Assembly (NCBI RefSeq): GCF_003555545.1
Contig: NZ_CP032157.1
Span: forward strand, 7,878,546-7,942,545
Origin: Paraflavitalea soli
Lineage (GTDB): Bacteria > Bacteroidota > Bacteroidia > Chitinophagales > Chitinophagaceae
Length of the DNA stretch: 64,000 bases
Direction of reading: 5' to 3'
This document shows positions 1-64,000 of the stretch, piece after piece (positions within the stretch are counted from its first letter, which is position 1; each line of letters begins with the position of its first letter). A program made the translations under genes and the position numbers. A model generated the notes under the pieces. The model did no database searches. It was not told where the DNA came from and saw only the letters and a list, made by a program, of their open reading frames with translations.

Positions 1-2
1 CA

Positions 3-1400
3 GGTATGTTGCAGGTAAACCGCTCCAACTACACCCACGATGGTCAGTTCTATCCGGTAGTGAAGGAAGGGGTACGCGGCGCAGTTACCTACGATTATGA
101 CCAAAAGTATATTGCCGATCTGTCATTCTCTTATGCCGGTTCCGGCGATTTCAAGGCAGGCGATCGGTATGGTGTATTCCCCGCATTAGGTTTGGGATGG
201 ATAGCCAGCAAAGAAGCGTTCCTGGCCAACAATAAAGTGATCAACTTCCTGAAAGTAAGGGCTTCTTATGGCCTCACTGCCAATACCAACGAAGCCTATC
301 GCTTCTTATTCGAAAGATGGGGTATCACCGCTCCTGGCATCACATTGGGTACAACCAACAGCGGATTTGGCGGACGTACCGAAGGAGATTATCCCAATGC
401 CGATTTCACCTGGGAAGAAAAATCGACAGCTAATATTGGTGTTGACCTGACCATCCTGGAGAAGTTGAATGCCACCATCGATGTATTCAGAGAAAAGAGG
501 ACCGGTATACTGGAAGCTCCTGTGGGCGTTCCTGCTTATACAGGATTCAACCTTAGAAATACCAATAGTGGAGAGGCCGTAAACAGCGGGGTTGAAGTGT
601 CGCTTCAATACCGTGACAAGACAAAGAGCAGCCTCGAATATTATGCGGGAGTAACTTTTGCTTACGCCCATAATGAAATAACCAAAAGGGCCCAGGATGC
701 ACAGCCGTTTGACTACCTGTATCAGAAAGGTTACAGGATCAATCAATTCCGGGCATTGCAAAATGCCGGCTTCTACCAGGTATCAGATTTCGAAGCCAAT
801 GGCAACCTGAAGGCAGGCGTTGCCAAGTCAACCTATGGCCAGGTGCGCCCGGGCGATCTGAAATATGTTGACATCAACAGCGACGGCATTATCAATGATT
901 ATGATAAAACACCCCTGAAGTTTACGAAACTTCCTGAGATCACCCTTGGTTTCAACATCGGTGTTAAATATGCAGGATTTGATATCGATGCCTTTGTACA
1001 GGGTGTAATGAACAGAACCGTTAGTTTGTTGGATGATGCGTTTGAATATACCCATCCTTTGGCCAACAACAACAACATTACCGCTTTCTCCAACAATCCC
1101 TGGACCCCCGAAACAGCCAGCTCTGCCACTGCCCCCAGGTTATCTACCCTGGTAAATGCCAACAACAACCAGCAGGCCGAATTCTGGCTTCGTAACGGAA
1201 ACTTCGTCAAGTTGCGCAGCGTTGAACTGGGCTATACCCTGCCGGCAAAAGGATTCCTGAAGAAATTTGAAGTGCTGAGGTTGTATGTAAGCGGTAACAA
1301 TCTGCTGAGCACAAAGATTGAAGGGCTGGAGCCGGAAAGACTTTCCATGGGTTATCCTTTGATGAAGACAGTTACACTGGGCGCTAAAGTAAAATTCTAG
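3..1400 (+). CDS. SusC/RagA-type TonB-dependent outer-membrane receptor, C-terminal part (cut by window edge)
   Basis: The reading frame is open from base 3 and enters the window from the left, so only the last ~465 residues of a protein usually ~1000 residues long are present. What is seen is the C-terminal beta-barrel: alternating aromatic and polar strands, a GDLKYVDINSDGIIND loop typical of SusC proteins, and the closing strands ending in KVKF with a terminal Phe. SusC proteins import oligomers across the outer membrane with TonB energy, as a barrel capped by a SusD lipoprotein. The SusD gene follows 24 bases downstream, so the pair is surely one operon. The Met at base 6 is internal and not a start. 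The substrate cannot be told from the barrel alone. Confidence 0.93.
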   Translation, partial: GMLQVNRSNYTHDGQFYPVVKEGVRGAVTYDYDQKYIADLSFSYAGSGDFKAGDRYGVFPALGLGWIASKEAFLANNKVINFLKVRASYGLTANTNEAYRFLFERWGITAPGITLGTTNSGFGGRTEGDYPNADFTWEEKSTANIGVDLTILEKLNATIDVFREKRTGILEAPVGVPAYTGFNLRNTNSGEAVNSGVEVSLQYRDKTKSSLEYYAGVTFAYAHNEITKRAQDAQPFDYLYQKGYRINQFRALQNAGFYQVSDFEANGNLKAGVAKSTYGQVRPGDLKYVDINSDGIINDYDKTPLKFTKLPEITLGFNIGVKYAGFDIDAFVQGVMNRTVSLLDDAFEYTHPLANNNNITAFSNNPWTPETASSATAPRLSTLVNANNNQQAEFWLRNGNFVKLRSVELGYTLPAKGFLKKFEVLRLYVSGNNLLSTKIEGLEPERLSMGYPLMKTVTLGAKVKF

Positions 1401-1424
1401 TACGAACAATTGAAATCTCTCAGC

Positions 1425-3113
1425 ATGAAAAGAAATCATTATATCATCCTTCTTATAGTATTGGCGGCAAGCAGCCTTGCTTCCTGTAAGAAAGACTTTT
1501 TGGATGTGAAAAAGATCCCGGCCGACATGCCGATCGAGCTGATGTATAAAAGATACGATTACATACAGGGCATTGTATGGAATGCCTACAGCTATATGCC
1601 CGATGGTTTTGCCTGGTTGGATATGGAAGCGGCAACTGATGACGCCTACCATACCAACGTAAACAACCGGTCACATTCCTACAACTATGGTGTATGGAAC
1701 CAGTTCGATAATCCCGAAGGCACCTGGACCGATAACTTCAAAGGTATTAACCAGGCCAACCTGTTCCTGAAACACAAGGGCGAAGTAGATCTGTCATCTA
1801 TTTCCAATGGTATCGTTAACAACGATTCTGTTGCCTACAAAAGGGCCGTCAATAACCTCAGGTTCATGGAAGGTGAATGCCATTTCCTGAAAGCGTTGTT
1901 CTACTTCGAGCTGGTAAAACGGTATGGCGCCGTTCCTATTATTGACCAGGTATTGGATTATAACCAGCCATCCACCTGGAGAGGTTTGCCCAGGAACTCT
2001 GTAGATGAATGTTTCAGGTATATTGCTTCTTTGTGCGATAAAGCGGCTGTCATTATCCCCGATAGTGTGCGCACAAGTTCCTCCACCAGCTGGTATGAAT
2101 CCGGAAGGATCACTTATGGAGCCATTAAAGCCCTGAAGGCAAGGGCCCTGTTATATGCCGCCAGCCCTTTGTATAAAGATGCCGGCTCTACCTTTACCTG
2201 GGCGGATGCAGCTGCTGCTGCCCGTGAAGTGATTGCGATGAATGTATTTAACCTCGATGCTTCCTATGCCAACGTGTTTGGCGCCACCAATGTCGCTTCT
2301 GCAGAAGCCATATTCTTTAGGAGACATGGTAACCAGAATGGTTTGGAAAGAAATAATTTCCCGATTGTATTTGAAGGCAGCAATGGGAACAGCGTTACCC
2401 CAAGCCAGAACTATGTAGACGAGTTTGAGGTGAAGACCGGCGCTACATCCATTCCATTCGACTGGAACAATCCCGTGCATGCTGCCAATCCCTATAGCAA
2501 CAGAGACCCGCGCCTGGCAGCCTCTGTAGTATACAATGGAGCAACCTTTAAATCAACGACCATTCAAACTTACTTTGGCGGCAATAGTGGGCAGCCTAAA
2601 TTAAATACTACCAAGACTGGTTATTATTTAGGCAAGCACGTTAACCCAACCGTTGACCTGCTCAACAATACCACTACTACCCACCAGTGGTTGTACATCA
2701 GGTATGCCGAAGTGTTGTTAAACTATGCCGAAGCGATGTACAATGCGTATGGCGCTGCCGGCGATCCTTTGGGTTATGGCATGACCGCCTTGCAGGCCAT
2801 CAACAGGGTAAGAACGCGCGCTACCATGCCTGCCCTTACCGATCTGTCAACTGATGCGCTGGTTCATGAGCGCAGGGTTGAATTGGGCTTTGAAGGTCAC
2901 CGTTGGTGGGACCTGCGCAGGTGGAAAAAAGGAGCCCTGCTCGCCAATCCCATAAGAAGCATTTCCATCACCCTCAATGGCGCCAATTTTGTGTACACCC
3001 CCACTAAACTCGAAGACAGGGTATTTGATCAGTCTAAAATGAACTGGTATCCCATTCCCCAGGCCGAGATCACCAAAACCGGCTGGGAGCAGAATGCTGG
3101 TTGGGGCAACTAA
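1425..3113 (+). CDS. SusD/RagB family nutrient-binding outer-membrane lipoprotein
   Basis: The protein has about 562 residues. I chose the ATG at 1425 over an upstream TTG at 1410 because it gives a clean lipoprotein signal peptide, MKRNHYIILLIVL followed by the lipobox LASC, with Cys about 20 residues in. The body shows the SusD hallmarks: helical TPR-like repeats, FLKALFYFELVKRYG early on, and the C-terminal block with RVRTRA, VHERRVELGFEGHRWWDLRRW and a final WYPIPQ. SusD binds glycans or other oligomers at the cell surface and closes the SusC barrel. It follows the SusC gene directly and precedes a small lipoprotein gene, so the three form one uptake operon. Function by family is certain; the ligand is unknown. 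Confidence 0.95.
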   Translation: MKRNHYIILLIVLAASSLASCKKDFLDVKKIPADMPIELMYKRYDYIQGIVWNAYSYMPDGFAWLDMEAATDDAYHTNVNNRSHSYNYGVWNQFDNPEGTWTDNFKGINQANLFLKHKGEVDLSSISNGIVNNDSVAYKRAVNNLRFMEGECHFLKALFYFELVKRYGAVPIIDQVLDYNQPSTWRGLPRNSVDECFRYIASLCDKAAVIIPDSVRTSSSTSWYESGRITYGAIKALKARALLYAASPLYKDAGSTFTWADAAAAAREVIAMNVFNLDASYANVFGATNVASAEAIFFRRHGNQNGLERNNFPIVFEGSNGNSVTPSQNYVDEFEVKTGATSIPFDWNNPVHAANPYSNRDPRLAASVVYNGATFKSTTIQTYFGGNSGQPKLNTTKTGYYLGKHVNPTVDLLNNTTTTHQWLYIRYAEVLLNYAEAMYNAYGAAGDPLGYGMTALQAINRVRTRATMPALTDLSTDALVHERRVELGFEGHRWWDLRRWKKGALLANPIRSISITLNGANFVYTPTKLEDRVFDQSKMNWYPIPQAEITKTGWEQNAGWGN

Positions 3114-3150
3114 ACCGATAGCAATTTTTATCATAGACATTTCAAAAATC

Positions 3151-4029
3151 ATGACCATGAAGTCGTCAACAAAGTTCAACATACTAACAGCCATATTGCC
3201 CCTGGCAATGGGTGCTACTGTCCTTTTGGGTTGCCAGAAGGATTCCAATAACGACTATGAGTTGTATGCGCCCGTTGATAGCCTGGTGGCTACTTTTACC
3301 GTAACCCCCGTACCGGGTAATGATACAAAGTTTGTGATCACCAATACCACAAAGGGCGAAAGCGTAGGTACCAGGTGGGATGTAGGTAAAGGGGGAGGGC
3401 CCGTAATGGGCAAAACTTCCGACACCGTATTTTATCCCCTGGCCGGCACTTATTCTATTAAAATGCAGGCCCTGGATAAAAGAGGCAAATTATATAGCGC
3501 AACACCCGTAAGTGTAACAACCACCAGGAATGATCCGGCATACGACAACCTGATCAAGGGTGGAAAAATGAATCCGGGCGATGATCAGTTCTGGGGCAGG
3601 TACGATGCTACGGCCAATAAGATCGTGTGGACATTGGCCAACAACGCTTATACGGCTACTACTGCTACAAGACCAGTTACTGCTCAGGTGAATGGTGGTA
3701 CTTACCAGGCTGTGCAGGTGGTGGCCAATAAAATATACCGCTTCACCACCAATATTTCTTATGGAGTAACCCAGGATACCTGGGTGGAGGTATATTGTGG
3801 TCAGGCCGTGCCGGCAGATGGTAAGGACTATGCCGATAACAAGCGGATAGGCTTTATTAATTGGGGCACCTGGACAGCATTTAATGGCACCCGCACCTTT
3901 GATGTAACATTTGGATCAAGCGGAACCATTTATGTAGTGATCAAGGCGGGTTGCAATGCTTCTGCCGGGCATTTCAGCACCCAGGGCATCAGTATTTGGA
4001 ATGTTGATTTTCGCCGCATTCAGGAGTAA
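3151..4029 (+). CDS. Secreted lipoprotein with PKD-like domain, probable surface glycan-binding accessory of the SusCD pair
   Basis: The ATG at 3151 (or 3157) begins a lipoprotein signal peptide that ends in LLGC at about residue 28. After a short DSNNDYELY stretch comes a PKD-like beta-sandwich of about 85 residues (VATFTVTPVPGND ... AGTYSIKMQALDKRGK), then a ~150-residue C-terminal module rich in Tyr and Trp that looks like a carbohydrate-binding jelly roll (the FWGRYD and TWVEVYCGQ areas). This SusC, SusD, PKD-lipoprotein order is common in polysaccharide-utilisation loci, where the third protein serves as a surface binding protein. The longer reading frame starting at 3094 overlaps SusD and lacks a signal, so I rejected it. 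No catalytic motif is visible. Binding is inferred from context. Confidence 0.8.
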   Translation: MTMKSSTKFNILTAILPLAMGATVLLGCQKDSNNDYELYAPVDSLVATFTVTPVPGNDTKFVITNTTKGESVGTRWDVGKGGGPVMGKTSDTVFYPLAGTYSIKMQALDKRGKLYSATPVSVTTTRNDPAYDNLIKGGKMNPGDDQFWGRYDATANKIVWTLANNAYTATTATRPVTAQVNGGTYQAVQVVANKIYRFTTNISYGVTQDTWVEVYCGQAVPADGKDYADNKRIGFINWGTWTAFNGTRTFDVTFGSSGTIYVVIKAGCNASAGHFSTQGISIWNVDFRRIQE

Positions 4030-4046
4030 TGAACGAATGTTGTCAC

Positions 4047-4192
4047 CCTCAGTAATATCACCCTGAGCAATGTCACCCTGAGCTTGTCGAAGCCAAAGGG
4101 TGGGTCGCCCTTCGGGGGGCGGCTCACCCTTCGAACGCGGCTCACCCTTTGGACGCGACCCACCCTTCGAACGCGGCTCACCCTGATCTAAA
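4047..4192. repeat. Composite intergenic repeat R1 plus R2 hairpin
   Basis: The stretch begins with copies of a CCTGAGCTTGTCGAAG motif (family R1 here). It continues into the palindrome at 4098-4129, with arms GGGTGGGTCGCCC and GGGCGGCTCACCC (family R2), followed by two degenerate half copies (GACCCACCCTTCGAACG, CGGCTCACCCTGATCTAAAG). The same R1-R2 order and the same CTGATCTAAAG type of ending recur elsewhere in the window. Confidence 0.85.
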
Positions 4193-4212
4193 GAAATCGT
4201 TTATAACAAAAT

Positions 4213-4247
4213 GGCCTCCCTGTTGTAAAAACAAGGAGGCCTTTTTG
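4213..4247. terminator. Bidirectional intrinsic terminator between convergent genes
   Basis: Arms GGCCTCC (4213-4219) and GGAGGCC (4235-4241) can extend through an inner TGTT/AACA pairing and are followed by a T-run on the plus strand. A-rich sequence on the other side gives a T-run on the minus strand as well. It sits between the lipoprotein stop at 4029 and the leftward gene ending at 4261. Confidence 0.75.
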
Positions 4248-4260
4248 TTAAAGCCATATC

Positions 4261-5472
4261 TTATTGGCGGCTGATCCGGTACAGCGTACCCGAATCCGTC
4301 ACTACATAGAGCATTTGATTGTAACAAGCTACATCGCGGATGCGTTCTTTCTTATCTTCCAGCAACCTTTCTTCTCCTACTACTTTATTGTCTTTGATCA
4401 CCAGCCGCGTAAGCTGCGTGCTGCTGAGGCCCGATATAAACAGGTTGCCTTTCCATTCCGGTATCGCGTCGCCCTGGTAGAAACAGATACCGCTTGGCGA
4501 GATCACAGGGTCCCAGTAATACACAGGTTGTTCCAGTCCCTCTTTTTGCTGTATACCCTTGCCCACTGCTTCACCGCTGTATTCAATGCCATACGTGATC
4601 TCGGGCCAGCCATAGTCTTTACCAGGTTTTATCAGGTTGAGCTCATCACCGCCGCGGGGACCGAATTCTGTTTCCCACAGTTCATTCGTGTAAGGATCGA
4701 AGACCAGCCCCTGTGGGTTACGGAAGCCGTAAGCATAGATCTCCGGCATAGCGCCTGCCTTCTTCTCAAAAGGATTGCCGGGAGCAGCTTTACCCTCTTT
4801 GGTAATACGGAAGATCTTACCCTGGCCTGCATGGAGCTGCGGCGCCAGCACCCTGCCATCCAGGTTCGACCGTTCGCCCGTTGACACATACAGGTAACCA
4901 TCTTTTCCAAAAGCCAGGCGGCTGCCAAAATGCAGACTGCTCTTCAGCGCCGGGGTAGCCCTGAAAATAACAGTAGGGTTTTCAACCACCCCCTTCGATT
5001 CGTCCAGCTTTCCTTTGGCAACGGCAGTCAGGTTGCCTGGATCGTATTTTTCAGAAAAGGACCAGTAAATGATCTTATTCTTGGCAAACTCAGGATCCAG
5101 CGCTACATCCAGCAGTCCACCCTGGCCACGGGCCTCTACAGCCGGCAACCCCGTGATCGCTTTGGCAAGGCTGCCATCGGCATTCCTGATCTCCATGCTG
5201 CCTCCTTTGAGCGTGATCAGCAGTCTGCCATCGGGCATCGGAACGATCGCCCAGGGGCTGCTGAGCTTTTCGGCGAGTTTATCGGTTTTGTACGGCGTGG
5301 TGGTTTTAACACTCCCGATACGCGTCTGCCCGGCAAAGGCTGGTTTATAGGCGCTGTTGGGAGCTTTTGTCTCTACGGGCGGGCCTACAGTGTTTTGAGC
5401 ATCGGTGGCGTTTACCAGGCAAACGAGCAATGCCGTGTTAAGCGTTATGCGATACAGGCAGGTAATCTTCAT
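4261..5472 (-). CDS. Secreted PQQ-dependent aldose/sorbosone-type sugar dehydrogenase (GSDH family)
   Basis: The protein has 403 residues, with a signal peptide ending near NATDAQ (residues 21-26). The rest is the six-bladed beta-propeller of the soluble glucose/sorbosone dehydrogenase family. Typical blocks are LSSPWAIVPMPDGRLLIT, ARGQGGLLDVALDPEF, GKDGYLYVSTGERSN, YGFRNPQGLVFDP, ETEFGPRGGDELNLI and GKDYGWPEITYG. Family members oxidise aldoses to lactones with PQQ and calcium in the periplasm. It stands alone on the minus strand between an SDR gene read away from it and a terminator. A second PQQ-type enzyme lies at 14.2-16.4 kb, so the cell seems to depend on PQQ-linked periplasmic oxidation. 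No PQQ biosynthesis genes are in the window. Confidence 0.88.
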   Translation of the reverse strand: MKITCLYRITLNTALLVCLVNATDAQNTVGPPVETKAPNSAYKPAFAGQTRIGSVKTTTPYKTDKLAEKLSSPWAIVPMPDGRLLITLKGGSMEIRNADGSLAKAITGLPAVEARGQGGLLDVALDPEFAKNKIIYWSFSEKYDPGNLTAVAKGKLDESKGVVENPTVIFRATPALKSSLHFGSRLAFGKDGYLYVSTGERSNLDGRVLAPQLHAGQGKIFRITKEGKAAPGNPFEKKAGAMPEIYAYGFRNPQGLVFDPYTNELWETEFGPRGGDELNLIKPGKDYGWPEITYGIEYSGEAVGKGIQQKEGLEQPVYYWDPVISPSGICFYQGDAIPEWKGNLFISGLSSTQLTRLVIKDNKVVGEERLLEDKKERIRDVACYNQMLYVVTDSGTLYRISRQ

Positions 5473-5516
5473 GTACTAAGTTTTATTGCTTTAATAAGTC
5501 TTTAAGGGACAGGTCT

Positions 5517-5524
5517 CAAATATA
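5517..5524 (-). promoter_or_regulatory. Candidate -7 box for the sugar dehydrogenase gene
   Basis: Read on the minus strand the sequence is TATATTTG, an exact match to the Bacteroidota -7 consensus TAnnTTTG, about 45 bases before the ATG at 5472. No well-spaced TTTG -33 element is evident, so the call is tentative. Confidence 0.35.
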
Positions 5525-5691
5525 GCCTGACTATTGGCAAATATAAAAAAGCATCCCAACCTTCGACGACAGTTATGGTGAACGGCAGGCGGCAGGAACA
5601 ATAAATTTGGATACAACATAGTCCGGTTTGGACACATCCGCTCGCCGTCACCGGCTGATCTTTGACTTGTAAATAAGCAAAAAAGAACATT

Positions 5692-6495
5692 ATGAAAAAG
5701 ACAATATTTATTACCGGCGCATCAGCCGGACTGGGCAGAGCCACCGCCCTCCTGTTTCAGGCCAATGGATGGAATGTCATCGCTACCATGCGTAATCCCG
5801 AAAAAGATACAGCCCTTGCACACCTGGAAAATGTAACACTATTGCCGCTGGATGTCACCAACCCGGCGCAGATCAGGGCCACGGTGGCCAAAGCCATTTC
5901 CCTGCACCCGGTGGATGTGGCATTCAACAATGCGGGGTATGGGTTGATGGGACCCCTCGAATCGCTCAGCGACGATCAGATCACCCATCAGATCAATACC
6001 AACTTGTTGGGCGTATTGCGCGTTACACAGGCCTTTATTCCTCATTTTAGAGAAAAGCATGGCGGCCTCTTCATCAATACTACTTCTATGGGCGGATTTT
6101 TAACCTTCCCCCTGGGTTCCGTGTACCATGCCACCAAGTTTGCCATTGAGGGCTGGTCCGAAAGCATGTCCTTCGAATTGGGTATCCACCACATCGGCAT
6201 CAAGACCGTGGCGCCGGGCGGTATCATAACCGATTTTCTGGGCCGCTCCCTGGTCAATAACTCACACCCTGCCTACCAGGAAATGGAGAAAAAGATCTTC
6301 TCCAGTGTTGGTGCGATGATGGAAAATGCCTCCACGCCCGAACAGATTGCCCAGGTGGTGTACGAAGCGGCTACCGATGGCAAAGACCAGGTACGGTATG
6401 TAGCAGGTGTGGACGCAAACGCTTTATATGCCCGCCGGCTGGAAATAGGCAGCGAAGCATTCAGGCAGGAGTTGGGTAAGCAGGTAATCGGTTAA
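5692..6495 (+). CDS. Short-chain dehydrogenase/reductase (classical SDR)
   Basis: The 267 residues match the classical SDR length. Seen directly: the Rossmann motif TGASAGLG at residues 8-15, the NNAG motif at about 79-82, catalytic Ser near 132 (TTSMGG), and the YHATK motif giving Tyr145 and Lys149. Acidic or basic preference at the cofactor site is not conclusive, though the Arg in ATMRNPEK near the end of beta-2 favours NADP(H). The protein would be a cytoplasmic NAD(P)-dependent oxidoreductase of unknown substrate. An AraC-family regulator starts 63 bases downstream on the same strand. SDR plus AraC pairs are frequent, with the regulator often controlling the enzyme. The start is the only good ATG and follows an A-rich leader. 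Confidence 0.9.
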   Translation: MKKTIFITGASAGLGRATALLFQANGWNVIATMRNPEKDTALAHLENVTLLPLDVTNPAQIRATVAKAISLHPVDVAFNNAGYGLMGPLESLSDDQITHQINTNLLGVLRVTQAFIPHFREKHGGLFINTTSMGGFLTFPLGSVYHATKFAIEGWSESMSFELGIHHIGIKTVAPGGIITDFLGRSLVNNSHPAYQEMEKKIFSSVGAMMENASTPEQIAQVVYEAATDGKDQVRYVAGVDANALYARRLEIGSEAFRQELGKQVIG

Positions 6496-6558
6496 TTTTG
6501 TAAAAAAGGTAACTGCCCGGAAGGCAGTTGCCCTTCACAACACTGAATAAAGGTCAAT

Positions 6559-7470
6559 ATGAAGATCGTCCATTCCATATCCGAATTTCATCGCCTGGTA
6601 TCATTGCAGCCGCCATTGCATCCGCTCATCAGCATAGTGAAGGTGGAGAACATGCGTTTGCCCGGGAAGGAGGTATTGGATCATTTCTCGCTGGACTTCT
6701 ACTGTGTGTCATTAAAGAAACAGGTATTGGGCAAAGTGAAATATGGCCAGCAATACTACGATTTCGATACAGGCATGATGACCTTTATTGCGCCCAAACA
6801 GGTACAGTCGGTCGACATGTCAGAGCTGGAGGACCCTGCTCCGGCTGTCGGCACAGGCTATTCCCTGTTGATCCATCCCGATTTCCTCTACAAACATCCC
6901 CTGGCCACATCGATCAAAAATTTGGGGTTCTTTTCCTATGCAGTCAACGAAGCCTTGCATCTGTCAGACAAGGAAGAAAAAAATATAGTAGATATCATGG
7001 AAAAGATCAATGAGGAGTGCCAGCATATAGACCGGCATCAGCAGGATGTTATCCTGGCACAGATCGATCTGTTATTGACCTACAGCAAACGTTTTTATGA
7101 AAGGCAGTTCATTACGCGCAAAGCCGTCAACCACGATCTGCTGGCCAGCATGGAACAACTGTTGAGTGATTATTTTGAAAAGGAAGAAGCCCTGAAAAAA
7201 GGCGCTCCCACCGTTGAATACCTTGCCGCTAAACTAAACCTGTCGCCCCATTATTTAGGCGATATGTTACGTTCCCTCACCGGTCAAAGCACCCAACAGC
7301 ACATACAATTGAAATTGATTGAAAAAGCAAAGGAATACCTGACTATCACCGAACTGTCCGTCGCCGAAATTGCCTACCTCCTGGGATTCGAATATCCCCA
7401 GTCCTTCAACAAGTTCTTCAAAAAGAAAACCAATATTTCTCCGCTGGAATTCCGGCAAAACTTCAACTAA
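6559..7470 (+). CDS. AraC-family transcriptional regulator
   Basis: The protein has 303 residues. The N-terminal ~190 residues form a cupin-like sensor region (KVKYGQQYYDFDTGMMTFIAPKQ). The last ~100 residues hold the double helix-turn-helix: VEYLAAKLNLSPHYLGDMLR for the first and LSVAEIAYLLGFEYPQSFNK followed by FFKKKTNISPLEFR for the second, which is the classical AraC/XylS signature. It should bind DNA near its own promoter or that of the upstream SDR gene. The effector is unknown; the N-terminal region most resembles AraC regulators that sense small aromatic or organic molecules, but that cannot be settled here. Confidence 0.93.
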   Translation: MKIVHSISEFHRLVSLQPPLHPLISIVKVENMRLPGKEVLDHFSLDFYCVSLKKQVLGKVKYGQQYYDFDTGMMTFIAPKQVQSVDMSELEDPAPAVGTGYSLLIHPDFLYKHPLATSIKNLGFFSYAVNEALHLSDKEEKNIVDIMEKINEECQHIDRHQQDVILAQIDLLLTYSKRFYERQFITRKAVNHDLLASMEQLLSDYFEKEEALKKGAPTVEYLAAKLNLSPHYLGDMLRSLTGQSTQQHIQLKLIEKAKEYLTITELSVAEIAYLLGFEYPQSFNKFFKKKTNISPLEFRQNFN

Positions 7471-7499
7471 CCCGGCAGGTGTTCAATCGGGTCGGCGCT

Positions 7500-7709
7500 T
7501 TATTGTTTATCATCCGCCTCTTCCTCCTCATTTTTTTCCGCCGATTCATTGATCTTATTCATGAGTGAAGAAACCGGGCCTTTCATATTATCCTGGGGAT
7601 CAGTTTTGTGCAGTGTTTCCGGGTCGGGTGGCAGCGCCGTATCTTTATTTTCGGGGTCTTGCTGCTGATCTTTTTTCAGGTCTTTCTTTTTTTCATCTGG
7701 CTTATTCAT
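7500..7709 (-). CDS. Small, highly charged hypothetical protein
   Basis: The ATG at 7709 gives 69 residues of very low complexity: a Lys/Asp/Gln-rich first half (KPDEKKKDLKKDQQQDPENK), a middle DPETLHKTDPQDN, and an acidic tail (EKNEEEEADDKQ). There is no signal peptide, membrane segment or known motif. It is likely cytoplasmic and largely disordered. It follows the RraA-like gene by 59 bases in the same direction, so it may be the last gene of the long leftward locus, but nothing in it suggests a metabolic role. A longer frame from 7775 overlaps the preceding gene and is less likely. Confidence 0.55.
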   Translation of the reverse strand: MNKPDEKKKDLKKDQQQDPENKDTALPPDPETLHKTDPQDNMKGPVSSLMNKINESAEKNEEEEADDKQ

Positions 7710-7768
7710 ATATACAGTTTTTGATTCTCCATAGCGGATAACAAAACTGTGCCACCGCAGCACCTCCC

Positions 7769-8692
7769 TCACCACGTACGCTCCTTCATAAAGTCATCCA
7801 GCTGCTTTCTGGTCATCGGCACTTTCGAAGGATTATCTTTCAGCCATTGCAAAAAATCATGGCGGATGCTATCTGTCCAGGAGGCATCGATCTGACCGGG
7901 CATATAAGTGCCGGCTTTCAATCGCGCATGTCCAAATTCATCTTTCAACGCAATGAACTCACAATAAACGATCGTTTTCTCTGCCAGGTGCGCCGGGATG
8001 AAAACCACTCCTTCTTTCTTACCCAGCACCAGGTCACCGGGAAGCGCAATTGCTCTTCCTATACGGATAGGGTAATTGATCCCCGTCATCGTCACATCTT
8101 TTAGGAAAGAAGGGTCGAAGCCTCTTACATAGCCGGCGAATCCTTCGATCGCTTCCAGCCCTTGCAGGTCACGCACCCCTGCATCGAAGATGACCCCCGT
8201 TTGCGTCTTCGCATAGATAGCATTGCCGAGATTGTCCCCGATCAGCGTACCATTGATCACTTTCGAAAAACCATCTGCTACATATACATCACCCAGCTTC
8301 AGCACATCGATAGGCCAGGAATTGGTAGCACCGATCCGGCCTTCCGCTTTTCCCTTTGCTTTGATGATGCTGTCCACATCCGGGCGCGAAGGCATGAATT
8401 GGGCCGTGACCACCCGGCCCGCCAGCACTTTTTCCGGATGCACGTTCTTCCAGCCCGACTCGAATTGATTATTGTAGCCCAGGTTCTGCAGATATTGCCA
8501 GCAATCTTCGAGCGAAATATTCGCCAGCCTTTTGATCAGGCTGTCCGATACTTTAGGCCTGCCGTCGGCAAAGCGTTCACCTGTCCATTGGCCCGTGAGC
8601 GCTATCAGCTGTTCCTTGGGCATCGCGATCTGCTGTGCAGCCAACTTCCCGGCCAGCAGCAATACCGGTATAAAACAAAATACTTTTTGCAT
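7769..8692 (-). CDS. Exported RraA-like protein (demethylmenaquinone-methyltransferase/aldolase fold)
   Basis: About 307 residues from the ATG at 8692; an alternative ATG at 8722 only lengthens the leader. MQKVFCFIPVLLLAGKLAAQ is a signal peptide, which is unusual because most RraA-fold proteins are cytoplasmic. The core shows family blocks: GRVVTAQFMPSRPD, GDVYVADG, GTLIGDNLGNAIYAKTQTGVIFDAGVRDLQG and GDLVLGKKEGVVFIP. The GxxxG...GxRD region matches the active-site shape of RraA-like HMG/oxaloacetate aldolases and decarboxylases, where Arg and Asp of VRD bind the keto acid and metal. It lies at the downstream end of a leftward catabolic locus, next to a symporter gene. Cleavage of a keto-acid intermediate is inferred, not shown. 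Confidence 0.8.
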   Translation of the reverse strand: MQKVFCFIPVLLLAGKLAAQQIAMPKEQLIALTGQWTGERFADGRPKVSDSLIKRLANISLEDCWQYLQNLGYNNQFESGWKNVHPEKVLAGRVVTAQFMPSRPDVDSIIKAKGKAEGRIGATNSWPIDVLKLGDVYVADGFSKVINGTLIGDNLGNAIYAKTQTGVIFDAGVRDLQGLEAIEGFAGYVRGFDPSFLKDVTMTGINYPIRIGRAIALPGDLVLGKKEGVVFIPAHLAEKTIVYCEFIALKDEFGHARLKAGTYMPGQIDASWTDSIRHDFLQWLKDNPSKVPMTRKQLDDFMKERTW

Positions 8693-8740
8693 ACTTCTTT
8701 TTTTCACCTGGTGTTTATTCAATGTCGTTTATTGAAGCAC

Positions 8741-8838
8741 AGTGTCAGGCTGAGCCTGTCGAAGCCTTACTCCCTTCTCAACCTATCAACTTTCCAACCT
8801 TTCAACCCTCCCCCTCGTTGCCTCTATGCCTTCTCCTC
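8741..8838. repeat. R1 repeat followed by an octamer tract that runs into a coding end
   Basis: GTCAGGCTGAGCCTGTCGAA (R1) is followed by eight octamer-like units at 8775-8838: ttctcaac, ctatcaac, tttccaac, ctttcaac, cctccccc, tcgttgcc, tctatgcc, ttctcctc. The stop codon of the symporter gene (8824-8826) lies inside this tract. Confidence 0.8.
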
Positions 8839-9942
8839 TCCCGGCGACTTCCGATGCCAGTAAGAAGCCAGGATCGACCCTGTCACATTCATCAGCGGCC
8901 CGAAAATGGCAGGGGCCAGGCCCACCGTGGCAATCTTGCCCATGGCTTTCGCCAGGCCCGAAGCTAGTCCGCCATTTTGCATACCTACTTCGATCGCAAT
9001 CGTGCGGCAATCCCGCTCACTCATTTTAAAGAGCCGGCCGCTCCAGTAGCCAAGCAGGTAGCCCGAAAGGTTATGGACCAACACCAGTAGTACCAGGGCA
9101 GGACCGATATGCAACAGGCTGTCGCGGCCCGCAGCCGTAATGATCACAATGATGAAGGCAATCCCCGCCATAGAGACCTTAGGCATCGCTCTGTCCAGCC
9201 AGCCCGCTTTGCCGCTGAACAGTTTATTGAAGATCAGTCCGGCAAGGATGGGCACGATCACCATCTTGAAGATGTCCAGCATCATGTCTACGATATTGAT
9301 CTTGATAAACGCGCCCGCCAGCAGGTTCATCAGCATCGGCGTTACGAAGGGCGCCAGCATCGTAGAGATCGCGGTGATCGTCACCGATAGCGCCAGGTTG
9401 GCCTTGGCCAGGTACGAGATCACGTTCGAGGCCATCCCGTTGGGCGAACAACCGATCAGGATGATCCCCGCAGCGATCTCCGGGTGAAACCCGCTGATAT
9501 TGGCCAGCGTAAAACCCACCAGCGGCATAATGATAAAATGACTGATCACACCGATCAGTACCCCCTTGGGCATTTTTACCACCCCTGCAAAATCATGAAA
9601 GCTCATCGAAGTGCCCATCCCAAACATGATGAGCTGGATCAGCGGCGAGATCAGCACCGCAAACTTGAATCCATGGTACGATCTGAAGTACTGGGGATAA
9701 AAAAGCGCCGTGGTGACCGCTGCAAAAATGATCACCGTATACGAAAACCCTTTTAGGAGATTGTAACCCTGGAAGCCAATGGCTAGTAACAAAAAGAACA
9801 GGATGTAGAAGGGACCCGCAGTTTGTACGTTCCCGAATACCGTGATACCAAGCGCCACAAGCAGCAGGAGGAAGGACAGCCAGATAGCTGTCCTTAAGGC
9901 AGGATGTGTGTTTTTAGTGATTACTGTTCCGTGTGAGGACAT
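8824..9942 (-). CDS. Bile-acid:sodium-symporter (BASS) family transporter
   Basis: About 372 residues from the ATG at 9942; the longer frame upstream overlaps the amidohydrolase gene and adds no membrane segment. Eight to ten hydrophobic helices are visible. The family region is clear: LIMFGMGTSMSFHDF, IISHFIIMPLVGF-type helix, GIILIGCSPNGMASNVISYLAKANLALSVTITAISTMLAPFVTP and KMVIVPILAGLIFN. BASS proteins import organic anions (bile acids, pyruvate, pantoate, keto acids) with sodium across the inner membrane. In this locus of exported enzymes it would be the route by which the periplasmic product enters the cell, an inference from context. The last residues (GEEKA) and the stop codon are written by an octamer repeat tract. 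Confidence 0.87.
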   Translation of the reverse strand: MSSHGTVITKNTHPALRTAIWLSFLLLLVALGITVFGNVQTAGPFYILFFLLLAIGFQGYNLLKGFSYTVIIFAAVTTALFYPQYFRSYHGFKFAVLISPLIQLIMFGMGTSMSFHDFAGVVKMPKGVLIGVISHFIIMPLVGFTLANISGFHPEIAAGIILIGCSPNGMASNVISYLAKANLALSVTITAISTMLAPFVTPMLMNLLAGAFIKINIVDMMLDIFKMVIVPILAGLIFNKLFSGKAGWLDRAMPKVSMAGIAFIIVIITAAGRDSLLHIGPALVLLVLVHNLSGYLLGYWSGRLFKMSERDCRTIAIEVGMQNGGLASGLAKAMGKIATVGLAPAIFGPLMNVTGSILASYWHRKSPGEEKA

Positions 9943-9973
9943 GCTTTGTTGTTTTATTTCCCTACGTTGAGTG

Positions 9974-11257
9974 TTAATGGTTGTTGTCTGTTCTTGTACT
10001 GCCTTGCCTTTCCGTACGCGGGGGATAAACAGGCGTGGCGATACCATTCAGGTCATACACGATCTTTCCATTACGGATGGTCATAGCACACTCAAGTCTC
10101 CGGTTGCCTTTTATCTTGTACCCTGTATGATCATAGAACCCGAATTGGCCTTCCCGCAGGTGCAGGATGGCTACATCTGCTACACTGCCGGGCGATAGGT
10201 TACCCAGTTCTTGCCGTTTGATGATACGGGCTGGTGTAACCGTACTGGCCCGGATCACGGCAGCCAGGTCCATACCCAGTGCCAGGAAGGTAGATAGCAC
10301 ATTTAGCTGGTCCTTCATGGCATTGTTCATACTCGAGCTATGAATGTCCGTGCTGATGGAAGAAGGATAGAATCCCTGTTTCAGCGCCGGGATGGCCTGC
10401 GAAAAACGGAAGCTGATGCCGCCATAGCCCACATCGAAGAAGAGCCCCTTTTGGCGGGCTTCCAATACAAAAGGTTTCAGTATGCCCGTGGTTTCATCAA
10501 CGATCGCTTCCCGGCTTTCTCCCAGGTTGGCATAGGCATGCGTGAAAATATCGCCCGGGCGAAGATGCTGCAGGAACAATTCCTTCAACGATAGCGCAGG
10601 CCTGCTGCCGCCAAAGTCGATCATCACCGGAACATCTGCCAGCCTGCCTGCGGCCACCGCACTGTCTACAGGCCCCCAGGCAGGTCCTGTATAATGCGCC
10701 ACTTTGATGCCCACAATATCATTGCGGTTGGCGGCGGCTACCTGGGCGATCATAGCAGGGCTCATATCTTCCAGGTTTTGTTCATAAGCCCCGCCACGCA
10801 TGCCTTCTCCCATCACGTTGAGCATCGCCAGTACCCGCGTCTTCGACCGGTCGATGATATTTCTTTTGAACAGCGCAAAGTTCTTCCAGCCCGCGCCGCC
10901 GGCATCCACCACCGTGGTTACTCCCACACGGAAAGTGAATCCATCAGGTGGCAGCGCATCGGGTCCATTGCTCAGGTACCGGCCGGCTTCCGTGCCGGCG
11001 AATACATGCGCATGTAGATCGATGAGTCCCGGCGTAACGTAGAGACCCCTTGCATGCACTACCTGTACCGCCTGCCGGGTGTCGATATCCCTGGCCACAC
11101 GCACGATCTTCCCATCATGGATGGCCACATCGAACAACCCATCGACATGATTTGCTGGATCGATCACATGGCCACCCTTAATGACAATAGCGTAGGGCTG
11201 CGCAAAACAATAGCCGGTTACCAGCAGTAACATCGATAGGATAAATAATGGCTTCAT
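9974..11257 (-). CDS. Exported amidohydrolase/deacetylase-family metallohydrolase
   Basis: The protein has 427 residues, with signal peptide MKPLFILSMLLLVTGYCFAQ. The amidohydrolase superfamily metal site is complete: His82 and His84 in LHAH, Lys185 in GIKVAHYTG (the carbamylated bridging lysine of dihydroorotase/deacetylase types), His240 in FTHAY, and Asp304 in STDIHS. N- and C-terminal parts (VIKGGHVIDP... and VADVAILHLREG) form the small beta-sandwich. Related enzymes hydrolyse N-acyl amino acids or cyclic amides. It lies 31 bases before the symporter gene and 52 bases after RidA, in the same direction. Removing an acyl group or opening a ring in the periplasm is inferred from neighbours. 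Confidence 0.85.
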   Translation of the reverse strand: MKPLFILSMLLLVTGYCFAQPYAIVIKGGHVIDPANHVDGLFDVAIHDGKIVRVARDIDTRQAVQVVHARGLYVTPGLIDLHAHVFAGTEAGRYLSNGPDALPPDGFTFRVGVTTVVDAGGAGWKNFALFKRNIIDRSKTRVLAMLNVMGEGMRGGAYEQNLEDMSPAMIAQVAAANRNDIVGIKVAHYTGPAWGPVDSAVAAGRLADVPVMIDFGGSRPALSLKELFLQHLRPGDIFTHAYANLGESREAIVDETTGILKPFVLEARQKGLFFDVGYGGISFRFSQAIPALKQGFYPSSISTDIHSSSMNNAMKDQLNVLSTFLALGMDLAAVIRASTVTPARIIKRQELGNLSPGSVADVAILHLREGQFGFYDHTGYKIKGNRRLECAMTIRNGKIVYDLNGIATPVYPPRTERQGSTRTDNNH

Positions 11258-11309
11258 CTTCCTTTATTAGAAGTTGTCAGTAAAACGCTTTTCCAAAGGC
11301 AGGACTCCC

Positions 11310-11792
11310 TTAGGAGCCTGCTATCGCGATACAATCCATTTCAACCAGCGAGTCGCCCGGAACACCACCTTTGGCAACAGCTACCGTTGTACGAACCGGC
11401 GGGTTGGGACCGAAGCGGCCTTTGTACACTTCATTCATGCCTTTGTAATCGGCAATATCATTCAGGAAGACAGTTACCTTCAGCACTTTATCCATCGAGG
11501 TGCCGGCCTTGATCAACTCCTTCTCCAGTTCTTTCAGCACGATCTCCGTATGCGCCTTGATCTCGAAGGGCGCTTCGTGCGCGCCTTTACCGGCAATATA
11601 GACCAGTCCATTATGTTTGGTATGGCCGGAGAAGAGCGGCACATTTTGCTCATAAGTGATATTCCCTGCTTCTTTTTCAGTTGAATGGGTGCCTGCTTCA
11701 GAATGGCCGGCTGCTTTTGCCACGGTACTCACACCGGCGATACCTGCTACCGATGCCAGTAATTTTTTCAAAACGGATCTCCTTTGTTGCAT
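11310..11792 (-). CDS. RidA (YjgF/UK114) family enamine/imine deaminase with a twin-arginine leader
   Basis: The protein has 160 residues. The mature part (~120 residues) is a RidA domain: FSGHTKHNGLVYIAGKG, VLKELEKELIKAGTSMDKVLKVTVFLNDIADYKGMNEVY and the signature PPVRTTVAVAKGGVPGDSLVEMDCIAI, with the Arg that binds the substrate carboxylate in PPVRTT. The leader MQQRRSVLKKLLASVAGIAG carries RRSVLK, a good twin-arginine motif, and an AKA-type cleavage site. RidA proteins hydrolyse enamine/imine intermediates released by PLP enzymes and are normally cytoplasmic. Here the gene follows a SelA-like PLP enzyme by 29 bases, and that enzyme is also exported, so the two probably act in sequence in the periplasm. 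Confidence 0.88.
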   Translation of the reverse strand: MQQRRSVLKKLLASVAGIAGVSTVAKAAGHSEAGTHSTEKEAGNITYEQNVPLFSGHTKHNGLVYIAGKGAHEAPFEIKAHTEIVLKELEKELIKAGTSMDKVLKVTVFLNDIADYKGMNEVYKGRFGPNPPVRTTVAVAKGGVPGDSLVEMDCIAIAGS

Positions 11793-11821
11793 AAACTATA
11801 TTTTAGGTTGAATAAAAAATA

Positions 11822-13054
11822 CTACACCACTGCCGCACTCAGTATCTCTTTCACCCGTCGCGCCACGATCTCCACCTGCTCCGGTTTCAGCAATACCACG
11901 CCGATAGACAATTTATCTTTTCTGCCCGCAGCAAAAATGCTGGGTTTGCCGGCCAGTAATTGTTTGGATACTTCTTCCGGTGTGATCTTTACTTTTTGTT
12001 GGTTCCAGCTCACCGTCATACCAGGGAAATTGTTGGCCTCACTATCGGGAAGACGTGTCTCTGCCACAACCGTTGGAACAGCTTTCAAATAATCGCCAAT
12101 GAATTGTATGCGGTCCAGCCAGTCCTGCCATTCTTTTTTATGGTCTTTTTGAAGATATATTTTCAACGCAGCGTACATACCAAAGATCTCTTCTTTGTTC
12201 ACCTTCATAGGGCGACCGATGGGCGACTCATGCGGACTATGGTTCAGCCGGGCCGCTTCGATCAGGTCTTTTCTTCCAAATAGCAGTCCGGCGCTTTGCG
12301 GACCACGGAGCATCTTTCCGCCGGAGAACGTCACCAGGTCAAAGCCCATTTTCTGAAACCGGAACAGGTTCTCCACCGGTGGTACATCTGCCGCCGCATC
12401 GATGAAGGAAGGGATATGGTGACGTTTACAAATGGCCACAAATTCTTCGCGCGTAACACTCGATTCATCCGCGGCGTTGAAGAACAAGGCCATCACCGTA
12501 TTGGCATTGATCGCTTTTTCCATTTCCTGTGGGCCCACTACATCCACGATCTTCACACCACAGGTGGTGATCTGTTGATCGAAGAGGTAGCGGTGTGATT
12601 TCTGCATGATCACTTCTTTCTGTGGCCCGGGAAGATTGGGCAGTGCTTTGATCTTTTGCGGGTCCTTGCCCGTAATACAGGCGGCCGTGCCCAGCACCAT
12701 GGCGCAGGCTGCGCCTGAAGTCACCATCGCTGCCTCGGCATGCAGCATCTCTGCGATCCTGGCGCCTGCTTTTTCCTGCAATTCATACATATTGGCAAAA
12801 TCACCGGCAGTCGATTGGATCGCTTCCAATACTTCCGGCAGCATCAGCGAGCCCGACAGGAAGGTCATCGTTACCAGCGCATTGATGATCGGCGTAACCC
12901 CCAGTTCCGTAAACAGGTTGGTAGCAGGATCAAAATCGCTGGTGTAGGCCGCCCTTGCAACAACGTTGGGTGGCGCAGCAAACAAAGATTCCATGGGGAC
13001 CGCTGCTGCCACTGGCAGCAGCGTTAAGTTCCTGATCAATTCTCTTCTTTTCAT
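11822..13054 (-). CDS. SelA-like PLP-dependent enzyme with a twin-arginine leader, possible amino-acid/aminosugar-acid ammonia-lyase
   Basis: The protein has 410 residues. The leader MKRRELIRNLTLLPVAAAV has an RR pair and ends with an Ala-x-Ala-like site near LFAAPP, so Tat export of a folded PLP protein is plausible. The fold-type-I core shows the SelA-like family pattern: GVTPIINALVTMTFLSGS, the AAMVTSGAACAMVLGTAAC phosphate-binding area, SFIDAAADVPP with the PLP-ring Asp, and FSGGKMLRGPQSAG with the PLP Lys at about 246. Known relatives are selenocysteine synthase and D-glucosaminate-6-phosphate ammonia-lyase (DgaE). The absence of tRNA context and the RidA neighbour favour beta-elimination of ammonia from a 2-amino acid. 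The substrate remains unknown. Confidence 0.82.
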   Translation of the reverse strand: MKRRELIRNLTLLPVAAAVPMESLFAAPPNVVARAAYTSDFDPATNLFTELGVTPIINALVTMTFLSGSLMLPEVLEAIQSTAGDFANMYELQEKAGARIAEMLHAEAAMVTSGAACAMVLGTAACITGKDPQKIKALPNLPGPQKEVIMQKSHRYLFDQQITTCGVKIVDVVGPQEMEKAINANTVMALFFNAADESSVTREEFVAICKRHHIPSFIDAAADVPPVENLFRFQKMGFDLVTFSGGKMLRGPQSAGLLFGRKDLIEAARLNHSPHESPIGRPMKVNKEEIFGMYAALKIYLQKDHKKEWQDWLDRIQFIGDYLKAVPTVVAETRLPDSEANNFPGMTVSWNQQKVKITPEEVSKQLLAGKPSIFAAGRKDKLSIGVVLLKPEQVEIVARRVKEILSAAVV

Positions 13055-13112
13055 ATAAAAAACATTAGAGTGTGATTCAATGTCGTTGAATTAATAGCCG
13101 AATGTCACCCTG

Positions 13113-13288
13113 TCGGCTGTCAGCCTGAGCCTGTCGAAGGCGGCTAAAGGAGCTTGTCGAAGGGTAGTCGGCTGTCAGCCTGAGCCTGTCGAAGGCGGCT
13201 AAAGGAGCTTGTCGAAGGGTGTCGGCTGTCAGCCTGAGCCTGTCGAAGGCTGTTTAAGGGTGGGTCGCCCTTCAGGGGCGGCTCACCC
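13113..13288. repeat. 55-base tandem R1 array plus R2 hairpin inside the leftward operon
   Basis: Units starting TCGGCTGTCAGCCTGAGCC lie at 13113, 13168 and 13222, a period of 54-55 bases. Each contains two TGTCGAAG motifs. The array runs into an R2 palindrome at 13258-13288 with arms GGGTGGGTCGCCC and GGGCGGCTCACCC. The whole block separates the SMP-30 gene from the PLP-enzyme gene, in the middle of a co-directional locus. Confidence 0.88.
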
Positions 13289-13297
13289 TGCTCTGAT

Positions 13298-14212
13298 TTA
13301 TTTTTTTCGCAGCATCTGCCATTCCCGCCCCGGTTCGTCCACCCGGAAGCATTCAATATTGCCTCTGTCCATGAGTGTTACAAAAACCGTTTTGCCATCC
13401 GGCCCCCCAAAGGCCAGGTTGGTAGTCCGTTTACCGGCCATCGGTATTTCCCGCAGGAGTTGCCCTGCCGGTGAGATCTGCGCTACCACCCCTTTGCCAA
13501 AGCGTGTGAGATAGATATTGCCCTTGATATCACAGCGCATACCATCTACCGTATGATCCGGGAATTGGATCAGCACCCTTCTGTTGCTGATGATGCCTTC
13601 CTGTAGATCATAGGCCCAGATAAACTTGCCGCCATTCACGTACAGCGTCTTTTCATCGGGACTTACCTCGATGCCATTGGCAGCCCCTTCACGCACACTA
13701 TCCAGCAGGGTAATGGTACCATTTGGGTCGATCCGCCAGATACGCCCATTGTCGGCCTTGAAATCAGGGTCCGTGGCATACAGCCTGTCTTTACTATCGA
13801 TGGCAATATCGTTGGGCTGGTGCATCCTGGGTTCATGTGCCAGCACAGTAACAGCAAGCGTAGCAGGATCTACCTTCAGTATCTTATGTCCCGTGTAATC
13901 GGCAATCAGCATAGTACCATGACTATCGAAACGGATGCCATTGCCCGTGCTGCCTGCAGGAAGTGTAACATAGATGGATGCCGTACCATCGTCCTGCACC
14001 TTGCCAATCGTACCCTGCTTCTGAAAGTTCACCGCGTACAACACCCCGTTCTTGTCCACCGCCGGACCTTCCACATCACTCGTAAAACTATTGACAGGCG
14101 TAAGCACCGTAGCTTTGAACAGTTCAGGTGCGGCCTTTTGTTGTCCACAGGAACTCAGCCCGCATAAAAGAGCGAGGGCTGGTACCGTAATGAATTGAAT
14201 GTTTAATTTCAT
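13298..14212 (-). CDS. SMP-30/gluconolactonase-family lipoprotein
   Basis: The protein has 304 residues, with lipobox LSSC at about residues 19-22 of MKLNIQFITVPALALLCGL. The mature part is a six-bladed propeller: VEGPAVDKNGVLYAVN gives the metal Glu near 48, MHQPNDIAIDSKDRLYATDP gives the Asn near 132, and HTVDGMRCDIKGNIYLTRFG gives the Asp near 217. These are the divalent-metal ligands of SMP-30 lactonases, which open aldonolactones to aldonic acids. It lies 11 bases after the quinoprotein dehydrogenase gene, whose family makes lactones, so dehydrogenase then lactonase is a natural pair. As a lipoprotein it would act in the periplasm or on the outer membrane. Confidence 0.88.
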   Translation of the reverse strand: MKLNIQFITVPALALLCGLSSCGQQKAAPELFKATVLTPVNSFTSDVEGPAVDKNGVLYAVNFQKQGTIGKVQDDGTASIYVTLPAGSTGNGIRFDSHGTMLIADYTGHKILKVDPATLAVTVLAHEPRMHQPNDIAIDSKDRLYATDPDFKADNGRIWRIDPNGTITLLDSVREGAANGIEVSPDEKTLYVNGGKFIWAYDLQEGIISNRRVLIQFPDHTVDGMRCDIKGNIYLTRFGKGVVAQISPAGQLLREIPMAGKRTTNLAFGGPDGKTVFVTLMDRGNIECFRVDEPGREWQMLRKK

Positions 14213-14223
14213 GAATGAATGCT

Positions 14224-16413
14224 TTAGTTGGGTAATGCAAATGCCATGATCATCCCCGCAGGATGTGCTTTATCGCCCCCTACAGAAACTGCGATATATT
14301 GTTTGCCATCTACCGTATACGAAGAAGGCGAGGAAGAAGAGTAAGCGGGCAGTGTATACGCCCAGACTAACTTGCCCGTCTTCTTATCGTACGCCTGCAG
14401 TTGCTTATCCCGGCCGCCACCCAGGATCACCAATCCGCCGCCCGTAACGATCGGGCCCGGTGAACCCGTAGTACCGGTAGGTGGAGCCCCTTTTTGTTGC
14501 AGCTCTGCCAGGTTACCAGCCGGAACCGTCCACAGGAATTCACCCGTATTCAGATCGATAGCGTTGAGCGTACCATAAGGAGGTTTGATCGAAGGCCGTC
14601 CTTCTAGGTCCCGTAGCGGGTAATAAGCCTGCGTATTGAGGTACAGTACGCCCGTGTCTTTATCCGCCGTGCGATCAGCTTTCACAACTCCCATCGAAGT
14701 ACGGTTTTGCTGGATCTCTTGCAGGTGTTCATCGTTCGGTATAGAACGATCCCTTTTCTTATTATAAAGGAAGTCGATCACCGCTTGCTCTTTGCCGTTC
14801 AGGATCTGTTTAAAAGGCGGCATTTTCCCGGCCCCTTCACGCACCCGCAGCAACGCCTGTTCCTCCGCCATGCGCTTGTTCAGTCCCACCAGCGAGGGAA
14901 ACTGCGGTTCAATACCCGTACGGTCCGCCTTATGGCAGGAGGCGCAGTAGGTCATATACACCTCCCTTCCATCTACCTGTTTGGCAGCAGGGCCATCCAA
15001 TTTGGAATTGTCGATCTTCACCAGCAGGTCGATCTCGGGAGATTCATTCGACTTCAGGTAGATCACACCCGTGTTGGGGTCCACCGCAGCGCCCCCCCAT
15101 TCCGATCCGCCGATGGTGCCAGGAAAATTGATCGATCCTTTCACCGAGGGAGGCGTGAAGAGACCATCATAGCGCGAGCGCTTGAACAATTGTACCAGCG
15201 AGTCGTGCGCCTCCGGTGAAAAATCCGAAAGATCGTTTTCCGTCAGCAGCTGACGTGCGTATGCTTTGGGTTTTACAGGAAACGGTTGAGTGGGGTAGGC
15301 TTTCTCGCCGGGTACATCCGAAGCAGGTACCGGCCTTTCTTCGATGGGCCACAGCGGTTCACCTGTTTCGCGGTTGAACACATACAGGAATCCTACTTTG
15401 GAGGTTTGCGCCACCGCATCTATCTTTTTGCCATTATGCGTTACCGTGATCAGGTTGGGTGGCGCTGGCAGATCATAGTCCCAGAGATCATGGTGAACCG
15501 TTTGAAAATGCCAGATATGTTTACCCGTGGACGCATCCAGCGCTACCACCGAGTTACCGAACAGGTTTTTTCCTTCCCGGTCTGCGCCATAGAAATCATA
15601 GGCGGGTGAGCCCGTTGAAAAAAATACCATACCCCTTTTTTCATCCACACTCATGCCTCCCCAGCTATTGGCGCCCCCGGCATATTTCCAGGCATCCCTG
15701 GGCCAGGTTTCATATCCGGCCTCGCCGGGCAGCGGAATGGTGTGAAAGGTCCATACCAGTTTTCCCGTACGCACATGGTAGGCTCTTACATAGCCCGGCT
15801 GCGCCCCATACAACTCCGATACTTCATTGCCAATAATGATCAGGTCCTTGTAAATGATGCCCGGAGAAGTGGGTTTAATGGAGATCAGTTTCGGATTATC
15901 CCGCATCCCCACGTTCATGCTCACCCGGCCCCTGTCGCCAAATTCGGGGATCAGCTTACCTGTATGCGCATCCACGGCAAACAATACATCACCCCCGGTA
16001 AACAGTACCCGTTGATTATTCCCCCCTTCATCTTCCCAATAGGTCACACCCCGGAAGGCGCCGCCGCCGGGCCCCCCGTCGAAAGGATCGAATGCCCATT
16101 TTTGCTGACCTGTTTTGGCATCGATCGCATAGATCCGATGCCTCGCAGAAGCCGTATACATGATCCCATCCACGATGATCGGATTGCATTGACTGCCATT
16201 GAAGCGCGAACCTTCTGCCGCATCATTGGGGTAAAACGTCCAGGCCACCTGTAGTTGATCCACGTTTTGCAGGTTGATCTGGTCATGCGCAGAATAACTC
16301 GTGCTGGCAGCATCTGCCTTATAAGCGCCCCACGAGCGGTCTTGTTTATGCTTGCAGGAACAGTAGCTAAGCACTGCCAGTAAAAAGCAGGCATAAGCGG
16401 TTAATACCTTCAT
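14224..16413 (-). CDS. PQQ-dependent quinoprotein dehydrogenase with inserted cytochrome c domain (glucose/pyranose type)
   Basis: About 729 residues from the ATG at 16413. A short leader ends in the cysteines of SYCSC, probably a lipoprotein site. The eight-bladed PQQ propeller is clear: WGAYKADAASTSYS, LVWTFHTIPLPGE, GGANSWGGMSVDEKRGMVFF, HHDLWDYDLPAPPNL and AAVDPNTGVIYLKSN. A heme-c motif CASCH sits at about residues 488-493 in YMTYCASCHKAD, inside the propeller sequence rather than at an end. This arrangement belongs to the glucose/quinate/pyranose dehydrogenase group, which passes electrons to the respiratory chain. It would oxidise a sugar or sugar derivative outside the cytoplasm, feeding the lactonase gene that follows 11 bases later. 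Confidence 0.88.
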   Translation of the reverse strand: MKVLTAYACFLLAVLSYCSCKHKQDRSWGAYKADAASTSYSAHDQINLQNVDQLQVAWTFYPNDAAEGSRFNGSQCNPIIVDGIMYTASARHRIYAIDAKTGQQKWAFDPFDGGPGGGAFRGVTYWEDEGGNNQRVLFTGGDVLFAVDAHTGKLIPEFGDRGRVSMNVGMRDNPKLISIKPTSPGIIYKDLIIIGNEVSELYGAQPGYVRAYHVRTGKLVWTFHTIPLPGEAGYETWPRDAWKYAGGANSWGGMSVDEKRGMVFFSTGSPAYDFYGADREGKNLFGNSVVALDASTGKHIWHFQTVHHDLWDYDLPAPPNLITVTHNGKKIDAVAQTSKVGFLYVFNRETGEPLWPIEERPVPASDVPGEKAYPTQPFPVKPKAYARQLLTENDLSDFSPEAHDSLVQLFKRSRYDGLFTPPSVKGSINFPGTIGGSEWGGAAVDPNTGVIYLKSNESPEIDLLVKIDNSKLDGPAAKQVDGREVYMTYCASCHKADRTGIEPQFPSLVGLNKRMAEEQALLRVREGAGKMPPFKQILNGKEQAVIDFLYNKKRDRSIPNDEHLQEIQQNRTSMGVVKADRTADKDTGVLYLNTQAYYPLRDLEGRPSIKPPYGTLNAIDLNTGEFLWTVPAGNLAELQQKGAPPTGTTGSPGPIVTGGGLVILGGGRDKQLQAYDKKTGKLVWAYTLPAYSSSSPSSYTVDGKQYIAVSVGGDKAHPAGMIMAFALPN

Positions 16414-16442
16414 ATAGCCCAATCTTAAAAGGTTAGCGTAAA

Positions 16443-17363
16443 TTAGTTGACCACCTTTCGCACATATTCGATCAGCGCCCCGTTGCCGGATGCTGCTTTG
16501 ATACGGCGTGGCAGTTTTCTTAAGAACCATTGCATCGTCCAGGAGAACGATTGCCCCGGTGCCAGTTCCGTGAAGGCCCCCTGGTGTTCGATCTCCACAT
16601 AACTTTTTTGCGGTACATCCTTATTGGCGTACAATTCCACTTCTCCTTCTTTGGGAGCAGCTGCTTCAAAAGCGATATCAGGAAACTTTTTGATCAGGAT
16701 AATATCACCATTCACCGCTGCAAACCAGCCTTCACTGCCATCCGTGTATAGTTGTGAATCTCCCTGCGCAGGTATTTTTTGCTGTTCGTACCTGTACCAG
16801 CAGATACCGTTCTCCAGCGTTGTCTGCGGCATCAGTCCGCCGCGGAGATGACCTTTACCCATCGGAAAAAAACAAAAGCCATTGGGGTGCACCCTGGTTA
16901 CTTCCCAGGGTGCTACCTTTTTAACAATGGCTGTTTGGTTGGTGATCACATATTCGAGTTCATAATACCCTGCTTGTACATTCGCCGAAAAGAACTTGGT
17001 CACGGCCAGGCCTGATTTCGGGTCCACCACACTTTGCATCTTTAGCCGGTTACCTTCCAATGTCACTGTATACGGTTGATTATCCCAGGCGGCCGGCGGT
17101 GGCCAGTTCCAGTCACTTTGAGGACTGGGCCAAAAAGTAGACCCCCAATTCTCCTTGTTCACCAGACTATCCGTGAGAAAGTTCACGCCGTCCATGGTAA
17201 GGAAGCTGATCCTTCCACCCTGGTCCGGATCGATCCCCATCAACTGACCTTTGAGGCTGCTGAGCGTATACCCATTGCCTTTTTTAACAGGCATAGCTTG
17301 CTGCGCCAGGCTGATTGCCGGGATCAGGATCCAGCAACCCGCCAGCCACCAATGAAGTTTCAT
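16443..17363 (-). CDS. DUF4380-like secreted protein, mutarotase-like beta-sandwich
   Basis: The protein has 306 residues, with signal peptide MKLHWWLAGCWILIPAISLAQ. The pattern GGRISFLTMDGVNFL, STFWPSPQSDWNWPPP, TKFFSANVQAGYYELEYVITN, KVAPWEVTRV and the C-terminal PGQSFSWTMQWFLRKLP resembles DUF4380 proteins, which look like galactose-mutarotase or glycoside-hydrolase-associated beta-sandwich folds. My family call is from memory of these motifs and could be wrong in detail. It lies between SusD and the quinoprotein in the same direction with short spacers (15 and 29 bases). A periplasmic sugar-binding or epimerase role would fit, but no catalytic residues can be named. Confidence 0.7.
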   Translation of the reverse strand: MKLHWWLAGCWILIPAISLAQQAMPVKKGNGYTLSSLKGQLMGIDPDQGGRISFLTMDGVNFLTDSLVNKENWGSTFWPSPQSDWNWPPPAAWDNQPYTVTLEGNRLKMQSVVDPKSGLAVTKFFSANVQAGYYELEYVITNQTAIVKKVAPWEVTRVHPNGFCFFPMGKGHLRGGLMPQTTLENGICWYRYEQQKIPAQGDSQLYTDGSEGWFAAVNGDIILIKKFPDIAFEAAAPKEGEVELYANKDVPQKSYVEIEHQGAFTELAPGQSFSWTMQWFLRKLPRRIKAASGNGALIEYVRKVVN

Positions 17364-17378
17364 AGTTCCTTTTTAGCA

Positions 17379-18974
17379 TTAATTCCAATCATTTGCAATA
17401 TCACCCGCCACTGCCTGGTTGGTTTGCCTTTCTCCCAAGGGGATGGGAAGCAGCAGGTGCTTGTCTTCAAAAGCACGTTGGCCTGCACCCGGTGGACGTT
17501 CTGCATTCTGAGTCTGCTTGGCAATCCCCCATCTCCTGAGATCGAACCACCGCGATTGTTCCCCCGCCAGTTCTATCTGCCGTTCACGCCTGAGCGCAAT
17601 GCGCGCATTGGCCTGGCTGAGGTTCGTGGCATAGTTCGCAGCCATCACCGAAGGACGGTTCCTTACATCATTGATCAGCCCTACAGCTTCCGGTAGTTTC
17701 GTATTTTGCTCGATATAACATTCCGCCAGCATCAGTTTTACATCCGCATATCGCACTACATGCGTGTTGATGCCGCTTCTGGGAGCTTCCGTAAATTGTT
17801 GAAATTCGTAAGGCTCATATTTTCGCCAGGTGTTTGGAAGCGGAGCAGGAAGACCATGCCAGATCTCCTGGTCGGTATACGGCAAAGGGCCACCGGGACA
17901 ATGGTCACAGATATCTTCATCCCCTCCCGAACCGGCAGAGCCATAATACGTCAGCTTTGCACGCGGGTCCAGGTAAGGCGGATTGCCAGGTAGCGATGGA
18001 TTGCCGTATCGAAAAGCTGCCACCAGCGCATCTGAAAGGTCCACATTATACCAATCATTGAACCCATATTCCTGCGCTCTTCCCGTATGGGCCGTTTTTC
18101 CATCCTCACCTTCCCATCCGTCAAACATGTAGTAGGTCGTGTTATCCGTGGTAAACACATGGTTCACCGCAAATACCACCTCTGGCGAATTGATATTGTC
18201 ATCCGAGTACAGGTTGTCGAAGCTGGGGTCCAGGCTATAACTATAAGGCGCCTTGGTCAGTTTCTCAAATTGTTCTGCCGCAGGACCGTACTTGTGTTGA
18301 GCCAGGTAGGCTTTTCCCAGATAAGCGATCCCTGCTCCCTTCGTAGCCCGGCCCAGATCGCCCGATGCATAATTGACAGGCAGGTCGGGAATAGCTGCTG
18401 AAAACTCCGCTTCCACCAGTTTCCACACATCTGCTACGGCAGCACGCGGTTCCGGATTCCGGAGGGAAGCTTCGAAATCCAGCTTCAGCGGTACACGGCC
18501 CCAGCAGGATACCAGGTAGAAATAACCGAAACCACGAAGCCAGTGCGCTTCCGCAGTATATTGCTTTTTCAATCCCTCTTCCGTAGCGGTGCCAGGCGTC
18601 CATTTCTTCATTACTTCCAGCGCCAGGTTGGCCCGGAAGATCATCCGGTACAGCGATGCCCATAGCATCACAATGTCTGGATTGGCATTGGTATAACTAT
18701 AGTTCGACAGCTGCAGCTCCGTTCCTACCAGCGAAAAGGCAGGTGAAGCATCATTGGCCATCAGGTCGAAGTTGAAGTACCATTCACGCGACATCATACC
18801 CCCATGGTTCAGTACCGCATAACCCGCAATGATCGCTTCATTGAACTCCTTCTTCGTCTTGAAATAAGTGAGTGCATCGTATGCATTCTCGTTCTTGGTA
18901 TCCAGCAGGGTTTTTCTGCAACCCGTGAATACCACCAGGAGCGTACATACCAGTAAAATGAATTTCGTTTTCAT
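17379..18974 (-). CDS. SusD/RagB family outer-membrane lipoprotein
   Basis: About 531 residues from the ATG at 18974, giving the lipoprotein leader MKTKFILLVCTLLVVFTGC with Cys at 19. The body has the SusD features: FNEAIIAGYAVLNHGG, AEAHWLRGFGYFYLVSCWG, and the C-terminal RYADVKLMLAECYIEQN, INDVRNRP and RRERQIELAGEQSRWFDLRRWG, ending with a LLPIPLGERQTN block. It lies downstream of its SusC partner with a 31-base gap and upstream of the DUF4380-like gene. Together with SusC it would capture the substrate of the pathway encoded behind it. The longer frame upstream overlaps SusC and is not needed. Confidence 0.94.
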   Translation of the reverse strand: MKTKFILLVCTLLVVFTGCRKTLLDTKNENAYDALTYFKTKKEFNEAIIAGYAVLNHGGMMSREWYFNFDLMANDASPAFSLVGTELQLSNYSYTNANPDIVMLWASLYRMIFRANLALEVMKKWTPGTATEEGLKKQYTAEAHWLRGFGYFYLVSCWGRVPLKLDFEASLRNPEPRAAVADVWKLVEAEFSAAIPDLPVNYASGDLGRATKGAGIAYLGKAYLAQHKYGPAAEQFEKLTKAPYSYSLDPSFDNLYSDDNINSPEVVFAVNHVFTTDNTTYYMFDGWEGEDGKTAHTGRAQEYGFNDWYNVDLSDALVAAFRYGNPSLPGNPPYLDPRAKLTYYGSAGSGGDEDICDHCPGGPLPYTDQEIWHGLPAPLPNTWRKYEPYEFQQFTEAPRSGINTHVVRYADVKLMLAECYIEQNTKLPEAVGLINDVRNRPSVMAANYATNLSQANARIALRRERQIELAGEQSRWFDLRRWGIAKQTQNAERPPGAGQRAFEDKHLLLPIPLGERQTNQAVAGDIANDWN

Positions 18975-19005
18975 CCTATGAATATTTTTGAATGAGCTTA
19001 GTTGA

Positions 19006-22000
19006 TTAAAAGGACAACCGTACACCTGCCAAAAAGCTACGGGCATGAGGATAACCGCCCGTATCCACGCCACGGTCGAAAATGCCACCACCCACTTCAG
19101 GGTCAAATCCCGTATATTTTGTAAACGTCAACAGGTTTTGACCCGTAACATACAGCCGGAGACTCGTCAGTGTATTGTTGGTAAATGCTTTCAATTTGGC
19201 AGGAGAGAAGGTGTAACCCAGCGTCACGTTGCGCAGCCGCAGATACGAACCATTCTCTACATACCAGGATGACATCCGCTGTACATTGCTGGGTACATTC
19301 TGACCAACCCGGGCAATGTCCGTAATGTCCCCGGGTTTCTGCCAGCGGTTAAGGATATCGGTTTTCCCGTTGAAGGGCAGCGCAAATCCCTGCATGTAAA
19401 AATTCAGTCCATTGACCAGGTCTACGCCGGCAAAGCCCTGCATACCGATCATCAGGTCAATGTTCTTATAAGCCAGGTTAATATTGCCCCCATAGCTCCA
19501 TTTGGGAATAGGATTGCCGATCACCGTCTGGTCATCATCTGTTACAACACCATCCCCATTGACATCTTTATAGATGCGGTCGCCAGGCAATAGCCCGTCC
19601 TGGTACACTGCGCTGGCATTGCCCGTGGCCTTCCTGGCTAGCTCATTGTATTTTTCTACATCGTTGGCATCGATGGCCACATGGTCATATACAAATCCAT
19701 AGAAGGCGCCGATCTGCGAGCCAATGGCCGTACGCGTAGAGTTAGGTACATCATAGAAGGCCCCCTCCACGATCGGCACCGCGCCTTGTGTACCCAGCGA
19801 TTCTACCTGGTTTTTATTGTAGGCTGCATTCAGGCTCACGTTGTAAGAAAAGTCGCCCTTACGATCCGCATAGCCAACAGTAACTTCCACTCCCCGGTTA
19901 TATACAGAGGCCGCATTGATCACCTGCGAATTGGGCGCGCCGGCAACACCGCCATAACCCCTGGAAGGAGGTAAAGGAACGCCGACTAGCAGGTCCCGGT
20001 TATCCCGGTTATAATAACCGATGCTTACCGAAAGTTTGTTTTTGAGGAAGCCTGCATCGATACCGATATCTGTTGAATAAGTGGTTTCCCATTGTAAGGC
20101 CGGTGAGAAAGGAACAGCGATCGTAGTACCATTAAAAAGCGTTTCACCGGGGCCAAGGGGGTACACAACGCTGTTGTTCGAGCCCGTCCATACATTCGAT
20201 TGGAAGGCAAATCCAGCGATGTTCGAATTACCTGTCTTACCCCAGCTGCCACGTAGTTTCAGTTCTGAGATCCAGGATAAAGCATGCATGAACTTTTCAT
20301 CAGATAAACGCCAGGCCACCCCTGCAGAAGGGAAATAACCCACCCGGAAGTCGCGGGCAAACAGCGAAGTGGCATCCCGCCGGATGGTGCCCGAAAGGAT
20401 ATATTTCTCGTTGAAGGTATAACCCAAACGGCCGAAATAGGAAATGAACCGCGATCCTGAATTGGCATAAGCACTGCCCAAAACGGCAGTCTGCGCCGCG
20501 CCGATCTGATGGATCTCGTTATTGGGAAAATTGCTGCCGTTGATGCTCAGTCCCCGGAGCAGCCCCTCATCCTTGTACGACATACCGGCCGTCAGGTTCA
20601 AACCATGCACCCCAAAGGTCTTATCATAGTTGAAATAATTCTCCCAGATATAGCCCAGGTTATAACCATAGGCTTCCGATATGCCGTTCTGCGTAACCAG
20701 CTGGTTGGCAGCATACGTAGGATTATAATTATAGCTTTGCGTAAAGTCGAAGGTGATCCCCATCTGCGAACGGAATTTAAGTCCCTCCATCAGCTGTACC
20801 TCTCCGTACAGTTGCAGGTAGCTGTTGAATCCCCGGTTCCGTACATCCCTGTACGTGGTGGCCACCAGCGGATTCTGGCTATCGTTGGCATCTTTGGCGC
20901 TCGTAGCAATACCAAAACCGCCAAGCAGGTTCGAAGGATCGTATAGCGGAATATAAGGGGGCATACGCAGCCCATTCACCAGGCTGGCTGCTACACCCCT
21001 GCTTACGCGGTACCGCGTGCTGAGCTGCTGGCCAAACTTGAATCTTTTTCCCGCTTTTTCTTCCAGGTTAATGCGCAGGTTCATGCGCTGAAAATCCGAA
21101 CCCACCACCTGGCCCGATTGTTTGGTATACCCGGCAGAAACCGTGTAATTCATGTTCTCTGTGGAGCCGCCTATATTCAGGTGATGCTCCTGCAGCTTGC
21201 CCGTCCGGAACATCACATCCTGCCAATCCGTTCTTGTCACCAATACATCAGGATTGTTCAGATTGCCCGGCATCGTAGCGCCGGAGTTGGCAAACCATTC
21301 TTTCACGATCCCTACATATTGTGCAGCATCCATCAGGTCGAAGGTCTTCCAGGGTCTGGAAGCACCCACATAACTGTCGTATGAGATCTGCGCCTTCTTG
21401 TTTTTGGGGCGGCGCGTAGTGATCATCACTACGCCATTGGCGCCCTGCGCCCCATAGATAGCTACCGAGGCCGCGTCTTTCAGTACCGTGATGTCCTGGA
21501 TATCATACGGGCTGAGCGAGTTGAAAACATTCACATCCGTTTGGATCCCGTCCACCACATACAGCGGCGTGGTATTGGTGAAAGACCCCGTGCCGCGGAC
21601 CACAATATTCGTGGCCGCACCGGGATTCCCACCATTATCGAGTACCTGAACCCCCGCCATTTTACCCTGTATCAATTGCGAAGCGTTACTGGTAGCTACA
21701 TCACCAAAATCCTTGGAGCTGGCAACACCTACGGCCCCCACCAGGTCTTTCTTTTTCCTCGATCCATAACCGATCACCACCACTTCGTTCAGGTCATTGG
21801 CGGCAATTTGCAGCGTAACATTGATCTGCGTACGGCGATCGATGCGCTCTTCCTGGCTGCCAAGGCCCGTATACGAAAAGATGAGCACTTCGTTGGGCTC
21901 AGCAGCGATATGATAAGTGCCGTCATCGTTCGATTGCACAACAGTGCTCTTGCCTTTCACTGAAACCGTAACCCCTGCCAGCGGTTCACCAGCCTGGTTC

Positions 22001-22485
22001 TGCACACGTCCCTTCACCTGCACCGTATCGCGCGGTGTAGAAGCAGGCTGCGGCGCAACCATCCCGGGTTTCTCCGGGCGGATCTTTACCAGCACCATAT
22101 TATCGATCATCGAGTAAGACAAAGGCTGGTTTTTCATCAATTCATTCAGCACATCCCGGAACTCCTTTCCTTTAGCCCGTATGGTAACAGACTTGCTTAA
22201 ACGCATCGTTTGCTCGTCCCACATGAACGAAAAACCTGTTTGCTTTTTTAACTCCTTGAATACTTCGGCCAGCGGAGCATTTTTAACAGTCAGATGAACT
22301 TTCTGCGAGAAGCCTTTTGAACTGGCCTGCATGGCAAAGCAAAACAGAAGAATAGCTGTTAGTTTCATTGCCAGAAATGTTTTTTTTAGTGGGGTATAAG
22401 ACGGTTTTCGACCCATCCCGTCTGAATTACCGCGATTTTGGGCACACCCCGTCCAATAGGGGGGTGGTGAAGCCATAAATTGCAT
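19006..22485 (-). CDS. SusC-type TonB-dependent receptor with N-terminal STN domain
   Basis: The protein has 1159 residues if begun at 22485; ATGs at 22416 and 22368 are alternatives, and the signal peptide proper is MKLTAILLFCFAMQASS near residue 40. Order of domains: secretin/TonB short N-terminal (STN) domain (VHLTVKNAPLAEVFKELKKQ, about 62-115), carboxypeptidase-regulatory-like domain (VKGRVQNQAGEPLAGVTVSV, ~155-230), plug with VVIGYGSRKKKD and IYGAQGANGVVMITT, then the barrel ending LAGVRLSF. An STN domain in SusC proteins is linked to signalling through FecR-type anti-sigma factors, and the FecR and sigma genes lie directly upstream. So substrate binding probably switches on this locus. 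Confidence 0.93.
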   Translation of the reverse strand: MQFMASPPPYWTGCAQNRGNSDGMGRKPSYTPLKKTFLAMKLTAILLFCFAMQASSKGFSQKVHLTVKNAPLAEVFKELKKQTGFSFMWDEQTMRLSKSVTIRAKGKEFRDVLNELMKNQPLSYSMIDNMVLVKIRPEKPGMVAPQPASTPRDTVQVKGRVQNQAGEPLAGVTVSVKGKSTVVQSNDDGTYHIAAEPNEVLIFSYTGLGSQEERIDRRTQINVTLQIAANDLNEVVVIGYGSRKKKDLVGAVGVASSKDFGDVATSNASQLIQGKMAGVQVLDNGGNPGAATNIVVRGTGSFTNTTPLYVVDGIQTDVNVFNSLSPYDIQDITVLKDAASVAIYGAQGANGVVMITTRRPKNKKAQISYDSYVGASRPWKTFDLMDAAQYVGIVKEWFANSGATMPGNLNNPDVLVTRTDWQDVMFRTGKLQEHHLNIGGSTENMNYTVSAGYTKQSGQVVGSDFQRMNLRINLEEKAGKRFKFGQQLSTRYRVSRGVAASLVNGLRMPPYIPLYDPSNLLGGFGIATSAKDANDSQNPLVATTYRDVRNRGFNSYLQLYGEVQLMEGLKFRSQMGITFDFTQSYNYNPTYAANQLVTQNGISEAYGYNLGYIWENYFNYDKTFGVHGLNLTAGMSYKDEGLLRGLSINGSNFPNNEIHQIGAAQTAVLGSAYANSGSRFISYFGRLGYTFNEKYILSGTIRRDATSLFARDFRVGYFPSAGVAWRLSDEKFMHALSWISELKLRGSWGKTGNSNIAGFAFQSNVWTGSNNSVVYPLGPGETLFNGTTIAVPFSPALQWETTYSTDIGIDAGFLKNKLSVSIGYYNRDNRDLLVGVPLPPSRGYGGVAGAPNSQVINAASVYNRGVEVTVGYADRKGDFSYNVSLNAAYNKNQVESLGTQGAVPIVEGAFYDVPNSTRTAIGSQIGAFYGFVYDHVAIDANDVEKYNELARKATGNASAVYQDGLLPGDRIYKDVNGDGVVTDDDQTVIGNPIPKWSYGGNINLAYKNIDLMIGMQGFAGVDLVNGLNFYMQGFALPFNGKTDILNRWQKPGDITDIARVGQNVPSNVQRMSSWYVENGSYLRLRNVTLGYTFSPAKLKAFTNNTLTSLRLYVTGQNLLTFTKYTGFDPEVGGGIFDRGVDTGGYPHARSFLAGVRLSF

Positions 22486-22553
22486 AACTTCGCTAAGTTT
22501 TGGTTAGATAAATAAATGCAGTTGCGTATTTATTGGAATAGCCTAAACGTCCT

Positions 22554-22585
22554 GCCAGAAATGTTGCTTCATTTCTGGCTTTTTT
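22554..22585. repeat. Perfect 10-bp inverted repeat between fecR-like and susC-like genes
   Basis: Arms GCCAGAAATG (22554-22563) and CATTTCTGGC (22570-22579) surround a 6-base loop, followed by a T-run only on the plus strand. Transcription of the locus runs on the minus strand, where the hairpin lacks a T-run, so it is not an ordinary terminator of this operon. It may be an RNA-processing or stability element. Confidence 0.5.
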
Positions 22586-22599
22586 AGTCCATTCCCGAT

Positions 22600-23772
22600 T
22601 CACTTGATAATGACCTTGCCTTCTTCAAACTGACTTTCGATCCCGCTTTCTTCCAGTGCTTTCAGCATCGTGGAGAGGTTCACATTCCTGCTGATAGCGC
22701 CGCCGAATTTGCGATTGGGTACCTTGCCTTCAAACATCACCTGGATATCGTACCAGCGTGCCATTTGCCGGGCCAGCGCGCCGAGGTCTGTTCCCTTCAT
22801 CATAAAGTTGTCGTTCTTCCAGGCAATCACTGCCCCCGTATCTATATCCTTTTTAACCAATAGCGGGCTGCTTTCACTTACACTCCCCTGTTCACCGGGT
22901 TGCAGCATCGCATCACCGCCACCTGCGTAGTTAATATGAACACTTCCTTCGAGCAGCGTTACTTTCATCGCCGGTTCGTCGGCATACGTATTTACATTGA
23001 AATGTGTGCCCAGCACTTCCGTGGTCAATCCGCGGGAGCTTACATAAAACCGGCGTTGCGGATCCTTGCTCACCTCAAAATAGGCTTCGCCCATGATCTC
23101 CACATTTCTGGTGGCACCCGTAAAATTGACAGGGTAACGCACGGAGCTTTCTGCATTGAGCCAGATCTTACTGCCATCCGAAAGCGTGAGGTTCACCACC
23201 CGGCTGCCGCGCGGAACCCTCAGCGTGTTATAATGAAGGATCTTTGTATCGGGTGTGGGTTCATATACCACCTCATCAGCCTTCTTTACAACCCGCGCAT
23301 TGCCTTCATAGGCAATGATGCCATCGGGAAGACTGTCCAGGTACAACCGCTTCCCGTCCGTAAGCGTGATCACCGCGCGTGTGGACTGTGGCGCTACCAC
23401 CTCTGTTACCGTAAGGTTGGTAGTGGCCAGTTGTTCGTCTATTGTTTTTACTTTCAGGTTCAGGTAAACGGAGATACCGACAACCAGTACCAGGATGGCC
23501 GCGGCTGCATACTTCCAGGAGAAGGACCGCTGGGGCATTTCCAGTACCCGGGCTCTTTCCTGTTCTATTTTTTTCTGTAGGCTGGCAAAGATGGCAGCAC
23601 CGATCTCCTGTGAGGAGGTGGGCGCATCAACCTGTACAATTTCAGTAGGATCAGCATCTACTGAATTATACCAGGCATGCAGTAAGGCGCTTTCTTCATC
23701 AGTGGCCGTCCCCCCTATGAATTTTTTCGCAAGCTGCCTCAGCTGCCTGTCCGTTAGTTTTTTACTGCCCAT
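22600..23772 (-). CDS. FecR-family anti-sigma factor
   Basis: The protein has 390 residues. The cytoplasmic N-terminal part (LTDRQLRQLAKKFIGGTATDEESALLHAWY) binds the sigma factor. One membrane helix, YAAAAILVLVVGISVYL, lies at about 88-105. The periplasmic FecR domain shows NTLRVPRGSRVVNLTLSDGSKIWLNAES and GEAYFEVSKDPQRRFYV, and the C-terminal DUF4974-type domain ends GIESQFEEGKVIIK. FecR proteins of Bacteroidota hold an ECF sigma factor until the STN domain of a SusC partner signals substrate. It lies 41 bases downstream of the sigma gene and 114 bases upstream of SusC, the standard order of such systems. Confidence 0.95.
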   Translation of the reverse strand: MGSKKLTDRQLRQLAKKFIGGTATDEESALLHAWYNSVDADPTEIVQVDAPTSSQEIGAAIFASLQKKIEQERARVLEMPQRSFSWKYAAAAILVLVVGISVYLNLKVKTIDEQLATTNLTVTEVVAPQSTRAVITLTDGKRLYLDSLPDGIIAYEGNARVVKKADEVVYEPTPDTKILHYNTLRVPRGSRVVNLTLSDGSKIWLNAESSVRYPVNFTGATRNVEIMGEAYFEVSKDPQRRFYVSSRGLTTEVLGTHFNVNTYADEPAMKVTLLEGSVHINYAGGGDAMLQPGEQGSVSESSPLLVKKDIDTGAVIAWKNDNFMMKGTDLGALARQMARWYDIQVMFEGKVPNRKFGGAISRNVNLSTMLKALEESGIESQFEEGKVIIK

Positions 23773-23813
23773 ATCTATAAAGAGACATCAGCCTGTAAAT
23801 CGTACGCAGGTAT

Positions 23814-24398
23814 TTATAAAAAAAGTAAAAGTAGTGGAGCACCTGACTTTTGCAGGCGATGACGTATGATACTCAATACTTTGCTGACATACCTTTCGGC
23901 AGTCCGGGGAGAAACGCCCAATTGTTTTGCCACTGATTCCAGCGGCTCGTCCAACAATTTATGGTGTAGAAATACAAGGCGGTAATTTTCCGGCAGGTCT
24001 TCTGCAAATCGTACGAGCAGGTCCAGCAATTGCTTATTGTCTATATCGAAAGAGTCGGTGTTCTGACGCTGACCGTGCAACCTGCTGAGTAGTCCTGCTT
24101 TTCTTTTTTCATTACTCAGGTGGCGATATACTGCATACCGCGTCATGGCAGCTAAATAAAAAGAGAGGTGCTGGATCTCCAGTTGAGCGCGCTTTTGCCA
24201 AAGTGTAAAAAATACATTTTGAACGATCTCCTTGGCGTCTTCAACCGATTGCAAACGTTTATGTGCGATGAAGAATAGCTTTTCCCAGTACAAGTTATAG
24301 ATCTGGGTAAAAGCCTGTTCATCTCCGGCTCTCAGTAATAGCAAGAGGTTAGTTTCGGTATCGTTGATGTTTGGTGCCAAAAGACAGCGTCTTTTCAT
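23814..24398 (-). CDS. ECF RNA polymerase sigma factor (sigma-70 family)
   Basis: About 194 residues from the ATG at 24398, the usual ECF length. Region 2 reads DEQAFTQIYNLYWEKLFFIAHKRLQSVEDAKEIVQNVFFTLW, with the -10 recognition helix following. Region 4 reads LPENYRLVFLHHKLLDEPLESVAKQLGVSPRTAERYVSKVLSIIRHRL, a helix-turn-helix for the -35 element. The C-terminus is a short hydrophobic tail (APLLLLFL), somewhat odd for a soluble protein. It is the first gene of the leftward locus and is paired with FecR. The upstream frame to 24485 adds only a poorly conserved extension. Confidence 0.93.
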   Translation of the reverse strand: MKRRCLLAPNINDTETNLLLLLRAGDEQAFTQIYNLYWEKLFFIAHKRLQSVEDAKEIVQNVFFTLWQKRAQLEIQHLSFYLAAMTRYAVYRHLSNEKRKAGLLSRLHGQRQNTDSFDIDNKQLLDLLVRFAEDLPENYRLVFLHHKLLDEPLESVAKQLGVSPRTAERYVSKVLSIIRHRLQKSGAPLLLLFL

Positions 24399-24664
24399 AA
24401 ATGTACCAAAACTCCGGAAGATATTAGAATAAAATCCTGTAGCCTGTCTTCGATAGCTGTCATACCATGCTGATGCAATCGGCATCCCGCGTATAATGAC
24501 CTTGCGTTCTTTGTGCCAATCTTTCGGTTAAGTACAATTGCAGTTGAGACGCTCCAAGATGCTGCCACTTTTGGAACCGGACTTGACAGGTTGGCGTTGG
24601 ATGCACCAGGATGCTTACTGATCCCTGTTGCCGGATACAGCCTGTCTTTTTCCGCTTCCCGTAA

Positions 24665-25411
24665 CCCATTTTTCCTGTTACCGTTGGTGCTTTTGAACAA
24701 ACCGCGTTCTCTCCCAAGCTTGGTATCGTGTATGAACTGCTGCCCGATCAATTGTCATTCTTTGGCAACTACATGAATGGTTTCAACAACCAGGGCGGTC
24801 AGGACTTCAGTGGCCTTGGCTTCAAACCGCAGCAGGCCAATCAATGGGAGGGAGGTATTAAGGTAGATCTGTTTAACCACCGCCTCAGCAGCACCATTAG
24901 TTATTATAACATTGATGTTACCAATATGACAAGAGAAGACCTGGATCATCCCGGCTTCAGCCTGCAGGATGGAACCCAGGCGAGCAAAGGCATCGAGGCT
25001 GAGGTGATTGCCAATCCCATAAAAGGCCTCAATATAGTGGCTGGTTATACGTACAATGACAGCAAGTACAAACGTTCCGATAAATCGGTGGAGGGATTGC
25101 GACCTGCAACCGCTGGTCCTCAGCACCTGGCCAACTTGTGGTTGAGCTACCGCTTCGTTAGCGGCGCCGTGAAAGGATTGGGCTTCGGTGTGGGTGGCAA
25201 TTATGGCAGCAGTTCCTTCCAGACCAACACCGCCACATTCCAGTTCACGATTCCTTCCTATACCATACTTGATGCCACAGTTTATTACGACAGCCGATCG
25301 TATCGGCTTGGCTTGAAGGTCGACAATATCACCAACCAGCAGTATTGGTCATTCCGGCTGGCGCCTCAAATGCCAACCCGCGTATCCGCCAATATTACTT
25401 TCAGGTTTTAG
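24665..25411 (+). pseudogene. C-terminal fragment of a TonB-dependent siderophore receptor
   Basis: The open frame runs from just after a TAA at 24662 to 25411. From about 24713 it reads PKLGIVYELLPDQLSFFGNY, and it continues through NQWEGGIKVDLFNHRLSST, GTQASKGIEAEVIANP, PQHLANLWLSYRF and LGLKVDNITNQQYWSF, ending in a terminal Phe. This is the last ~230 residues of a ferrichrome/IutA-type receptor, whose full length is ~750. No signal peptide, plug or first barrel strands are found upstream, where the next 250 bases hold no matching frame. It is therefore a truncated remnant, probably left by deletion next to the sigma gene. A functional 227-residue protein from the GTG at 24728 is unlikely. 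Confidence 0.75.
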
Positions 25412-25438
25412 TGGATAAAAGATTTGTTAGAATAGTTG

Positions 25439-25476
25439 CGCCCGCCGGACAGTTATGCTGAGGCGGGCGTTTTTTT
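25439..25476 (+). terminator. Intrinsic terminator after the receptor remnant
   Basis: Arms CGCCCGCC (25439-25446) and GGCGGGCG (25462-25469) with a seven-T run. Its intact state suggests the remnant's 3' end is ancestral and only the 5' part was lost. Confidence 0.85.
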
Positions 25477-25558
25477 GGCGTCATCCCTAAAGATGTTTTA
25501 CTACTACAGGTCCCGCAATAAAATAGCTGAAAAGGGGTAGTGTTGTTATTCTGCAGTG

Positions 25559-26665
25559 CTAAATTGGAGCGAAGTGTGACCCTTTTCCGACAAGAATATC
25601 CCCATCATCCGGGTTATCGAAACTTTCATTAAATGTTTTAAAGATTTTATCCCAGGAAATATCGATTTTGTCAGTAGGTGGGTTGTTGATTATGAGATTG
25701 CCATACTGTTTAGTTTGTTCATTTAGATAATTTATGTATTCCTGAATCTTCTTTAGATTATTTACATAAGTTAGCAATATGTCACCTTTAAACTTTAATC
25801 CGTTTTTTTCAAGTAGTTTATCAGATAAGAAAATAGCGTTGCCCATGATGTCGGGCCAGCTAAGGTGAAACTTTTGACCCAAATTATCAGTCAATATCCA
25901 ATTTAGGTGAGTGCAAATACTCATTGCCCGTATGAGTGGGTGCGGGTGTTTATGTTCTTTAAAGTAAAGCCTATCTGGAGTTTTCTGTCCGATGTAAAAC
26001 TTGCACAACAAACTCGTCACTCCGATAATTGCAAGTGCAGATAACGTATTCTCGTTCTTCAGTGAATCGTCTATTCCCTCAAAATAGGTATGGATAGCAG
26101 ATGCTACGCCCGTAACACCCCAAAAATCGGCATCAAATTCCATTACATGGTTTTCTATAGAAAATTCTTCTGATTTTTCTGCAGAATATTCCATTTCCAT
26201 CCAATTTTTATCTACTGACCTCTTCTGATAAAGATGGGCGAACTCATGGTCAATTGTAAATCTTACACTGAAATCTCGCAGAAGTGTCGGGATTGAATGC
26301 GGTAATTTACCTTTGACCTTATCGAAAAAGGTCATCATCGGATCTTCGATAATATCAGCGTACCTTGAAAAGAAGAGGCTGGTTTGAACTACTAATCCTG
26401 AGTTTATACTTATTAGATAAAGGCCGTTTTGCTTGCCCGCTTTTGCGTTGATAGTAAAGCTATTGTTGAAAAATACCCTGGCTGGAGATATACCAATTTG
26501 CTTTTCCGCAATAAAAAGGAGCGTCTGGGCTATCCAAAGAAAATCTTGAAACACTTTTTCATATGGTGTCTCGAAATAGGAATAAATATCTTTCTTGCTT
26601 ATACCCGAAGCAATTACTTGTTTGGTAATTTTATCGTAGTCGAAAAAAATTATTGGTTGTGGCAT
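25559..26665 (-). CDS. Lit-like zinc metalloprotease candidate (HExxH protein, possible phage-exclusion type)
   Basis: The protein has 368 residues and no signal peptide or membrane helix. Seen directly: HEFAH at residues 140-144, an ENHVMEFDAD block at 171-180 (Glu and Asp as likely third ligands), and HKHPHPLIRA at 238-247. The order HExxH, E..xAD, HP....R is also that of the phage-exclusion protease Lit (peptidase family U49) of E. coli, as I remember its sequence (HHEISH, EREADSHA, THPAAYERI). Overall similarity beyond these motifs was not checked, so an ordinary intracellular gluzincin is the main alternative. The gene is visibly richer in A and T than its neighbours, suggesting recent transfer. 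It lies between a receptor remnant and an unknown gene, 8 bases after the latter. Confidence 0.6.
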   Translation of the reverse strand: MPQPIIFFDYDKITKQVIASGISKKDIYSYFETPYEKVFQDFLWIAQTLLFIAEKQIGISPARVFFNNSFTINAKAGKQNGLYLISINSGLVVQTSLFFSRYADIIEDPMMTFFDKVKGKLPHSIPTLLRDFSVRFTIDHEFAHLYQKRSVDKNWMEMEYSAEKSEEFSIENHVMEFDADFWGVTGVASAIHTYFEGIDDSLKNENTLSALAIIGVTSLLCKFYIGQKTPDRLYFKEHKHPHPLIRAMSICTHLNWILTDNLGQKFHLSWPDIMGNAIFLSDKLLEKNGLKFKGDILLTYVNNLKKIQEYINYLNEQTKQYGNLIINNPPTDKIDISWDKIFKTFNESFDNPDDGDILVGKGSHFAPI

Positions 26666-26672
26666 TTACGGA

Positions 26673-27233
26673 TTAAGTTGAATAGTTGGGGGCATTTGTG
26701 GAATGATGTTGGCGTTCTTTATAAAGCTCCCGCCTGAATTGTTTATCCCGCCTTCGCCATTCGAGCAATCCAAAAGAGGGCCGTTCAGCAGGGACATTTT
26801 TAAATAAGCCCTTGGCAGTAGGTCCCACAGCTGGCCTTGCCCGGCGATACGATGGCCTTAATACCGTAACAGGAGCTTCCTCAGACAGTTGCATCCCGCC
26901 ATATTGCGGGACATATTTTTGTGCAAGCCATTCGATGATATCCGTGGCCGACCACCCATATCTCAACCAGGTCATTACTTCTCCCGTGATCTTACAGCGG
27001 ACCTTATGTTTTTTATAGGGCAGTGGAACCGATGCATACACCTTCAACGCAATGGGCGAGGCTTTTGCCAGCAAGGCCGCATATTGCATAGTCTTGCGAA
27101 AGGCGGGGTCAGTTTTAACGCGCTTGCAGGTAATTGAACTGCGGGAGCGCATATAGTACTTTCCAAACATGAAATATACTGTTATAGGTCCGAAGGTGCC
27201 GATAAACGTAGGTATGGAGGTAAGTCGTGCCAT
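26673..27233 (-). CDS. Basic protein of unknown function
   Basis: 186 residues from the ATG at 27233; the frame to 27293 adds an unlikely leader. The N-terminal half is compact: MARLTSIPTFIGTFGPITVY, then GKYYMRSRSSITCKRVKTDPAFRKTMQ, then PYKKHKVRCKITGEVMTWLRYGWSATDIIEWL. The C-terminal half is Arg/Lys/Pro-rich and probably disordered (RPSYRRARPAVGP, EWRRRDKQFRRELYKERQ). I recall similar short proteins with the same first 100 residues in other Chitinophagaceae, often in several copies, but know no function for them. A nucleic-acid-binding role fits the charge. It is the first gene of a two-gene leftward unit with the HExxH protein, 7 bases apart. Confidence 0.55.
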   Translation of the reverse strand: MARLTSIPTFIGTFGPITVYFMFGKYYMRSRSSITCKRVKTDPAFRKTMQYAALLAKASPIALKVYASVPLPYKKHKVRCKITGEVMTWLRYGWSATDIIEWLAQKYVPQYGGMQLSEEAPVTVLRPSYRRARPAVGPTAKGLFKNVPAERPSFGLLEWRRRDKQFRRELYKERQHHSTNAPNYST

Positions 27234-27707
27234 AACGTTCTTTTTCCTAAAGGTAGGGCGTTTGTAAAGATGATCAACAGGCTGGTGACGCAATTGGTTA
27301 GGTTCTGTAACATTCTGTCATATTCAGTTAAAAACAGCCATTTAAAGTCATATTTTAACAAGGCAACAGAAAGGCCTCAGGACGGGGTTTGACAGGGGGC
27401 TTGTTCGGGACATGCTTGTACCAACACCGGAGATAAAGCGCATTTCATGCTCCTGTGAGATGAATTGAATGCTGGCTAGGCTTGTTTTGATTTTGGGCAT
27501 GGTTTGCGTCGGCCTAAGCGGGTACCGAATGAGATACGAATGAGGTACGACTCAGACCCAGGTGTGACTTACTAAAATAACTATACAGTATTCCTGAGTT
27601 AACTAAAATGGTTATACAGTAAATGTGACTGCCTGGGGCTCCAAAGAACCGCTTTCTTACAAGCCCCCCAATTGTTCAACCTGATCCAAAAACATCGGCG
27701 CTACCAT
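27234..27707. other. About 470 bases without a gene, between accessory genes and tRNA-Leu terminator
   Basis: No convincing reading frame is seen. The only structure noted is a pair of 20-base imperfect direct repeats, ACTAAAATAACTATACAGTA (27571-27590) and ACTAAAATGGTTATACAGTA (27602-27621), 31 bases apart, and a nearby doubled GAATGAGRTACGA. These could be regulator sites or a relic of insertion. Confidence 0.5.
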
Positions 27708-27735
27708 AAAAAAAGCCCCCGACATCGTCGGGGGC
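27708..27735 (-). terminator. Intrinsic terminator of tRNA-Leu
   Basis: GCCCCCGAC / GTCGGGGGC (27715-27735) is a 9-bp stem with a 3-base loop, followed on the minus strand by a seven-T run (27708-27714). It begins 6 bases past the tRNA 3' end. Confidence 0.88.
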
Positions 27736-27741
27736 TTCAAG

Positions 27742-27825
27742 TGCCCAGGAATGGATTCGAACCATCACACCCTTGCGAGCGCTGCGACCTGAACACAGTG
27801 CGTCTACCAATTTCGCCACCTGGGC
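27742..27825 (-). tRNA. tRNA-Leu (anticodon CAG)
   Basis: On the minus strand the acceptor stem GCCCAGG (27825-27819) pairs with CCTGGGC (27749-27743), with discriminator A and no encoded CCA. The D arm reads GGCGAAATTGGTAGACGC, the anticodon stem CTGTG/CGCAG encloses the loop TTCAGGT with anticodon CAG, a long variable arm follows, and the T arm contains GGTTCGAATCC. The 84-base length and long variable arm fit class II tRNA-Leu reading CUG. Confidence 0.95.
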
Positions 27826-27840
27826 AGGTGTATCATTCGA

Positions 27841-27872
27841 TCGTTGGCCTTTCAACTTTCCGACCGTTTGAC
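27841..27872. repeat. Octamer tract in the tRNA-Leu leader
   Basis: Four octamers, tcgttggc, ctttcaac, tttccgac, cgtttgac, lie between the promoter and the tRNA 5' end, so they are part of the tRNA precursor's leader if the promoter call is right. Confidence 0.65.
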
Positions 27873-27889
27873 TTTGTTATTCAGGGGTG

Positions 27890-27920
27890 CAAATATAGGA
27901 CAAATCGCAATTGCACAAAA
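27890..27920 (-). promoter_or_regulatory. Bacteroidota-type promoter of tRNA-Leu
   Basis: On the minus strand TTTTG (27920-27916) is followed after 18 bases by TATATTTG (27897-27890), matching the TTTG ... TAnnTTTG consensus of the Bacteroidota primary sigma factor. Transcription should begin near 27883, giving a leader of about 58 bases. Confidence 0.7.
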
Positions 27921-27928
27921 GAGTTTTT

Positions 27929-28855
27929 TTAATTTGTTTGCTCATTTCTTTTCCAGCCTATCAGCAGCACCCCAATGATAACCAGTATAGTACCAATAAT
28001 TTGTTCCAGGAAAATACCTTCCCCCAGTATAAAATGCGCCTGTAATATGGTCGAAACCGGCCCGATACTGGAAATAATAGCCACATTATTGGAGCCGATC
28101 TTCTTCATGCCATAAGAGATCAGAAAAGAGGGGATTACAGTAGCTATAATGGCCAGCAGGATGCCATACCACCAAAGGCCGGCCCCTTGCTGTAAAGCGC
28201 CGGTATTGCCCGCAAACAGGAAATGCGTGAAAATACCCCCTGTAGCCGCCAGCATCGCATAGGCCGTAAATTTGGCAGCGCCCACCTTGGGAATAATATA
28301 GCCGCTGCCCGCTATATAGATCGAATACGTAATGGCGCACAGGAAAATAAACAGGCTGCCATAAAAGAAGTTAGGGTTATGCATATCCACCCGCAGTTCA
28401 CCAAAATAAGCCAGCCCAATGCCCACATACGTAAGCACCAACGCCACCTTCTGCATCCGTTGGATTGGCTGTTTGAATACAAACGCATTGATCAATACCG
28501 CGAAAGTAGGGTAGAGGAACAGGATCAACCTTTCCAGTCCCGCAGAAATGTATTGCAGACCCACAAAATCAAACAAACTACTAAGGTAATAACCAAAGAT
28601 GCCCAGGATCAGTACATACAGCCATTGGCGCCTGGTAAGCCGTGTATTGTCCTGTTGTTTACTCACCACCCATGCGGCTGCCACATAAAAGGGCAGCGAA
28701 AAGATCATGCGCAGCGTGAGCAACGTGAGCGCATCTACTTTTACATGCGTAAACGCCAGCTTCACAATGATCGCTTTCGTGGAGAACAGGATCGAGCCCA
28801 GAAAGGCAATCATAAATCCCCAGGTAGTGGTATTATATTTCTTTAGCTCCGTCAT
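27929..28855 (-). CDS. DMT-superfamily (EamA) transporter
   Basis: About 308 residues from the ATG at 28855; the upstream ATG at 28879 adds only a short extension. Ten hydrophobic helices are visible in two EamA repeats: repeat one with GFMIAFLGSILFSTKAIIVKL and SAGLERLILFLYPTFAVLINAF, repeat two with FFYGSLFIFLCAITYSIYIAG and GPVSTILQAHFILGEGIFLEQIIGTILVIIGVLLIG, the last stretch being the typical EamA closing segment. Such proteins export or import small metabolites across the inner membrane; direction and substrate are unknown. It is on its own transcript, ending just before the tRNA-Leu promoter. Confidence 0.88.
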   Translation of the reverse strand: MTELKKYNTTTWGFMIAFLGSILFSTKAIIVKLAFTHVKVDALTLLTLRMIFSLPFYVAAAWVVSKQQDNTRLTRRQWLYVLILGIFGYYLSSLFDFVGLQYISAGLERLILFLYPTFAVLINAFVFKQPIQRMQKVALVLTYVGIGLAYFGELRVDMHNPNFFYGSLFIFLCAITYSIYIAGSGYIIPKVGAAKFTAYAMLAATGGIFTHFLFAGNTGALQQGAGLWWYGILLAIIATVIPSFLISYGMKKIGSNNVAIISSIGPVSTILQAHFILGEGIFLEQIIGTILVIIGVLLIGWKRNEQTN

Positions 28856-28956
28856 CAATAAAAATAGCCCTGGCAGCAAGTAGCAAACACCCGCAACCAG
28901 GGCTGAAAATGAAAATCTTTTCTGTATCTAACCCTCAGAATACCCGCAATCGCTCC

Positions 28957-28984
28957 TGTATTCTAAATGCTGTATTCTTGATTC
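28957..28984. repeat. Heptamer tract B abutting the dapD stop codon
   Basis: Four units, tgtattc, taaatgc, tgtattc, ttgattc, end at base 28984; the dapD stop codon occupies 28985-28987 with no gap. Confidence 0.8.
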
Positions 28985-29797
28985 CTACACGCTCACATTG
29001 AAATCCCGCAATGCATCATTCAGGCTCGTCTTCAGGTCTGTACTGGGTTTGCGTTGTCCAATGATCAGGGCGCAACCTACATTGTATTCACCCGCCGGGA
29101 ACTTTTTGGTATACGAACCTGGTATCACTACACTGCGCGCAGGTACCCGGCCCTTGTATTCTACCGGCTCTGCGCCGCTTACATCGATGATCTTCGTGCT
29201 CTTGGTCAGTACCACATTCGCGCCCAGCACCGCTTCTTTTTCTACCACTACACCTTCCACTACAATACAACGGCTGCCAATAAAGCAACCATCTTCCACG
29301 ATCACCGGCGTAGCCTGTAAAGGTTCCAATACACCACCAATGCCTACGCCGCCACTCAGGTGCACCCCTTTGCCGATCTGTGCACAGCTGCCTACGGTAG
29401 CCCAGGTATCCACCATCGTGCCCTCATCTACATAAGCGCCGATGTTTACATAAGAAGGCATCAACACCACATTGCGGCCAATGAAAGCGCCATAACGTGC
29501 AATAGCATGAGGTACCGCACGCACACCAATATCTTTATAATTGCTCTTGAGTACCATTTTATCATAAAATTCAAAAGGCCCCATCGTCCAGGTCTGCATT
29601 TGCTGAATGCCAAAATACAACAGGATCGCCTGCTTCACCCATTCATTCACCGCCCAGCCCTGCTCACCGGGAGAGGCTACCCGCAATAAACCCTTGTCCA
29701 CTTCAGCGATCACAGATCTTACCGCTTCACTGTATTTATTCTCTTTTAATAACTCCCGGTTGCCCCAGGCTTCAACAATCAGTTGTTGTAATTCCAT
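28985..29797 (-). CDS. dapD: 2,3,4,5-tetrahydropyridine-2,6-dicarboxylate N-succinyltransferase
   Basis: The protein has 270 residues, the standard length. The N-terminal helical domain (ELQQLIVEAWGNRELL) is followed by the left-handed beta-helix with hexapeptide repeats: GAFIGRNVVLMPSYVNIGAYVDEGTMVDTWATVGSCAQIGKGVHLSGGVGIGGVLEP, a block highly diagnostic for DapD, then IVEDGCFIGSRCIVVEGVVV. The enzyme adds succinyl from succinyl-CoA to tetrahydrodipicolinate in the succinylase branch of lysine/diaminopimelate synthesis in the cytoplasm. It is monocistronic here, read away from the Sua5-type gene. Its stop codon directly follows a heptamer tract on the genomic map. Confidence 0.97.
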   Translation of the reverse strand: MELQQLIVEAWGNRELLKENKYSEAVRSVIAEVDKGLLRVASPGEQGWAVNEWVKQAILLYFGIQQMQTWTMGPFEFYDKMVLKSNYKDIGVRAVPHAIARYGAFIGRNVVLMPSYVNIGAYVDEGTMVDTWATVGSCAQIGKGVHLSGGVGIGGVLEPLQATPVIVEDGCFIGSRCIVVEGVVVEKEAVLGANVVLTKSTKIIDVSGAEPVEYKGRVPARSVVIPGSYTKKFPAGEYNVGCALIIGQRKPSTDLKTSLNDALRDFNVSV

Positions 29798-29938
29798 GAT
29801 GAAGAATTTTTTGCAAATCTACTATATGCCAGCCATATTTACCGGAACAATGCCGCAACTACCCGCTTCCGGAACAGGGAAAACCCTGGTGCCGCCACTG
29901 GTTTTTCGCGTCTTGCAATTACACAATACATTTGCAGC

Positions 29939-30505
29939 ATGGATTTCAATACCGATGTAGAAAATAGCCTGTCAGTATTGCAGGCAGGTGGCCTCATTTT
30001 ATATCCTACAGATACCATCTGGGGCATAGGTTGTGATGCCACCAATGCTGATGCGGTGCGCAGGATCTATGAACTGAAGAAAAGACCCGAGTCAAAAAGC
30101 ATGATCGTATTGCTGGCCGACCAGCGCGATCTGCTTCAGTATGTGGCCAGCCCCGACCTGGCCGTGTTCGATTTCCTGGAGGCAGCTACCAAACCCACCA
30201 CCGTTATTTATGATGGGGCTATTGGTCTGGCCGACAACCTCGTGGGCCAGGATGGCACCATCGCCATCCGCATTGTACAGGAAACTTTCTGTAAGCACCT
30301 CATCAAGCGTTTCCGCAAGCCCATCGTCTCTACTTCCGCCAATATCAGCAATGAGCCCGCACCCCGTACCTTTGCCGATATTCCGGAAGCCATCAAACAA
30401 CAGGTGGATTATGTGGTGCAATACCGGCAACAGGATGCTGCTATTGCGGCGCCTTCTGCCGTGGTACGATGGGAGCGGGGACAGGTAACAGTGATCAGGC
30501 CATAA
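29939..30505 (+). CDS. Sua5/YciO/YrdC-type L-threonylcarbamoyladenylate synthase
   Basis: The protein has 188 residues, a single YrdC domain: GGLILYPTDTIWGIGCDATN, AVRRIYELKKRPESKSMIVLL, KPTTVIYDG, TIAIRIVQETFCKHLIKRFRKPIVSTSANISNEPAPRTF. These are the ATP, threonine and bicarbonate binding areas of the TsaC/Sua5 fold. The enzyme makes threonylcarbamoyl-AMP for the t6A37 tRNA modification. It lacks the extra Sua5 C-terminal domain, so it is TsaC/YciO length. A sequence TACATTTG, matching the -7 consensus, ends only four bases before the ATG, so the transcript may be almost leaderless. A nearby tRNA-modifying and tRNA-processing set (CCA enzyme, MiaA) is scattered over the next 5 kb. Confidence 0.9.
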   Translation: MDFNTDVENSLSVLQAGGLILYPTDTIWGIGCDATNADAVRRIYELKKRPESKSMIVLLADQRDLLQYVASPDLAVFDFLEAATKPTTVIYDGAIGLADNLVGQDGTIAIRIVQETFCKHLIKRFRKPIVSTSANISNEPAPRTFADIPEAIKQQVDYVVQYRQQDAAIAAPSAVVRWERGQVTVIRP

Positions 30506-30514
30506 TTCCTTGCC

Positions 30515-30600
30515 CTGCTTTGCCTGTCGAAGGGTGGGTCGCCCTCAAAGGGCGTCTCCCCCTGATCTAAAGGAGCTTGTCGAAAACGGACTAAACGGAT
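30515..30600. repeat. R1 plus R2 composite repeat
   Basis: TTTGCCTGTCGAAGGGTGGG leads into a degenerate R2 palindrome at 30532-30561 (GGGTGGGTCGCCC, then GGGCGTCTCCCC), followed by CTGATCTAAAGGAGC and another TTGTCGAA. Order and ending match other R1-R2 copies. Confidence 0.75.
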
Positions 30601-30623
30601 CTAAAGGCGCGGTAACAATCTTA

Positions 30624-30651
30624 CATTCTGAATTCTAAATTCGAAATAACC
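30624..30651. repeat. Heptamer tract B in front of the GT9 start codon
   Basis: Units cattctg, aattcta, aattcga and aataacc end two bases before the GTG at 30654. Confidence 0.6.
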
Positions 30652-30653
30652 CA

Positions 30654-31661
30654 GTGCAATTCCTCGTCATACAAACTGCCTTCATAGGTGATGTAGTGCT
30701 GGCTACCGGCATTATTGAAAAACTGCACCGCCATTTCCCGGATGCAGAGATCGATTTTATGGTACGCAAAGGCAATGAGGGACTGTTGAAGAACCATCCT
30801 TTCCTGCGCGAAGTACTGGTATGGGATAAACGCTCCGGCCAAAAGAACAGGAACTTGTTGAAACTGCTTCGGCAGGTACGTTCCCGCAGGTATGATAAGG
30901 TGATCAATGTGCAGCGCTTTGCAGCTACCGGATTGCTGACCGCTTTTTCCGGTGCAAAGGAAACCATTGGTTTTGATAAAAATCCTTTCAGTCGCTTTTT
31001 TACAAAGCGCGTCAAACACATCATCAGCGATGGCGCCACCACCCGCCACGAAATAGAAAGGAACGACGAGCTCATCAGGTCTTTTGTACCCGGTGACCCC
31101 ATGAAGCCGAGGCTTTACCCCAGCCAGGCCGATTACGAAAAAGTAAAACCCTATCAGGAAATTCCTTACCTCACCATTTCTCCGGCATCTGTATGGTTTA
31201 CCAAAATGTACCCTGCCGGTAAATGGGCATTGTTCCTGCAAAAATTACCCCCCATCTATAATATTTACTTGTTGGGTGGTCCCGGCGACGCATCACTGGC
31301 CGACAGTATAAAAGAAGCGGTGCCAAATGCACCGGTCACCAATTTATGTGGGCAGCTCAACTTCCTGCAGTCTACCGCCCTCATGCACAAGGCTGTGATG
31401 AATTATGTAAATGATTCAGCGCCCATGCACTTTGCTTCTGCTGTCAATGCACCTGTTACAGCCGTGTATTGCTCCACCCTGCCTTCATTTGGATTCGGCC
31501 CCTTGTCTGATAAACGATTTATTGTTGAAATAGAAGAACCCCTTCCTTGTCGCCCTTGTGGGCTGCATGGACGCAAAACCTGTCCCCTGGGACATTTCAA
31601 ATGCGCTTACAACATAAAGGAGGATCAACTGCTGGAAACGATAGCAGCGCGTGAATCGTGA
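30654..31661 (+). CDS. Glycosyltransferase family 9, heptosyltransferase-like
   Basis: The protein has 335 residues starting at a GTG. MQFLVIQTAFIGDVVLATGI is the usual GT9 opening (compare ALIGDVVLTTP), with VIDFM-like DFMVRKGNEGLL, KVINVQRFAATGLLTAFSGA, the donor-site block LTISPASVWFTKMYPAGKWALF, YLLGGPGD, and NYVNDSAPMHFASAVNAPVTAVY. The Asp of NDS and the PMHxA motif form the ADP-heptose binding site in relatives. It ends with an unusual Cys cluster, CRPCGLHGRKTCPLGHFKC, common in this group. The enzyme should add heptose or a related sugar to the LPS core in the cytoplasm. The next gene's upstream frame overlaps its end, but its real start is 74 bases on. Confidence 0.88.
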   Translation: MQFLVIQTAFIGDVVLATGIIEKLHRHFPDAEIDFMVRKGNEGLLKNHPFLREVLVWDKRSGQKNRNLLKLLRQVRSRRYDKVINVQRFAATGLLTAFSGAKETIGFDKNPFSRFFTKRVKHIISDGATTRHEIERNDELIRSFVPGDPMKPRLYPSQADYEKVKPYQEIPYLTISPASVWFTKMYPAGKWALFLQKLPPIYNIYLLGGPGDASLADSIKEAVPNAPVTNLCGQLNFLQSTALMHKAVMNYVNDSAPMHFASAVNAPVTAVYCSTLPSFGFGPLSDKRFIVEIEEPLPCRPCGLHGRKTCPLGHFKCAYNIKEDQLLETIAARES

Positions 31662-31681
31662 ATCCTCCCGGCCGCGATACC

Positions 31682-31723
31682 AGATTCTGTATCCTGTATT
31701 CTATATTCTCTATTCTTGTATTT
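31682..31723. repeat. Heptamer tract B before the CCA-enzyme gene
   Basis: Six units: agattct, gtatcct, gtattct, atattct, ctattct, tgtattt. The tract ends 11 bases before the ATG at 31735. Confidence 0.8.
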
Positions 31724-31734
31724 ACATTTGCCCC

Positions 31735-33294
31735 ATGGATATCCGGTGTACCGATAAGGAATTATTTGTTTTTAATAAAATTGGCCATGCTGCAGCCGAC
31801 CTGGGCATAGAAGCCTGGATCATCGGTGGCTTCGTACGCGACAAATTGATTGGCCGCAATACCAAGGATGCCGATATTGTATGCGTAGGCGATGGTATCG
31901 AACTCGCCAATCGCGTGGCCGACCGCTTCAACCCCCGCCCCCCTGTCGCTTTTTTCAAGACCTACGGTACCGCACAGATCAAATTGAAAGATTTTTATGA
32001 CCACCAGGATATAGAAGAATTGGGCATTTCGGAAAAGGGAGACGATCCACTGGCTGAAAGAGGAGATGATTCACCGGCTGAAGACGGATCTGCTCCACCC
32101 TCCTTCAGGAAAGAGGGCGGGGGAGAGGCCGCCTTCGAGATCGAATTCGTAGGTGCCCGCAAAGAAAGTTACCGCTACCATAGCCGCAATCCCGAAGTAT
32201 TGCCTGGCACCATCAAGGACGACCAGGATCGTCGTGATTTTACGATCAATGCCATGGCCATTAGTCTGAATAAAGCCGATTTTGGCACCCTGGTAGATCC
32301 TTTTAACGGGATAAAAGACCTGGAAAACAAGCTCATCCGCACACCTCTCGATCCATTACAAACCTTTAGTGATGATCCCCTGCGCATGATGCGGGCCATT
32401 CGGTTTGCAGCGCAACTTGGTTTTACCATCCATCCCCCTGTATTCCAGGCCATCAAAGACAATGTAGAACGTATCCGCATAATTTCCCAGGAACGCATCA
32501 CCGATGAATTGAACAAAATATTACTCAGCAATAAACCCTCTGTGGGCTTCGACCTGTTGTACAAGGCCGGTTTATTGCACATTATTTTCCCCCAAATGAT
32601 CGACCTGGTGGGAGCTGAATTTGTTGACGGATTGGGACACAAGGATAATTTTTACCATACCCTCCAGGTAGTCGATAACATTAGCCGGCATACCAACGAT
32701 CTCTGGTTGCGTTGGGCAGCATTATTGCACGATATCGGCAAGCCCCCCACTAAAAAATTTGAGGCCGGTCATGGCTGGACCTTCCATGGCCACGAAGTAG
32801 TGGGAGGCCGCATGGTGCCCCGGATCTTCGCCCGGCTAAAGCTCCCCCAAAACGAGAAAATGCGTTTTGTACGCAAGCTCGTTGAACTGCATTTGCGTCC
32901 CATTAGTTTAACCAAAGAGGATATTACCGATTCAGCTATCCGCCGCCTGCTGTTTGATGCAGGCGATGATATCGAAGCACTCATGATGTTGTGCAGCGCC
33001 GACATTACCTCCAAAAACAAACAAAAGGTAAAACGTTACCTCGAAAATTTCGAATTGGTCAAACTGCGCCTGCACGAAGTAGAGGAAAAAGACCGTATTC
33101 GCAATTGGCAGCCACCCATTACCGGTGAAATGGTCATGGAAATATTTGGCCTGACACCCTGTAAACAGGTGGGCGATATTAAAAATGCTATCCGGGAGGC
33201 CATCCTGGATGGAAAAATTGACAATAATTATGACGCTGCTTATGATTTTATGCTGAAAACAGCGGACGAATTGGGACTAAAACCTGTCATATAA
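31735..33294 (+). CDS. CCA-adding tRNA nucleotidyltransferase with HD domain and an unusual insertion
   Basis: About 519 residues from the ATG at 31735. The class II nucleotidyltransferase head reads AWIIGGFVRDKLIGRNTKDAD, with metal-binding Asp45 and Asp47, then DDQDRRDFTINAMA, LIRTPLDPLQTFSDDPLRMMRAIRFAAQLGF and IDELNKILL. An HD phosphohydrolase domain follows (ALLHDIGKP, FHGHEVVG). It repairs or adds the 3' CCA of tRNAs, needed here because tRNA-Leu at 27.8 kb does not encode CCA. Odd: between KLKDFYD and IEFVGARKESYR, where relatives run directly on, there are ~45 extra residues (about 92-134) with the repeat GDDPLAER/GDDSPAED and a SAPPSFRKEGGGE stretch. The insertion keeps frame, so the enzyme is probably active. 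Confidence 0.92.
   Translation: MDIRCTDKELFVFNKIGHAAADLGIEAWIIGGFVRDKLIGRNTKDADIVCVGDGIELANRVADRFNPRPPVAFFKTYGTAQIKLKDFYDHQDIEELGISEKGDDPLAERGDDSPAEDGSAPPSFRKEGGGEAAFEIEFVGARKESYRYHSRNPEVLPGTIKDDQDRRDFTINAMAISLNKADFGTLVDPFNGIKDLENKLIRTPLDPLQTFSDDPLRMMRAIRFAAQLGFTIHPPVFQAIKDNVERIRIISQERITDELNKILLSNKPSVGFDLLYKAGLLHIIFPQMIDLVGAEFVDGLGHKDNFYHTLQVVDNISRHTNDLWLRWAALLHDIGKPPTKKFEAGHGWTFHGHEVVGGRMVPRIFARLKLPQNEKMRFVRKLVELHLRPISLTKEDITDSAIRRLLFDAGDDIEALMMLCSADITSKNKQKVKRYLENFELVKLRLHEVEEKDRIRNWQPPITGEMVMEIFGLTPCKQVGDIKNAIREAILDGKIDNNYDAAYDFMLKTADELGLKPVI
31993..32137. repeat. In-frame repeat-like insertion inside the CCA-enzyme gene
   Basis: Within this stretch lie a 24-base direct repeat (GGAGACGATCCACTGGCTGA and GGAGATGATTCACCGGCTGA at 32039 and 32063) and a hairpin-like block CTCCACCCTC ... 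GAGGGCGGGGGAG near 32095-32128. That block resembles intergenic repeats found between Bacteroidota genes, not a protein domain. Confidence 0.6.
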
Positions 33295-33361
33295 ATACCA
33301 TGTGGAAAATGCTTTGCTGGTATGATAGTTGTGCGAAAAAAAGAGTTTAGCAGAATTACAC

Positions 33362-33369
33362 TACTTTTG
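33362..33369 (+). promoter_or_regulatory. Candidate -7 box TACTTTTG
   Basis: TACTTTTG fits the TAnnTTTG consensus and lies 68 bases before the ATG of the pRiA4-like gene. No well-placed -33 element was found, so it is tentative. Confidence 0.35.
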
Positions 33370-33402
33370 GAACAGTAGACTGCAAAGATTATCCGGTGAT
33401 AA

Positions 33403-33437
33403 AACCAGAAAACCAAAAACCAGAAACACGTAACAAC
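33403..33437. repeat. Heptamer tract of the AAACCAG type abutting a start codon
   Basis: Five units, aaccaga, aaaccaa, aaaccag, aaacacg, taacaac, end at 33437; the ATG is at 33438. Confidence 0.7.
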
Positions 33438-34016
33438 ATGGCTGTATTAAAATTCAGGATATATTTTGAGGAAGACGATAGCATTTATCGCGATGTAGCC
33501 GTAAAACATACCCAATCGTTTTTACAGCTGCACCAGATCATCCTGAAAGCATATGAGTTTGACAGCAAACATCAGGCTACTTTCTACCGCAGCAACGACA
33601 ACTGGCAACGCGGAAGGGAGATCAGCCTGGCCAAATACGACAAGGCCTATAAAGTGGCCCCCCTGCTCATGGAGGAAACCACCATCGGATCAGAGATCCG
33701 TGATCCCAACCAAAAGTTTATTTACACTTACGATTTTGTGAAAGGTTGGAGTTTCATGGTGGAGCTCATCAATGTATCCAAAGAAGAAAATGCGAAACTC
33801 GATTATCCCGTTGTCGTAAAGACCGAAGGCATTGCCCCTTCACAATATGGGACCAAAGGACTCGTGGGCGATAAACTCACAGAAGTAGAAGAAAAATATG
33901 ACCTGAAGGCCGGCGCAGAAGGATTCAGTACCGAAGGAGATGATGATGGACTGGGTGAAGAAGAAGGGGCAGAAGAAGGAGCAGACGACGATGGCGGCAA
34001 AGACGAAGAGATTTAA
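33438..34016 (+). CDS. Plasmid pRiA4b ORF-3-like domain protein with acidic tail
   Basis: 192 residues from the ATG at 33438; the longer frame before it consists of repeat sequence. The N-terminal ~150 residues match the pRiA4b-type domain (LKFRIYFEEDDSIYRDVAV, FLQLHQIILKAYEFDSKHQATF, KFIYTYDFVKGWSFMVELI), a fold also seen in transposon passenger proteins. The C-terminus is very acidic (EEEGAEEGADDDGGKDEE) and likely disordered. No function is known for these in Bacteroidota, though they are widely conserved and usually single copy near housekeeping genes. It is cytoplasmic, monocistronic and followed by a strong terminator. Confidence 0.75.
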   Translation: MAVLKFRIYFEEDDSIYRDVAVKHTQSFLQLHQIILKAYEFDSKHQATFYRSNDNWQRGREISLAKYDKAYKVAPLLMEETTIGSEIRDPNQKFIYTYDFVKGWSFMVELINVSKEENAKLDYPVVVKTEGIAPSQYGTKGLVGDKLTEVEEKYDLKAGAEGFSTEGDDDGLGEEEGAEEGADDDGGKDEEI

Positions 34017-34038
34017 AAGATTCCCGGAATGTATATAG

Positions 34039-34075
34039 GAGGTGATGCCCATAATGAGGAGGTCACCTCTTTTTT
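34039..34075 (+). terminator. Intrinsic terminator
   Basis: Arms GAGGTGA (34039-34045) and TCACCTC (34063-34069) followed by a run of six T, downstream of the pRiA4-like gene. Confidence 0.75.
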
Positions 34076-34107
34076 GTTAACACACGTCTTAGTCAGGTTA
34101 GATCACT

Positions 34108-34165
34108 TGTCAGGCTGAGCCTGTCGAAGCCGTCTAAAGTAGCCTGACGAAGGCGTCTTCCTGAA
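34108..34165. repeat. R1-type repeat without hairpin
   Basis: TGTCAGGCTGAGCCTGTCGA, then AGCCGTCTAAAGTAGCCTGA, then CGAAGGCGTC. It lies just ahead of miaA. Confidence 0.8.
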
Positions 34166-34179
34166 AAGGAAAATCAGCC

Positions 34180-35088
34180 ATGCAGCATACTTGTATAGTC
34201 ATCGTGGGTCCTACCGCCGTGGGTAAAACAGCCCTCGCTATTCGTATGGCTGAGCATTTTAATACGGCCATCATTTCGGCCGATTCCCGGCAGTGCTACC
34301 GCGAAATGACCATTGGCGTGGCGAAGCCCTCCGTAGAAGAACTCGCCCGCGTACACCATTATTTTATCAACTCCCATTCCATACACCAGGAGGTCAATGC
34401 AGCCCTGTTTGAACAATATGCGCTACAGTCCGTTAACTACCTGTACGGGCAGCGGGCGGTGGCTGTTATGACAGGGGGCACAGGGCTCTATGTAAAGGCT
34501 TTTTGTGAGGGCCTGGATGATATACCCCCCGTTTCCCTCGAAGTGCGCGAGCGCATCACAAAGGAGTTTCAGCAGCAGGGCCTTGCCTGGCTTCAACAGG
34601 AGGTGGCCGAGCAGGATCCCCTCTATTACAGTACAGGGGAAATTCAGAATCCTCACCGCCTCCTGAGGGCATTGGAGGTGAAACTGGTCACCGGTCAGTC
34701 AATCCGTACTTTCCAGCAGGGCAAAAAGGCAATAAGACCGTTCCGTATTGTTAAAATTGGACTCGAATTGCCCAAAGAAGATTTACACCGCAACATCAAC
34801 CAGCGCGTAGAAAATATGATGCAGGAGGGATTGTTGGAAGAAGTACAGTCCTTGCTGCCCTGGCGCCACCTCAATGCACTTCAAACCGTGGGATACAATG
34901 AGTTGTTTCAATACCTGGACGGTAATTGTACCCTTCCGGAGGCCGTGGAGGCGATCAAGACCAACACCCGCCATTACGCAAAAAGACAAATGACCTGGTT
35001 TCGCAAAAGCATTGACATACAATGGTTTTCTCCCACCAACGATGCCGCCATCCTGGATTATTGCCAGTCAGTAATGGCTGGAGCCTGA
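34180..35088 (+). CDS. miaA: tRNA dimethylallyltransferase
   Basis: The protein has 302 residues, the standard length. Seen: P-loop IVGPTAVGKTALAIRMAE, DSRQCYREMTIGVAKPS, the HYFINSHSI and AVMTGGTGLYVKAFCEGLDD blocks, NPHRLLRALEV, and GYNELFQYLDG ... ETTRHYAKRQMTWFRK-like ending TNTRHYAKRQMTWFRK. The enzyme transfers a dimethylallyl group to A37 of tRNAs reading codons that begin with U. It lies alone between an R1 repeat and the candidate small RNA, all on the plus strand. Confidence 0.97.
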   Translation: MQHTCIVIVGPTAVGKTALAIRMAEHFNTAIISADSRQCYREMTIGVAKPSVEELARVHHYFINSHSIHQEVNAALFEQYALQSVNYLYGQRAVAVMTGGTGLYVKAFCEGLDDIPPVSLEVRERITKEFQQQGLAWLQQEVAEQDPLYYSTGEIQNPHRLLRALEVKLVTGQSIRTFQQGKKAIRPFRIVKIGLELPKEDLHRNINQRVENMMQEGLLEEVQSLLPWRHLNALQTVGYNELFQYLDGNCTLPEAVEAIKTNTRHYAKRQMTWFRKSIDIQWFSPTNDAAILDYCQSVMAGA

Positions 35089-35214
35089 AAACCGGGCCAC
35101 TTCAGGAGCAGAATGGCAACAGCTAAGAAGTAATACTTAGCCAAACGTAAATTTTGTTAATATTAGGTATAGAAGGTGATTTGGATGTGAAATTATTCTA
35201 ATAAGATAACCGAC

Positions 35215-35351
35215 TTTTGTAATGCCAAACAACCAGCCGGGAGCGAATCCCGGCAATCCGTAGAGATCCCCTGTGAGGACTTTAAAGTGAAGGGTTAAGG
35301 TTTTTAAAAGAACCTTGAAAACAAACCCCGCCTTTTCAGGCGGGGTTTATT
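35215..35351 (+). ncRNA. Candidate structured small RNA with its own terminator
   Basis: Downstream of miaA is a ~135-base stretch without a reading frame that contains, in order, CCGGGA-gcgaa-TCCCGG, an ACTTTAAAGT palindrome between CCCT and AGGG, AAGGTT-loop-AACCTT, and the terminator at 35323-35351. Successive compact hairpins ending in a strong terminator suggest a stand-alone RNA. It did not match tmRNA, RNase P or a riboswitch I could recognise. A Bacteroidota 6S-like RNA is one possibility but unproven. The 5' end is a guess. Confidence 0.45.
35323..35351 (+). terminator. Intrinsic terminator of the candidate small RNA
   Basis: AAACCCCGCC (35323-35332) pairs with GGCGGGGTTT (35339-35348) around a TTTTCA loop, with T-rich sequence after. 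Confidence 0.85.
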
Positions 35352-35390
35352 ATTTCGATCTCAATAAAGTATTTCTTATTCTCTCTTCTT

Positions 35391-35588
35391 TGTCATCTCG
35401 CTCTTCCTTGTCATCTCGAACGGAGCGCATTCTTCTTTTGTCATCGAACGAACCGCATTCTTTCTTTCATTTCGAACGAAGCGCATTCTTCCATTGTCAT
35501 TTCGAACGAAGCACAGCGTAGTGAGAAATCCGCTATCGAAGCAAAGGATTGCCGATTCACGATTGCCGATTCACGATTGCCGACTGCC
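35391..35588. repeat. R3 tandem units followed by heptamer tract A
   Basis: TCATYTCGAACG-type units begin at 35393, 35411, 35441, 35467 and 35497. The last runs into GTAGTGAGAAATCCGCTATC, and then six heptamers lie at 35547-35588 (gattgcc, gattcac, gattgcc, gattcac, gattgcc, gactgcc). The tract ends one base before the stop codon of the leftward porin gene. Besides these repeats and the small RNA, the 35089-35589 gap holds no gene. Confidence 0.88.
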
Positions 35589-35589
35589 G

Positions 35590-37173
35590 TTACAGCTTGA
35601 TCCCAAACGTCAGCATAATATTGCTGCTCTGGTCTTTGATCGTAGCGTAGGTATTCGCCCGTGGCGCATCCACCCGGTAAGGGAAGTCACTATCCTTGTT
35701 CAGACTGTGTACATACGTCACATCAATAAAGATCCCATGATCACGATAACCCAGGCCGCCACTCAGGTTCATTTTATGCGCCTTCAGTTCTTTGTCTTCA
35801 TAAGGGTTGCCATAATAAGCAAATCCAAGCCTTGTCATGATCGTATTGAACTTCAGCTCGCCACCCACCCGGAAGTTCAGCGCGCCTTTATAGGATTTTT
35901 TCACCGCCTCTGTTACCTGCTTGAAATATTCTCCTTCCCCGTTGTCTTCTGCTTCATTGAATCTGGAGCTGCCATACGTTACATATTCAATATCTGCAGA
36001 AATGAATCCCTTTTGACGGGAGATATCCTCTACTTCATTCAATACATACGAACCGCTCACCATGAATTTCCAGGGCGATACCAGGTCGTACTTGAATTCA
36101 GGATCTTTCTTGGCATCGAATAAGATCGGGGATTGGATGCTGTCTAATCCAGGTTTGCCCGGAAACAGGTCCTCTACGTCCGTTACCATTTTACTGGATG
36201 TCTTGTCTTTCAGCGCATACAAACTAGGGCTATGTACAGCTACCCCGATCCGCAATCTTTCTACAGGTTTGAAGATCACCCCCAGCTTGGCATTGATACC
36301 AACCCCTTTGGAAGTAAATTCTTCCGTATACCTGGAATAATTAAAATCATTCAGAACTTTAGAAGCATCTGATTCCGTAAAAGTGCTGTTGCGCTGATAG
36401 TTCACGATCGGTATACCCACACTACCACCGATATACAGTTTATCGTCCATATTCGAGGCAAAGCCCAGCGCTATCTCCGTGATACCTCCTTTCGTCGTGA
36501 TCTGTTTCTCCTGGTTCACGATCCCTACATCTTCTGCACGGGAGAATACCGTTCCCTGCCCATTCGGCCCCTTTTCTACATCTACCAGGTAAGTGTACAA
36601 CGACATCCTCGTGAGCACCGACACAGAACGGTCGTCGATGGCATTATTGATGATCTGCTCATCCGTCAGAGAAGGATTGTTGTGGCGCTGGTTCGTATAA
36701 TAATTGAAAAACTCATTGGCCAGTGGTTCCGTAAAGGAGCTGTAATCATTCGTCCCTTTATAATAATAGCTGCCGGCAAAATTGGCCGTGCGGTTTACAC
36801 CAATACTGAAGGCCTTGCTCGACCACTTACTGTACTTATCACCCCAGCCAAATACAAATCCCGAAGCGCCCAGGTTAAAACGGTTGAGGCCATCCGCACT
36901 GGCATCCGTTTCCCGGAAACTGCCTTTACTTTTAGCCATCGTGAACCCAGGGCTCAATACAAGCTCACTGGTCTTATAAAAACCCAGGCCTGCAGGATTT
37001 ACCCACAGGTTGGTGATCTCGCCTCCCAGGGCGCCCATAGCGCCTCCAATAGCCTGGCTGCGGGCCGAACCTTGTGGTACATTCCAACTCATGCGCAAGG
37101 CATCTTCCGGTATCTGGGCCATCGCCTGCTGTCCGGCAAGTAATACGGCGATCAGGTAAAGTTTTCTGTTCAT
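35590..37173 (-). CDS. OmpP1/FadL-like outer-membrane transport protein
   Basis: About 527 residues from the ATG at 37173, with signal peptide MNRKLYLIAVLLAGQQAMAQ. Near the N-terminus GSARSQAIGGAMGALGGEITNLWVNPAGLGFYKTSELVLSPG resembles the opening of FadL-type and PorV-type beta-barrels (NPAGL motif). The rest is a long alternating barrel with MDDKLYIGGSVGIPIVNY, GINAKLGVIFKPVERLRIGVAVHSPS and FRVGGELKFNTIMTRLGFAYYGNPY, ending in LTFGIKL. FadL proteins let hydrophobic compounds cross the outer membrane. The gene downstream on the map side is a repeat block; upstream lies a divergent-direction neighbour of the same strand at 37270, likely a separate transcript or a loose operon. Confidence 0.8.
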   Translation of the reverse strand: MNRKLYLIAVLLAGQQAMAQIPEDALRMSWNVPQGSARSQAIGGAMGALGGEITNLWVNPAGLGFYKTSELVLSPGFTMAKSKGSFRETDASADGLNRFNLGASGFVFGWGDKYSKWSSKAFSIGVNRTANFAGSYYYKGTNDYSSFTEPLANEFFNYYTNQRHNNPSLTDEQIINNAIDDRSVSVLTRMSLYTYLVDVEKGPNGQGTVFSRAEDVGIVNQEKQITTKGGITEIALGFASNMDDKLYIGGSVGIPIVNYQRNSTFTESDASKVLNDFNYSRYTEEFTSKGVGINAKLGVIFKPVERLRIGVAVHSPSLYALKDKTSSKMVTDVEDLFPGKPGLDSIQSPILFDAKKDPEFKYDLVSPWKFMVSGSYVLNEVEDISRQKGFISADIEYVTYGSSRFNEAEDNGEGEYFKQVTEAVKKSYKGALNFRVGGELKFNTIMTRLGFAYYGNPYEDKELKAHKMNLSGGLGYRDHGIFIDVTYVHSLNKDSDFPYRVDAPRANTYATIKDQSSNIMLTFGIKL

Positions 37174-37269
37174 GTGTTTATATTCAAAATGATCGGGGAA
37201 GTATAAAAAAAGAGGAATCAAAATTCAAGACATCTTAAATCCTGTTTCCTCTCATAGTATTTTGCTATG

Positions 37270-38082
37270 TTAGTTACCACGGCTGGGTCTGCTAACGCCG
37301 CCACCGCCTCCGCCGCCACTGCTTCCACCGCTGCTGCCAGAAGAAGAGCTGCTGCTGGAGGATGAGGGTGTATAACTGCGTGAAGAGGAGGAGTTATCAG
37401 GCGTATAGGTCCGCGTAGGCCGGTCGTTGGAAGAGCCCGGTGAATAATACGTATTCCGGCCGCTGCCGCTTTCATTGGAAAATACCTTCCGGATGCTGCT
37501 GCCAAGGCTGGTACCCGTGCGCGTATTGCTGTTGTTATAGCTGGGAGCGCCATACCGCAGGTTACTCATTTTAGAATTGCTGAGCGGACGGTTGCTATTG
37601 TTGTAATTGTTGTTGGTATACCGGCTCAGGTTGAAATTGCGTACCGCCGTATACACAGGTACATTGCCCTTCGGATTCACAATGATGATGCCGGGACAGT
37701 AAGGATTGTAAAAACTGTTCCACGCATAATAACTGTTGAAATAACTATTGAAATTATTGTAGTAATAAGGATTGTAACCCGCATAGCCGTAGCCCATATT
37801 CCAGTTGCTGTAGCGATAGTCATTCCAGTCATAATCATCAAAAGCGCTCCAGCGGTAGCGATCCCGCACCCGCATACGCAGCCAGCGGTCATCCGATGAA
37901 TTGGTATAGTATTCCTCGTTGCGATAACCATCCCGCTTCTTTTCCGTCTCTACATAGGCGGCACCATCACGGGCTGGTGAATAGTACACATCATCCGGCG
38001 TTTTCGTTTGCCCGGTCCGGGAAACCGAACAGCTGGAGAAAGCGGTTACTGCAATAGCAGTGAAAAGTAGAAGTCGGGACAT
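37270..38082 (-). CDS. Low-complexity Tyr/Asn/Ser/Gly-rich lipoprotein
   Basis: The protein has 270 residues. The leader MSRLLLFTAIAVTAFSSC ends in a lipobox with Cys at 18. A short charged segment (ARDGAAYVETEKKRDGYRNEEYY, RWLRMRVRDRYRW) precedes a Tyr/Asn-rich middle (YGYAGYNPYYYNNFNSYFNS) with one conserved-looking island CPGIIIVNPKGNVPVYT. The C-terminus is Ser runs followed by GGSSGGGGGGGVSRPSRGN. It is probably surface exposed and partly disordered. I do not recognise a function. Similar lipoproteins occur next to housekeeping genes in related genomes as I recall. proS begins 213 bases away in the other direction, so the two share a divergent promoter region. Confidence 0.65.
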   Translation of the reverse strand: MSRLLLFTAIAVTAFSSCSVSRTGQTKTPDDVYYSPARDGAAYVETEKKRDGYRNEEYYTNSSDDRWLRMRVRDRYRWSAFDDYDWNDYRYSNWNMGYGYAGYNPYYYNNFNSYFNSYYAWNSFYNPYCPGIIIVNPKGNVPVYTAVRNFNLSRYTNNNYNNSNRPLSNSKMSNLRYGAPSYNNSNTRTGTSLGSSIRKVFSNESGSGRNTYYSPGSSNDRPTRTYTPDNSSSSRSYTPSSSSSSSSSGSSGGSSGGGGGGGVSRPSRGN

Positions 38083-38295
38083 GATTAGTGCGATTTTAAT
38101 GTTTTACGATGCGAAGTTGCTACTTTTGCGTTCTTTCTGAATAAAATTACAATAAAAAGGCGGCCAATTCCATTAAAAAATGTGGCCGGAATGTTAAAGT
38201 TGACCATGAAAATCAGCCTTAAATCGGCAATTTTGGTCGATGGATCGGCTTTCCCGATCGACCGGTAAAACCGCCTGTGATTAATATCGTAAAAA

Positions 38296-39774
38296 ATGAG
38301 CAAAGAGATCACCAGCAGAAGTGCAGATTATTCGCAATGGTACAATGACCTCGTCATCAAAGGCAGCCTGGCCGACTATTCCGCTGTACGCGGTTGTATG
38401 GTAATAAAACCCTATGGGTTTGCCCTCTGGGAAAACATGCGCGATGCCCTCGACAAAATGTTCAAGGACACCGGCCATGTCAATGCCTATTTCCCCATTT
38501 TTATTCCCAAAAGCCTCTTTGAGGCCGAAGAAAAGAATGCGGAAGGTTTTGCCAAAGAATGCGCCGTGGTTACCCATTACCGCCTGAAAGGCGATCCTGC
38601 CCATAAAGGCAAATTGATTGTAGACCCCGAAGCCAAACTGGAAGAAGAACTCGTGGTGCGTCCTACCAGCGAGGCCATCATCTGGAATACCTATAAGAAC
38701 TGGATACAGAGCTACCGCGACCTGCCCATTCTCATCAACCAGTGGGCCAATGTCGTGCGTTGGGAAATGCGTACCCGCCTTTTCCTGCGTACCGCCGAAT
38801 TCCTGTGGCAGGAAGGCCATACCGCCCACGCCACCGCCAAAGAAGCCGTGGCAGAAGCAGAACAAATGCTCCATGTATATGCCGATTTTGTGGAGAACTG
38901 GATGGCCCTGCCCGTGATCAAAGGATTGAAAACAGAAAGCGAACGTTTTGCCGGCGCCGTGGAAACCTATTGCATCGAAGCCCTCATGCAGGATGGTAAA
39001 GCCCTCCAGGCTGGCACTTCCCACTTCCTCGGACAGAACTTTGCCAAAGCCTTTGAAGTGAAATTCTCTGATAAAGAAAATAAACTCGATTACGTATGGG
39101 CTACCAGCTGGGGCGTAAGTACCCGCCTGATCGGAGCCCTCGTAATGGCCCACAGCGATGATGAAGGATTGATCCTGCCGCCAAAGATCGCTCCCCACCA
39201 GGTAGTGATCGTGCCCATTTATAAAGGCGAGGAAAGTAAACCTGTGATCGACGCAAAAGCCAAAGCCCTGGCCGCAGAACTGAAAGCTGCCGGTATCCGT
39301 GTAAAATTTGATGACAACGACAATACCCGCCCGGGCTGGAAGTTTGCCGAATATGAAATGAAAGGCGTGCCCGTACGCATTGCCATCGGCGCCCGCGATA
39401 TTGAGAACAATGTGGCCGAACTGGCCCGCCGCGATACCCGCGAAAAGACCAGCGTATCACTCGATGGTTTGGCCGCCCGTGTCATTGCGCTGCTCGATGA
39501 AATTCAGCAGGCCATTTACAACAAAGCCCTGGCCTACCGCGATGAGCACATCACCAGGGTCAATTCCTGGGACGAGTTCGTAAAGGTGTTGAATGAGAAA
39601 GGCGGTTTCGTTTCTGCCCATTGGGATGGTACAGCCGAAACAGAAGAAAAGATCAAGGAACAAACCAAAGCCACCATTCGTTGCATTCCCCTCGACAATG
39701 CACAGGAAGAAGGCGTTTGTGTGTTGAGCGGTAAGCCCAGCAAACAAAGGGTGCTTTTTGCCCAGGCTTATTAA
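38296..39774 (+). CDS. proS: Prolyl-tRNA synthetase (class II, archaeal/eukaryal-type, ProS type 3)
   Basis: The protein has 492 residues, the length of the short form without an editing insert. Class II motifs are seen: motif 1 around [10 protein letters not shown], motif 2 [27 protein letters not shown], motif 3 [24 protein letters not shown], plus the YRLKGDP and [11 protein letters not shown] blocks. The anticodon-binding domain ([10 protein letters not shown]) is followed by the C-terminal zinc-binding-like domain with [18 protein letters not shown]. It charges tRNA-Pro with proline in the cytoplasm. It is monocistronic and followed by repeats. Confidence 0.97.
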
Positions 39775-39844
39775 GAAAACGATAAGAATAAACTATAAAG
39801 ATTGGTTCATGCGCCGTAATGGAGTATGGACCATTTTTTTAGAC

Positions 39845-39975
39845 GTTAGCGGTTAGGTATTGGCTTTTAGCTAAAATCCACAGCCAACTGATAAGGCCTA
39901 AAAGCTAACTGCTAAAAGCTAATTTCTTGTTCCCAATCCTGGATTCTGAATTCTGTCTTCTGTATTCTGTATTCT
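39845..39975. repeat. Two heptamer tracts, one palindromic as a whole, before pntAA
   Basis: At 39845-39921 eleven heptamers include gttagcg, gttaggt, tttagct and then aaagcta, actgcta, aaagcta; the first half is roughly the inverse complement of the second, so the tract could fold. At 39941-39975 follow five units of type B (ggattct, gaattct, gtcttct, gtattct, gtattct). pntAA starts 35 bases later. Confidence 0.82.
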
Positions 39976-40009
39976 TCTCCCATTTTTCCTTACCTTGAAT
40001 GAATAATCA

Positions 40010-41125
40010 ATGGGTATGACGATCGGAATTTTAAAAGAATCATCAGCCGAAACACGCGTATCCCTGTTACCCGAAGCGGTAGCTACGCTCACCAAAAAAG
40101 GCATTACAGTACTGGTAGAGCAGGGGGCAGGCGAAACAGCGTACAGCAACGACCAGGAATATACAAAAGCAGGCGCCCAGATCAGGAACAGGCAGGAGCT
40201 ATTGCAATCCTCCGATATGATCCTTGCCATTCACCAGTTTCCCGAAGCCGGTTCCCTTTCTTCCAAAATAATCATCGGCGTTTACCAGCCTTTATTTCAT
40301 ACCGCCCTCATGCAGGATTGGGCTAAGCAGGGAGTGACCGCCTTTAGCCTCGATATGCTGCCCCGCACCACCCGGGCCCAAAGCATGGATGTCCTCAGCT
40401 CCCAGGCCAATATAGCAGGCTACAAAGCCGTATTGCTGGCCGCCAACAGCTATGGTCGTTATTTCCCCATGTTCATGACCGCTGCCGGAAGTATTGCACC
40501 TGCCAAAATATTGATCCTCGGTGCAGGCGTAGCAGGTTTGCAGGCCATTGCCACCGCACGCCGCCTGGGCGCAGTGGTAGAAGTATTTGATACACGCCCG
40601 GCCGTAAAGGAAGAGGTGATGAGCCTCGGGGCTAAGTTTGTAGAAGTCGAAGGCGCTGCCGATGCATCCAAAGCCGGCGGATATGCTGTAGAACAAAGCG
40701 AGGAATACAAACAACGCCAGCAGCAGAAGATCACCGAAAGCATTGCCAAGGCCGATATCATTGTTACTACCGCACAAATACCGGGTAAGAAAGCCCCCAT
40801 ACTTATCACCGAACCCATGCTCGCTAATATGCGCAATGGATCCGTGATCGTTGACCTGGCTGCTGCTACCGGGGGCAACACACCTTTTACAAAGAACAAT
40901 GAGACCGTAGCATACAATGGCGTGCGCATCATTGGCAACAGCAACCTGCCTGCCACCATGCCCTCCGATTCCAGCAAGCTATACGGTAAGAACATCCTGA
41001 ACTTTTTACAACTTATCATCAATAAGGAAGGCGCCATCCACCTCAATTGGGACGACGACCTGGTAAAGGGCGCCTGTATCACCCACAACGGCGAAGTAGT
41101 GAATGAGCGCGTAAAGAATACATAG
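40010..41125 (+). CDS. pntAA: NAD(P) transhydrogenase alpha subunit, NAD(H)-binding part
   Basis: The protein has 371 residues, corresponding to the soluble domain I of the transhydrogenase; a start at 40016 is nearly as good. TIGILKESSAETRVSLLPEAVATL opens it like alanine dehydrogenase. The Rossmann motif is ILGAGVAGLQAIATARRLGAVVEVFDTRP, followed by KFVEVEGA, IVTTAQIPGKKAPILIT and VIVDLAAATGGN. The complex in the inner membrane couples proton entry to hydride transfer from NADH to NADP+. The next two genes supply the membrane parts, as in the three-subunit form. Confidence 0.96.
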   Translation: MGMTIGILKESSAETRVSLLPEAVATLTKKGITVLVEQGAGETAYSNDQEYTKAGAQIRNRQELLQSSDMILAIHQFPEAGSLSSKIIIGVYQPLFHTALMQDWAKQGVTAFSLDMLPRTTRAQSMDVLSSQANIAGYKAVLLAANSYGRYFPMFMTAAGSIAPAKILILGAGVAGLQAIATARRLGAVVEVFDTRPAVKEEVMSLGAKFVEVEGAADASKAGGYAVEQSEEYKQRQQQKITESIAKADIIVTTAQIPGKKAPILITEPMLANMRNGSVIVDLAAATGGNTPFTKNNETVAYNGVRIIGNSNLPATMPSDSSKLYGKNILNFLQLIINKEGAIHLNWDDDLVKGACITHNGEVVNERVKNT

Positions 41126-41256
41126 TTGCGGGTGTCGTGTGTAAGGTTTCGTGTTGCTCCGCAACTTATCAGACTGACTAAATTTTAACGACCGATATTT
41201 AAGAAAAGGGTGGGTGCTAGAGTTCCTTGTTTTTTATTAACGAGCTAAGTCTAAAG

Positions 41257-41291
41257 AACCCGAAACACCAAACCCAAAACTCAAAACAGTA
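41257..41291. repeat. Heptamer tract of the AACCCAA type before pntAB
   Basis: Five units, aacccga, aacacca, aacccaa, aactcaa, aacagta, end two bases before the ATG at 41294. Confidence 0.7.
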
Positions 41292-41293
41292 TT

Positions 41294-41605
41294 ATGGAAG
41301 CAGTGCTCAAATGGCTCTCCGATAGTCAACAGATCATCTACATCGTTATCCTCATGATCTTTGTAGGCATTGAAGTAATTGGCCGCGTACCCAGTGTGTT
41401 GCACACACCACTTATGAGTGGCGCCAATGCCATCCATGGCGTGGTCATCATTGGCGCCATCATCGTCATGGGCAAAGCCGAGAGCGATAATTATGTGGCC
41501 CTCATCCTCGGCTTCCTGGCCGTGATATTGGGCACCCTTAATGTAGTAGGCGGATTTGTGGTCACCGACCGGATGCTGGAAATGTTCAAGTCAAAGAAGA
41601 AATAA
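41294..41605 (+). CDS. pntAB: NAD(P) transhydrogenase alpha subunit, membrane part
   Basis: The protein has 103 residues with three to four membrane helices: IIYIVILMIFVGIEVIG, VVIIGAIIVMG, VALILGFLAVILGTLNVVGGFVVT, ending DRMLEMFKSKKK. GRVPSVLHTPLMSGANAIHGVVI is the conserved first-helix/loop block of domain II. It corresponds to PntA's C-terminal membrane segment as a separate gene. It lies between pntAA and pntB, with a heptamer tract on one side and an R2 hairpin on the other. Confidence 0.95.
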   Translation: MEAVLKWLSDSQQIIYIVILMIFVGIEVIGRVPSVLHTPLMSGANAIHGVVIIGAIIVMGKAESDNYVALILGFLAVILGTLNVVGGFVVTDRMLEMFKSKKK

Positions 41606-41610
41606 AAAAT

Positions 41611-41639
41611 GGTGGGTCGCCTTCCAAAGGCGGCTCACC
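41611..41639. repeat. R2 hairpin inside the transhydrogenase operon
   Basis: Arms GGTGGGTCGCC and GGCGGCTCACC with a 7-base loop, all 11 positions pairing if two G-U pairs are allowed. It lies 5 bases after pntAB and 30 before pntB, without the R1 part that accompanies other copies. No T-run follows. Confidence 0.85.
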
Positions 41640-41669
41640 GTTTTCCAAGGAAATAACGAACTATACGCT

Positions 41670-43193
41670 ATGGAATTCAGTATACTCACCTTGTGTTACC
41701 TGATTGGTTCAGTAACTTTTATTATTGGTCTTAAAATGTTGTCTAATCCGGCCACCGCGCGCAGGGGTAACCTCATAGCCGCCGTAGGCATGACAATAGC
41801 CATCATCGGCACCATCTTCCTGTACCGCGATGAGGATTCAGGCGAAAAATTGCACAACTACCTTTGGATATTTGGTGGCTTGATCATTGGAGGTATCATT
41901 GGTACCCTGGCTGCCAAAAAAGTAAAGATGACCGCCATGCCCGAAATGGTGAGCCTCTTCAATGGTATGGGTGGCGCCTGTGCCGCCCTGATCTCCATTA
42001 TTGAATTTGGCCATTACGCACATGCCGGTTTCAAAAATTCCATCCAGGAAGCGTATGAAGCGGGTGACCAGATAGACGATGCCGTACTTTCTCTCGGTGT
42101 ACAAACAGGTGTATTGATCACCATCTTCGCCGGACTCATCATTGGGTCTGTTTCTTTTGCAGGCAGTATGATCGCCTGGGGCAAGCTCAATGGGAAGATC
42201 AAAGATTTTGCTTTCAAAGGACAGCACATTGTCAACCAGGTCATCCTCGTCACCATCCTGGCCTTATCAACCTATATCATTTACAGGATCAAGATAAGTG
42301 TAGGTTCTACCGACGATGCACCTGAAGTGCCCCTGAACATTACGGGTATATCCCTCCTTTTTTATGGCGTACTCGCATTGTCCCTTTTATACGGCGTGTT
42401 GTTTGTAATGCCCATTGGAGGGGCCGATATGCCTGTGGTGATCTCCCTGCTCAATTCTTTTACAGGCGTGGCCGCAGCCTGCGGTGGTTTCCTGTATGAT
42501 AATAAGGTAATGCTTACCGGTGGTATCCTCGTTGGGGCGGCGGGTACTTTGCTCACCATCTTGATGTGTAAGGCCATGAACCGTTCCCTGCTCAATGTAT
42601 TGATCGGCTCATTCGGTGGAGGCAATAAGCCCGCCGGCGCCGGCGGCAGCAAAGAACAAGGCGCTTACAAAGAAATATCCCTCAGCGATACTGCTGTGAT
42701 CATGAGTTATGCCCACAAAGTGATGATCGTACCCGGGTACGGGTTGGCCGTGGCCCAGGCCCAGCATGCCTGTCATGAATTGGAAAAGTTACTCGAAAGC
42801 AAAGGTGTAGATGTGAAATATGCCATCCACCCCGTGGCTGGCCGTATGCCCGGCCACATGAATGTGCTTCTGGCCGAGGCCGATGTGAGTTACGACAAGC
42901 TGCAGGAAATGGAACAGGCCAATGAAGAGTTTCCTACCACCGATGTCGTCCTCATCCTGGGTGCCAATGATGTGGTGAATCCTGCGGCCAAAACCGATCC
43001 ATCTTCTCCCATATATGGTATGCCCATTCTCGATGTCGAACTGGCCAAAAATGTGATCGTCAACAAACGTTCCATGAAGCCCGGTTATGCCGGCATCGAA
43101 AACGATCTCTTCTTCCAGCCCAAAACCTCCATGCTCTTTGGCGATGCCAAAAAAGTATTGCAGGACCTGATTGCCGAGATCAAGAATTTGTAA
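41670..43193 (+). CDS. pntB: NAD(P) transhydrogenase beta subunit
   Basis: About 507 residues from the ATG at 41670; the frame upstream is repeat. Nine membrane helices in the first ~290 residues include MPEMVSLFNGMGGACAALIS, VQTGVLITIFAGLIIGSVSFAGSMIAWGKLNGKI and PIGGADMPVVISLLNSFTGVAAACGGFLYDN, then the NADP-binding domain III: VIMSYAHKVMIVPGYGLAVAQAQHACHELEKLLESKGVDVKYAIHPVAGRMPGHMNVLLAEADVSYDKL and DVVLILGANDVVNPAAKTDPSSPIYGMPIL. This is the standard PntB. The following octamer tract starts at the base after its stop codon. Confidence 0.97.
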   Translation: MEFSILTLCYLIGSVTFIIGLKMLSNPATARRGNLIAAVGMTIAIIGTIFLYRDEDSGEKLHNYLWIFGGLIIGGIIGTLAAKKVKMTAMPEMVSLFNGMGGACAALISIIEFGHYAHAGFKNSIQEAYEAGDQIDDAVLSLGVQTGVLITIFAGLIIGSVSFAGSMIAWGKLNGKIKDFAFKGQHIVNQVILVTILALSTYIIYRIKISVGSTDDAPEVPLNITGISLLFYGVLALSLLYGVLFVMPIGGADMPVVISLLNSFTGVAAACGGFLYDNKVMLTGGILVGAAGTLLTILMCKAMNRSLLNVLIGSFGGGNKPAGAGGSKEQGAYKEISLSDTAVIMSYAHKVMIVPGYGLAVAQAQHACHELEKLLESKGVDVKYAIHPVAGRMPGHMNVLLAEADVSYDKLQEMEQANEEFPTTDVVLILGANDVVNPAAKTDPSSPIYGMPILDVELAKNVIVNKRSMKPGYAGIENDLFFQPKTSMLFGDAKKVLQDLIAEIKNL

Positions 43194-43225
43194 AGAAGGC
43201 AAAGAGACAGCAAGGCATAAAGGCA
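43194..43225. repeat. Octamer tract directly after the pntB stop codon
   Basis: Units agaaggca, aagagaca, gcaaggca, taaaggca begin at 43194, immediately after the stop codon ending at 43193. They are the inverse complement of the NNNTTGCC-type octamers at 47172. Confidence 0.75.
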
Positions 43226-43309
43226 CGGGGCATTCGGTTTAGGAAACCAGCCTCCGGGATCGACATTTAATTTTTCAGCCGTAAATTTGCCGATTAATTC
43301 TATTTCAAT

Positions 43310-44758
43310 TTGACTTTACCACAGGCTTTACTGGATTCACTGGAAGGCATAAAAGGCTACGACCGTGAATCATTCATAGCAGTGCACAACTCAGGAGAGC
43401 AGGTGACCTCCATCCGCTTCAACCCACTGCGGACTGGCAATCGGTTCCACCAGGAGGCAGGAGCAATCGCCAATGAACCGACGGATAATCAGGGATCTTC
43501 AAATACCAGCAACCCATTGCCGATTGCCGATTCACGATTGCCGATTCCCTGGACCTCCCACGGCTTCTACCTTACCCAACGTCCTTCCTTCACCTTCGAT
43601 CCTGCCTTTCATGGAGGATTATACTATGTGCAGGAAGCCAGCAGCATGTTCCTGGAACAGGCATTAAAACAAACAACCGACCTCACCCAAAATATCCGGG
43701 TATTGGACCTCTGCGCAGCACCCGGCGGAAAGTCCACCCTCATCCAGTCACTCATTAGCCCCGGTAGTTTACTCCTGAGCAATGATGTGATCAAATCACG
43801 CGCAGCTATCCTGGAAGAAAACCTCACCAAGTGGGGAGCCGCCAACGTGATCGTCACCAACAACGATCCCGCTCACTTTGCCCGCCTCGAAAACTTTTTC
43901 GATGTATTGGTCATTGATGCGCCCTGCAGTGGCAGCGGCCTGTTCCGGCGCGATGAAGCCGCCATCACAGAATGGAGTGAGCACAACGTACAGCTTTGCA
44001 CACAGCGTCAGCAACGCATTCTCGCCGATAGCTGGGCTACCCTGAAAGAAGGAGGCACACTCATCTATTCTACCTGTTCCTATTCCAAAGAGGAAGACGA
44101 AGAGATAATGGATTGGTTGCTGCAGGAATTGGAGGCGGAAAGCTTACCCCTCACCATTGAAAAAGAATGGGGCATTGTAGAAGTCACCAGTGAAAGCGGC
44201 AAAGCTGTGGGCTACCGTTTCTTTCCCGATAAAGTAAAAGGCGAAGGATTTTTCCTGGCCTGCTTCCGCAAACAAGGCAGCAGCGCCAATACCGTACGCC
44301 CGCCCAAAAGATCAAAATGGCAAAAGCTCTCCAAAGCAGAAGTGGAGATCATTAAACCATGGTTGAAACCCGATGCTCCCGTCAATTATTGGAAGCAGGG
44401 CGATATGATCATTGCTTTTCCCGTTGCACAGGAAGAGGCCCTCCTGATCACAGCAGATCACCTGTACTTGCGCAAAGCCGGTATAATAATTGGTAAAATA
44501 GCAGGTAATGGCCTGGTGCCCGACCATGCCCTGGCACTCAGCAACCTCCTTTCAGAAAATACTGTTGCAGTATCGTTAAAAAAGGAAGAAGCACTGCAAT
44601 ATTTGCGGAGAGAGGAAGTTAAAATAACGGCCCCTCATACCGGTTGGACCTTGATAAAATACGAAGGCATTGCATTAGGTTGGGTAAAGATGCTGGCCAA
44701 CCGGATCAACAATTATTATCCTTCTTCATGGAGGATATTGAAAAGCGGAAACAATTAA
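43310..44758 (+). CDS. RsmF/NOL1-Nop2-Sun-type RNA cytosine-C5 methyltransferase with a repeat intrusion
   Basis: The protein has 482 residues from a TTG start. The SAM domain shows VLDLCAAPGGKSTLIQSLI, LLSNDVIKSRAAILEENLTKWG, VIDAPCSGSGLFRRDEAA (first catalytic Cys in APCSGSG) and LIYSTCSYSKEEDEE (nucleophile Cys in TCSY). Before it, GGLYYVQEASSMFLEQAL is typical. The C-terminal ~170 residues resemble the RsmF-type extension (FPVAQEEALLITADHLYL, GNGLVPDHALALSN). It methylates C5 of a cytosine in rRNA. Odd: residues ~57-80 (SNTSNPLPIADSRLPIPWTS) are written partly by heptamer tract A at 43515-43549; relatives show only a short link there. Confidence 0.88.
   Translation: MTLPQALLDSLEGIKGYDRESFIAVHNSGEQVTSIRFNPLRTGNRFHQEAGAIANEPTDNQGSSNTSNPLPIADSRLPIPWTSHGFYLTQRPSFTFDPAFHGGLYYVQEASSMFLEQALKQTTDLTQNIRVLDLCAAPGGKSTLIQSLISPGSLLLSNDVIKSRAAILEENLTKWGAANVIVTNNDPAHFARLENFFDVLVIDAPCSGSGLFRRDEAAITEWSEHNVQLCTQRQQRILADSWATLKEGGTLIYSTCSYSKEEDEEIMDWLLQELEAESLPLTIEKEWGIVEVTSESGKAVGYRFFPDKVKGEGFFLACFRKQGSSANTVRPPKRSKWQKLSKAEVEIIKPWLKPDAPVNYWKQGDMIIAFPVAQEEALLITADHLYLRKAGIIIGKIAGNGLVPDHALALSNLLSENTVAVSLKKEEALQYLRREEVKITAPHTGWTLIKYEGIALGWVKMLANRINNYYPSSWRILKSGNN
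43515..43549. repeat. In-frame heptamer tract A inside the RsmF-like gene
   Basis: Five units, cattgcc, gattgcc, gattcac, gattgcc, gattccc, are read in frame as LPIADSRLPIP. Confidence 0.85.
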
Positions 44759-44782
44759 AATATTCCACATCTTTGCACGGTT

Positions 44783-45910
44783 ATGAAATTCATGTCTATG
44801 TTGAAAATCAATGTATTACTTGTTGTTTTTGTACTCATGGCCAATATGTTGGGCGCCCAGCAGCTCAAAGTGCAGGGGGCATCACCCTCCCTGTACCTCA
44901 CCCACACCGTGGCCGCCAAGGAGAACTGGTACAGTATCGGACGTTTGTACAATGTGAGCCCCAAAGAAATTGCGCCCCTCAACAACGCCAGCATGGACAA
45001 ACCCCTGGCGATCGGCCAGTCATTAAAGATCCCCCTCACTACCAATTTATCAATCAACGGTACCAAAGCCGCCGATGAAGTATTTGTACCCCTGTACCAT
45101 ACCGTACAGGAAAAAGAATGGTTATACCGCATCAGCCAAAGCCACAATAAAGTACCCGTAGCCAACCTGGAAAAATGGAACAATATCACCAATGACCAGC
45201 TAAAGCCCGGCATGACCATCATTGTAGGTTACCTGAAAGTAAAGACTGGACAAAGTGCACTTGCCGCATCCGGCGTCAATAAGATAGTAGCTGTTACCCC
45301 AGCGCCACCCTTGGCAAAACCAGAACCTGTAAAAGAAGAAGTGAAGAAAGAAACACCCGTTACAACCAATCCGGTTGCTGGTACCACCAATCCTCCGGCA
45401 ACAAGCACTGCCAAAGAGACCACCACCGGCACCGTGAAAACAGAAGAGCCTAAAGCAACGACTCCGCCCGTAGAAAAGCCTGTTGAGAAACCTGTAGAAA
45501 AACCGGCCGTTACACCGCAGCCAACCACCACCACCGCATCTATTCCGCCTGCCGGGCCAACTACTACCGTTTCAACCAATAATAACAATGGTTCGTCTTC
45601 CAGTCACAAAGGCGGTTATTTCAGGTCCCAGTATGCTGAGACCGGTAAGATCACCACCGGCAATGCAGGCATCTTCCGCAGCACCAGTGGCTGGAAAGAT
45701 GGAAAGTATTATGCACTTATGAACAATGTGCCTGTAGGGACCATCGTGAAAATAACCTTTACATCCACCCAGAAAACCGTATACGCCAAAGTGCTGGGCC
45801 AGATGCCCGAAATGAAAGAAAGCCTGGGGCTCACCCTGCGCCTCAGCGATGCCGCTGCTTCCGAACTGGGCACCGAGAATGGTAAGTTCTATGTCGATGT
45901 GAAATACTAA
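44783..45910 (+). CDS. Exported LysM protein with C-terminal beta-barrel-like domain
   Basis: The protein has 375 residues, with signal peptide MLKINVLLVVFVLMANMLGA (the first MKFMS may be part of it). Two LysM domains follow: LTHTVAAKENWYSIGRLYNVSPKEIAPLNNAS at ~38-85 and PLYHTVQEKEWLYRISQSHNKVPVANLEKWNNIT at ~103-150. A long Pro/Thr/Lys linker (ETPVTTNPVAGTTNPP, VEKPVEKPVEKP) leads to a C-terminal ~100-residue domain: GYFRSQYAETGKITTGNAGIF, VPVGTIVKITFTSTQKTVYAKVLGQMPE, which looks like a double-psi barrel or RlpA/SpoIID-related fold. It should bind peptidoglycan. It lies 24 bases after the methyltransferase gene. Confidence 0.82.
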   Translation: MKFMSMLKINVLLVVFVLMANMLGAQQLKVQGASPSLYLTHTVAAKENWYSIGRLYNVSPKEIAPLNNASMDKPLAIGQSLKIPLTTNLSINGTKAADEVFVPLYHTVQEKEWLYRISQSHNKVPVANLEKWNNITNDQLKPGMTIIVGYLKVKTGQSALAASGVNKIVAVTPAPPLAKPEPVKEEVKKETPVTTNPVAGTTNPPATSTAKETTTGTVKTEEPKATTPPVEKPVEKPVEKPAVTPQPTTTTASIPPAGPTTTVSTNNNNGSSSSHKGGYFRSQYAETGKITTGNAGIFRSTSGWKDGKYYALMNNVPVGTIVKITFTSTQKTVYAKVLGQMPEMKESLGLTLRLSDAAASELGTENGKFYVDVKY

Positions 45911-45945
45911 GCTGCGAGCTGCTAGCTCCGAGCTGCGAGCGAATA
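45911..45945. repeat. Heptamer tract D directly after the LysM gene stop codon
   Basis: Five units, gctgcga, gctgcta, gctccga, gctgcga, gcgaata, begin at the base after the stop codon (45908-45910). Confidence 0.82.
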
Positions 45946-45963
45946 CAAGATAAACTAATAAAG

Positions 45964-45998
45964 AAGCTGCTGGTTATCCCGGCAGCTTTTCCTTTTAT
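45964..45998 (+). terminator. Intrinsic terminator after the LysM gene
   Basis: AAGCTGC (45964-45970) pairs with GCAGCTT (45982-45988), with a T-rich run after. The arms resemble heptamer tract D just upstream. Confidence 0.7.
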
Positions 45999-46017
45999 TG
46001 CAACTCACTCTTTGTTG

Positions 46018-46108
46018 TCATCTCGAACGCAGCGCAGCGGAGTGAGAGATCTGCTATCGAAGCAAACGTATTCTATATTCTAAATGCTGTATCCTGTATT
46101 CTTTCCCC
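46018..46108. repeat. R3 core plus heptamer tract B, abutting the fmt stop codon
   Basis: TCATCTCGAACGCAGCG, GGAGTGAGAGATCTGCTATC and GAAGCAAA, followed by six heptamers (cgtattc, tatattc, taaatgc, tgtatcc, tgtattc, tttcccc) at 46067-46108. The fmt stop codon occupies 46109-46111. Confidence 0.85.
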
Positions 46109-47140
46109 TCAAAACCGGTAACCACGTAGAAACTCCTCGATCGTCATACGTTTCTTGCCTTCCAGTTGAATATCCAGCACATGGATATACCCATCCGTAC
46201 AGGCAAATTTCAGGTAGGTCTTCCCGTTCGTGTCTGCCGATCCCGGTGGGATAGTAGGCGGCGCGATCTCTTTCTTCGAGCGGTAGATCTTTAGTACCTT
46301 ATCCTGCAGATAGGTAAAGGCGCCGGGAAAGGGCGATAGTCCGCGGATCAGGTTGTGAATGTCAAAGGCAGTTCCCTGCCAATCGATTTTAGCCGTCTCC
46401 GTGAATATTTTGGGTGCATGTTTAAGTAACGTTGCATCTTCATTGCCGACTGCCGACTGCCGATTGCCGATTGCCGATTGCTGATTGCCGACTGCCGACT
46501 GCCGATTGCCGATTGCCGATTCACGACTGCCGATTGCCGATTCCTGAGGTCGCTCTTCAATCGTTCCCGCCACCAGCCCTTCTACCGTTTTCACCAGCAG
46601 TTTGGCGCCAATCTCTTTCATATAATCATGCACGTCACCTGCACTATCGTCTTCCCCGATGGGAAAACTTTCCTGCAGCAGGATATGCCCCGTATCTATT
46701 TCCTGTTGTAATTTAAAAGTCGTCACCCCCGTTTCTTTTTCACCATTGATCACCGCCCAGTTGATGGGCGCCGCGCCACGGTATTGCGGCAGCAGTGAAC
46801 CATGCAGGTTCACCGTGCCCAGCGGCGGCATGTTCCATACTACTTCCGGCAACATCCGGAATGCTACTACTATCTGCAGGTCAGCCCGCAGCCCGCGCAA
46901 TTCTTCCAGGAAGCCCGGGTCTTTTAGTTTGGCCGGTTGCAACAGGTGCAGCCCTTTTTCAACAGCATATTTCTTCACCGCACTTTCATTCATTTTCATG
47001 CCCCGGCCCGCCGGTTTATCCGGCGCCGTTACTACACCCACTATCCGGGCGCCGGCTTTTACCAACGCATCCAGCGAGGCCACCGCAAATTCCGGCGTAC
47101 CCATAAATACGATCCTTGTATCTTTCAATTGGTCACTCAT
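46109..47140 (-). CDS. fmt: Methionyl-tRNA formyltransferase with a 35-residue repeat insertion in its linker
   Basis: The protein has 343 residues; relatives have about 305-315. The formyltransferase domain shows RIVFMGTPEFAVASLDAL, VVTAPDKPAGRGMKMNESAVK, NLHGSLLPQYRGAAPINWAVINGEKETGVTTFKLQQEIDTGHIL, and the C-terminal domain LKHAPKIFTETAKIDWQGTAFDIHNLIRGLSPFPGAFTYL. Between them residues ~198-233 are a 7-residue repeat (ESAIGSR, ESAIGNR, QSAVGNQ and so on), written by exactly 15 heptamers (105 bases, a multiple of three). The site is the known flexible linker between the two domains. It formylates initiator Met-tRNA. Tolerance of the insert is expected from the place. Confidence 0.95.
   Translation of the reverse strand: MSDQLKDTRIVFMGTPEFAVASLDALVKAGARIVGVVTAPDKPAGRGMKMNESAVKKYAVEKGLHLLQPAKLKDPGFLEELRGLRADLQIVVAFRMLPEVVWNMPPLGTVNLHGSLLPQYRGAAPINWAVINGEKETGVTTFKLQQEIDTGHILLQESFPIGEDDSAGDVHDYMKEIGAKLLVKTVEGLVAGTIEERPQESAIGSRESAIGNRQSAVGNQQSAIGNRQSAVGNEDATLLKHAPKIFTETAKIDWQGTAFDIHNLIRGLSPFPGAFTYLQDKVLKIYRSKKEIAPPTIPPGSADTNGKTYLKFACTDGYIHVLDIQLEGKKRMTIEEFLRGYRF
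46441..46545. repeat. Heptamer tract A of 15 units inside fmt
   Basis: Units are cattgcc, then gactgcc, gattgcc, gattgct and gattcac variants, ending gattcct; 15 x 7 = 105 bases. Variation between units rules out recent slippage of one perfect unit. Confidence 0.92.
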
Positions 47141-47171
47141 CGTTTACATATTAAACTGTCAATTGTATTCC

Positions 47172-47293
47172 TCGTTGCCTGTTTGCCTTGTTGCCTCGTT
47201 GCCTTGATGCCTCGTCGCTTTTCATCACCTCGCTACTTCGCATGCAAAGTTGTTTTCTGCTCGCAGCTCGTAGCTCACAGCTCGAAGCTTTCT
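47172..47293. repeat. Octamer tract followed by heptamer tract D, near the NamZ-like stop codon
   Basis: Six octamers lie at 47172-47219 (tcgttgcc, tgtttgcc, ttgttgcc, tcgttgcc, ttgatgcc, tcgtcgct). Five heptamers lie at 47259-47293 (gctcgca, gctcgta, gctcaca, gctcgaa, gctttct), ending two bases before the stop codon at 47296. Confidence 0.85.
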
Positions 47294-47295
47294 TC

Positions 47296-48654
47296 CTAAA
47301 AATCCTCATAGATCAAATACTTCTTCCTGATCTCCTTAAACTTCCTCAACCCCGGCTCCCAGCTCTCCCTGATCTCCGCTTCCGTCTTTCCTTCCTTCAC
47401 CTGTTGCATCAACACATTATTACCCGCCAGCTTGTTGAAGAAATTGCCTTTGTTCAGGAAGAAAGAATCCTTTACCGGAAACTGACGATACGCTTCCAGC
47501 AGATACTTGATCTGCACCCGGTTGTTCACCTTCGACAATACTTCCTCCGGTTGTCCGCTCAGGTCCCATCCATAACAAAGCTGGTCTTTCAACTTGGGAT
47601 TAGTAGCCCCTGGCATACTGCGTGGGGTAAAGCTCACCAGGTTTTTCGGCAGCGTGGGATGACCAAACACCTGGAAAGGTTTATTCGTACCCCTGCCCTC
47701 ACTCAATACCGTGCCTTCGAAAAAGCAGGTCGATGCATACCAGTAAATCGATTGAATATCCGGTAGGTTGGGCGAGGGCTTCACCGGTAACACATACTTG
47801 CTCTTGTGCGTATAATTAAGACAGGGAATGATCGTCAGCGAAAAGGCCTTGGGGCTCGTGGGTGCACGTCTCCTTTCCATCGCCGCCCGTTCAGGCGAAG
47901 AGGCGATATTGATGGGCGCCGTCACTTTTTGGCGAAGCCATCCTTCCCCCGCCAGCAGGTAGGCGTATTCACCGATCGTCAGGCCATACACAATAGGGAT
48001 CGGCTGCATGCCTACAAACGACCGGAATGCTGTGTCCAGCACCGGTCCGTCCACATAAAACCCATTGGGGTTGGGGCGATCCAGTATAATAAGCGGCTTG
48101 TTGTTTTCTATTGCCGCTTCCATATATTCCTGCATCGAAGAAATATAGGTATAGAAACGCGTGCCTACATCCTGGATATCAAAAAGCAGCACATCCGCTA
48201 CACTGAGGTCTTCCGCCGAAGGACGGTGTTTGCTGCCATAGAGCGACACCACCGGTATGCCCGTTTGTGCATCCGTATAATTGCCGATTTTTTCACCTGC
48301 ATCTGCCGTACCCCTAAACCCATGTTCCGGGCCAAAGATCACTGTGATATTGACCCCCTTTTCTTTCAGCACATCCACGAGATTTTTATTGCCGATAACA
48401 GAGGTATGGTTGGCGAAGACCGCCACCCGTTTTCCCTGCAGGCGCGGCAGGTACTGATCAAGCCGTTCCGCTCCCGTCACAATACCCGGTTCAGTGTATG
48501 GTCTTCCCGACTCCGTCCTTCCAACTCCCGCCTCCAGCCTCGGAACTCCCGACTCCCGAGTCTGTCCTCCCAACTCAGAACTCCAGCCTCCAACCTCCAC
48601 AGCCGTGCTCAGCGCAATACCGCAGGACATCAATCCTATAAGAAATTTGTTCAT
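47296..48654 (-). CDS. Exported NamZ-like (DUF1343) exo-beta-N-acetylmuramidase with a heptamer-encoded segment
   Basis: About 452 residues from the ATG at 48654. The leader MNKFLIGLMSCGIALSTA is followed immediately by ~33 residues of 7-residue repeats (ELGGQTR, ESGVPRL, EAGVGRT, ESGRPYT) written by heptamer tract E. The enzyme domain then starts at LDQYLPRLQGKRVAVFANHTSVIG and shows DUF1343 blocks: ITVIFGPEHGFRGTADAGEKI, VSLYGSKHRPSAEDLSVADVLLFDIQDVGTRFYTYISSMQEYMEAAIEN and LDRPNPNGFYVDGPVLD. NamZ of Bacillus removes terminal MurNAc from peptidoglycan chains. The repeats lie where signal cleavage should occur, so processing may differ. Confidence 0.88.
   Translation of the reverse strand: MNKFLIGLMSCGIALSTAVEVGGWSSELGGQTRESGVPRLEAGVGRTESGRPYTEPGIVTGAERLDQYLPRLQGKRVAVFANHTSVIGNKNLVDVLKEKGVNITVIFGPEHGFRGTADAGEKIGNYTDAQTGIPVVSLYGSKHRPSAEDLSVADVLLFDIQDVGTRFYTYISSMQEYMEAAIENNKPLIILDRPNPNGFYVDGPVLDTAFRSFVGMQPIPIVYGLTIGEYAYLLAGEGWLRQKVTAPINIASSPERAAMERRRAPTSPKAFSLTIIPCLNYTHKSKYVLPVKPSPNLPDIQSIYWYASTCFFEGTVLSEGRGTNKPFQVFGHPTLPKNLVSFTPRSMPGATNPKLKDQLCYGWDLSGQPEEVLSKVNNRVQIKYLLEAYRQFPVKDSFFLNKGNFFNKLAGNNVLMQQVKEGKTEAEIRESWEPGLRKFKEIRKKYLIYEDF
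48503..48600. repeat. Heptamer tract E of 14 units inside the NamZ-like gene
   Basis: Units cttcccg, actccgt, ccttcca, actcccg, cctccag, cctcgga, actcccg, actcccg, agtctgt, cctccca, actcaga, actccag, cctccaa, cctccac: 98 bases. The tract meets the signal-peptide coding part exactly at base 48600. Confidence 0.85.
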
Positions 48655-48803
48655 AGTGCTCAATTCAATGAATAACAGCTTAAGTAATTGAAACTCAAAG
48701 ATAGTTTTTTCTGCCATCAGCCGGCCCCATTAACCCATAGTCAGCAGTTGGCAACTAGGATCAGGTAACCCAAATTTAATCTTGTTGTACAAATCGCGGC
48801 AGC

Positions 48804-48852
48804 CATCCTAAATCCTACATCCTAAATCCTAAATTCTACATCCTAAATCCCC
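48804..48852. repeat. Heptamer tract of the CATCCTA type
   Basis: Seven units, catccta, aatccta, catccta, aatccta, aattcta, catccta, aatcccc, lie in the 338-base gap between the divergent NamZ-like and FKBP genes. Nothing else was recognised in that gap. Confidence 0.82.
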
Positions 48853-48992
48853 CACCCACATCCCGAAATTCTGTCCCCGAATGGTTTTTTATCCTTTACT
48901 TTGCCCAGGTAACCGGTCTTTTTTCTTGTCCTGGCCGATTAGAAATGAGGGGGTAACTGCAGTTTAAAAAATTTATTATAAAACTATTTGTG

Positions 48993-49448
48993 ATGCAACA
49001 AGTAAAAGCTGGTGACACAGTAAAAGTTCACTACCATGGCCGTTTAACTGATGGAACTACATTTGACTCTTCCGAAGGCCGTGAGCCCCTCGAATTTGAA
49101 GTGGGCAGTGGTTCTGTGATCGCTGGATTTGATACTGGCGTAACAGGTATGGCCGTAGGCGAAAAAAAGACCATCCAGATACCTGTAGACCAGGCTTATG
49201 GACCTAAAGATCCCGGCATGCTGGTGGAATTCCCCAAAGCCAATTTTCCGGAAGATATGAAACCCGAACTGGGCATGCGCCTCAACATGACCAATGGTTC
49301 TGGTCAGGTGATCCCCGTAGCTATCATCGACATCAAAGAGGAAAGCGTGATCCTCGATGCCAACCACCCCCTGGCCGGCGAAGACCTCATCTTCGACCTC
49401 GAGCTCGTTTCCATCGGTGGCGGCGCTTCCCGCATCATTATGCCTTAA
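48993..49448 (+). CDS. FKBP-type peptidyl-prolyl isomerase of SlyD type
   Basis: About 151 residues from the ATG at 48993 (a GTG one codon earlier is unlikely). The FKBP core reads AGDTVKVHYHGRLTDGTTFDSSEGREPLEFEVGSGSVIAGFDTGVTGMAVGEKKTIQIP. It is followed by the inserted-in-flap chaperone domain (DQAYGPKDPGMLVEFPKANFPEDMKPELGMRLNM, VILDANHPLAGEDLIFDLELVSI), the SlyD arrangement, but without the metal-binding His tail of E. coli SlyD. It is cytoplasmic, helping proline isomerisation in folding. It is monocistronic and ends at a terminator. Confidence 0.93.
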   Translation: MQQVKAGDTVKVHYHGRLTDGTTFDSSEGREPLEFEVGSGSVIAGFDTGVTGMAVGEKKTIQIPVDQAYGPKDPGMLVEFPKANFPEDMKPELGMRLNMTNGSGQVIPVAIIDIKEESVILDANHPLAGEDLIFDLELVSIGGGASRIIMP

Positions 49449-49489
49449 TGCCTTGATTATCTGTGCAGAAAACTGCATTTTACTATAGT

Positions 49490-49520
49490 AAAAGCCCGGT
49501 ATGAACTTACCGGGCTTTTT
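49490..49520 (+). terminator. Intrinsic terminator of the FKBP gene
   Basis: AAAAGCCCGGTA pairs with TACCGGGCTTTT around a short loop, followed by T. Confidence 0.88.
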
Positions 49521-49548
49521 TATATTTTGTCGCCAAAGTTTATACCCT

Positions 49549-50151
49549 ATGAAAGTCATTTACACCACTATTCTTGGATCCTTACTGCTGTTATGTACCC
49601 AATTTGCCAGCGCCCAGGAGTCTGATACCGCTATTGCTACCCGCAATGCCCTTAAGTATGCAGACAGTATTGTGAAGGCTAATTTTTACCAGGATTGGAA
49701 AACGTTCATGGACCTTAGCTGTCCAACTGCCATCAAGTATTACGGCGGTCCTGTGCAGTTCAAGGAACGTGTCGTGCTCATTTATTTCCGCAATGAGCCC
49801 AAACTCGAAGAAAAGCCCGAAACCATACGCATCCTGGAAATGCGTAATGAGATCAATGAATGGCAATGCGTGGTGGAGAAGGTGCGCAACACCTTCATCA
49901 ACGACAAAAAAGCCATCATTACTTCTTACCTCATTGGCCAGTCATTGGATGCAGGAGAAACCTGGAAGTTCATTGATGTGAGCCACAATTCCATGGAAAG
50001 CGTGGCCTACCTGCTGCCCGGTATCTTTGATAAACTGACCATACCCCTGAGTACAACCGTTTATCCCGGTGAGGTAGTAGCAGCGCCCGAAGAAGTAGCG
50101 CCACCAGCTAAGACCACCGCCAAAAAAAGATCAGCAGCCAAAGGAAAATAA
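49549..50151 (+). CDS. Secreted protein of unknown function
   Basis: 200 residues from the ATG at 49549, with signal peptide MKVIYTTILGSLLLLCTQFASA. The middle (NALKYADSIVKANFYQDWKTFMDLSCPTAIKYYGG, ILEMRNEINEWQCVVEKVRNTFINDKKAIITSYLIGQSLDAGETWKFIDVS) resembles small alpha/beta NTF2-like or DUF4864-like folds, but I cannot assign a family. The C-terminus is Pro/Ala/Lys-rich (EEVAPPAKTTAKKRSAAKGK). It sits after the FKBP terminator, and has its own terminator, so it is a single-gene unit. Confidence 0.7.
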   Translation: MKVIYTTILGSLLLLCTQFASAQESDTAIATRNALKYADSIVKANFYQDWKTFMDLSCPTAIKYYGGPVQFKERVVLIYFRNEPKLEEKPETIRILEMRNEINEWQCVVEKVRNTFINDKKAIITSYLIGQSLDAGETWKFIDVSHNSMESVAYLLPGIFDKLTIPLSTTVYPGEVVAAPEEVAPPAKTTAKKRSAAKGK

Positions 50152-50184
50152 TCACTGATGTTTTTAGTGATAGTCAGATGGTCC

Positions 50185-50209
50185 GTCCCGCTTCGGCGGG
50201 ACTTTTTTT
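50185..50209 (+). terminator. Intrinsic terminator
   Basis: GTCCCGC (50185-50191), TTCG loop, GCGGGAC (50196-50202), then seven T. Confidence 0.9.
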
Positions 50210-50216
50210 ATAGCAG

Positions 50217-50447
50217 TATGTCAGCCTGAGCCTGTCGAAGGCGTCTTAAAGACCCCGTCGAATCCTTAACGTATGTCAGACTGAGCCTGTCGAAGGCGTC
50301 TTAAAGACCCCGTCGAATCCTTAACGTATGTCAGCCTGAGCCTGTCGAAGGCGTCTAAAAAAAACCGTCGAAGCCTTAACGTATGTCAGCCTGAGCTTGT
50401 CGAAGGCGTCTCAAGGGTGGGTCGCCCTTTCAGGGCGGCTCACCCTG
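50217..50447. repeat. Four-unit tandem array of 55 bases (R1) ending in an R2 hairpin
   Basis: Units start TATGTCAGCCTGAGCC at 50217, 50272, 50327 and 50382, exactly 55 bases apart. They contain CTGTCGAAGGCGTC and CCGTCGAA parts. The fourth unit breaks off into the R2 palindrome at 50415-50445. The period equals that of the array at 13113. There are no spacers, so it is not a CRISPR. Confidence 0.93.
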
Positions 50448-51294
50448 AAGCCGCCACCTCATCCCACCATTTCCGGTACGAACACAATAAGATCGCCATC
50501 ACCAGCAAACCCGTAGCCACCGCCGACCCCTCAAAGCCAAAGGCCCCGCCCGTCAGCAGATCGTCCCCTTTCCGGTCCATATGCCAGATGCTTTGAATGT
50601 CCAGTCCGCTCACTTCATAGCCCAATACCGTGCCCTGGAAGAAATTCCAGCTGAAATGAAAGAAGATAGAAAACCATAAGTTGCGCGTGAAGATATAGTT
50701 GATGCCCAGCAATACCCCGCCTGCCACCAGGTTCAGTATCGCTACCGGGTTGAGGTGCGCATTGCCGAGGTGCATGACAGCGAATAACAACGACACTACA
50801 GCCAGCGCCATCCATTTATCCATCGAACCCAGCAAGTTGTTGAGCACATAGCCCCGGAATACGATCTCCTCACTCAATGCCGTCAGCAGGAAAATTCCCA
50901 GGCCCATACCAATAGCGCCCTTGTCCAGCCGCGTATCCACCCAATCAATATGTTTCGTAAAGTAGAGTAGGAGCGAGCCTACCCCCAATAAAATAATGCC
51001 CAGCAGGAAACCTGCCCAGGCGCTCCGTTGCCGTCCCTTCCACTGAAAACCCATGCTGAGGATCGATTGCCGGTCAACGAAGCGCCGGAAAATAAAAGCC
51101 AACCCGATCGATACCAGCCCGTTGACCAGCAACAACAGAAGATTGAATGACCGGTTATGAAGAAGGTCTCCTGTGGAGCCCGGCGCCTGCTGCAGCGCCC
51201 ACACCACACCCGCCAATGCGCTTACCAGGAAATAAGTACCGAGATAAACGATGAAAAAAACGATTGCCCGTATCCAGCCCTGTTTTAATGCCAT
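50440..51294 (-). CDS. CPBP-family intramembrane metalloprotease (CAAX/Abi type)
   Basis: About 284 residues from the ATG at 51294; the longer frame overlaps pepT antisense. Seven to eight helices are visible. The CPBP motifs are LLTALSEEIVFRGYVLNNLLGSM (motif 1, EExxxR), LLFAVMHLGN (motif 2, His) and FSIFFHFSWNFFQG (motif 3, HxxxN). Family members cleave prenylated or membrane proteins, or are bacteriocin-immunity-type. The role here is unknown. Its last residues and stop codon (50440-50442) are written by the R2 hairpin. pepT starts 30 bases away in the other direction. Confidence 0.88.
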   Translation of the reverse strand: MALKQGWIRAIVFFIVYLGTYFLVSALAGVVWALQQAPGSTGDLLHNRSFNLLLLLVNGLVSIGLAFIFRRFVDRQSILSMGFQWKGRQRSAWAGFLLGIILLGVGSLLLYFTKHIDWVDTRLDKGAIGMGLGIFLLTALSEEIVFRGYVLNNLLGSMDKWMALAVVSLLFAVMHLGNAHLNPVAILNLVAGGVLLGINYIFTRNLWFSIFFHFSWNFFQGTVLGYEVSGLDIQSIWHMDRKGDDLLTGGAFGFEGSAVATGLLVMAILLCSYRKWWDEVAASG

Positions 51295-51324
51295 AAAAGT
51301 ATATCTTGCCAAAAATACAATGGC

Positions 51325-52575
51325 ATGTTCGATAAATATCCCTTTACAGTACAGGAAAATTTTATACGCTATGTGCAGATAGACACCCAGAGCGATCCCC
51401 AGTCTACCACCTTCCCTTCTACCGAGAAGCAAAAAACACTGGGTCGTTTACTCGTGCAGGATCTCCTGCAGATAGGCGTGCCAGATGCCCACCTCGATGA
51501 GTTCGGTTATGTATACGCTACCATTCCCGCCAATACCGACAAGCAGGTACCCGTCATCTGTTTCTGTGCCCATATGGATACCGCACCCGACTGTACAGGC
51601 GCCGGCGTAAAACCCATTGTACATACTAATTATGAGGGTGGCGATATCGTATTACCCGATGATCCCACCCAGGTTATTTCCCCTGCCGACCATCCCTACC
51701 TGCGTAAGAAGATCGGCGAAGACATCATCACCGCTTCCGGTACTACTTTGCTGGGCGCCGATGACAAAGCAGGTGTGGCCGTCATCATCGATATGGCAAA
51801 CTTCCTCGTCTCCCATCCTGAAGTAAAGCATGGGACCATCAAAATATTGTTTACCCCCGATGAAGAAATAGGACGTGGTGTCGATAAAGTAGACCTCCAA
51901 AAGCTGGGCGCCGATTTTGCCTATACCCTCGATGGAGGAGAGCGCGGTTCTTTCGAGGCCGAGACCTTCTCCGCCGATGCTGTTACCATTACCTTCCATG
52001 GCATCAGCGCCCATCCCGGTTATGCCAAAGACAAATTGGTGAATGCCATCAAAGTGGCAGCTTACTTCCTCGACCAACTGCCCAAAGATGCCTGGTCTCC
52101 CGAAACTACCGAAGACCGCTACGGTTTTGTGCACCCTGTGCACATCGAAGGCATGACCGAAAAAGCAACCCTCCAGTTCATCATACGCGATTTCTATACC
52201 CACAAATTGGCCGCTTATGAAAACTCCCTGCGCGATGAGCTCGAATTGGCCCTCAGCAAATTCCCCGGCGCCAAGGCCGATTTTGTGGTGAAAGAACAAT
52301 ACCGCAACATGAAAGAAGTGCTCGACAACCATCCCCAGGTATCCCAATATGCCATCGGGGCCATCGCGCGTGCAGGTGTTCCCGTCATCGAAATGAGCGC
52401 CCGCGGCGGTACCGACGGTTCCCGTTTGTCGTTTATGGGTTTGCCCTGTCCCAATCTATTCACCGGTGAGATGGCCTTTCATGGCAAGCACGAATACGTA
52501 AGCGTACAGGATATGCAGAAGAGCGTTGAGACCATCGTACACCTGGCCATGATCTGGGAGGAAAAGGCTGGTTAA
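51325..52575 (+). CDS. pepT: Peptidase T (tripeptide aminopeptidase)
   Basis: The protein has 416 residues, of the M20B family. Zinc ligands and catalytic residues are seen in CFCAHMDTAPD (His, Asp), TTLLGADDKAGVAVI (bridging Asp), FTPDEEIGRGVDKVD (Glu-Glu), FAYTLDGGERG (Asp) and FHGKHEYVS (His). SAHPGYAKDKLVNAIKVAAYFL and SARGGTDGSRLSFMGLPCPNLFTG match PepT closely. It removes N-terminal residues from tripeptides in the cytoplasm. The ATG at 51325 is close to the divergent CPBP gene, so promoters overlap. Confidence 0.97.
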   Translation: MFDKYPFTVQENFIRYVQIDTQSDPQSTTFPSTEKQKTLGRLLVQDLLQIGVPDAHLDEFGYVYATIPANTDKQVPVICFCAHMDTAPDCTGAGVKPIVHTNYEGGDIVLPDDPTQVISPADHPYLRKKIGEDIITASGTTLLGADDKAGVAVIIDMANFLVSHPEVKHGTIKILFTPDEEIGRGVDKVDLQKLGADFAYTLDGGERGSFEAETFSADAVTITFHGISAHPGYAKDKLVNAIKVAAYFLDQLPKDAWSPETTEDRYGFVHPVHIEGMTEKATLQFIIRDFYTHKLAAYENSLRDELELALSKFPGAKADFVVKEQYRNMKEVLDNHPQVSQYAIGAIARAGVPVIEMSARGGTDGSRLSFMGLPCPNLFTGEMAFHGKHEYVSVQDMQKSVETIVHLAMIWEEKAG

Positions 52576-52581
52576 ATGTAT

Positions 52582-52672
52582 AGGTTAACAAGTTAACAGG
52601 TTGACGAGTGGATAAGTTGGCAAGGTGAGGCCTTATCAACCTGTCAACTTTCCAACCTGTCAACTCCACCCC
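52582..52672. repeat. Inverted pair of octamer tracts after pepT
   Basis: aggttaac, aagttaac, aggttgac, gagtggat, aagttggc, aaggtgag (52582-52629), then ttatcaac, ctgtcaac, tttccaac, ctgtcaac, tccacccc (52633-52672). The second half is the approximate inverse complement of the first, so a long imperfect hairpin is possible. Confidence 0.8.
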
Positions 52673-52706
52673 AACCTTTTCTCCATTTTACTCGTCAACC
52701 CATAAT

Positions 52707-53984
52707 ATGTTGATCAATGATCCTATAGCGTGTTGCTCCCTAAGAAAGTTAATCCCCTTCCTCCCTTTTCAACAAGTTGACCTTTCAACTTGTCAACCTT
52801 TTACCTTTTCAACTCGTCAACCCGTTCACCTTTCAACCCGTCAACCCCTGGGAGGTTTAATCCTCCTATTTATAGGTATCCTGCTAAGCATGTATGCCCC
52901 CGCGCAAAACTTACTCGCCAACGGCAGCTTTGAAGAGGAGAACATTTGCGTGGAATACAAGCACAATTGCGCCCCCGAAGCCTGGATGGCCAATTCCATG
53001 TGGGCCAATTATTACTATTATACCCCCGGCAAAGCATACGAGGGTACCCATTTTATAGGCCTGGCAGCGGGTGCCGTCTACCAGGGTGTACACAATTTCA
53101 TTCGTACCCGCCTGCTTTGTGGCCTCCAGCCCGGCCATCAGTACCAGCTTACTTTTTACCTGCGCTCCCGCCACGATATACTCGATAGCGTGGGCGTATA
53201 TTTTAGCCCGGGCGATTTCCTGTATGAAAAAAGGAGCTTCAAACTCCTGGAGCCTCAGCTTTGGGCTGTCAATGCATTGGATACCCTGGAAGCTGATCCC
53301 AACTATTGGCAAAAAGTACGCCTCATCTATACCGCCACTGGCGAAGAAGGCTTTATGACCATCGGTAGTTTCAACAGGAAAGAGTACAAGTTCCGGGGCA
53401 GCCCCGATTTCAACCGCGATTACTATTTCTATGTAGATGAAGTATCATTGATCCCCTTGGATAAGCAGGAGCAACTTTGTCCCCAGGCCGATAGCGTGGC
53501 TACTGATATATACAACGAGAACCAGCACCACGAAATGCTCAAAAGGCAGGTATATGCCCGCAGCAAAAATCCGCCCCCTATAATGCCTTTACCGAAGACG
53601 AGGAACAGGTTCATCCCTCCCCGTCAACGCATCGATACCCTCATTATCCCCGATATCTTTTTCGCCACTGCCAGCTATGAACTATCTCCCAAAAGTTACC
53701 ACTTGCTCGATAGTTTTTCCAACCAGCTCAGCAGGTTCCGCGTCGACTCTGTGGTCATTGAAGGACATACCGATAGTGTAGGTAAATTGGCTTATAACCA
53801 GCGGCTCTCACTCAACCGCGCAACCGCCGTGCAGGAGTACATAGAAGATAAATTACCACCGGAGAAGATCGTGTTCACGGTCCGCGGCTTTGCCTTCACG
53901 AAGCCTGTAGCATCCAATAAAACTCCGCGTGGCCGCCAAAAGAACAGGAGAGTGGAAGTATATGTGTACAGGAAAGAGCAGTAA
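52707..53984 (+). CDS. OmpA-family outer-membrane protein with an octamer-encoded N-terminal extension
   Basis: The protein has 425 residues. From ~53 a secretion helix GLILLFIGILLSMYAPAQ is evident, then a ~220-residue jelly-roll-like domain (NLLANGSFEEENICVEYKHN, GLAAGAVYQGVHNFIRTRL), then a C-terminal OmpA peptidoglycan-binding domain (FFATASYELSPKSYHLLDSF, VVIEGHTDSVGKLAYNQRLSLNRATAVQEYI, NRRVEVYV). Odd: residues ~21-50 in front of the helix are an 8-residue repeat (VDLSTCQP, FTFSTRQP, VHLSTRQP) written by ten octamers. The only ATG upstream of the helix is at 52707, so the signal peptide has a repeat-made n-region, or the start codon is lost and expression is weak. Confidence 0.82.
   Translation: MLINDPIACCSLRKLIPFLPFQQVDLSTCQPFTFSTRQPVHLSTRQPLGGLILLFIGILLSMYAPAQNLLANGSFEEENICVEYKHNCAPEAWMANSMWANYYYYTPGKAYEGTHFIGLAAGAVYQGVHNFIRTRLLCGLQPGHQYQLTFYLRSRHDILDSVGVYFSPGDFLYEKRSFKLLEPQLWAVNALDTLEADPNYWQKVRLIYTATGEEGFMTIGSFNRKEYKFRGSPDFNRDYYFYVDEVSLIPLDKQEQLCPQADSVATDIYNENQHHEMLKRQVYARSKNPPPIMPLPKTRNRFIPPRQRIDTLIIPDIFFATASYELSPKSYHLLDSFSNQLSRFRVDSVVIEGHTDSVGKLAYNQRLSLNRATAVQEYIEDKLPPEKIVFTVRGFAFTKPVASNKTPRGRQKNRRVEVYVYRKEQ
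52766..52845. repeat. Ten-unit octamer tract at the 5' end of the OmpA gene
   Basis: Units ttttcaac, aagttgac, ctttcaac, ttgtcaac, cttttacc, ttttcaac, tcgtcaac, ccgttcac, ctttcaac, ccgtcaac. Ten octamers, core NNNTCAAC, run into the signal-helix coding part. Confidence 0.9.
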
Positions 53985-54032
53985 GTATTGGAGAAGAAAC
54001 CCTCCATGAAGAAGAAACCCTCCCTGTTTTGT

Positions 54033-54185
54033 TCATTTCGACCTTGTTTATCGATTCAACCTTTTTTGTCATTTCAACCTTGTTTGTCATTTCGAACGCA
54101 GCGAAGCGGAGTGAGAAATCTGCTATCGAAGCAAAAGAATCCAAGCAAAAGATTGCCGACTGCCGATTGCCGACTGCCGATTCAC
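54033..54185. repeat. 18-base tandem R3 units, R3 core and heptamer tract A, reaching the reductase stop codon
   Basis: TCATTTCGACC-like units start at 54033, 54051, 54069 and 54087, 18 bases apart. The last runs into GCGGAGTGAGAAATCTGCTA. Heptamers gattgcc, gactgcc, gattgcc, gactgcc, gattcac occupy 54151-54185. The reductase stop codon (54182-54184) is part of the last unit. Confidence 0.87.
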
Positions 54186-55150
54186 GCCTTTTTCTTTATC
54201 GCCTTCACGATCTTATCCGCATGATCCCTTGAGTTCTCAATAAACCATACATGCGTATTCATGCCCCCGCATACCACCCCCGCCAGGTATACATTAGGCA
54301 GGTTCGTCTCCATCGTATCCGGGTTATAACTGGGTTGCAGCAGCGCATCATCCGATAGCCGGATGCCCACCCGCCGCAGGAAATCAAAATTGGGTTGGTA
54401 ACCCGTCAGCGATATCACATAGTCGTTTTCGATCGTCTCTATACCATACGGTGTCTGGATGTCCACTTCTTTTTCCCGGATCGCCACCAGGGTGGAATTA
54501 AAATAGGCTTTGATACTGCCTTCTTTGATCCGGTTCTCTATATCCGGCTTCACCCAGTATTTCACCCGGTCCCCTATTTTCTCTTTCCGCACCACCATCG
54601 TTACCGCAGCCCCTTTGCGCCAGGTTTCCAGCGCCGCATCCACCGACGAATTGCTGGCCCCTACCACCACCACTTTTTGCAGCGCGTAGAAATGCGCCTC
54701 CTTATAATAGTGCACCACCTTGGGCAATTCCTCACCGGGAATATCCAGCGTATTGGGAATATCATAAAAGCCCGTCGCAATAACGAGGTGGACCGCCGTA
54801 TACGAGCGTTGTGAGGTATACACCCGGTATTGGTCCCCTTCCCGTTCCACCCCCTTTACTTCTTCCTGCAGATGGATCCGGAGGTGGTTCGACACCGTCA
54901 CCCGCCGGTAATACTCCAGCGCTTCCGGCCGGGTGGGTTTGGGATTATTTGATACAAAAGGCACCCCGCCGATCTCCAGCCGCTCCGAGGTGGAGAAAAA
55001 GGTCATGTTCAGCGGATAATTAAAAAGAGAATTCGTCAAACACCCCTTTTCAAGTACCAGGTAATCCAATCCGGCTTTTTGTGCAGCCAGCGCACAGGCC
55101 AGCCCAATGGGGCCGCCTCCCACAATGATCAATGTATAGTGTTGCTGCAT
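54182..55150 (-). CDS. YpdA/Bdr-like bacillithiol disulfide reductase
   Basis: About 322 residues from the ATG at 55150. The FAD motif IIVGGGPIGLACALAAQKAG (residues ~7-26), ATGFYDIPNTLDIPGE, the NADPH motif VVVGASNSSVDAALETWRKGA and a C-terminal VYLAGVVCGGMNTHVWFIENSRDHA are seen, typical of YpdA-type proteins that keep bacillithiol reduced with NADPH. Unlike thioredoxin reductase there is no CxxC pair, and a single Cys at VVCGG is placed near the flavin. Bacteroidota are known to make bacillithiol. No bsh genes are in the window. The stop codon lies inside a heptamer. Confidence 0.85.
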   Translation of the reverse strand: MQQHYTLIIVGGGPIGLACALAAQKAGLDYLVLEKGCLTNSLFNYPLNMTFFSTSERLEIGGVPFVSNNPKPTRPEALEYYRRVTVSNHLRIHLQEEVKGVEREGDQYRVYTSQRSYTAVHLVIATGFYDIPNTLDIPGEELPKVVHYYKEAHFYALQKVVVVGASNSSVDAALETWRKGAAVTMVVRKEKIGDRVKYWVKPDIENRIKEGSIKAYFNSTLVAIREKEVDIQTPYGIETIENDYVISLTGYQPNFDFLRRVGIRLSDDALLQPSYNPDTMETNLPNVYLAGVVCGGMNTHVWFIENSRDHADKIVKAIKKKA

Positions 55151-55237
55151 AATAACAAGGTACAGGGCTTCATTCGCCCGTCTTTTTACGAATTCTGTCG
55201 TAATGAAATGATTCTTCAGCCGATATATGGAATACAA

Positions 55238-55511
55238 TTATATATATAATAATAGGAGCAAAAAATTTTTTTTGTGCAGCATGACAATTAGATTTGATGT
55301 CATAGAACGGTTAACAATTAGATAACGACTTTTTGAAAACTAGCAGCACATGAGAAAAACACCAACATTAACTGGCTGGACACTCCTTCTTTACTATCAT
55401 TTACAGTTTCCCAACCAGTGAATCCAACATCGATTCCCAGATCCAAGGTAACACCGCTCCCCCTGTCGGAGCCTCCAGGTTCAAATTAGCCATGATTACG
55501 CAAGAAAGTTC
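55238..55511. other. Noncoding stretch with a possible 30-codon frame
   Basis: AT-rich sequence (ATATATATAATAATAGGAG near 55242) followed by a region where the minus strand has a short frame, 55401-55493, reading MANLNLEAPTGGAV and so on. Another frame over the same bases reads VTLDLGIDVGFTGWETV, as if a frameshift divided one older gene. With the fragment that follows, the 55151-55804 gap looks like an eroded gene. Confidence 0.4.
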
Positions 55512-55778
55512 TTACAAACTGGTATATAGCCAGCCGTAAGGATCGGTACTTCTTTTCACAGGATTGTTTCCTGTTTTAGCCATGACATACAAATAGAAAT
55601 GATTGCCTTGCCGGTACATGCCAGCAATGGGTAATGTGTACGTATCCTCACTTGCGGGAGTAGTTCCGCGTTGCTTAAGCCATGAAATATATATAACGTA
55701 TAATGCTGACCGAAGATCAGTGTGCAGGAAACCTATGCCTGGTAGTGGGGCATAGCAAGATATTTCACAACCCAGTTT
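55512..55778 (-). pseudogene. Eroded C-terminal gene fragment of unknown family
   Basis: On the minus strand the frame is open for 89 codons without a start, ending with TAA at 55512. It reads ... HTDLRSALYVIYISWLKQRG, TTPASEDTYTLPIAGMY, RQGNHFYLYVMAK, TGNNPVKRSTDPYGWLYTSL. The composition is protein-like. A second frame over the upstream part (MIKNWVVKYLAMPHYQA) suggests a frameshift. I do not know the family. Confidence 0.4.
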
Positions 55779-55804
55779 TTAATCATTTCTAAATACGAAA
55801 CGTA

Positions 55805-58800
55805 ATGAGCATGAGAAAAACGCTGATGTTTGTAGTCAGCATGTTGCTGCTAACAGGCTCGCTGTTCGCCCAGAACCGGGTAATCACCGGTAAAGTAACA
55901 GATGAAAAAGGCGGCCCCATCCCCAACGCCTCCGTAATGATCAAGGGTAGTAATACCGGTGCAACTACCAATGGTGAAGGAGCTTTTTCCATCACCGTTC
56001 CCGCTTCAGCCAAAGTACTCGTTATTTCTTCTATTGGTCTGAGTGCTGCTGAAGTTACCATCGGCAACAAGACCACCATCGATGTTTCTCTTAAATCCTT
56101 AGATAAAGAATTGCAGGAAGTAGTGGTAGTGGGTTACGGTACACAAAAGAAATCTTCTGTAACTGCCAACATTGTAACCGTCAAAGGTTCTGCCATTGCC
56201 GACAAACCGGCGCCCAGCTTCGACGCATCCTTGGGTGGCCGCGCTGCCGGTGTGCAGATCACCATACCCAATGGAGTGGTCAACAATCCGCCCGTGTTCC
56301 GCATCCGTGGTACCAACTCCATCAACCTCAGCACCTATCCCCTCATCGTTGTCGATGGAGTGCCTACCTTCACCGGCGACGTAAGTGGTACACTGGCCGC
56401 TTCCAATGCACTCGCCAGCATCAACCCCGCCGATATCGAAAGCATGGACATCCTCAAGGATGCTGCCGCTACCGCTATTTATGGTAGCCGTGGCGCCAAT
56501 GGTGTTGTATTGATCACTACCAAGAAAGGTAAAAGAGGCAAAGCCAAAGTAGTATACGATGGCTGGGCAGGTTGGACAAAACCTACACGCCTCTGGGATA
56601 TGATGAATGCCGATCAATACATGGAAATTAAGAACGAAGGCCTGGCCAACCTGGCAACACCCGCAGCACCCCGTTACCTGCCCACCCCTGGCCCCGATGG
56701 ACAAAACATCAATACCAATTGGTACGATTATGCCTACCGCACAGGTTTCTCCCATAGCCACAACGTAAGCATTTCCGGCGGTAGCGATGCCACCACCTTC
56801 TATTTCTCTGCCGGCCTTACCGATCAGCAGGGTATGATCCTGAAGAACTCTTTCAACCGCAAGAATATTCGTTTCAATGTAGATCACCGCGTCAACAAAG
56901 TGCTCTCTGCCGGTATGAATGCCAATTACTCCAATGAGTACAATAAAGCAGCTGCCAACTCAGGCTCATTGCCCGGCGCCGCTTTCGCATCAGCTGGCCT
57001 TGCCCGTTTGGCCCTTACCCTGCCTCCCAATATTTCCCCTTACAAGAACGATGGCTCTTACAATACCAATGGCAATGCCATCGGACCTATGAACAACAAA
57101 GAGACCATCGGTTTCTGGAATCCCGTTCCCATCATCGACAACAACTATTCCAATGCTGAGAACGATCACATCCAGGGCAATGTATACGTACAGTTGAAAC
57201 CCATTCCCGATGTTACCCTCCGCACCAACTACGGTATCGATTACCTCAATGTGGACAATAGAGGTTTTAATACAGCCCTTATCGGCGATGGTTTCCCCAC
57301 TGGTTCTAGCTTTGGCAACCTGCAAAAGAACAAACGTTGGGTGTGGACCACTACCGCCCAGTACGACCATACCTTCTTCGACAAGCACACCGTATCACTG
57401 CTGGCAGGTACCGAACAACAGCGTACTACCAATGAAGGGTATGGTCTTAGCCGTACCCAATTGAGCGATCCTTTTTATAACAATATACAGGGCGGTTGGC
57501 TGACCAACAATACCTCGGGCCTGGCACTGGGAGAGAACTATCTCTGGAGCGGATTCTCACGCCTCAACTACGACTACGACCGCAAATATTTCCTTTCCGG
57601 TAGTTTCCGCCGCGACGGTTACTCTGCATTTGCAGACGGCCTCGAGTATGGTAACTTCTACAGCTTCTCAGCAGGATGGGACCTGGCCCAGGAGAAATTC
57701 TTCGCCAACAGTCCCCTCAGCCGCATCGTAAATGCCTTCAAGCTGAGAGGTAGCTATGGTACATCTGGTAACATCTCCGGTATCGGCAACTTCGCTTCCA
57801 ACTCATTCTACAGCGCAGGCTATTACAATGGTGCCGCTACCCTGGCTTTCTCACAGGCCGGTAACCCCAACCTTACCTGGGAAACCAGTAAGAAAACCGA
57901 TATCGGTTTCTCCTTCGGTTTGTTCAATGACCTGATCACCGGTGAAGTAGCCTATTATAAAAATGATGTAGACGGACTGCTCCTCAACGTACCCATGGCT
58001 CCCTCCACCGGTATGCCCAACAATCCGTTGACCAACATCGGCGCTATGTACAACAAAGGAATAGAAGTAACATTGAATGCTTCTCCCGTTTCCACCAAGG
58101 ATTTCCGCTGGACCACTTCATTCAACTATACTTACAACGAGAATAAAGTAACAACCCTGGCCCCCGGTGTACCTTTTATTACATCAGTTACCGGATTGGA
58201 AACAGTCAACATCACGATGCCCAACTATCCCATCAGCTACCTGTATGTAATACCTACTGCAGGCGTCAACCCCGCTACCGGACAACGCATCTTTGTCAAT
58301 GCAAAGGGTGAAAAAGTACAATACAACCACGCTGCTGCTGTAGGAGCACGGTATACTTACCTCGATGGTACCCTCGCCCCGGCTATCGACGCTGGTAAAG
58401 ACCAGGTGCCCATGTACAATAGCATCCCACGCTTCTATGGTGGTTTCGACAACAACTTTAACTATAAGAATTTCGACCTCAATGTGCTCGTCACTTACCA
58501 GGGCGGATTCTATGTATACAATGGTACACAGGCATCCATCCGCGACCAACGTTTCTGGAACAGCGAAACCGCCGTTCTCCGTCGTTGGAAAAAAGCAGGC
58601 GACGTGACCGATATTCCCCGTGTCGTATACGGCGACAACGTGTCCAACGGCTCTGCCAACCCCATCTCTGAGAATGTACAGAAAGGTGATTTTATCAAAT
58701 TGCGTAACGTAGCCCTCGGTTACAGCTTGCCCGCCAAAGCAGCCCAGAAACTGGGCATTGCCAATGCACGCTTCTATGTGAGCGGACAAAACCTCGGCAT

Positions 58801-58930
58801 CATTACCAAATACAAAGGACCCGATCCCGAAGTATCTTCCAATGGTAATGGCAACGGAAACCAGGGTGTTGACCGCAACTCCGTAGGCAACGCCATCACA
58901 ATGACCGTAGGCCTGACCGTAGGATTCTAA
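55805..58930 (+). CDS. SusC/RagA-type TonB-dependent outer-membrane receptor
   Basis: The protein has 1041 residues, with signal peptide MSMRKTLMFVVSMLLLTGSLFA. It lacks an STN domain. A carboxypeptidase-regulatory-like domain follows (VITGKVTDEKGGPIPNASVMIKG, ~25-105), then LQEVVVVGYGTQKKSSVT, the plug (GGRAAGVQIT, FRIRGTNS, PLIVVDGVPTFTGD, AATAIYGSRGANGVVLITTKKG) and a barrel ending ITMTVGLTVGF. It is partner to the SusD gene 29 bases downstream. No enzymes or regulators accompany the pair, so its substrate cannot be inferred. Codon use is rich in C-ending codons, like the nearby housekeeping genes, suggesting good expression. Confidence 0.96.
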   Translation: MSMRKTLMFVVSMLLLTGSLFAQNRVITGKVTDEKGGPIPNASVMIKGSNTGATTNGEGAFSITVPASAKVLVISSIGLSAAEVTIGNKTTIDVSLKSLDKELQEVVVVGYGTQKKSSVTANIVTVKGSAIADKPAPSFDASLGGRAAGVQITIPNGVVNNPPVFRIRGTNSINLSTYPLIVVDGVPTFTGDVSGTLAASNALASINPADIESMDILKDAAATAIYGSRGANGVVLITTKKGKRGKAKVVYDGWAGWTKPTRLWDMMNADQYMEIKNEGLANLATPAAPRYLPTPGPDGQNINTNWYDYAYRTGFSHSHNVSISGGSDATTFYFSAGLTDQQGMILKNSFNRKNIRFNVDHRVNKVLSAGMNANYSNEYNKAAANSGSLPGAAFASAGLARLALTLPPNISPYKNDGSYNTNGNAIGPMNNKETIGFWNPVPIIDNNYSNAENDHIQGNVYVQLKPIPDVTLRTNYGIDYLNVDNRGFNTALIGDGFPTGSSFGNLQKNKRWVWTTTAQYDHTFFDKHTVSLLAGTEQQRTTNEGYGLSRTQLSDPFYNNIQGGWLTNNTSGLALGENYLWSGFSRLNYDYDRKYFLSGSFRRDGYSAFADGLEYGNFYSFSAGWDLAQEKFFANSPLSRIVNAFKLRGSYGTSGNISGIGNFASNSFYSAGYYNGAATLAFSQAGNPNLTWETSKKTDIGFSFGLFNDLITGEVAYYKNDVDGLLLNVPMAPSTGMPNNPLTNIGAMYNKGIEVTLNASPVSTKDFRWTTSFNYTYNENKVTTLAPGVPFITSVTGLETVNITMPNYPISYLYVIPTAGVNPATGQRIFVNAKGEKVQYNHAAAVGARYTYLDGTLAPAIDAGKDQVPMYNSIPRFYGGFDNNFNYKNFDLNVLVTYQGGFYVYNGTQASIRDQRFWNSETAVLRRWKKAGDVTDIPRVVYGDNVSNGSANPISENVQKGDFIKLRNVALGYSLPAKAAQKLGIANARFYVSGQNLGIITKYKGPDPEVSSNGNGNGNQGVDRNSVGNAITMTVGLTVGF

Positions 58931-58959
58931 TCTCCAAACAACGTATTAAAAAGAAGAAT

Positions 58960-60423
58960 ATGAAAAAATATATGTTTAAGCTGGCAATCGTGGGAGGATT
59001 AACGATGGTGTTGTTTTCCTGCCAGAAAGGTACCTTAAACCCCACTTCTACTACCGCCCTGTCTGATCAAACCGCCTTTCAAACACTCGACCGGATCGAT
59101 GCCCAGGTGAAAGGGATCTATTCCGCTATTAAATCCGGACAAATGCTCGGCGGCAGGTATTTCCTCTACCATGATGCCCGTCCCGAAAACTTCCTTTCCG
59201 ATGATGGTAACCGCGTTACCATACGCGCCCCCTGGGAATTCTCCCTGGGTAGCAGCGACGATGAATGCCGCAACCTCTGGGCGGCCGCTTATACCACCAT
59301 CAACAGGGCCAATCTCTTCCTCGATGGAATGGAAGCCGGTGGTAATACCGTAGCAGGCGCCAAAGCCAACGAGTTCAACGGCGAAGCCAAATTCCTGAGA
59401 GCCCTCAGCTATTTTTGCCTCATCCAGTTGTATGCTCGCCCTTATTGGGATGGCAATGGCAGCAAACGCGGTCTTCCCCTTCGCCTAAAAGGCATCAACG
59501 GACCAGGTTTCAACGAACTCGCACCTGTAAATGTGGGCGAGGTATATAAGCAGATACTGCTCGATCTCGATTTTGCAGAGACCAACCTGGCCACTACCGT
59601 AGCAGACATCACCGCACGTACCACCAGGGCACACCGCAATACCGCCATCGCACTGAAAACAAGGGTATACCTCTGCATGAGAGATTATCCCAAAGTGATC
59701 ACCGAAGCCAATAAGATCGTGTCTGCCACCGCCCCTTTCAAAGCACCTTCAGGCGTAGCCCATGCACTGGCGGCTAACATTACCAGCCTGTTCAGCGGCG
59801 CCAGCACCGACCTGGAGAATATCTTCTCCATGCCCTTTACCAACAACGATGCCCCCGGCACCCAAAACCAACTGGGCCATTACTACCGTCCCGCCAGCTC
59901 TGGTGGTAATGCCATTTTCTCCCTCAATCCTGCCGGTGTCATTGGCGATGCTACATGGACAAAAACAGATGACCGCCGCAAACTGGTCGATACCGCAGCA
60001 AACAGCAAATCTTACCTGAAGAAGTTCAACGGTGGAGCCCCCTGGCTCGACTGGGCCCCCGTGATCCGCTATTCAGAAGTATTGCTCAACCTGGCCGAAG
60101 CCAGTGCCCGCGGCAATGCAGCAGTAGATCCCAAAGCTGTTGAACTGCTCAATGCAGTACGCAACCGCTCCGATAAAGCTACTACCTACACCGTAGCCAG
60201 CTTTGCCAGCGCTGCCGATCTCATCAGCGCCATCCTCCAGGAGCGCAACATCGAGCTCCTCGGTGAAGGTAGCCGCGGCATTGATATCCTCCGCCTGGGA
60301 TTGGATTTCCCAACCAAAACCAGCGGTGGCTTTACCGTATCCGCTGTCCCGTCCACCAGTGCCGCCTATATTTGGCCCATCTCATCCGATGAAACAAGGC
60401 TCAACCCGTTGATCAGTAACTAA
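58960..60423 (+). CDS. SusD/RagB family outer-membrane lipoprotein
   Basis: The protein has 487 residues, with lipoprotein leader MKKYMFKLAIVGGLTMVLFSC. The SusD body is seen: AFQTLDRIDAQVKGIYSAIKSGQ, RANLFLDGME, KFLRALSYFCLIQLYARPYWDGNGSKRGLPLRLKGI, VIRYSEVLLNLAEASARGNA, LLNAVRNRSD and LQERNIELLGEGSRGIDILRLG, closing with YIWPISSDETRLNP. It caps the preceding SusC. A terminator follows, so the pair is its own operon. Confidence 0.95.
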   Translation: MKKYMFKLAIVGGLTMVLFSCQKGTLNPTSTTALSDQTAFQTLDRIDAQVKGIYSAIKSGQMLGGRYFLYHDARPENFLSDDGNRVTIRAPWEFSLGSSDDECRNLWAAAYTTINRANLFLDGMEAGGNTVAGAKANEFNGEAKFLRALSYFCLIQLYARPYWDGNGSKRGLPLRLKGINGPGFNELAPVNVGEVYKQILLDLDFAETNLATTVADITARTTRAHRNTAIALKTRVYLCMRDYPKVITEANKIVSATAPFKAPSGVAHALAANITSLFSGASTDLENIFSMPFTNNDAPGTQNQLGHYYRPASSGGNAIFSLNPAGVIGDATWTKTDDRRKLVDTAANSKSYLKKFNGGAPWLDWAPVIRYSEVLLNLAEASARGNAAVDPKAVELLNAVRNRSDKATTYTVASFASAADLISAILQERNIELLGEGSRGIDILRLGLDFPTKTSGGFTVSAVPSTSAAYIWPISSDETRLNPLISN

Positions 60424-60455
60424 CCGGGCTGACCATTAACTGCTAAATAAAAAAT

Positions 60456-60492
60456 GATACCCCGGAATCTGTTTTTCCGGGGTATCTTTTTT
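60456..60492 (+). terminator. Intrinsic terminator of the SusC/SusD operon
   Basis: GATACCCCGGAA (60456-60467) pairs with TTCCGGGGTATC (60475-60486), followed by six T. Confidence 0.92.
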
Positions 60493-60536
60493 ATTTTAGG
60501 ACAGCAACTCCACACCTGAATAATAAACCCTGCACT

Positions 60537-61229
60537 ATGTATAAAAAATTATCGATGCCTGTTTTGTTCCTGTTCGTTTTTACCGAAGGAATAGCACAGC
60601 TGAATACCTTGGGGTCCAATCCTTTCATGAGCGATGCCAATGGCAGGCCGGCCTATTTGAAGACCGAATACAATGTAGAAGGCAGCCCCTGGTACCATGA
60701 TGCATACAGCGTGGCCGAAATTACCTCCACTGCCGGTAAGGTCTATTCCAATGTACAGGTGAAGATCAACCTGGCCGAGAATGAGGTCCTCTACCTCGCC
60801 GATGATGGCAAGGAAATGGTAGCTACCATCCCCATCAAAAAGATCAGGTTCATTCAATTTGTGAGCAAAGAAGGGGTGGCCGACAAAGTACTCGAAAGCT
60901 TTGGCCAGCCCATGAATACCCCTAAGAATATCATCTACGAAGTGTTGGACTCCGGGAAGTGTACCTTACTCAGGCAGATCAGGATCACCTCCCAGGACAA
61001 CCGCCGCTTCAACGAGGCCAGCATCACCCGCACCTTTCAGCGCAGCGAGTTCTGCCATGTATTGTTGCCCGACGGCAAAATACAAAAGCTCAGTGCCGGT
61101 AAAGACGATATGATCAACCTCCTGCAGGATAAGAAAGCCGAAGTGAGCGCATTCATCGACGAAAAACGACTGAAATGCCGCAATGTCGAAGATTACCGGA
61201 AAGTAATAGCCTATTACAATTCCCTTTAA
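60537..61229 (+). CDS. Secreted protein of unknown function
   Basis: The protein has 230 residues, with signal peptide MYKKLSMPVLFLFVFTEGIA. The body is mostly beta: GRPAYLKTEYNVEGSPWYHDAY, VYSNVQVKINLAENEVLYLADDGKEMVATIPIKKIRFIQF, YEVLDSGKCTLLRQIRI, FQRSEFCHVLLPDGKIQKLSAGKDDMINLLQDKKAEVSAFI. I recall similar unnamed secreted proteins in Bacteroidota, with a DGKIxKLxxxKDDxIxLL motif, but no function. It lies between the SusD terminator and the SPFH gene, and may be in an operon with neither. Confidence 0.75.
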   Translation: MYKKLSMPVLFLFVFTEGIAQLNTLGSNPFMSDANGRPAYLKTEYNVEGSPWYHDAYSVAEITSTAGKVYSNVQVKINLAENEVLYLADDGKEMVATIPIKKIRFIQFVSKEGVADKVLESFGQPMNTPKNIIYEVLDSGKCTLLRQIRITSQDNRRFNEASITRTFQRSEFCHVLLPDGKIQKLSAGKDDMINLLQDKKAEVSAFIDEKRLKCRNVEDYRKVIAYYNSL

Positions 61230-61303
61230 CCACTCACCCCTCGCCATTAACCCCTCGCCGCCCGTATTAATAAAAAGTACTACTTTCAGCAAAATTTTGT
61301 CAT

Positions 61304-62230
61304 ATGGAACTCCTCCAGTCCTATTGGTGGGTAATCATTATCGTACTGATCCTCTTTGCCGGGCTCAAAACCATTAACCAGGGTTTTGTGGGTGTCGTCA
61401 CCATGTTCGGAAGGTACCAGCGCGTCATACGACCCGGTCTCAACCTCCTGATCCCTTTCTTCGAAAAGATCGCCAAGCGCGTCAGCATCCAGAACCGTTC
61501 CGTGGAAATGGAGTTCCAGGCAGTGACCGCCGATCAGGCCAATGTCTATTTCAAAAGCATGCTCCTGTATTCCGTACAGAATGCCGATGAAGAGACTATC
61601 AAGAAAGTAGCTTTTAAATTCCTCAGCGAGCGCGACCTCATGCAGGCCCTCACACGCACTATCGAAGGCACTATCCGTTCCTTTGTGGCCACCAAACGCC
61701 AGGCCGAAATCCTCGCCCTGCGCAAGGACCTGGTGGAATACGTGAAAGAGCAGATCGATCAACTCCTCGAAACCTGGGGTTACCACCTGCAGGACCTCCA
61801 GATCAACGATATCACCTTCGATCAGGCCATCATGGATTCCATGAGCCGCGTAGTGGCTTCCAACAACCTGAAGGCGGCCGCCGAAAACGAAGGCCAGGCA
61901 CTCCTCATCACCAAAACCAAATCTGCCGAAGCAGAAGGCAATGCCATCAAGATCGCTGCCGAAGCAGAGCGTCAGGCAGCTCAACTGCGCGGACAGGGTG
62001 TGGCTTTGTTCCGCGAAGAAGTGGCCAAAGGTATGAGCCATGCAGCCGAGCAGATGAAACAGGCCAACCTCGATACCAATGTGATCTTGTTCAGCATGTG
62101 GACCGAAGCCGTGAAGAACTTTGCCGAATATGGAAAGGGCAATGTCATCTTCCTCGATGGAAGCCCCGATGGCATGGAGCACACCATGAAACAGATTCAG
62201 GCCATGATGATGAAGAAAGCAGGAACCTAA
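61304..62230 (+). CDS. SPFH/Band 7 domain protein (stomatin/prohibitin-like)
   Basis: The protein has 308 residues. A single N-terminal membrane helix WWVIIIVLILFAGLKT is followed by the SPFH domain (NQGFVGVVTMFGRYQRVIRPGLNLLIPFFEKIAKRVSIQNRSVEMEFQAVTADQANVYFKSMLLYSVQN) and a coiled-coil Ala/Glu-rich tail (KAAAENEGQALLITKTKSAEAEGNAIKIAAEAERQAAQLRGQG). Such proteins form rings in membrane microdomains and often work with FtsH-type or NfeD-type proteins, none of which is adjacent. The start is a clear ATG. Confidence 0.92.
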   Translation: MELLQSYWWVIIIVLILFAGLKTINQGFVGVVTMFGRYQRVIRPGLNLLIPFFEKIAKRVSIQNRSVEMEFQAVTADQANVYFKSMLLYSVQNADEETIKKVAFKFLSERDLMQALTRTIEGTIRSFVATKRQAEILALRKDLVEYVKEQIDQLLETWGYHLQDLQINDITFDQAIMDSMSRVVASNNLKAAAENEGQALLITKTKSAEAEGNAIKIAAEAERQAAQLRGQGVALFREEVAKGMSHAAEQMKQANLDTNVILFSMWTEAVKNFAEYGKGNVIFLDGSPDGMEHTMKQIQAMMMKKAGT

Positions 62231-62242
62231 TATCTGCCCATG

Positions 62243-62330
62243 GATGTCAGGCTGAGCTTGTCGAAGCCGTCTAAAGAAGCCTGTTGAAGGGTGGGTCGCC
62301 CTTCAAGGGCGGCTCACCCTGATCTGAAGA
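62243..62330. repeat. R1 plus R2 composite repeat
   Basis: TGTCAGGCTGAGCTTGTCGA, GCCGTCTAAAGAAGCC, then the R2 palindrome at 62289-62319 with arms GGGTGGGTCGCCC and GGGCGGCTCACCC, ending CTGATCTGAAG. Confidence 0.88.
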
Positions 62331-62438
62331 GTTCATCTTCCCGCATTACGTATATAACAAAGTTTTAAGAAATATAAATAGTGTAAAAATCGTTTTAGGC
62401 ACACATTTGATACTTTTACACCACTAAAATAATACTGG

Positions 62439-63146
62439 ATGAATTGGTTTTTTTTGCAGGTTACCAATCCGGCTGCCACAGTCGCTGATTCACTGAAACA
62501 AGTGATGCAAAGTAGTGGTTCTGCGCCTTCTATGAATGTGATGGAAATGCTGGCCCATGGTGGCCCCCTCATGATTCCTTTGGCTCTTTTGTTGGTGCTG
62601 GCCGTGTTTTTCTTCTTCGAGCGCCTCATCGCCATCCGCAAAGCCAGTAATATCGACCCCAATTTCATGAATATTATCCGCGACAATGTATTCAGCGGCA
62701 ATGTGAGCGCAGCCCGCTCCCTGGCCAAGAATACCTCCAATCCCGTAGCCCGGATGATCGATAAAGGATTACAACGTATCGGCAAGCCCATCGACGCCAT
62801 TGAAAAAAGCATGGAGAATGTGGGCAAGCTCGAGATCTATAAAATGGAACGCAACCTGTCCATGCTGTCTCTGGTATATGGTATTGCACCCATGTTTGGT
62901 TTTTTGGGTACCATCTTCGGTATGCTCCAGTTGTTTTACAACATCAATGCTTCCGGCGATTTTACCCCCGCCCAGATTGCTGGTGGTATCTATACCAAGA
63001 TGATCACTTCCGCCAGCGGTTTGATCATTGGTCTGTTGGCTTATGTAGGATACAACTTCCTCAATGCCCAGATCGATAAGAACGTGAACAGGATGGAAGT
63101 GGCCAGCGCCGAGTTCATCGATATCCTGCAGGAGCCTACACGATAG
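62439..63146 (+). CDS. MotA/TolQ/ExbB proton channel protein
   Basis: The protein has 235 residues. Three membrane helices are seen: MIPLALLLVLAVFFFFERL, MLSLVYGIAPMFGFLGTIFGMLQLFY and ITSASGLIIGLLAYVGYNFL, with the family motif GIAPMFGFLGTIFGM and the following GGIYTKMITSASGL. With ExbD it makes the proton-driven motor that energises TonB, needed by the three SusC receptors in this window. exbD-like follows 179 bases downstream on the same strand, separated by repeat elements. Confidence 0.92.
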   Translation: MNWFFLQVTNPAATVADSLKQVMQSSGSAPSMNVMEMLAHGGPLMIPLALLLVLAVFFFFERLIAIRKASNIDPNFMNIIRDNVFSGNVSAARSLAKNTSNPVARMIDKGLQRIGKPIDAIEKSMENVGKLEIYKMERNLSMLSLVYGIAPMFGFLGTIFGMLQLFYNINASGDFTPAQIAGGIYTKMITSASGLIIGLLAYVGYNFLNAQIDKNVNRMEVASAEFIDILQEPTR

Positions 63147-63164
63147 GAAATGATATCAAAAGCC

Positions 63165-63310
63165 AATCGTAGCAAAAGGTATTTTAACCCTGTAGAGGTT
63201 ACCGCTTTGTAGCGTCGGATCAAAAGGTTTTTTTACCCCTTTAGGGGTTAAAGCTTTGTAGTAGAAATTAACAAATACGATTTCATTTGCCCTGTAGCGG
63301 CAATCCTTTT
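63165..63310. repeat. Degenerate CCCTGTAGAGG/TTTGTAG repeats between exbB- and exbD-like genes
   Basis: AACCCTGTAGAGGTTACCGC and TTTGTAGCG, then TTTACCCCTTTAGGGGTTAA and GCTTTGTAGTAG, then GCCCTGTAGCGGCAA. Each is a short palindrome around CCYTGTAGGGG or CCCCTTTAGGGG, followed by TTTGTAG, and each is read as one unit of a third intergenic repeat family (R4). Confidence 0.65.
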
Positions 63311-63325
63311 GTAAAATATTTTTGA

Positions 63326-63724
63326 ATGAACTTAAGAAACAGGTTAAGATCACATCCCGAACTGCACGCAGGAGCCTTGAATGACATCCTGTTCATCCTC
63401 CTGTTCTTCTTCCTCATCGTTTCCACCATTGCCAATCCCAATATTGTAAAGGTCAATAACCCCCGTGGTACAAAAGATACCAAGGCCAAACAGCATATTA
63501 CCGTTTCCATCGACAATACCCAGCAGTTCTTCATCGGCACCAAAAAGGCCGATCCCATCCTGTTCGATACCCTGCTGAAAGCAGAGATCGCCAAATTCAA
63601 ACTCAATGTAGATACCCCCGTGGTCGTCATCAATGCCGATACCACCGCTTATTGGGGCGAGATCTTCCGCATCATGCGCATCTCAAAAAGCGTAGGCGCC
63701 AAGGTAGTGGCCAATGTGAAGTAA
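63326..63724 (+). CDS. ExbD/TolR-type biopolymer transport protein
   Basis: The protein has 132 residues. The N-terminus MNLRNRLRSHPELHAGALNDILFILLFFFLIVSTIAN holds the single membrane helix with the conserved Asp (ALNDILFILL) that takes part in proton transfer. A periplasmic beta domain follows (HITVSIDNTQQFFIGTKKAD, TPVVVINADTTAYWGEIFRIMRISKS). It pairs with the ExbB-like protein just upstream. The gene has no other good start. Confidence 0.92.
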   Translation: MNLRNRLRSHPELHAGALNDILFILLFFFLIVSTIANPNIVKVNNPRGTKDTKAKQHITVSIDNTQQFFIGTKKADPILFDTLLKAEIAKFKLNVDTPVVVINADTTAYWGEIFRIMRISKSVGAKVVANVK

Positions 63725-63756
63725 GTAGTAAAGGTCGCCAGAGCATACCCCATTTT

Positions 63757-63979
63757 GTCATCTCGAACGGATATCTATCCCCGTTTTGTCATCTCAAACG
63801 GATATCTATATCCATGTTATCATCTCGAACGGATATCTATCCCCGTTTTGTCATCTCGAACGCAGCGAAGCGGAGTGAGAGATCCGCTATCGAAGCAAAA
63901 GCCCATTCGTTCTTCTTTACGAAGCAAAAGCATTGCCGATTCACGATTGCCGATTGCCGATTGCCGACTGCCGATTCAC
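63757..63979. repeat. 31-base tandem R3 units, R3 core and heptamer tract A
   Basis: TCATCTCGAACGGATATC-type units begin at 63758, 63789, 63820 and 63851, 31 bases apart. The last gives way to GCGGAGTGAGAGATCCGCTA and GAAGCAAAAG. Seven heptamers follow at 63931-63979 (cattgcc, gattcac, gattgcc, gattgcc, gattgcc, gactgcc, gattcac). No gene is seen from 63725 to the window end. Confidence 0.9.
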
Positions 63980-64000
63980 GATTTCGTCAACCCAATCCTC

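Follow-up and report, generated by a model that had tools for sequence, protein, structure and literature searches.

Polar, degenerate heptamer and octamer arrays in little-constrained DNA of Paraflavitalea soli and other Chitinophagaceae

Heptamer arrays have been noted repeatedly in bacteria, without an established mechanism, and the stretch of the Paraflavitalea soli chromosome that is analysed here (64 kb, the window) raises the question of how such arrays are made and why so many different words take part. Comparison with the rest of the genome, with four congeners (G001 to G004, P. soli itself being G000) and with loci of other bacteria places the arrays in one class of polar, degenerate 7-/8-nt repeats of Chitinophagaceae, located in little-constrained DNA, chiefly after stop codons; as the genus includes both array-rich and array-poor species, the question of their origin is a testable one.

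The arrays of the window and of the genome

The window has been searched with Tandem Repeats Finder (minimum score 30) and with a detector of our own, in which a base that equals the base p positions further on (period p = 7 or 8) counts +1 and any other base −1.5, the score being the sum. Tandem Repeats Finder has returned 69 rows, with about two dozen places of period 7 or 8, some of which have barely more than two copies; our detector finds 19 such places at a score of at least 9, 16 at a score of at least 10 and 11 at a score of at least 12, against none at a score of at least 9 in a second-order Markov copy of the window sequence. The count of "more than twenty" tracts in the initial annotation is reached only with the weak two-copy places included, while the word families that it named are present, i.e. 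GAYTGCC/GATTCAC, ATTCTNN, ATCCTAN, AGCTNCG/AGCTCGN, ACTCCCG, AAACCNN, GCTAANN and the octamers TCAACNNN and TTGCCTNN. The arrays and the dispersed repeats that adjoin some of them are listed in Table 1; the part of the window from 30 to 64 kb holds 18 of the 19 arrays that score at least 9.

Table 1. Arrays and adjoining dispersed repeats of the window, with the state of the same site in congeners
Position	Strand	Feature	Same site in congeners
8778..8807		octamer array, family G (TCAACNNN), C-rich form on +, score 9.5
30625..30647		heptamer array, family B (ATTCTNN), 6 bp ahead of gene start
31684..31716		heptamer array, family B	G002 family B; G004 family L (AACCCGA); G001 and G003 without array
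33409..33435		A/C-rich heptamer array (AAACCNN), 2 bp ahead of start codon	similar A/C-rich leaders in 4 of 4 (by eye)
35496..35545	+	dispersed repeat REP1, immediately ahead of family A array
35547..35589		heptamer array, family A (GATTGCC/GATTCAC/GACTGCC), abuts stop codon of right-hand gene
39898..39922		weak heptamer array, family E (CTAAAAG); inverted partner to left (by eye)
39936..39975		heptamer array, family B
41257..41287		heptamer array, family L (AACCCGA), 6 bp ahead of start codon
43513..43549		heptamer array, family A, in frame in RsmF-type methyltransferase gene (residues 68-80)	G002 and G004 differ in word (by eye)
45910..45940		heptamer array, family D (AGCTNCG), begins at stop codon, G-rich form on +
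46017..46068	+	REP1, immediately ahead of family B array
46069..46102		heptamer array, family B, 6 bp from stop codon of right-hand gene
46444..46542		heptamer array, family A, 14 units, in frame in formyl-transferase (fmt type) gene; linker (residues 200-233) between two Pfam domains
47175..47212		octamer array, family F (TTGCCTNN)	same spacer: family G in G002, family F in G004
47259..47289		heptamer array, family D, 6 bp from stop codon on right
48505..48599		degenerate heptamer stretch, family M (ACTCCCG), in frame near N-terminus of NamZ-type gene (residues 40-71)
48805..48850		heptamer array, family C (ATCCTAN), divergent spacer, after short repeat AAATCGCGGCAGCC
52582..52628		inverted family G octamer pair: left arm, G-rich
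52785..52847		same family G pair: right arm, C-rich
54086..54137	+	REP1, 13 bp ahead of family A array
54151..54180		heptamer array, family A, 1 bp from right-hand stop edge	same spacer: inverted pair of family H in G002
63850..63899	+	REP1, about 37 bp ahead of family A array
63937..63983		heptamer array, family A

The genome has been sampled over 864 kb (the window and two samples of 400 kb, about a tenth of the 8.44 Mb), where 85 arrays of period 7 or 8 score at least 10, against one in the simulated control; the tracts are thus real, in excess over randomised sequence and not confined to the window, which is itself array-rich (16 places in 64 kb versus 45 and 24 in the two 400-kb samples). 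The pattern GAYTGCCGAYTGCC has 200 matches genome-wide, and its reversed form has none. At a score of at least 12, the first 464 kb contain 35 arrays of period 7 and 10 of period 8, none of periods 9, 10 or 13, and none of periods 7 and 8 in the control; the second 400 kb contain 11 of period 7, none of period 8, seven of period 11 and one of period 13. Coding DNA holds only eight of the 85 arrays, though 79% of the bases are coding; three coding genes carry arrays in frame. Arrays sit in protein linkers (genes of the fmt and RsmF types) and also lengthen spacers.

Polarity, gene edges and inverted arms

Three properties that the initial annotation overlooked, i.e. polarity, inverted arms and nearness to stop codons, mark many of the arrays. 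On its G-rich strand, the word is directed away from the gene and towards the spacer: among arrays no more than 15 bp from a gene edge, this orientation prevails by 35:2 in P. soli, by 14:3 in G002 and G004 together, by 63:13 at 79 other Chitinophagaceae loci and by 7:0 outside the family or order sample, with 2:2 in the small sample of G008. Farther than 15 bp from the edge, the polarity weakens (11:5 and 7:5 in P. soli). It holds although few arrays are able to form a GGG quadruplex, as the required four GGG runs occur in one of the 85 own arrays and in five of 178 others; four GG runs occur in 30 and 31 of these, respectively, and GGGANTN is found three times in tandem at one of 259 loci. 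Should the polarity of the Xanthomonas quadruplex word apply to about a dozen unrelated words, quadruplex formation is not its general cause, and the polarity belongs to the making of the array; so many words sharing one polarity suggest that bacteria have a general way of making such DNA.

Stop edges are preferred: 28 of 62 lie within 8 bp, versus 5.6 under random placement. In P. soli, start edges within 8 bp account for six of 51 (4.1 by chance); at the other loci, start edges account for 27 of 110 (17.0 by chance). Divergent spacers holding arrays are few in P. soli (3/97) and at the other loci (9/140), and are not depleted in G002 and G004 (5/58).

Inverted arms with one word are frequent, and such a pair is G-first in 50 cases and C-first in three, with two ties; ordinary intergenic hairpins have no such bias (G-first to C-first 78:58, 81:89 and 31:43), and hairpins of P. 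soli without an A or T run lean to G-first (51:29). An inverted partner with the same word is present in 14 of 64 and in 37 of 115 spacers, versus one to three and three to six with permuted words; only a fifth to a third of the array-bearing spacers have a recognised inverted partner. The arms often carry differing words, and the order of units is not mirrored between them, in a test that has power.

Words at shared sites and known repeats

The samples taken from two of the four congeners, G001 and G003, contain almost no arrays, though the same genes are present; the array spacers are longer than their counterparts in these two species by about 90 bp (median). Congener spacers are too diverged for base-by-base alignment. 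Differing words occupy one shared spacer in three of the 11 co-occupied comparisons between species, and words are common to unrelated sites in P. soli, G002, G004 and G008. Between genera, an identical word in another locus is found for 70 of 135 heptamer arrays, versus 27.6 for letter-shuffled words, a count in which inheritance at shared sites is mixed in, as its loci are all neighbourhoods of one gene. The own heptamer words recur at these loci no more often than by chance (within one letter, 56 of 135 versus 62.5); the own octamer words do exceed chance (9 of 32 versus 2.5). As few word families account for the arrays, as the same words turn up both in several congeners and at unrelated sites, and as the orthologous spacers of G001 and G003 are empty, something seeds or copies the words; the active process that the initial annotation had proposed is borne out to this extent.

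An excess of 7-nt units, as seen here, is known from the long simple sequence repeats of Mrazek and from the cyanobacterial STRR repeats.

The closest likeness is with the heptamer repeats GGGAATC of Xanthomonas and GGGGA(C/T)T of Nostoc, discussed as quadruplex-forming (Rehm 2015, PMC4692102); those of Xanthomonas form convergent inverted pairs, are scarce between divergent ORFs, vary between species in length and sequence, and are described there as having an unknown function. The arrays of Chitinophagaceae are likewise degenerate 7-nt tandem units, mostly intergenic, polar and arranged in G-first inverted pairs. The repeats of that account consist, however, of one word family per genome, selected for quadruplex formation (PMC4692102), whereas about a dozen 7-/8-nt words are found here, few of them capable of a GGG quadruplex, and species differ in the word at a few shared sites.

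The initial annotation knew of no heptamer arrays in Bacteroidota, which does not hold, as TAACTGA direct repeats have been reported from Beggiatoaceae, Cyanobacteria and five Bacteroidetes; other heptamer arrays lie beside some of them in Bacteroidetes, and some close relatives have shorter, array-free spacers (MacGregor 2015, PMC4679880). Like these repeats, the present arrays are mostly intergenic and patchy among relatives; unlike the single word of MacGregor's main genome, located mostly just upstream of start codons (PMC4679880), they prefer stop edges, and two tandem copies of TAACTGA are absent from the window and from all 259 loci. REP/REPIN elements with their RAYT transposases are also described as intergenic, with opposed copies, mainly between unidirectional or convergent genes (PMC3733652), but the arrays lack their conserved palindromic core. 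Many-word polar arrays in Chitinophagaceae have not been found described in the literature searched, a scope outside which much literature lies.

Origin of the arrays

We regard the arrays as a variant of the kind of polar repeat already in print, and the origin that we favour is a polar stutter during DNA synthesis, combined with a spread of the words to other sites. DNA synthesis that enters a spacer would stutter in a register of 7-8 nt where it meets a hairpin or a repair end; if the stuttering strand is the one made with the G-rich word, each 3' end that enters the spacer would gain G-rich copies and inverted arms would result. Point mutation and slippage would then render the arrays degenerate, and ectopic template switching, which we assume, would move words to new sites. 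Selection would set the borders, so that arrays reach as far as the stop codon, mostly end before the promoter and stay in frame in protein linkers; they most likely serve nothing specific. We give this reading as a whole a probability of about 0.4. No enzyme or event has been observed in support of the stutter. SbcD is absent above the cut-off from all ten genomes of the family, so that hairpins may persist; as the array-poor congeners lack it too, it does not explain the difference between rich and poor species.

A possible, though less favoured, explanation is that local seeds grow by ordinary replication slippage, in units of 7-8 nt, and are tolerated in little-constrained DNA, the polarity reflecting which seeds expand or survive; Mrazek is said to have put forward, in 2007, a polymerase-footprint idea for slippage in connection with long simple sequence repeats. 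A weak skew in the direction of the array polarity is present at array-free spacer edges too, and simulated slippage with mutation during growth reproduces the unit order and the column pattern of the arrays. The variation of units within a tract, held in the initial annotation to speak against simple slippage, is therefore no argument by itself, and two of our own arguments have been given up with it: the concentration of variation in some columns (1.65 and 1.87 times chance), and the near independence of unit identity from unit distance, which is equally flat in simulated slippage, leaving the test powerless. An apparent gradient of degeneracy from the gene edge has been traced to tie-breaking in the consensus, leave-one-out identity showing little of it. 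Slippage does not explain, however, the same words at hundreds of unrelated sites (compare the 200 matches of GAYTGCCGAYTGCC with none for its reverse), one word on opposed arms, or differing words at one site in different species.

It is rather unlikely that the arrays are functional elements of 3' ends or between operons (RNA hairpins, protein binding sites, termination aids) kept by selection. Their abutment on stop codons, their scarcity in divergent spacers of P. soli and of the other loci, and the ability of inverted arms to pair would agree with such a role; yet divergent spacers are not depleted in G002 and G004, the arms do not track each other's unit variants, arrays also lie within coding genes, two congeners with the same genes nearly lack them in the samples, and the word switches at a site. 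At the gathering score, Rfam 15 matches none of the window's arrays, its one match in the window being a tRNA.

An improbable origin is from small transposable elements of MITE or REPIN type, with the arrays as terminal inverted repeats: inverted arms do bound the spacer insert, array spacers are longer than their counterparts in G001 and G003, and the dispersed repeats REP1-3 adjoin some arrays, but the arms often bear different words, and a search for family-specific conserved cores between them has found mostly unrelated ones, largely at single loci or orthologs, with the exception of the short repeat GCTGCCGCGATTTG beside arrays of families C and L. Y1 transposase counts (2, 2, 3, 2 and 3 in G000 to G004) do not track array richness and have been rejected as a factor.

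Least probable of all is a dedicated telomerase-like activity that copies a short RNA or DNA template onto 3' ends at spacer breaks, the ends then being joined. Such an activity would directly supply the polarity, the same word on both arms and the unmirrored order, but about a dozen words would require about a dozen templates, and reverse transcriptase matches (2, 3, 1, 1 and 1 in G000 to G004), likewise rejected as a factor, do not track richness. Just as remote is its extension to Xanthomonas, Nostoc and Chitinophagaceae as a shared, polar and templated addition of exchangeable G-rich 7-8 nt words to spacer-facing 3' ends inside circular chromosomes. Ku, which would fit such an activity, is found in P. 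soli, and at a score of at least 12 there are 11 arrays of period 7 or 8 in 500 kb of 17 Ku-positive genomes (one of them from Chitinophagaceae) versus none in 246 kb of 15 Ku-negative genomes, a contrast that is confounded by lineage. This association has been rejected as well: the GTSAATG array pattern matches 12 times in G158 and 10 times in G177, both of them Ku-negative genomes, and matched Ku-negative relatives hold two weak octamer arrays in the 63 kb sampled.

Abundance, words and distribution of the arrays

Our search for arrays, i.e. tandem runs of degenerate 7- or 8-nt words, was conducted in the Paraflavitalea soli genome (one contig of 8.44 Mb, whose bases 7,878,546-7,942,545 form the window); each position counts +1 if its base recurs 7 or 8 positions further along and -1.5 if not. 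In a first sample of 464 kb (the window and 20 other stretches; score 12), 35 period-7 and 10 period-8 runs have been found, along with 29 and 16 at periods 14 and 21; periods 9, 10 and 13 gave no runs, and a Markov copy of the sample gave none of periods 7 and 8. The second sample (400 kb) is poorer, with 11 period-7 and seven period-11 runs and nothing at period 8. Pooled (864 kb, score 10), the samples contain 85 arrays versus one in the control, 16 of the 85 being in the window; the period-7/8 tracts to which the initial annotation had drawn attention exceed the control and are also present outside the window.

The set of words is limited, with some rarer words beside the families of the table, whose letters are our own labels. 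The pattern GAYTGCCGAYTGCC has 200 matches in P. soli (reversed control: 0) and is matched in 8 of 58 relatives (2, 12, 1 and 29 times in the four congeners, 13 times in relative G008, once in each of three others), with one reversed-control match in each of three of the 58; GTATTCTGTATTCT has 71 matches in P. soli and is present in 5 of 58 other genomes.

Word families, coding arrays, word changes and neighbouring repeats
Feature	Word or setting	Position
Family A	heptamer GAYTGCC/GATTCAC	
Family B	heptamer ATTCTNN	
Family C	heptamer ATCCTAN	
Family D	heptamer AGCTNCG	
Family E	heptamer GCTAANN	
Family K	heptamer GACTTCN	
Family L	heptamer AACCCGA	
Family M	heptamer ACTCCCG	
Family F	octamer AGGCANNN	
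Family G	octamer TCAACNNN	
Family H	octamer AAGTCCGG	
Family I	octamer AATTATCA	
In-frame coding array	between two domains of formyl-transferase (fmt type)	
In-frame coding array	N-terminal domain of RsmF-type methyltransferase	
In-frame coding array	ahead of NamZ domain	
Word differs	own B, congener G004 L	spacer at 31,684
Word differs	own F and D, congener G002 G	spacer at 47,175
Word differs	own A, congener G002 H	spacer at 54,151
REP1	dispersed repeat	window 35496-35545, 46017-46068, 54086-54137, 63850-63899
REP2	55-bp tandem copies	window 13111-13250, 50216-50411
AAATCGCGGCAGC/GCTGCCGCGATTT	beside arrays	window 48790-48804; loci L006, L008, L013, L033, L085

Searching with a protein from the window yielded relatives that belong for the most part to the Chitinophagaceae. 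At score 10, the samples of the congeners hold 32 arrays per 422 kb (G004), 18 per 148 kb (G002), one per 289.5 kb (G001) and none in 162 kb (G003); the whole genome of G001 is not array-free, as several matches to the F octamer array are among those listed. At score 12, 80 loci around one gene, from many Chitinophagaceae and related genera (1.41 Mb), contain 110 runs of period 7 and 25 of period 8, with 7, 1, 2, 11 and 1 runs of periods 9, 10, 11, 12 and 13; in other Bacteroidota families (20 stretches, three of them short; 346 kb) there are three runs of period 7 and one of period 8. Of 148 genomes sampled across the phylum, 5 have matches to GTSAATG arrays and 2 to the reversed control pattern. 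In a Ku-positive genome from another family of the class, two long octamer arrays occur (loci L244-L245; words GGTGATRC and GGTACACA).

Position and polarity at gene edges

Gene edges are taken from a home-made hexamer model rather than from a curated annotation. No more than 8 bp separate the array from a stop edge in 28 of 62 cases in P. soli (5.6 by random placement), 15 of 29 in the array-rich congeners G002 and G004 (6.3) and 51 of 117 at the other loci (18.7). For start edges, the corresponding values are 6 of 51 (4.1), 3 of 27 (3.4) and 27 of 110 (17.0), the last being above all 200 random draws. Divergent spacers are array-poor in P. soli (3 of 97) and at the other loci (9 of 140), with no depletion in G002 and G004 (5 of 58). 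Three arrays of the window are in frame within coding DNA; by eye, their words are different in G002 or G004.

At the left edge of a spacer the word stands in its G-rich form (AGAATAC, CGGCAATC, GAGCTAC, GGTTTCG, TTAGCTG, AAGGCAAC), and at the right edge as the complement of that form, whether the edge is a start or a stop and whichever strand the nearest gene is on. Up to 15 bp from a gene edge, this rule is kept 35:2 in P. soli (4 ties), 14:3 in G002 and G004 (1 tie), 63:13 at 79 other loci (10 ties) and 2:2 in the small sample of G008, and Ku-positive genomes from outside the family give 7:0 in the stretches sampled; beyond 15 bp, it weakens in P. soli to 11:5 and 7:5. It is kept as well where an array has at most one GG or CC run (20:2 in P. 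soli, 37:10 elsewhere). At spacer edges without arrays a weak skew has this sign too, about +0.04 to +0.09 on the left and -0.08 to -0.13 on the right.

Inverted arms and orthologous spacers

The word of an array recurs in a further, oppositely oriented array in 14 of 64 P. soli spacers (1-3 with permuted words) and 37 of 115 spacers of other loci (3-6); in the same orientation, the counts are 6 (0-3) and 16 (5-10). Among 55 inverted pairs gathered under a slightly different rule (13 from P. soli, 12 from G002 and G004, 30 from others), the G-rich form is leftmost in 50 and the C-rich form in three, with two ties; pairs that contain at most one GGG run give 40, three and two. Perfect intergenic hairpins outside arrays are G-first:C-first 78:58 in P. 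soli, 81:89 in others and 31:43 in the array-poor congeners G001 and G003; P. soli hairpins without an adjoining A or T run lean G-first (51:29). Mirrored order of unit variants between arms is absent in 46 pairs (1063 matches vs 1067 ± 7 expected); the same test returns z of at least 12.6 for simulated mirror copies carrying 5-25% substitutions. It therefore seems that each arm arose separately from a shared word, or that the arms have turned over since. SbcD (TIGR00619) reaches the cut-off in 0 of 10 Chitinophagaceae genomes versus 8 of 14 control genomes; where this hairpin nuclease is lost, inverted arms might be retained.

The comparison of 57 P. soli spacers from three syntenic blocks (36 to 39 mappable per congener; array threshold 7.5) has revealed that spacers with an own array have a median length of 191 bp vs 100.5 bp in G003, and 176.5 vs 89.5 bp in G001, while those without have 102 vs 93 bp and 121.5 vs 92 bp, respectively; at the own-array spacers, arrays occur in 0 of 14 cases in G003 and 0 of 12 in G001. 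In G002, an array is found at 6 of 16 spacers where P. soli has one vs 2 of 21 where it has none (p 0.05), and in G004 at 5 of 14 vs 2 of 22 (p 0.06); a stricter earlier count in one block gave recurrences of 4/10 and 3/8. In seven of 11 co-occupied comparisons the common word agrees within one letter, one more is of the same family by eye and three differ; a site can change its word, as is seen in this small number of cases.

Proposed origin, known repeats and neighbouring elements

Word dispersal, polarity and selective tolerance need explaining. Stuttering of a nascent strand in steps of 7-8 nt, with the G-rich word as its product, would account for the polarity and the opposed arms of one word; selective tolerance would account for array borders at stop codons and for in-frame linker arrays, and dispersal would require template switching from site to site. 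Within-array statistics do not separate this proposal from slippage with mutation; comparisons of reverse transcriptase, Y1 transposase, SbcD and Ku were equivocal and identified no responsible enzyme.

The class of array is already known. Rehm et al. 2015 (PMC4692102) describe GGGAATC repeats for two Xanthomonas and GGGGA(C/T)T repeats for Nostoc, discussing quadruplexes and reporting no function found. According to their paper, those heptamers share with ours a polarity relative to ORFs and convergent pairs (70 and 75 in two xanthomonads, few in Nostoc). They are also scarce between divergent ORFs; here, such scarcity is seen in P. soli and the other loci but not in G002 and G004. In contrast to them, four runs of GGG or CCC are present in only 1 of 85 P. 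soli arrays and 5 of 178 others, and four of GG or CC in 30 and 31, respectively. TAACTGA arrays, some with other heptamers, are described for five Bacteroidetes by MacGregor 2015 (PMC4679880). In the literature searched, we have found no earlier account of the many-word, few-quadruplex-capable form in Chitinophagaceae, or of word change at shared sites. The reversed control pattern TAASTGGTAASTGGTAASTG has 8 and 11 matches in two Bacteroidota genomes (G068 and G073), in heptamer arrays whose word is close to the published TAACTGA.

Several dispersed repeats are located beside arrays. At four sites of the window the 3' end of REP1 (GTCATYTCGAACG...GAGTGAGARATCTGCTATCGAAGCAAA) faces a heptamer array; the core pattern of REP1 has 18 occurrences in P. 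soli, 28 in G002 and one in G004, and is absent from the remaining 56 relatives. REP2 (GTCAGCCTGAGCCTGTCGAAGGC) is another such repeat, and REP3 (GGGTGGGTCGCCC...GGGCGGCTCACCC) is a palindrome that is common in spacers. The short repeat AAATCGCGGCAGC (complement GCTGCCGCGATTT) directly precedes arrays of both families C and L, so that different words adjoin the same neighbour. Five arrays of four word families at locus L014 (11800-14430) are each preceded by one and the same motif. This motif ends in CGTGTATTC, itself similar to a family B unit.
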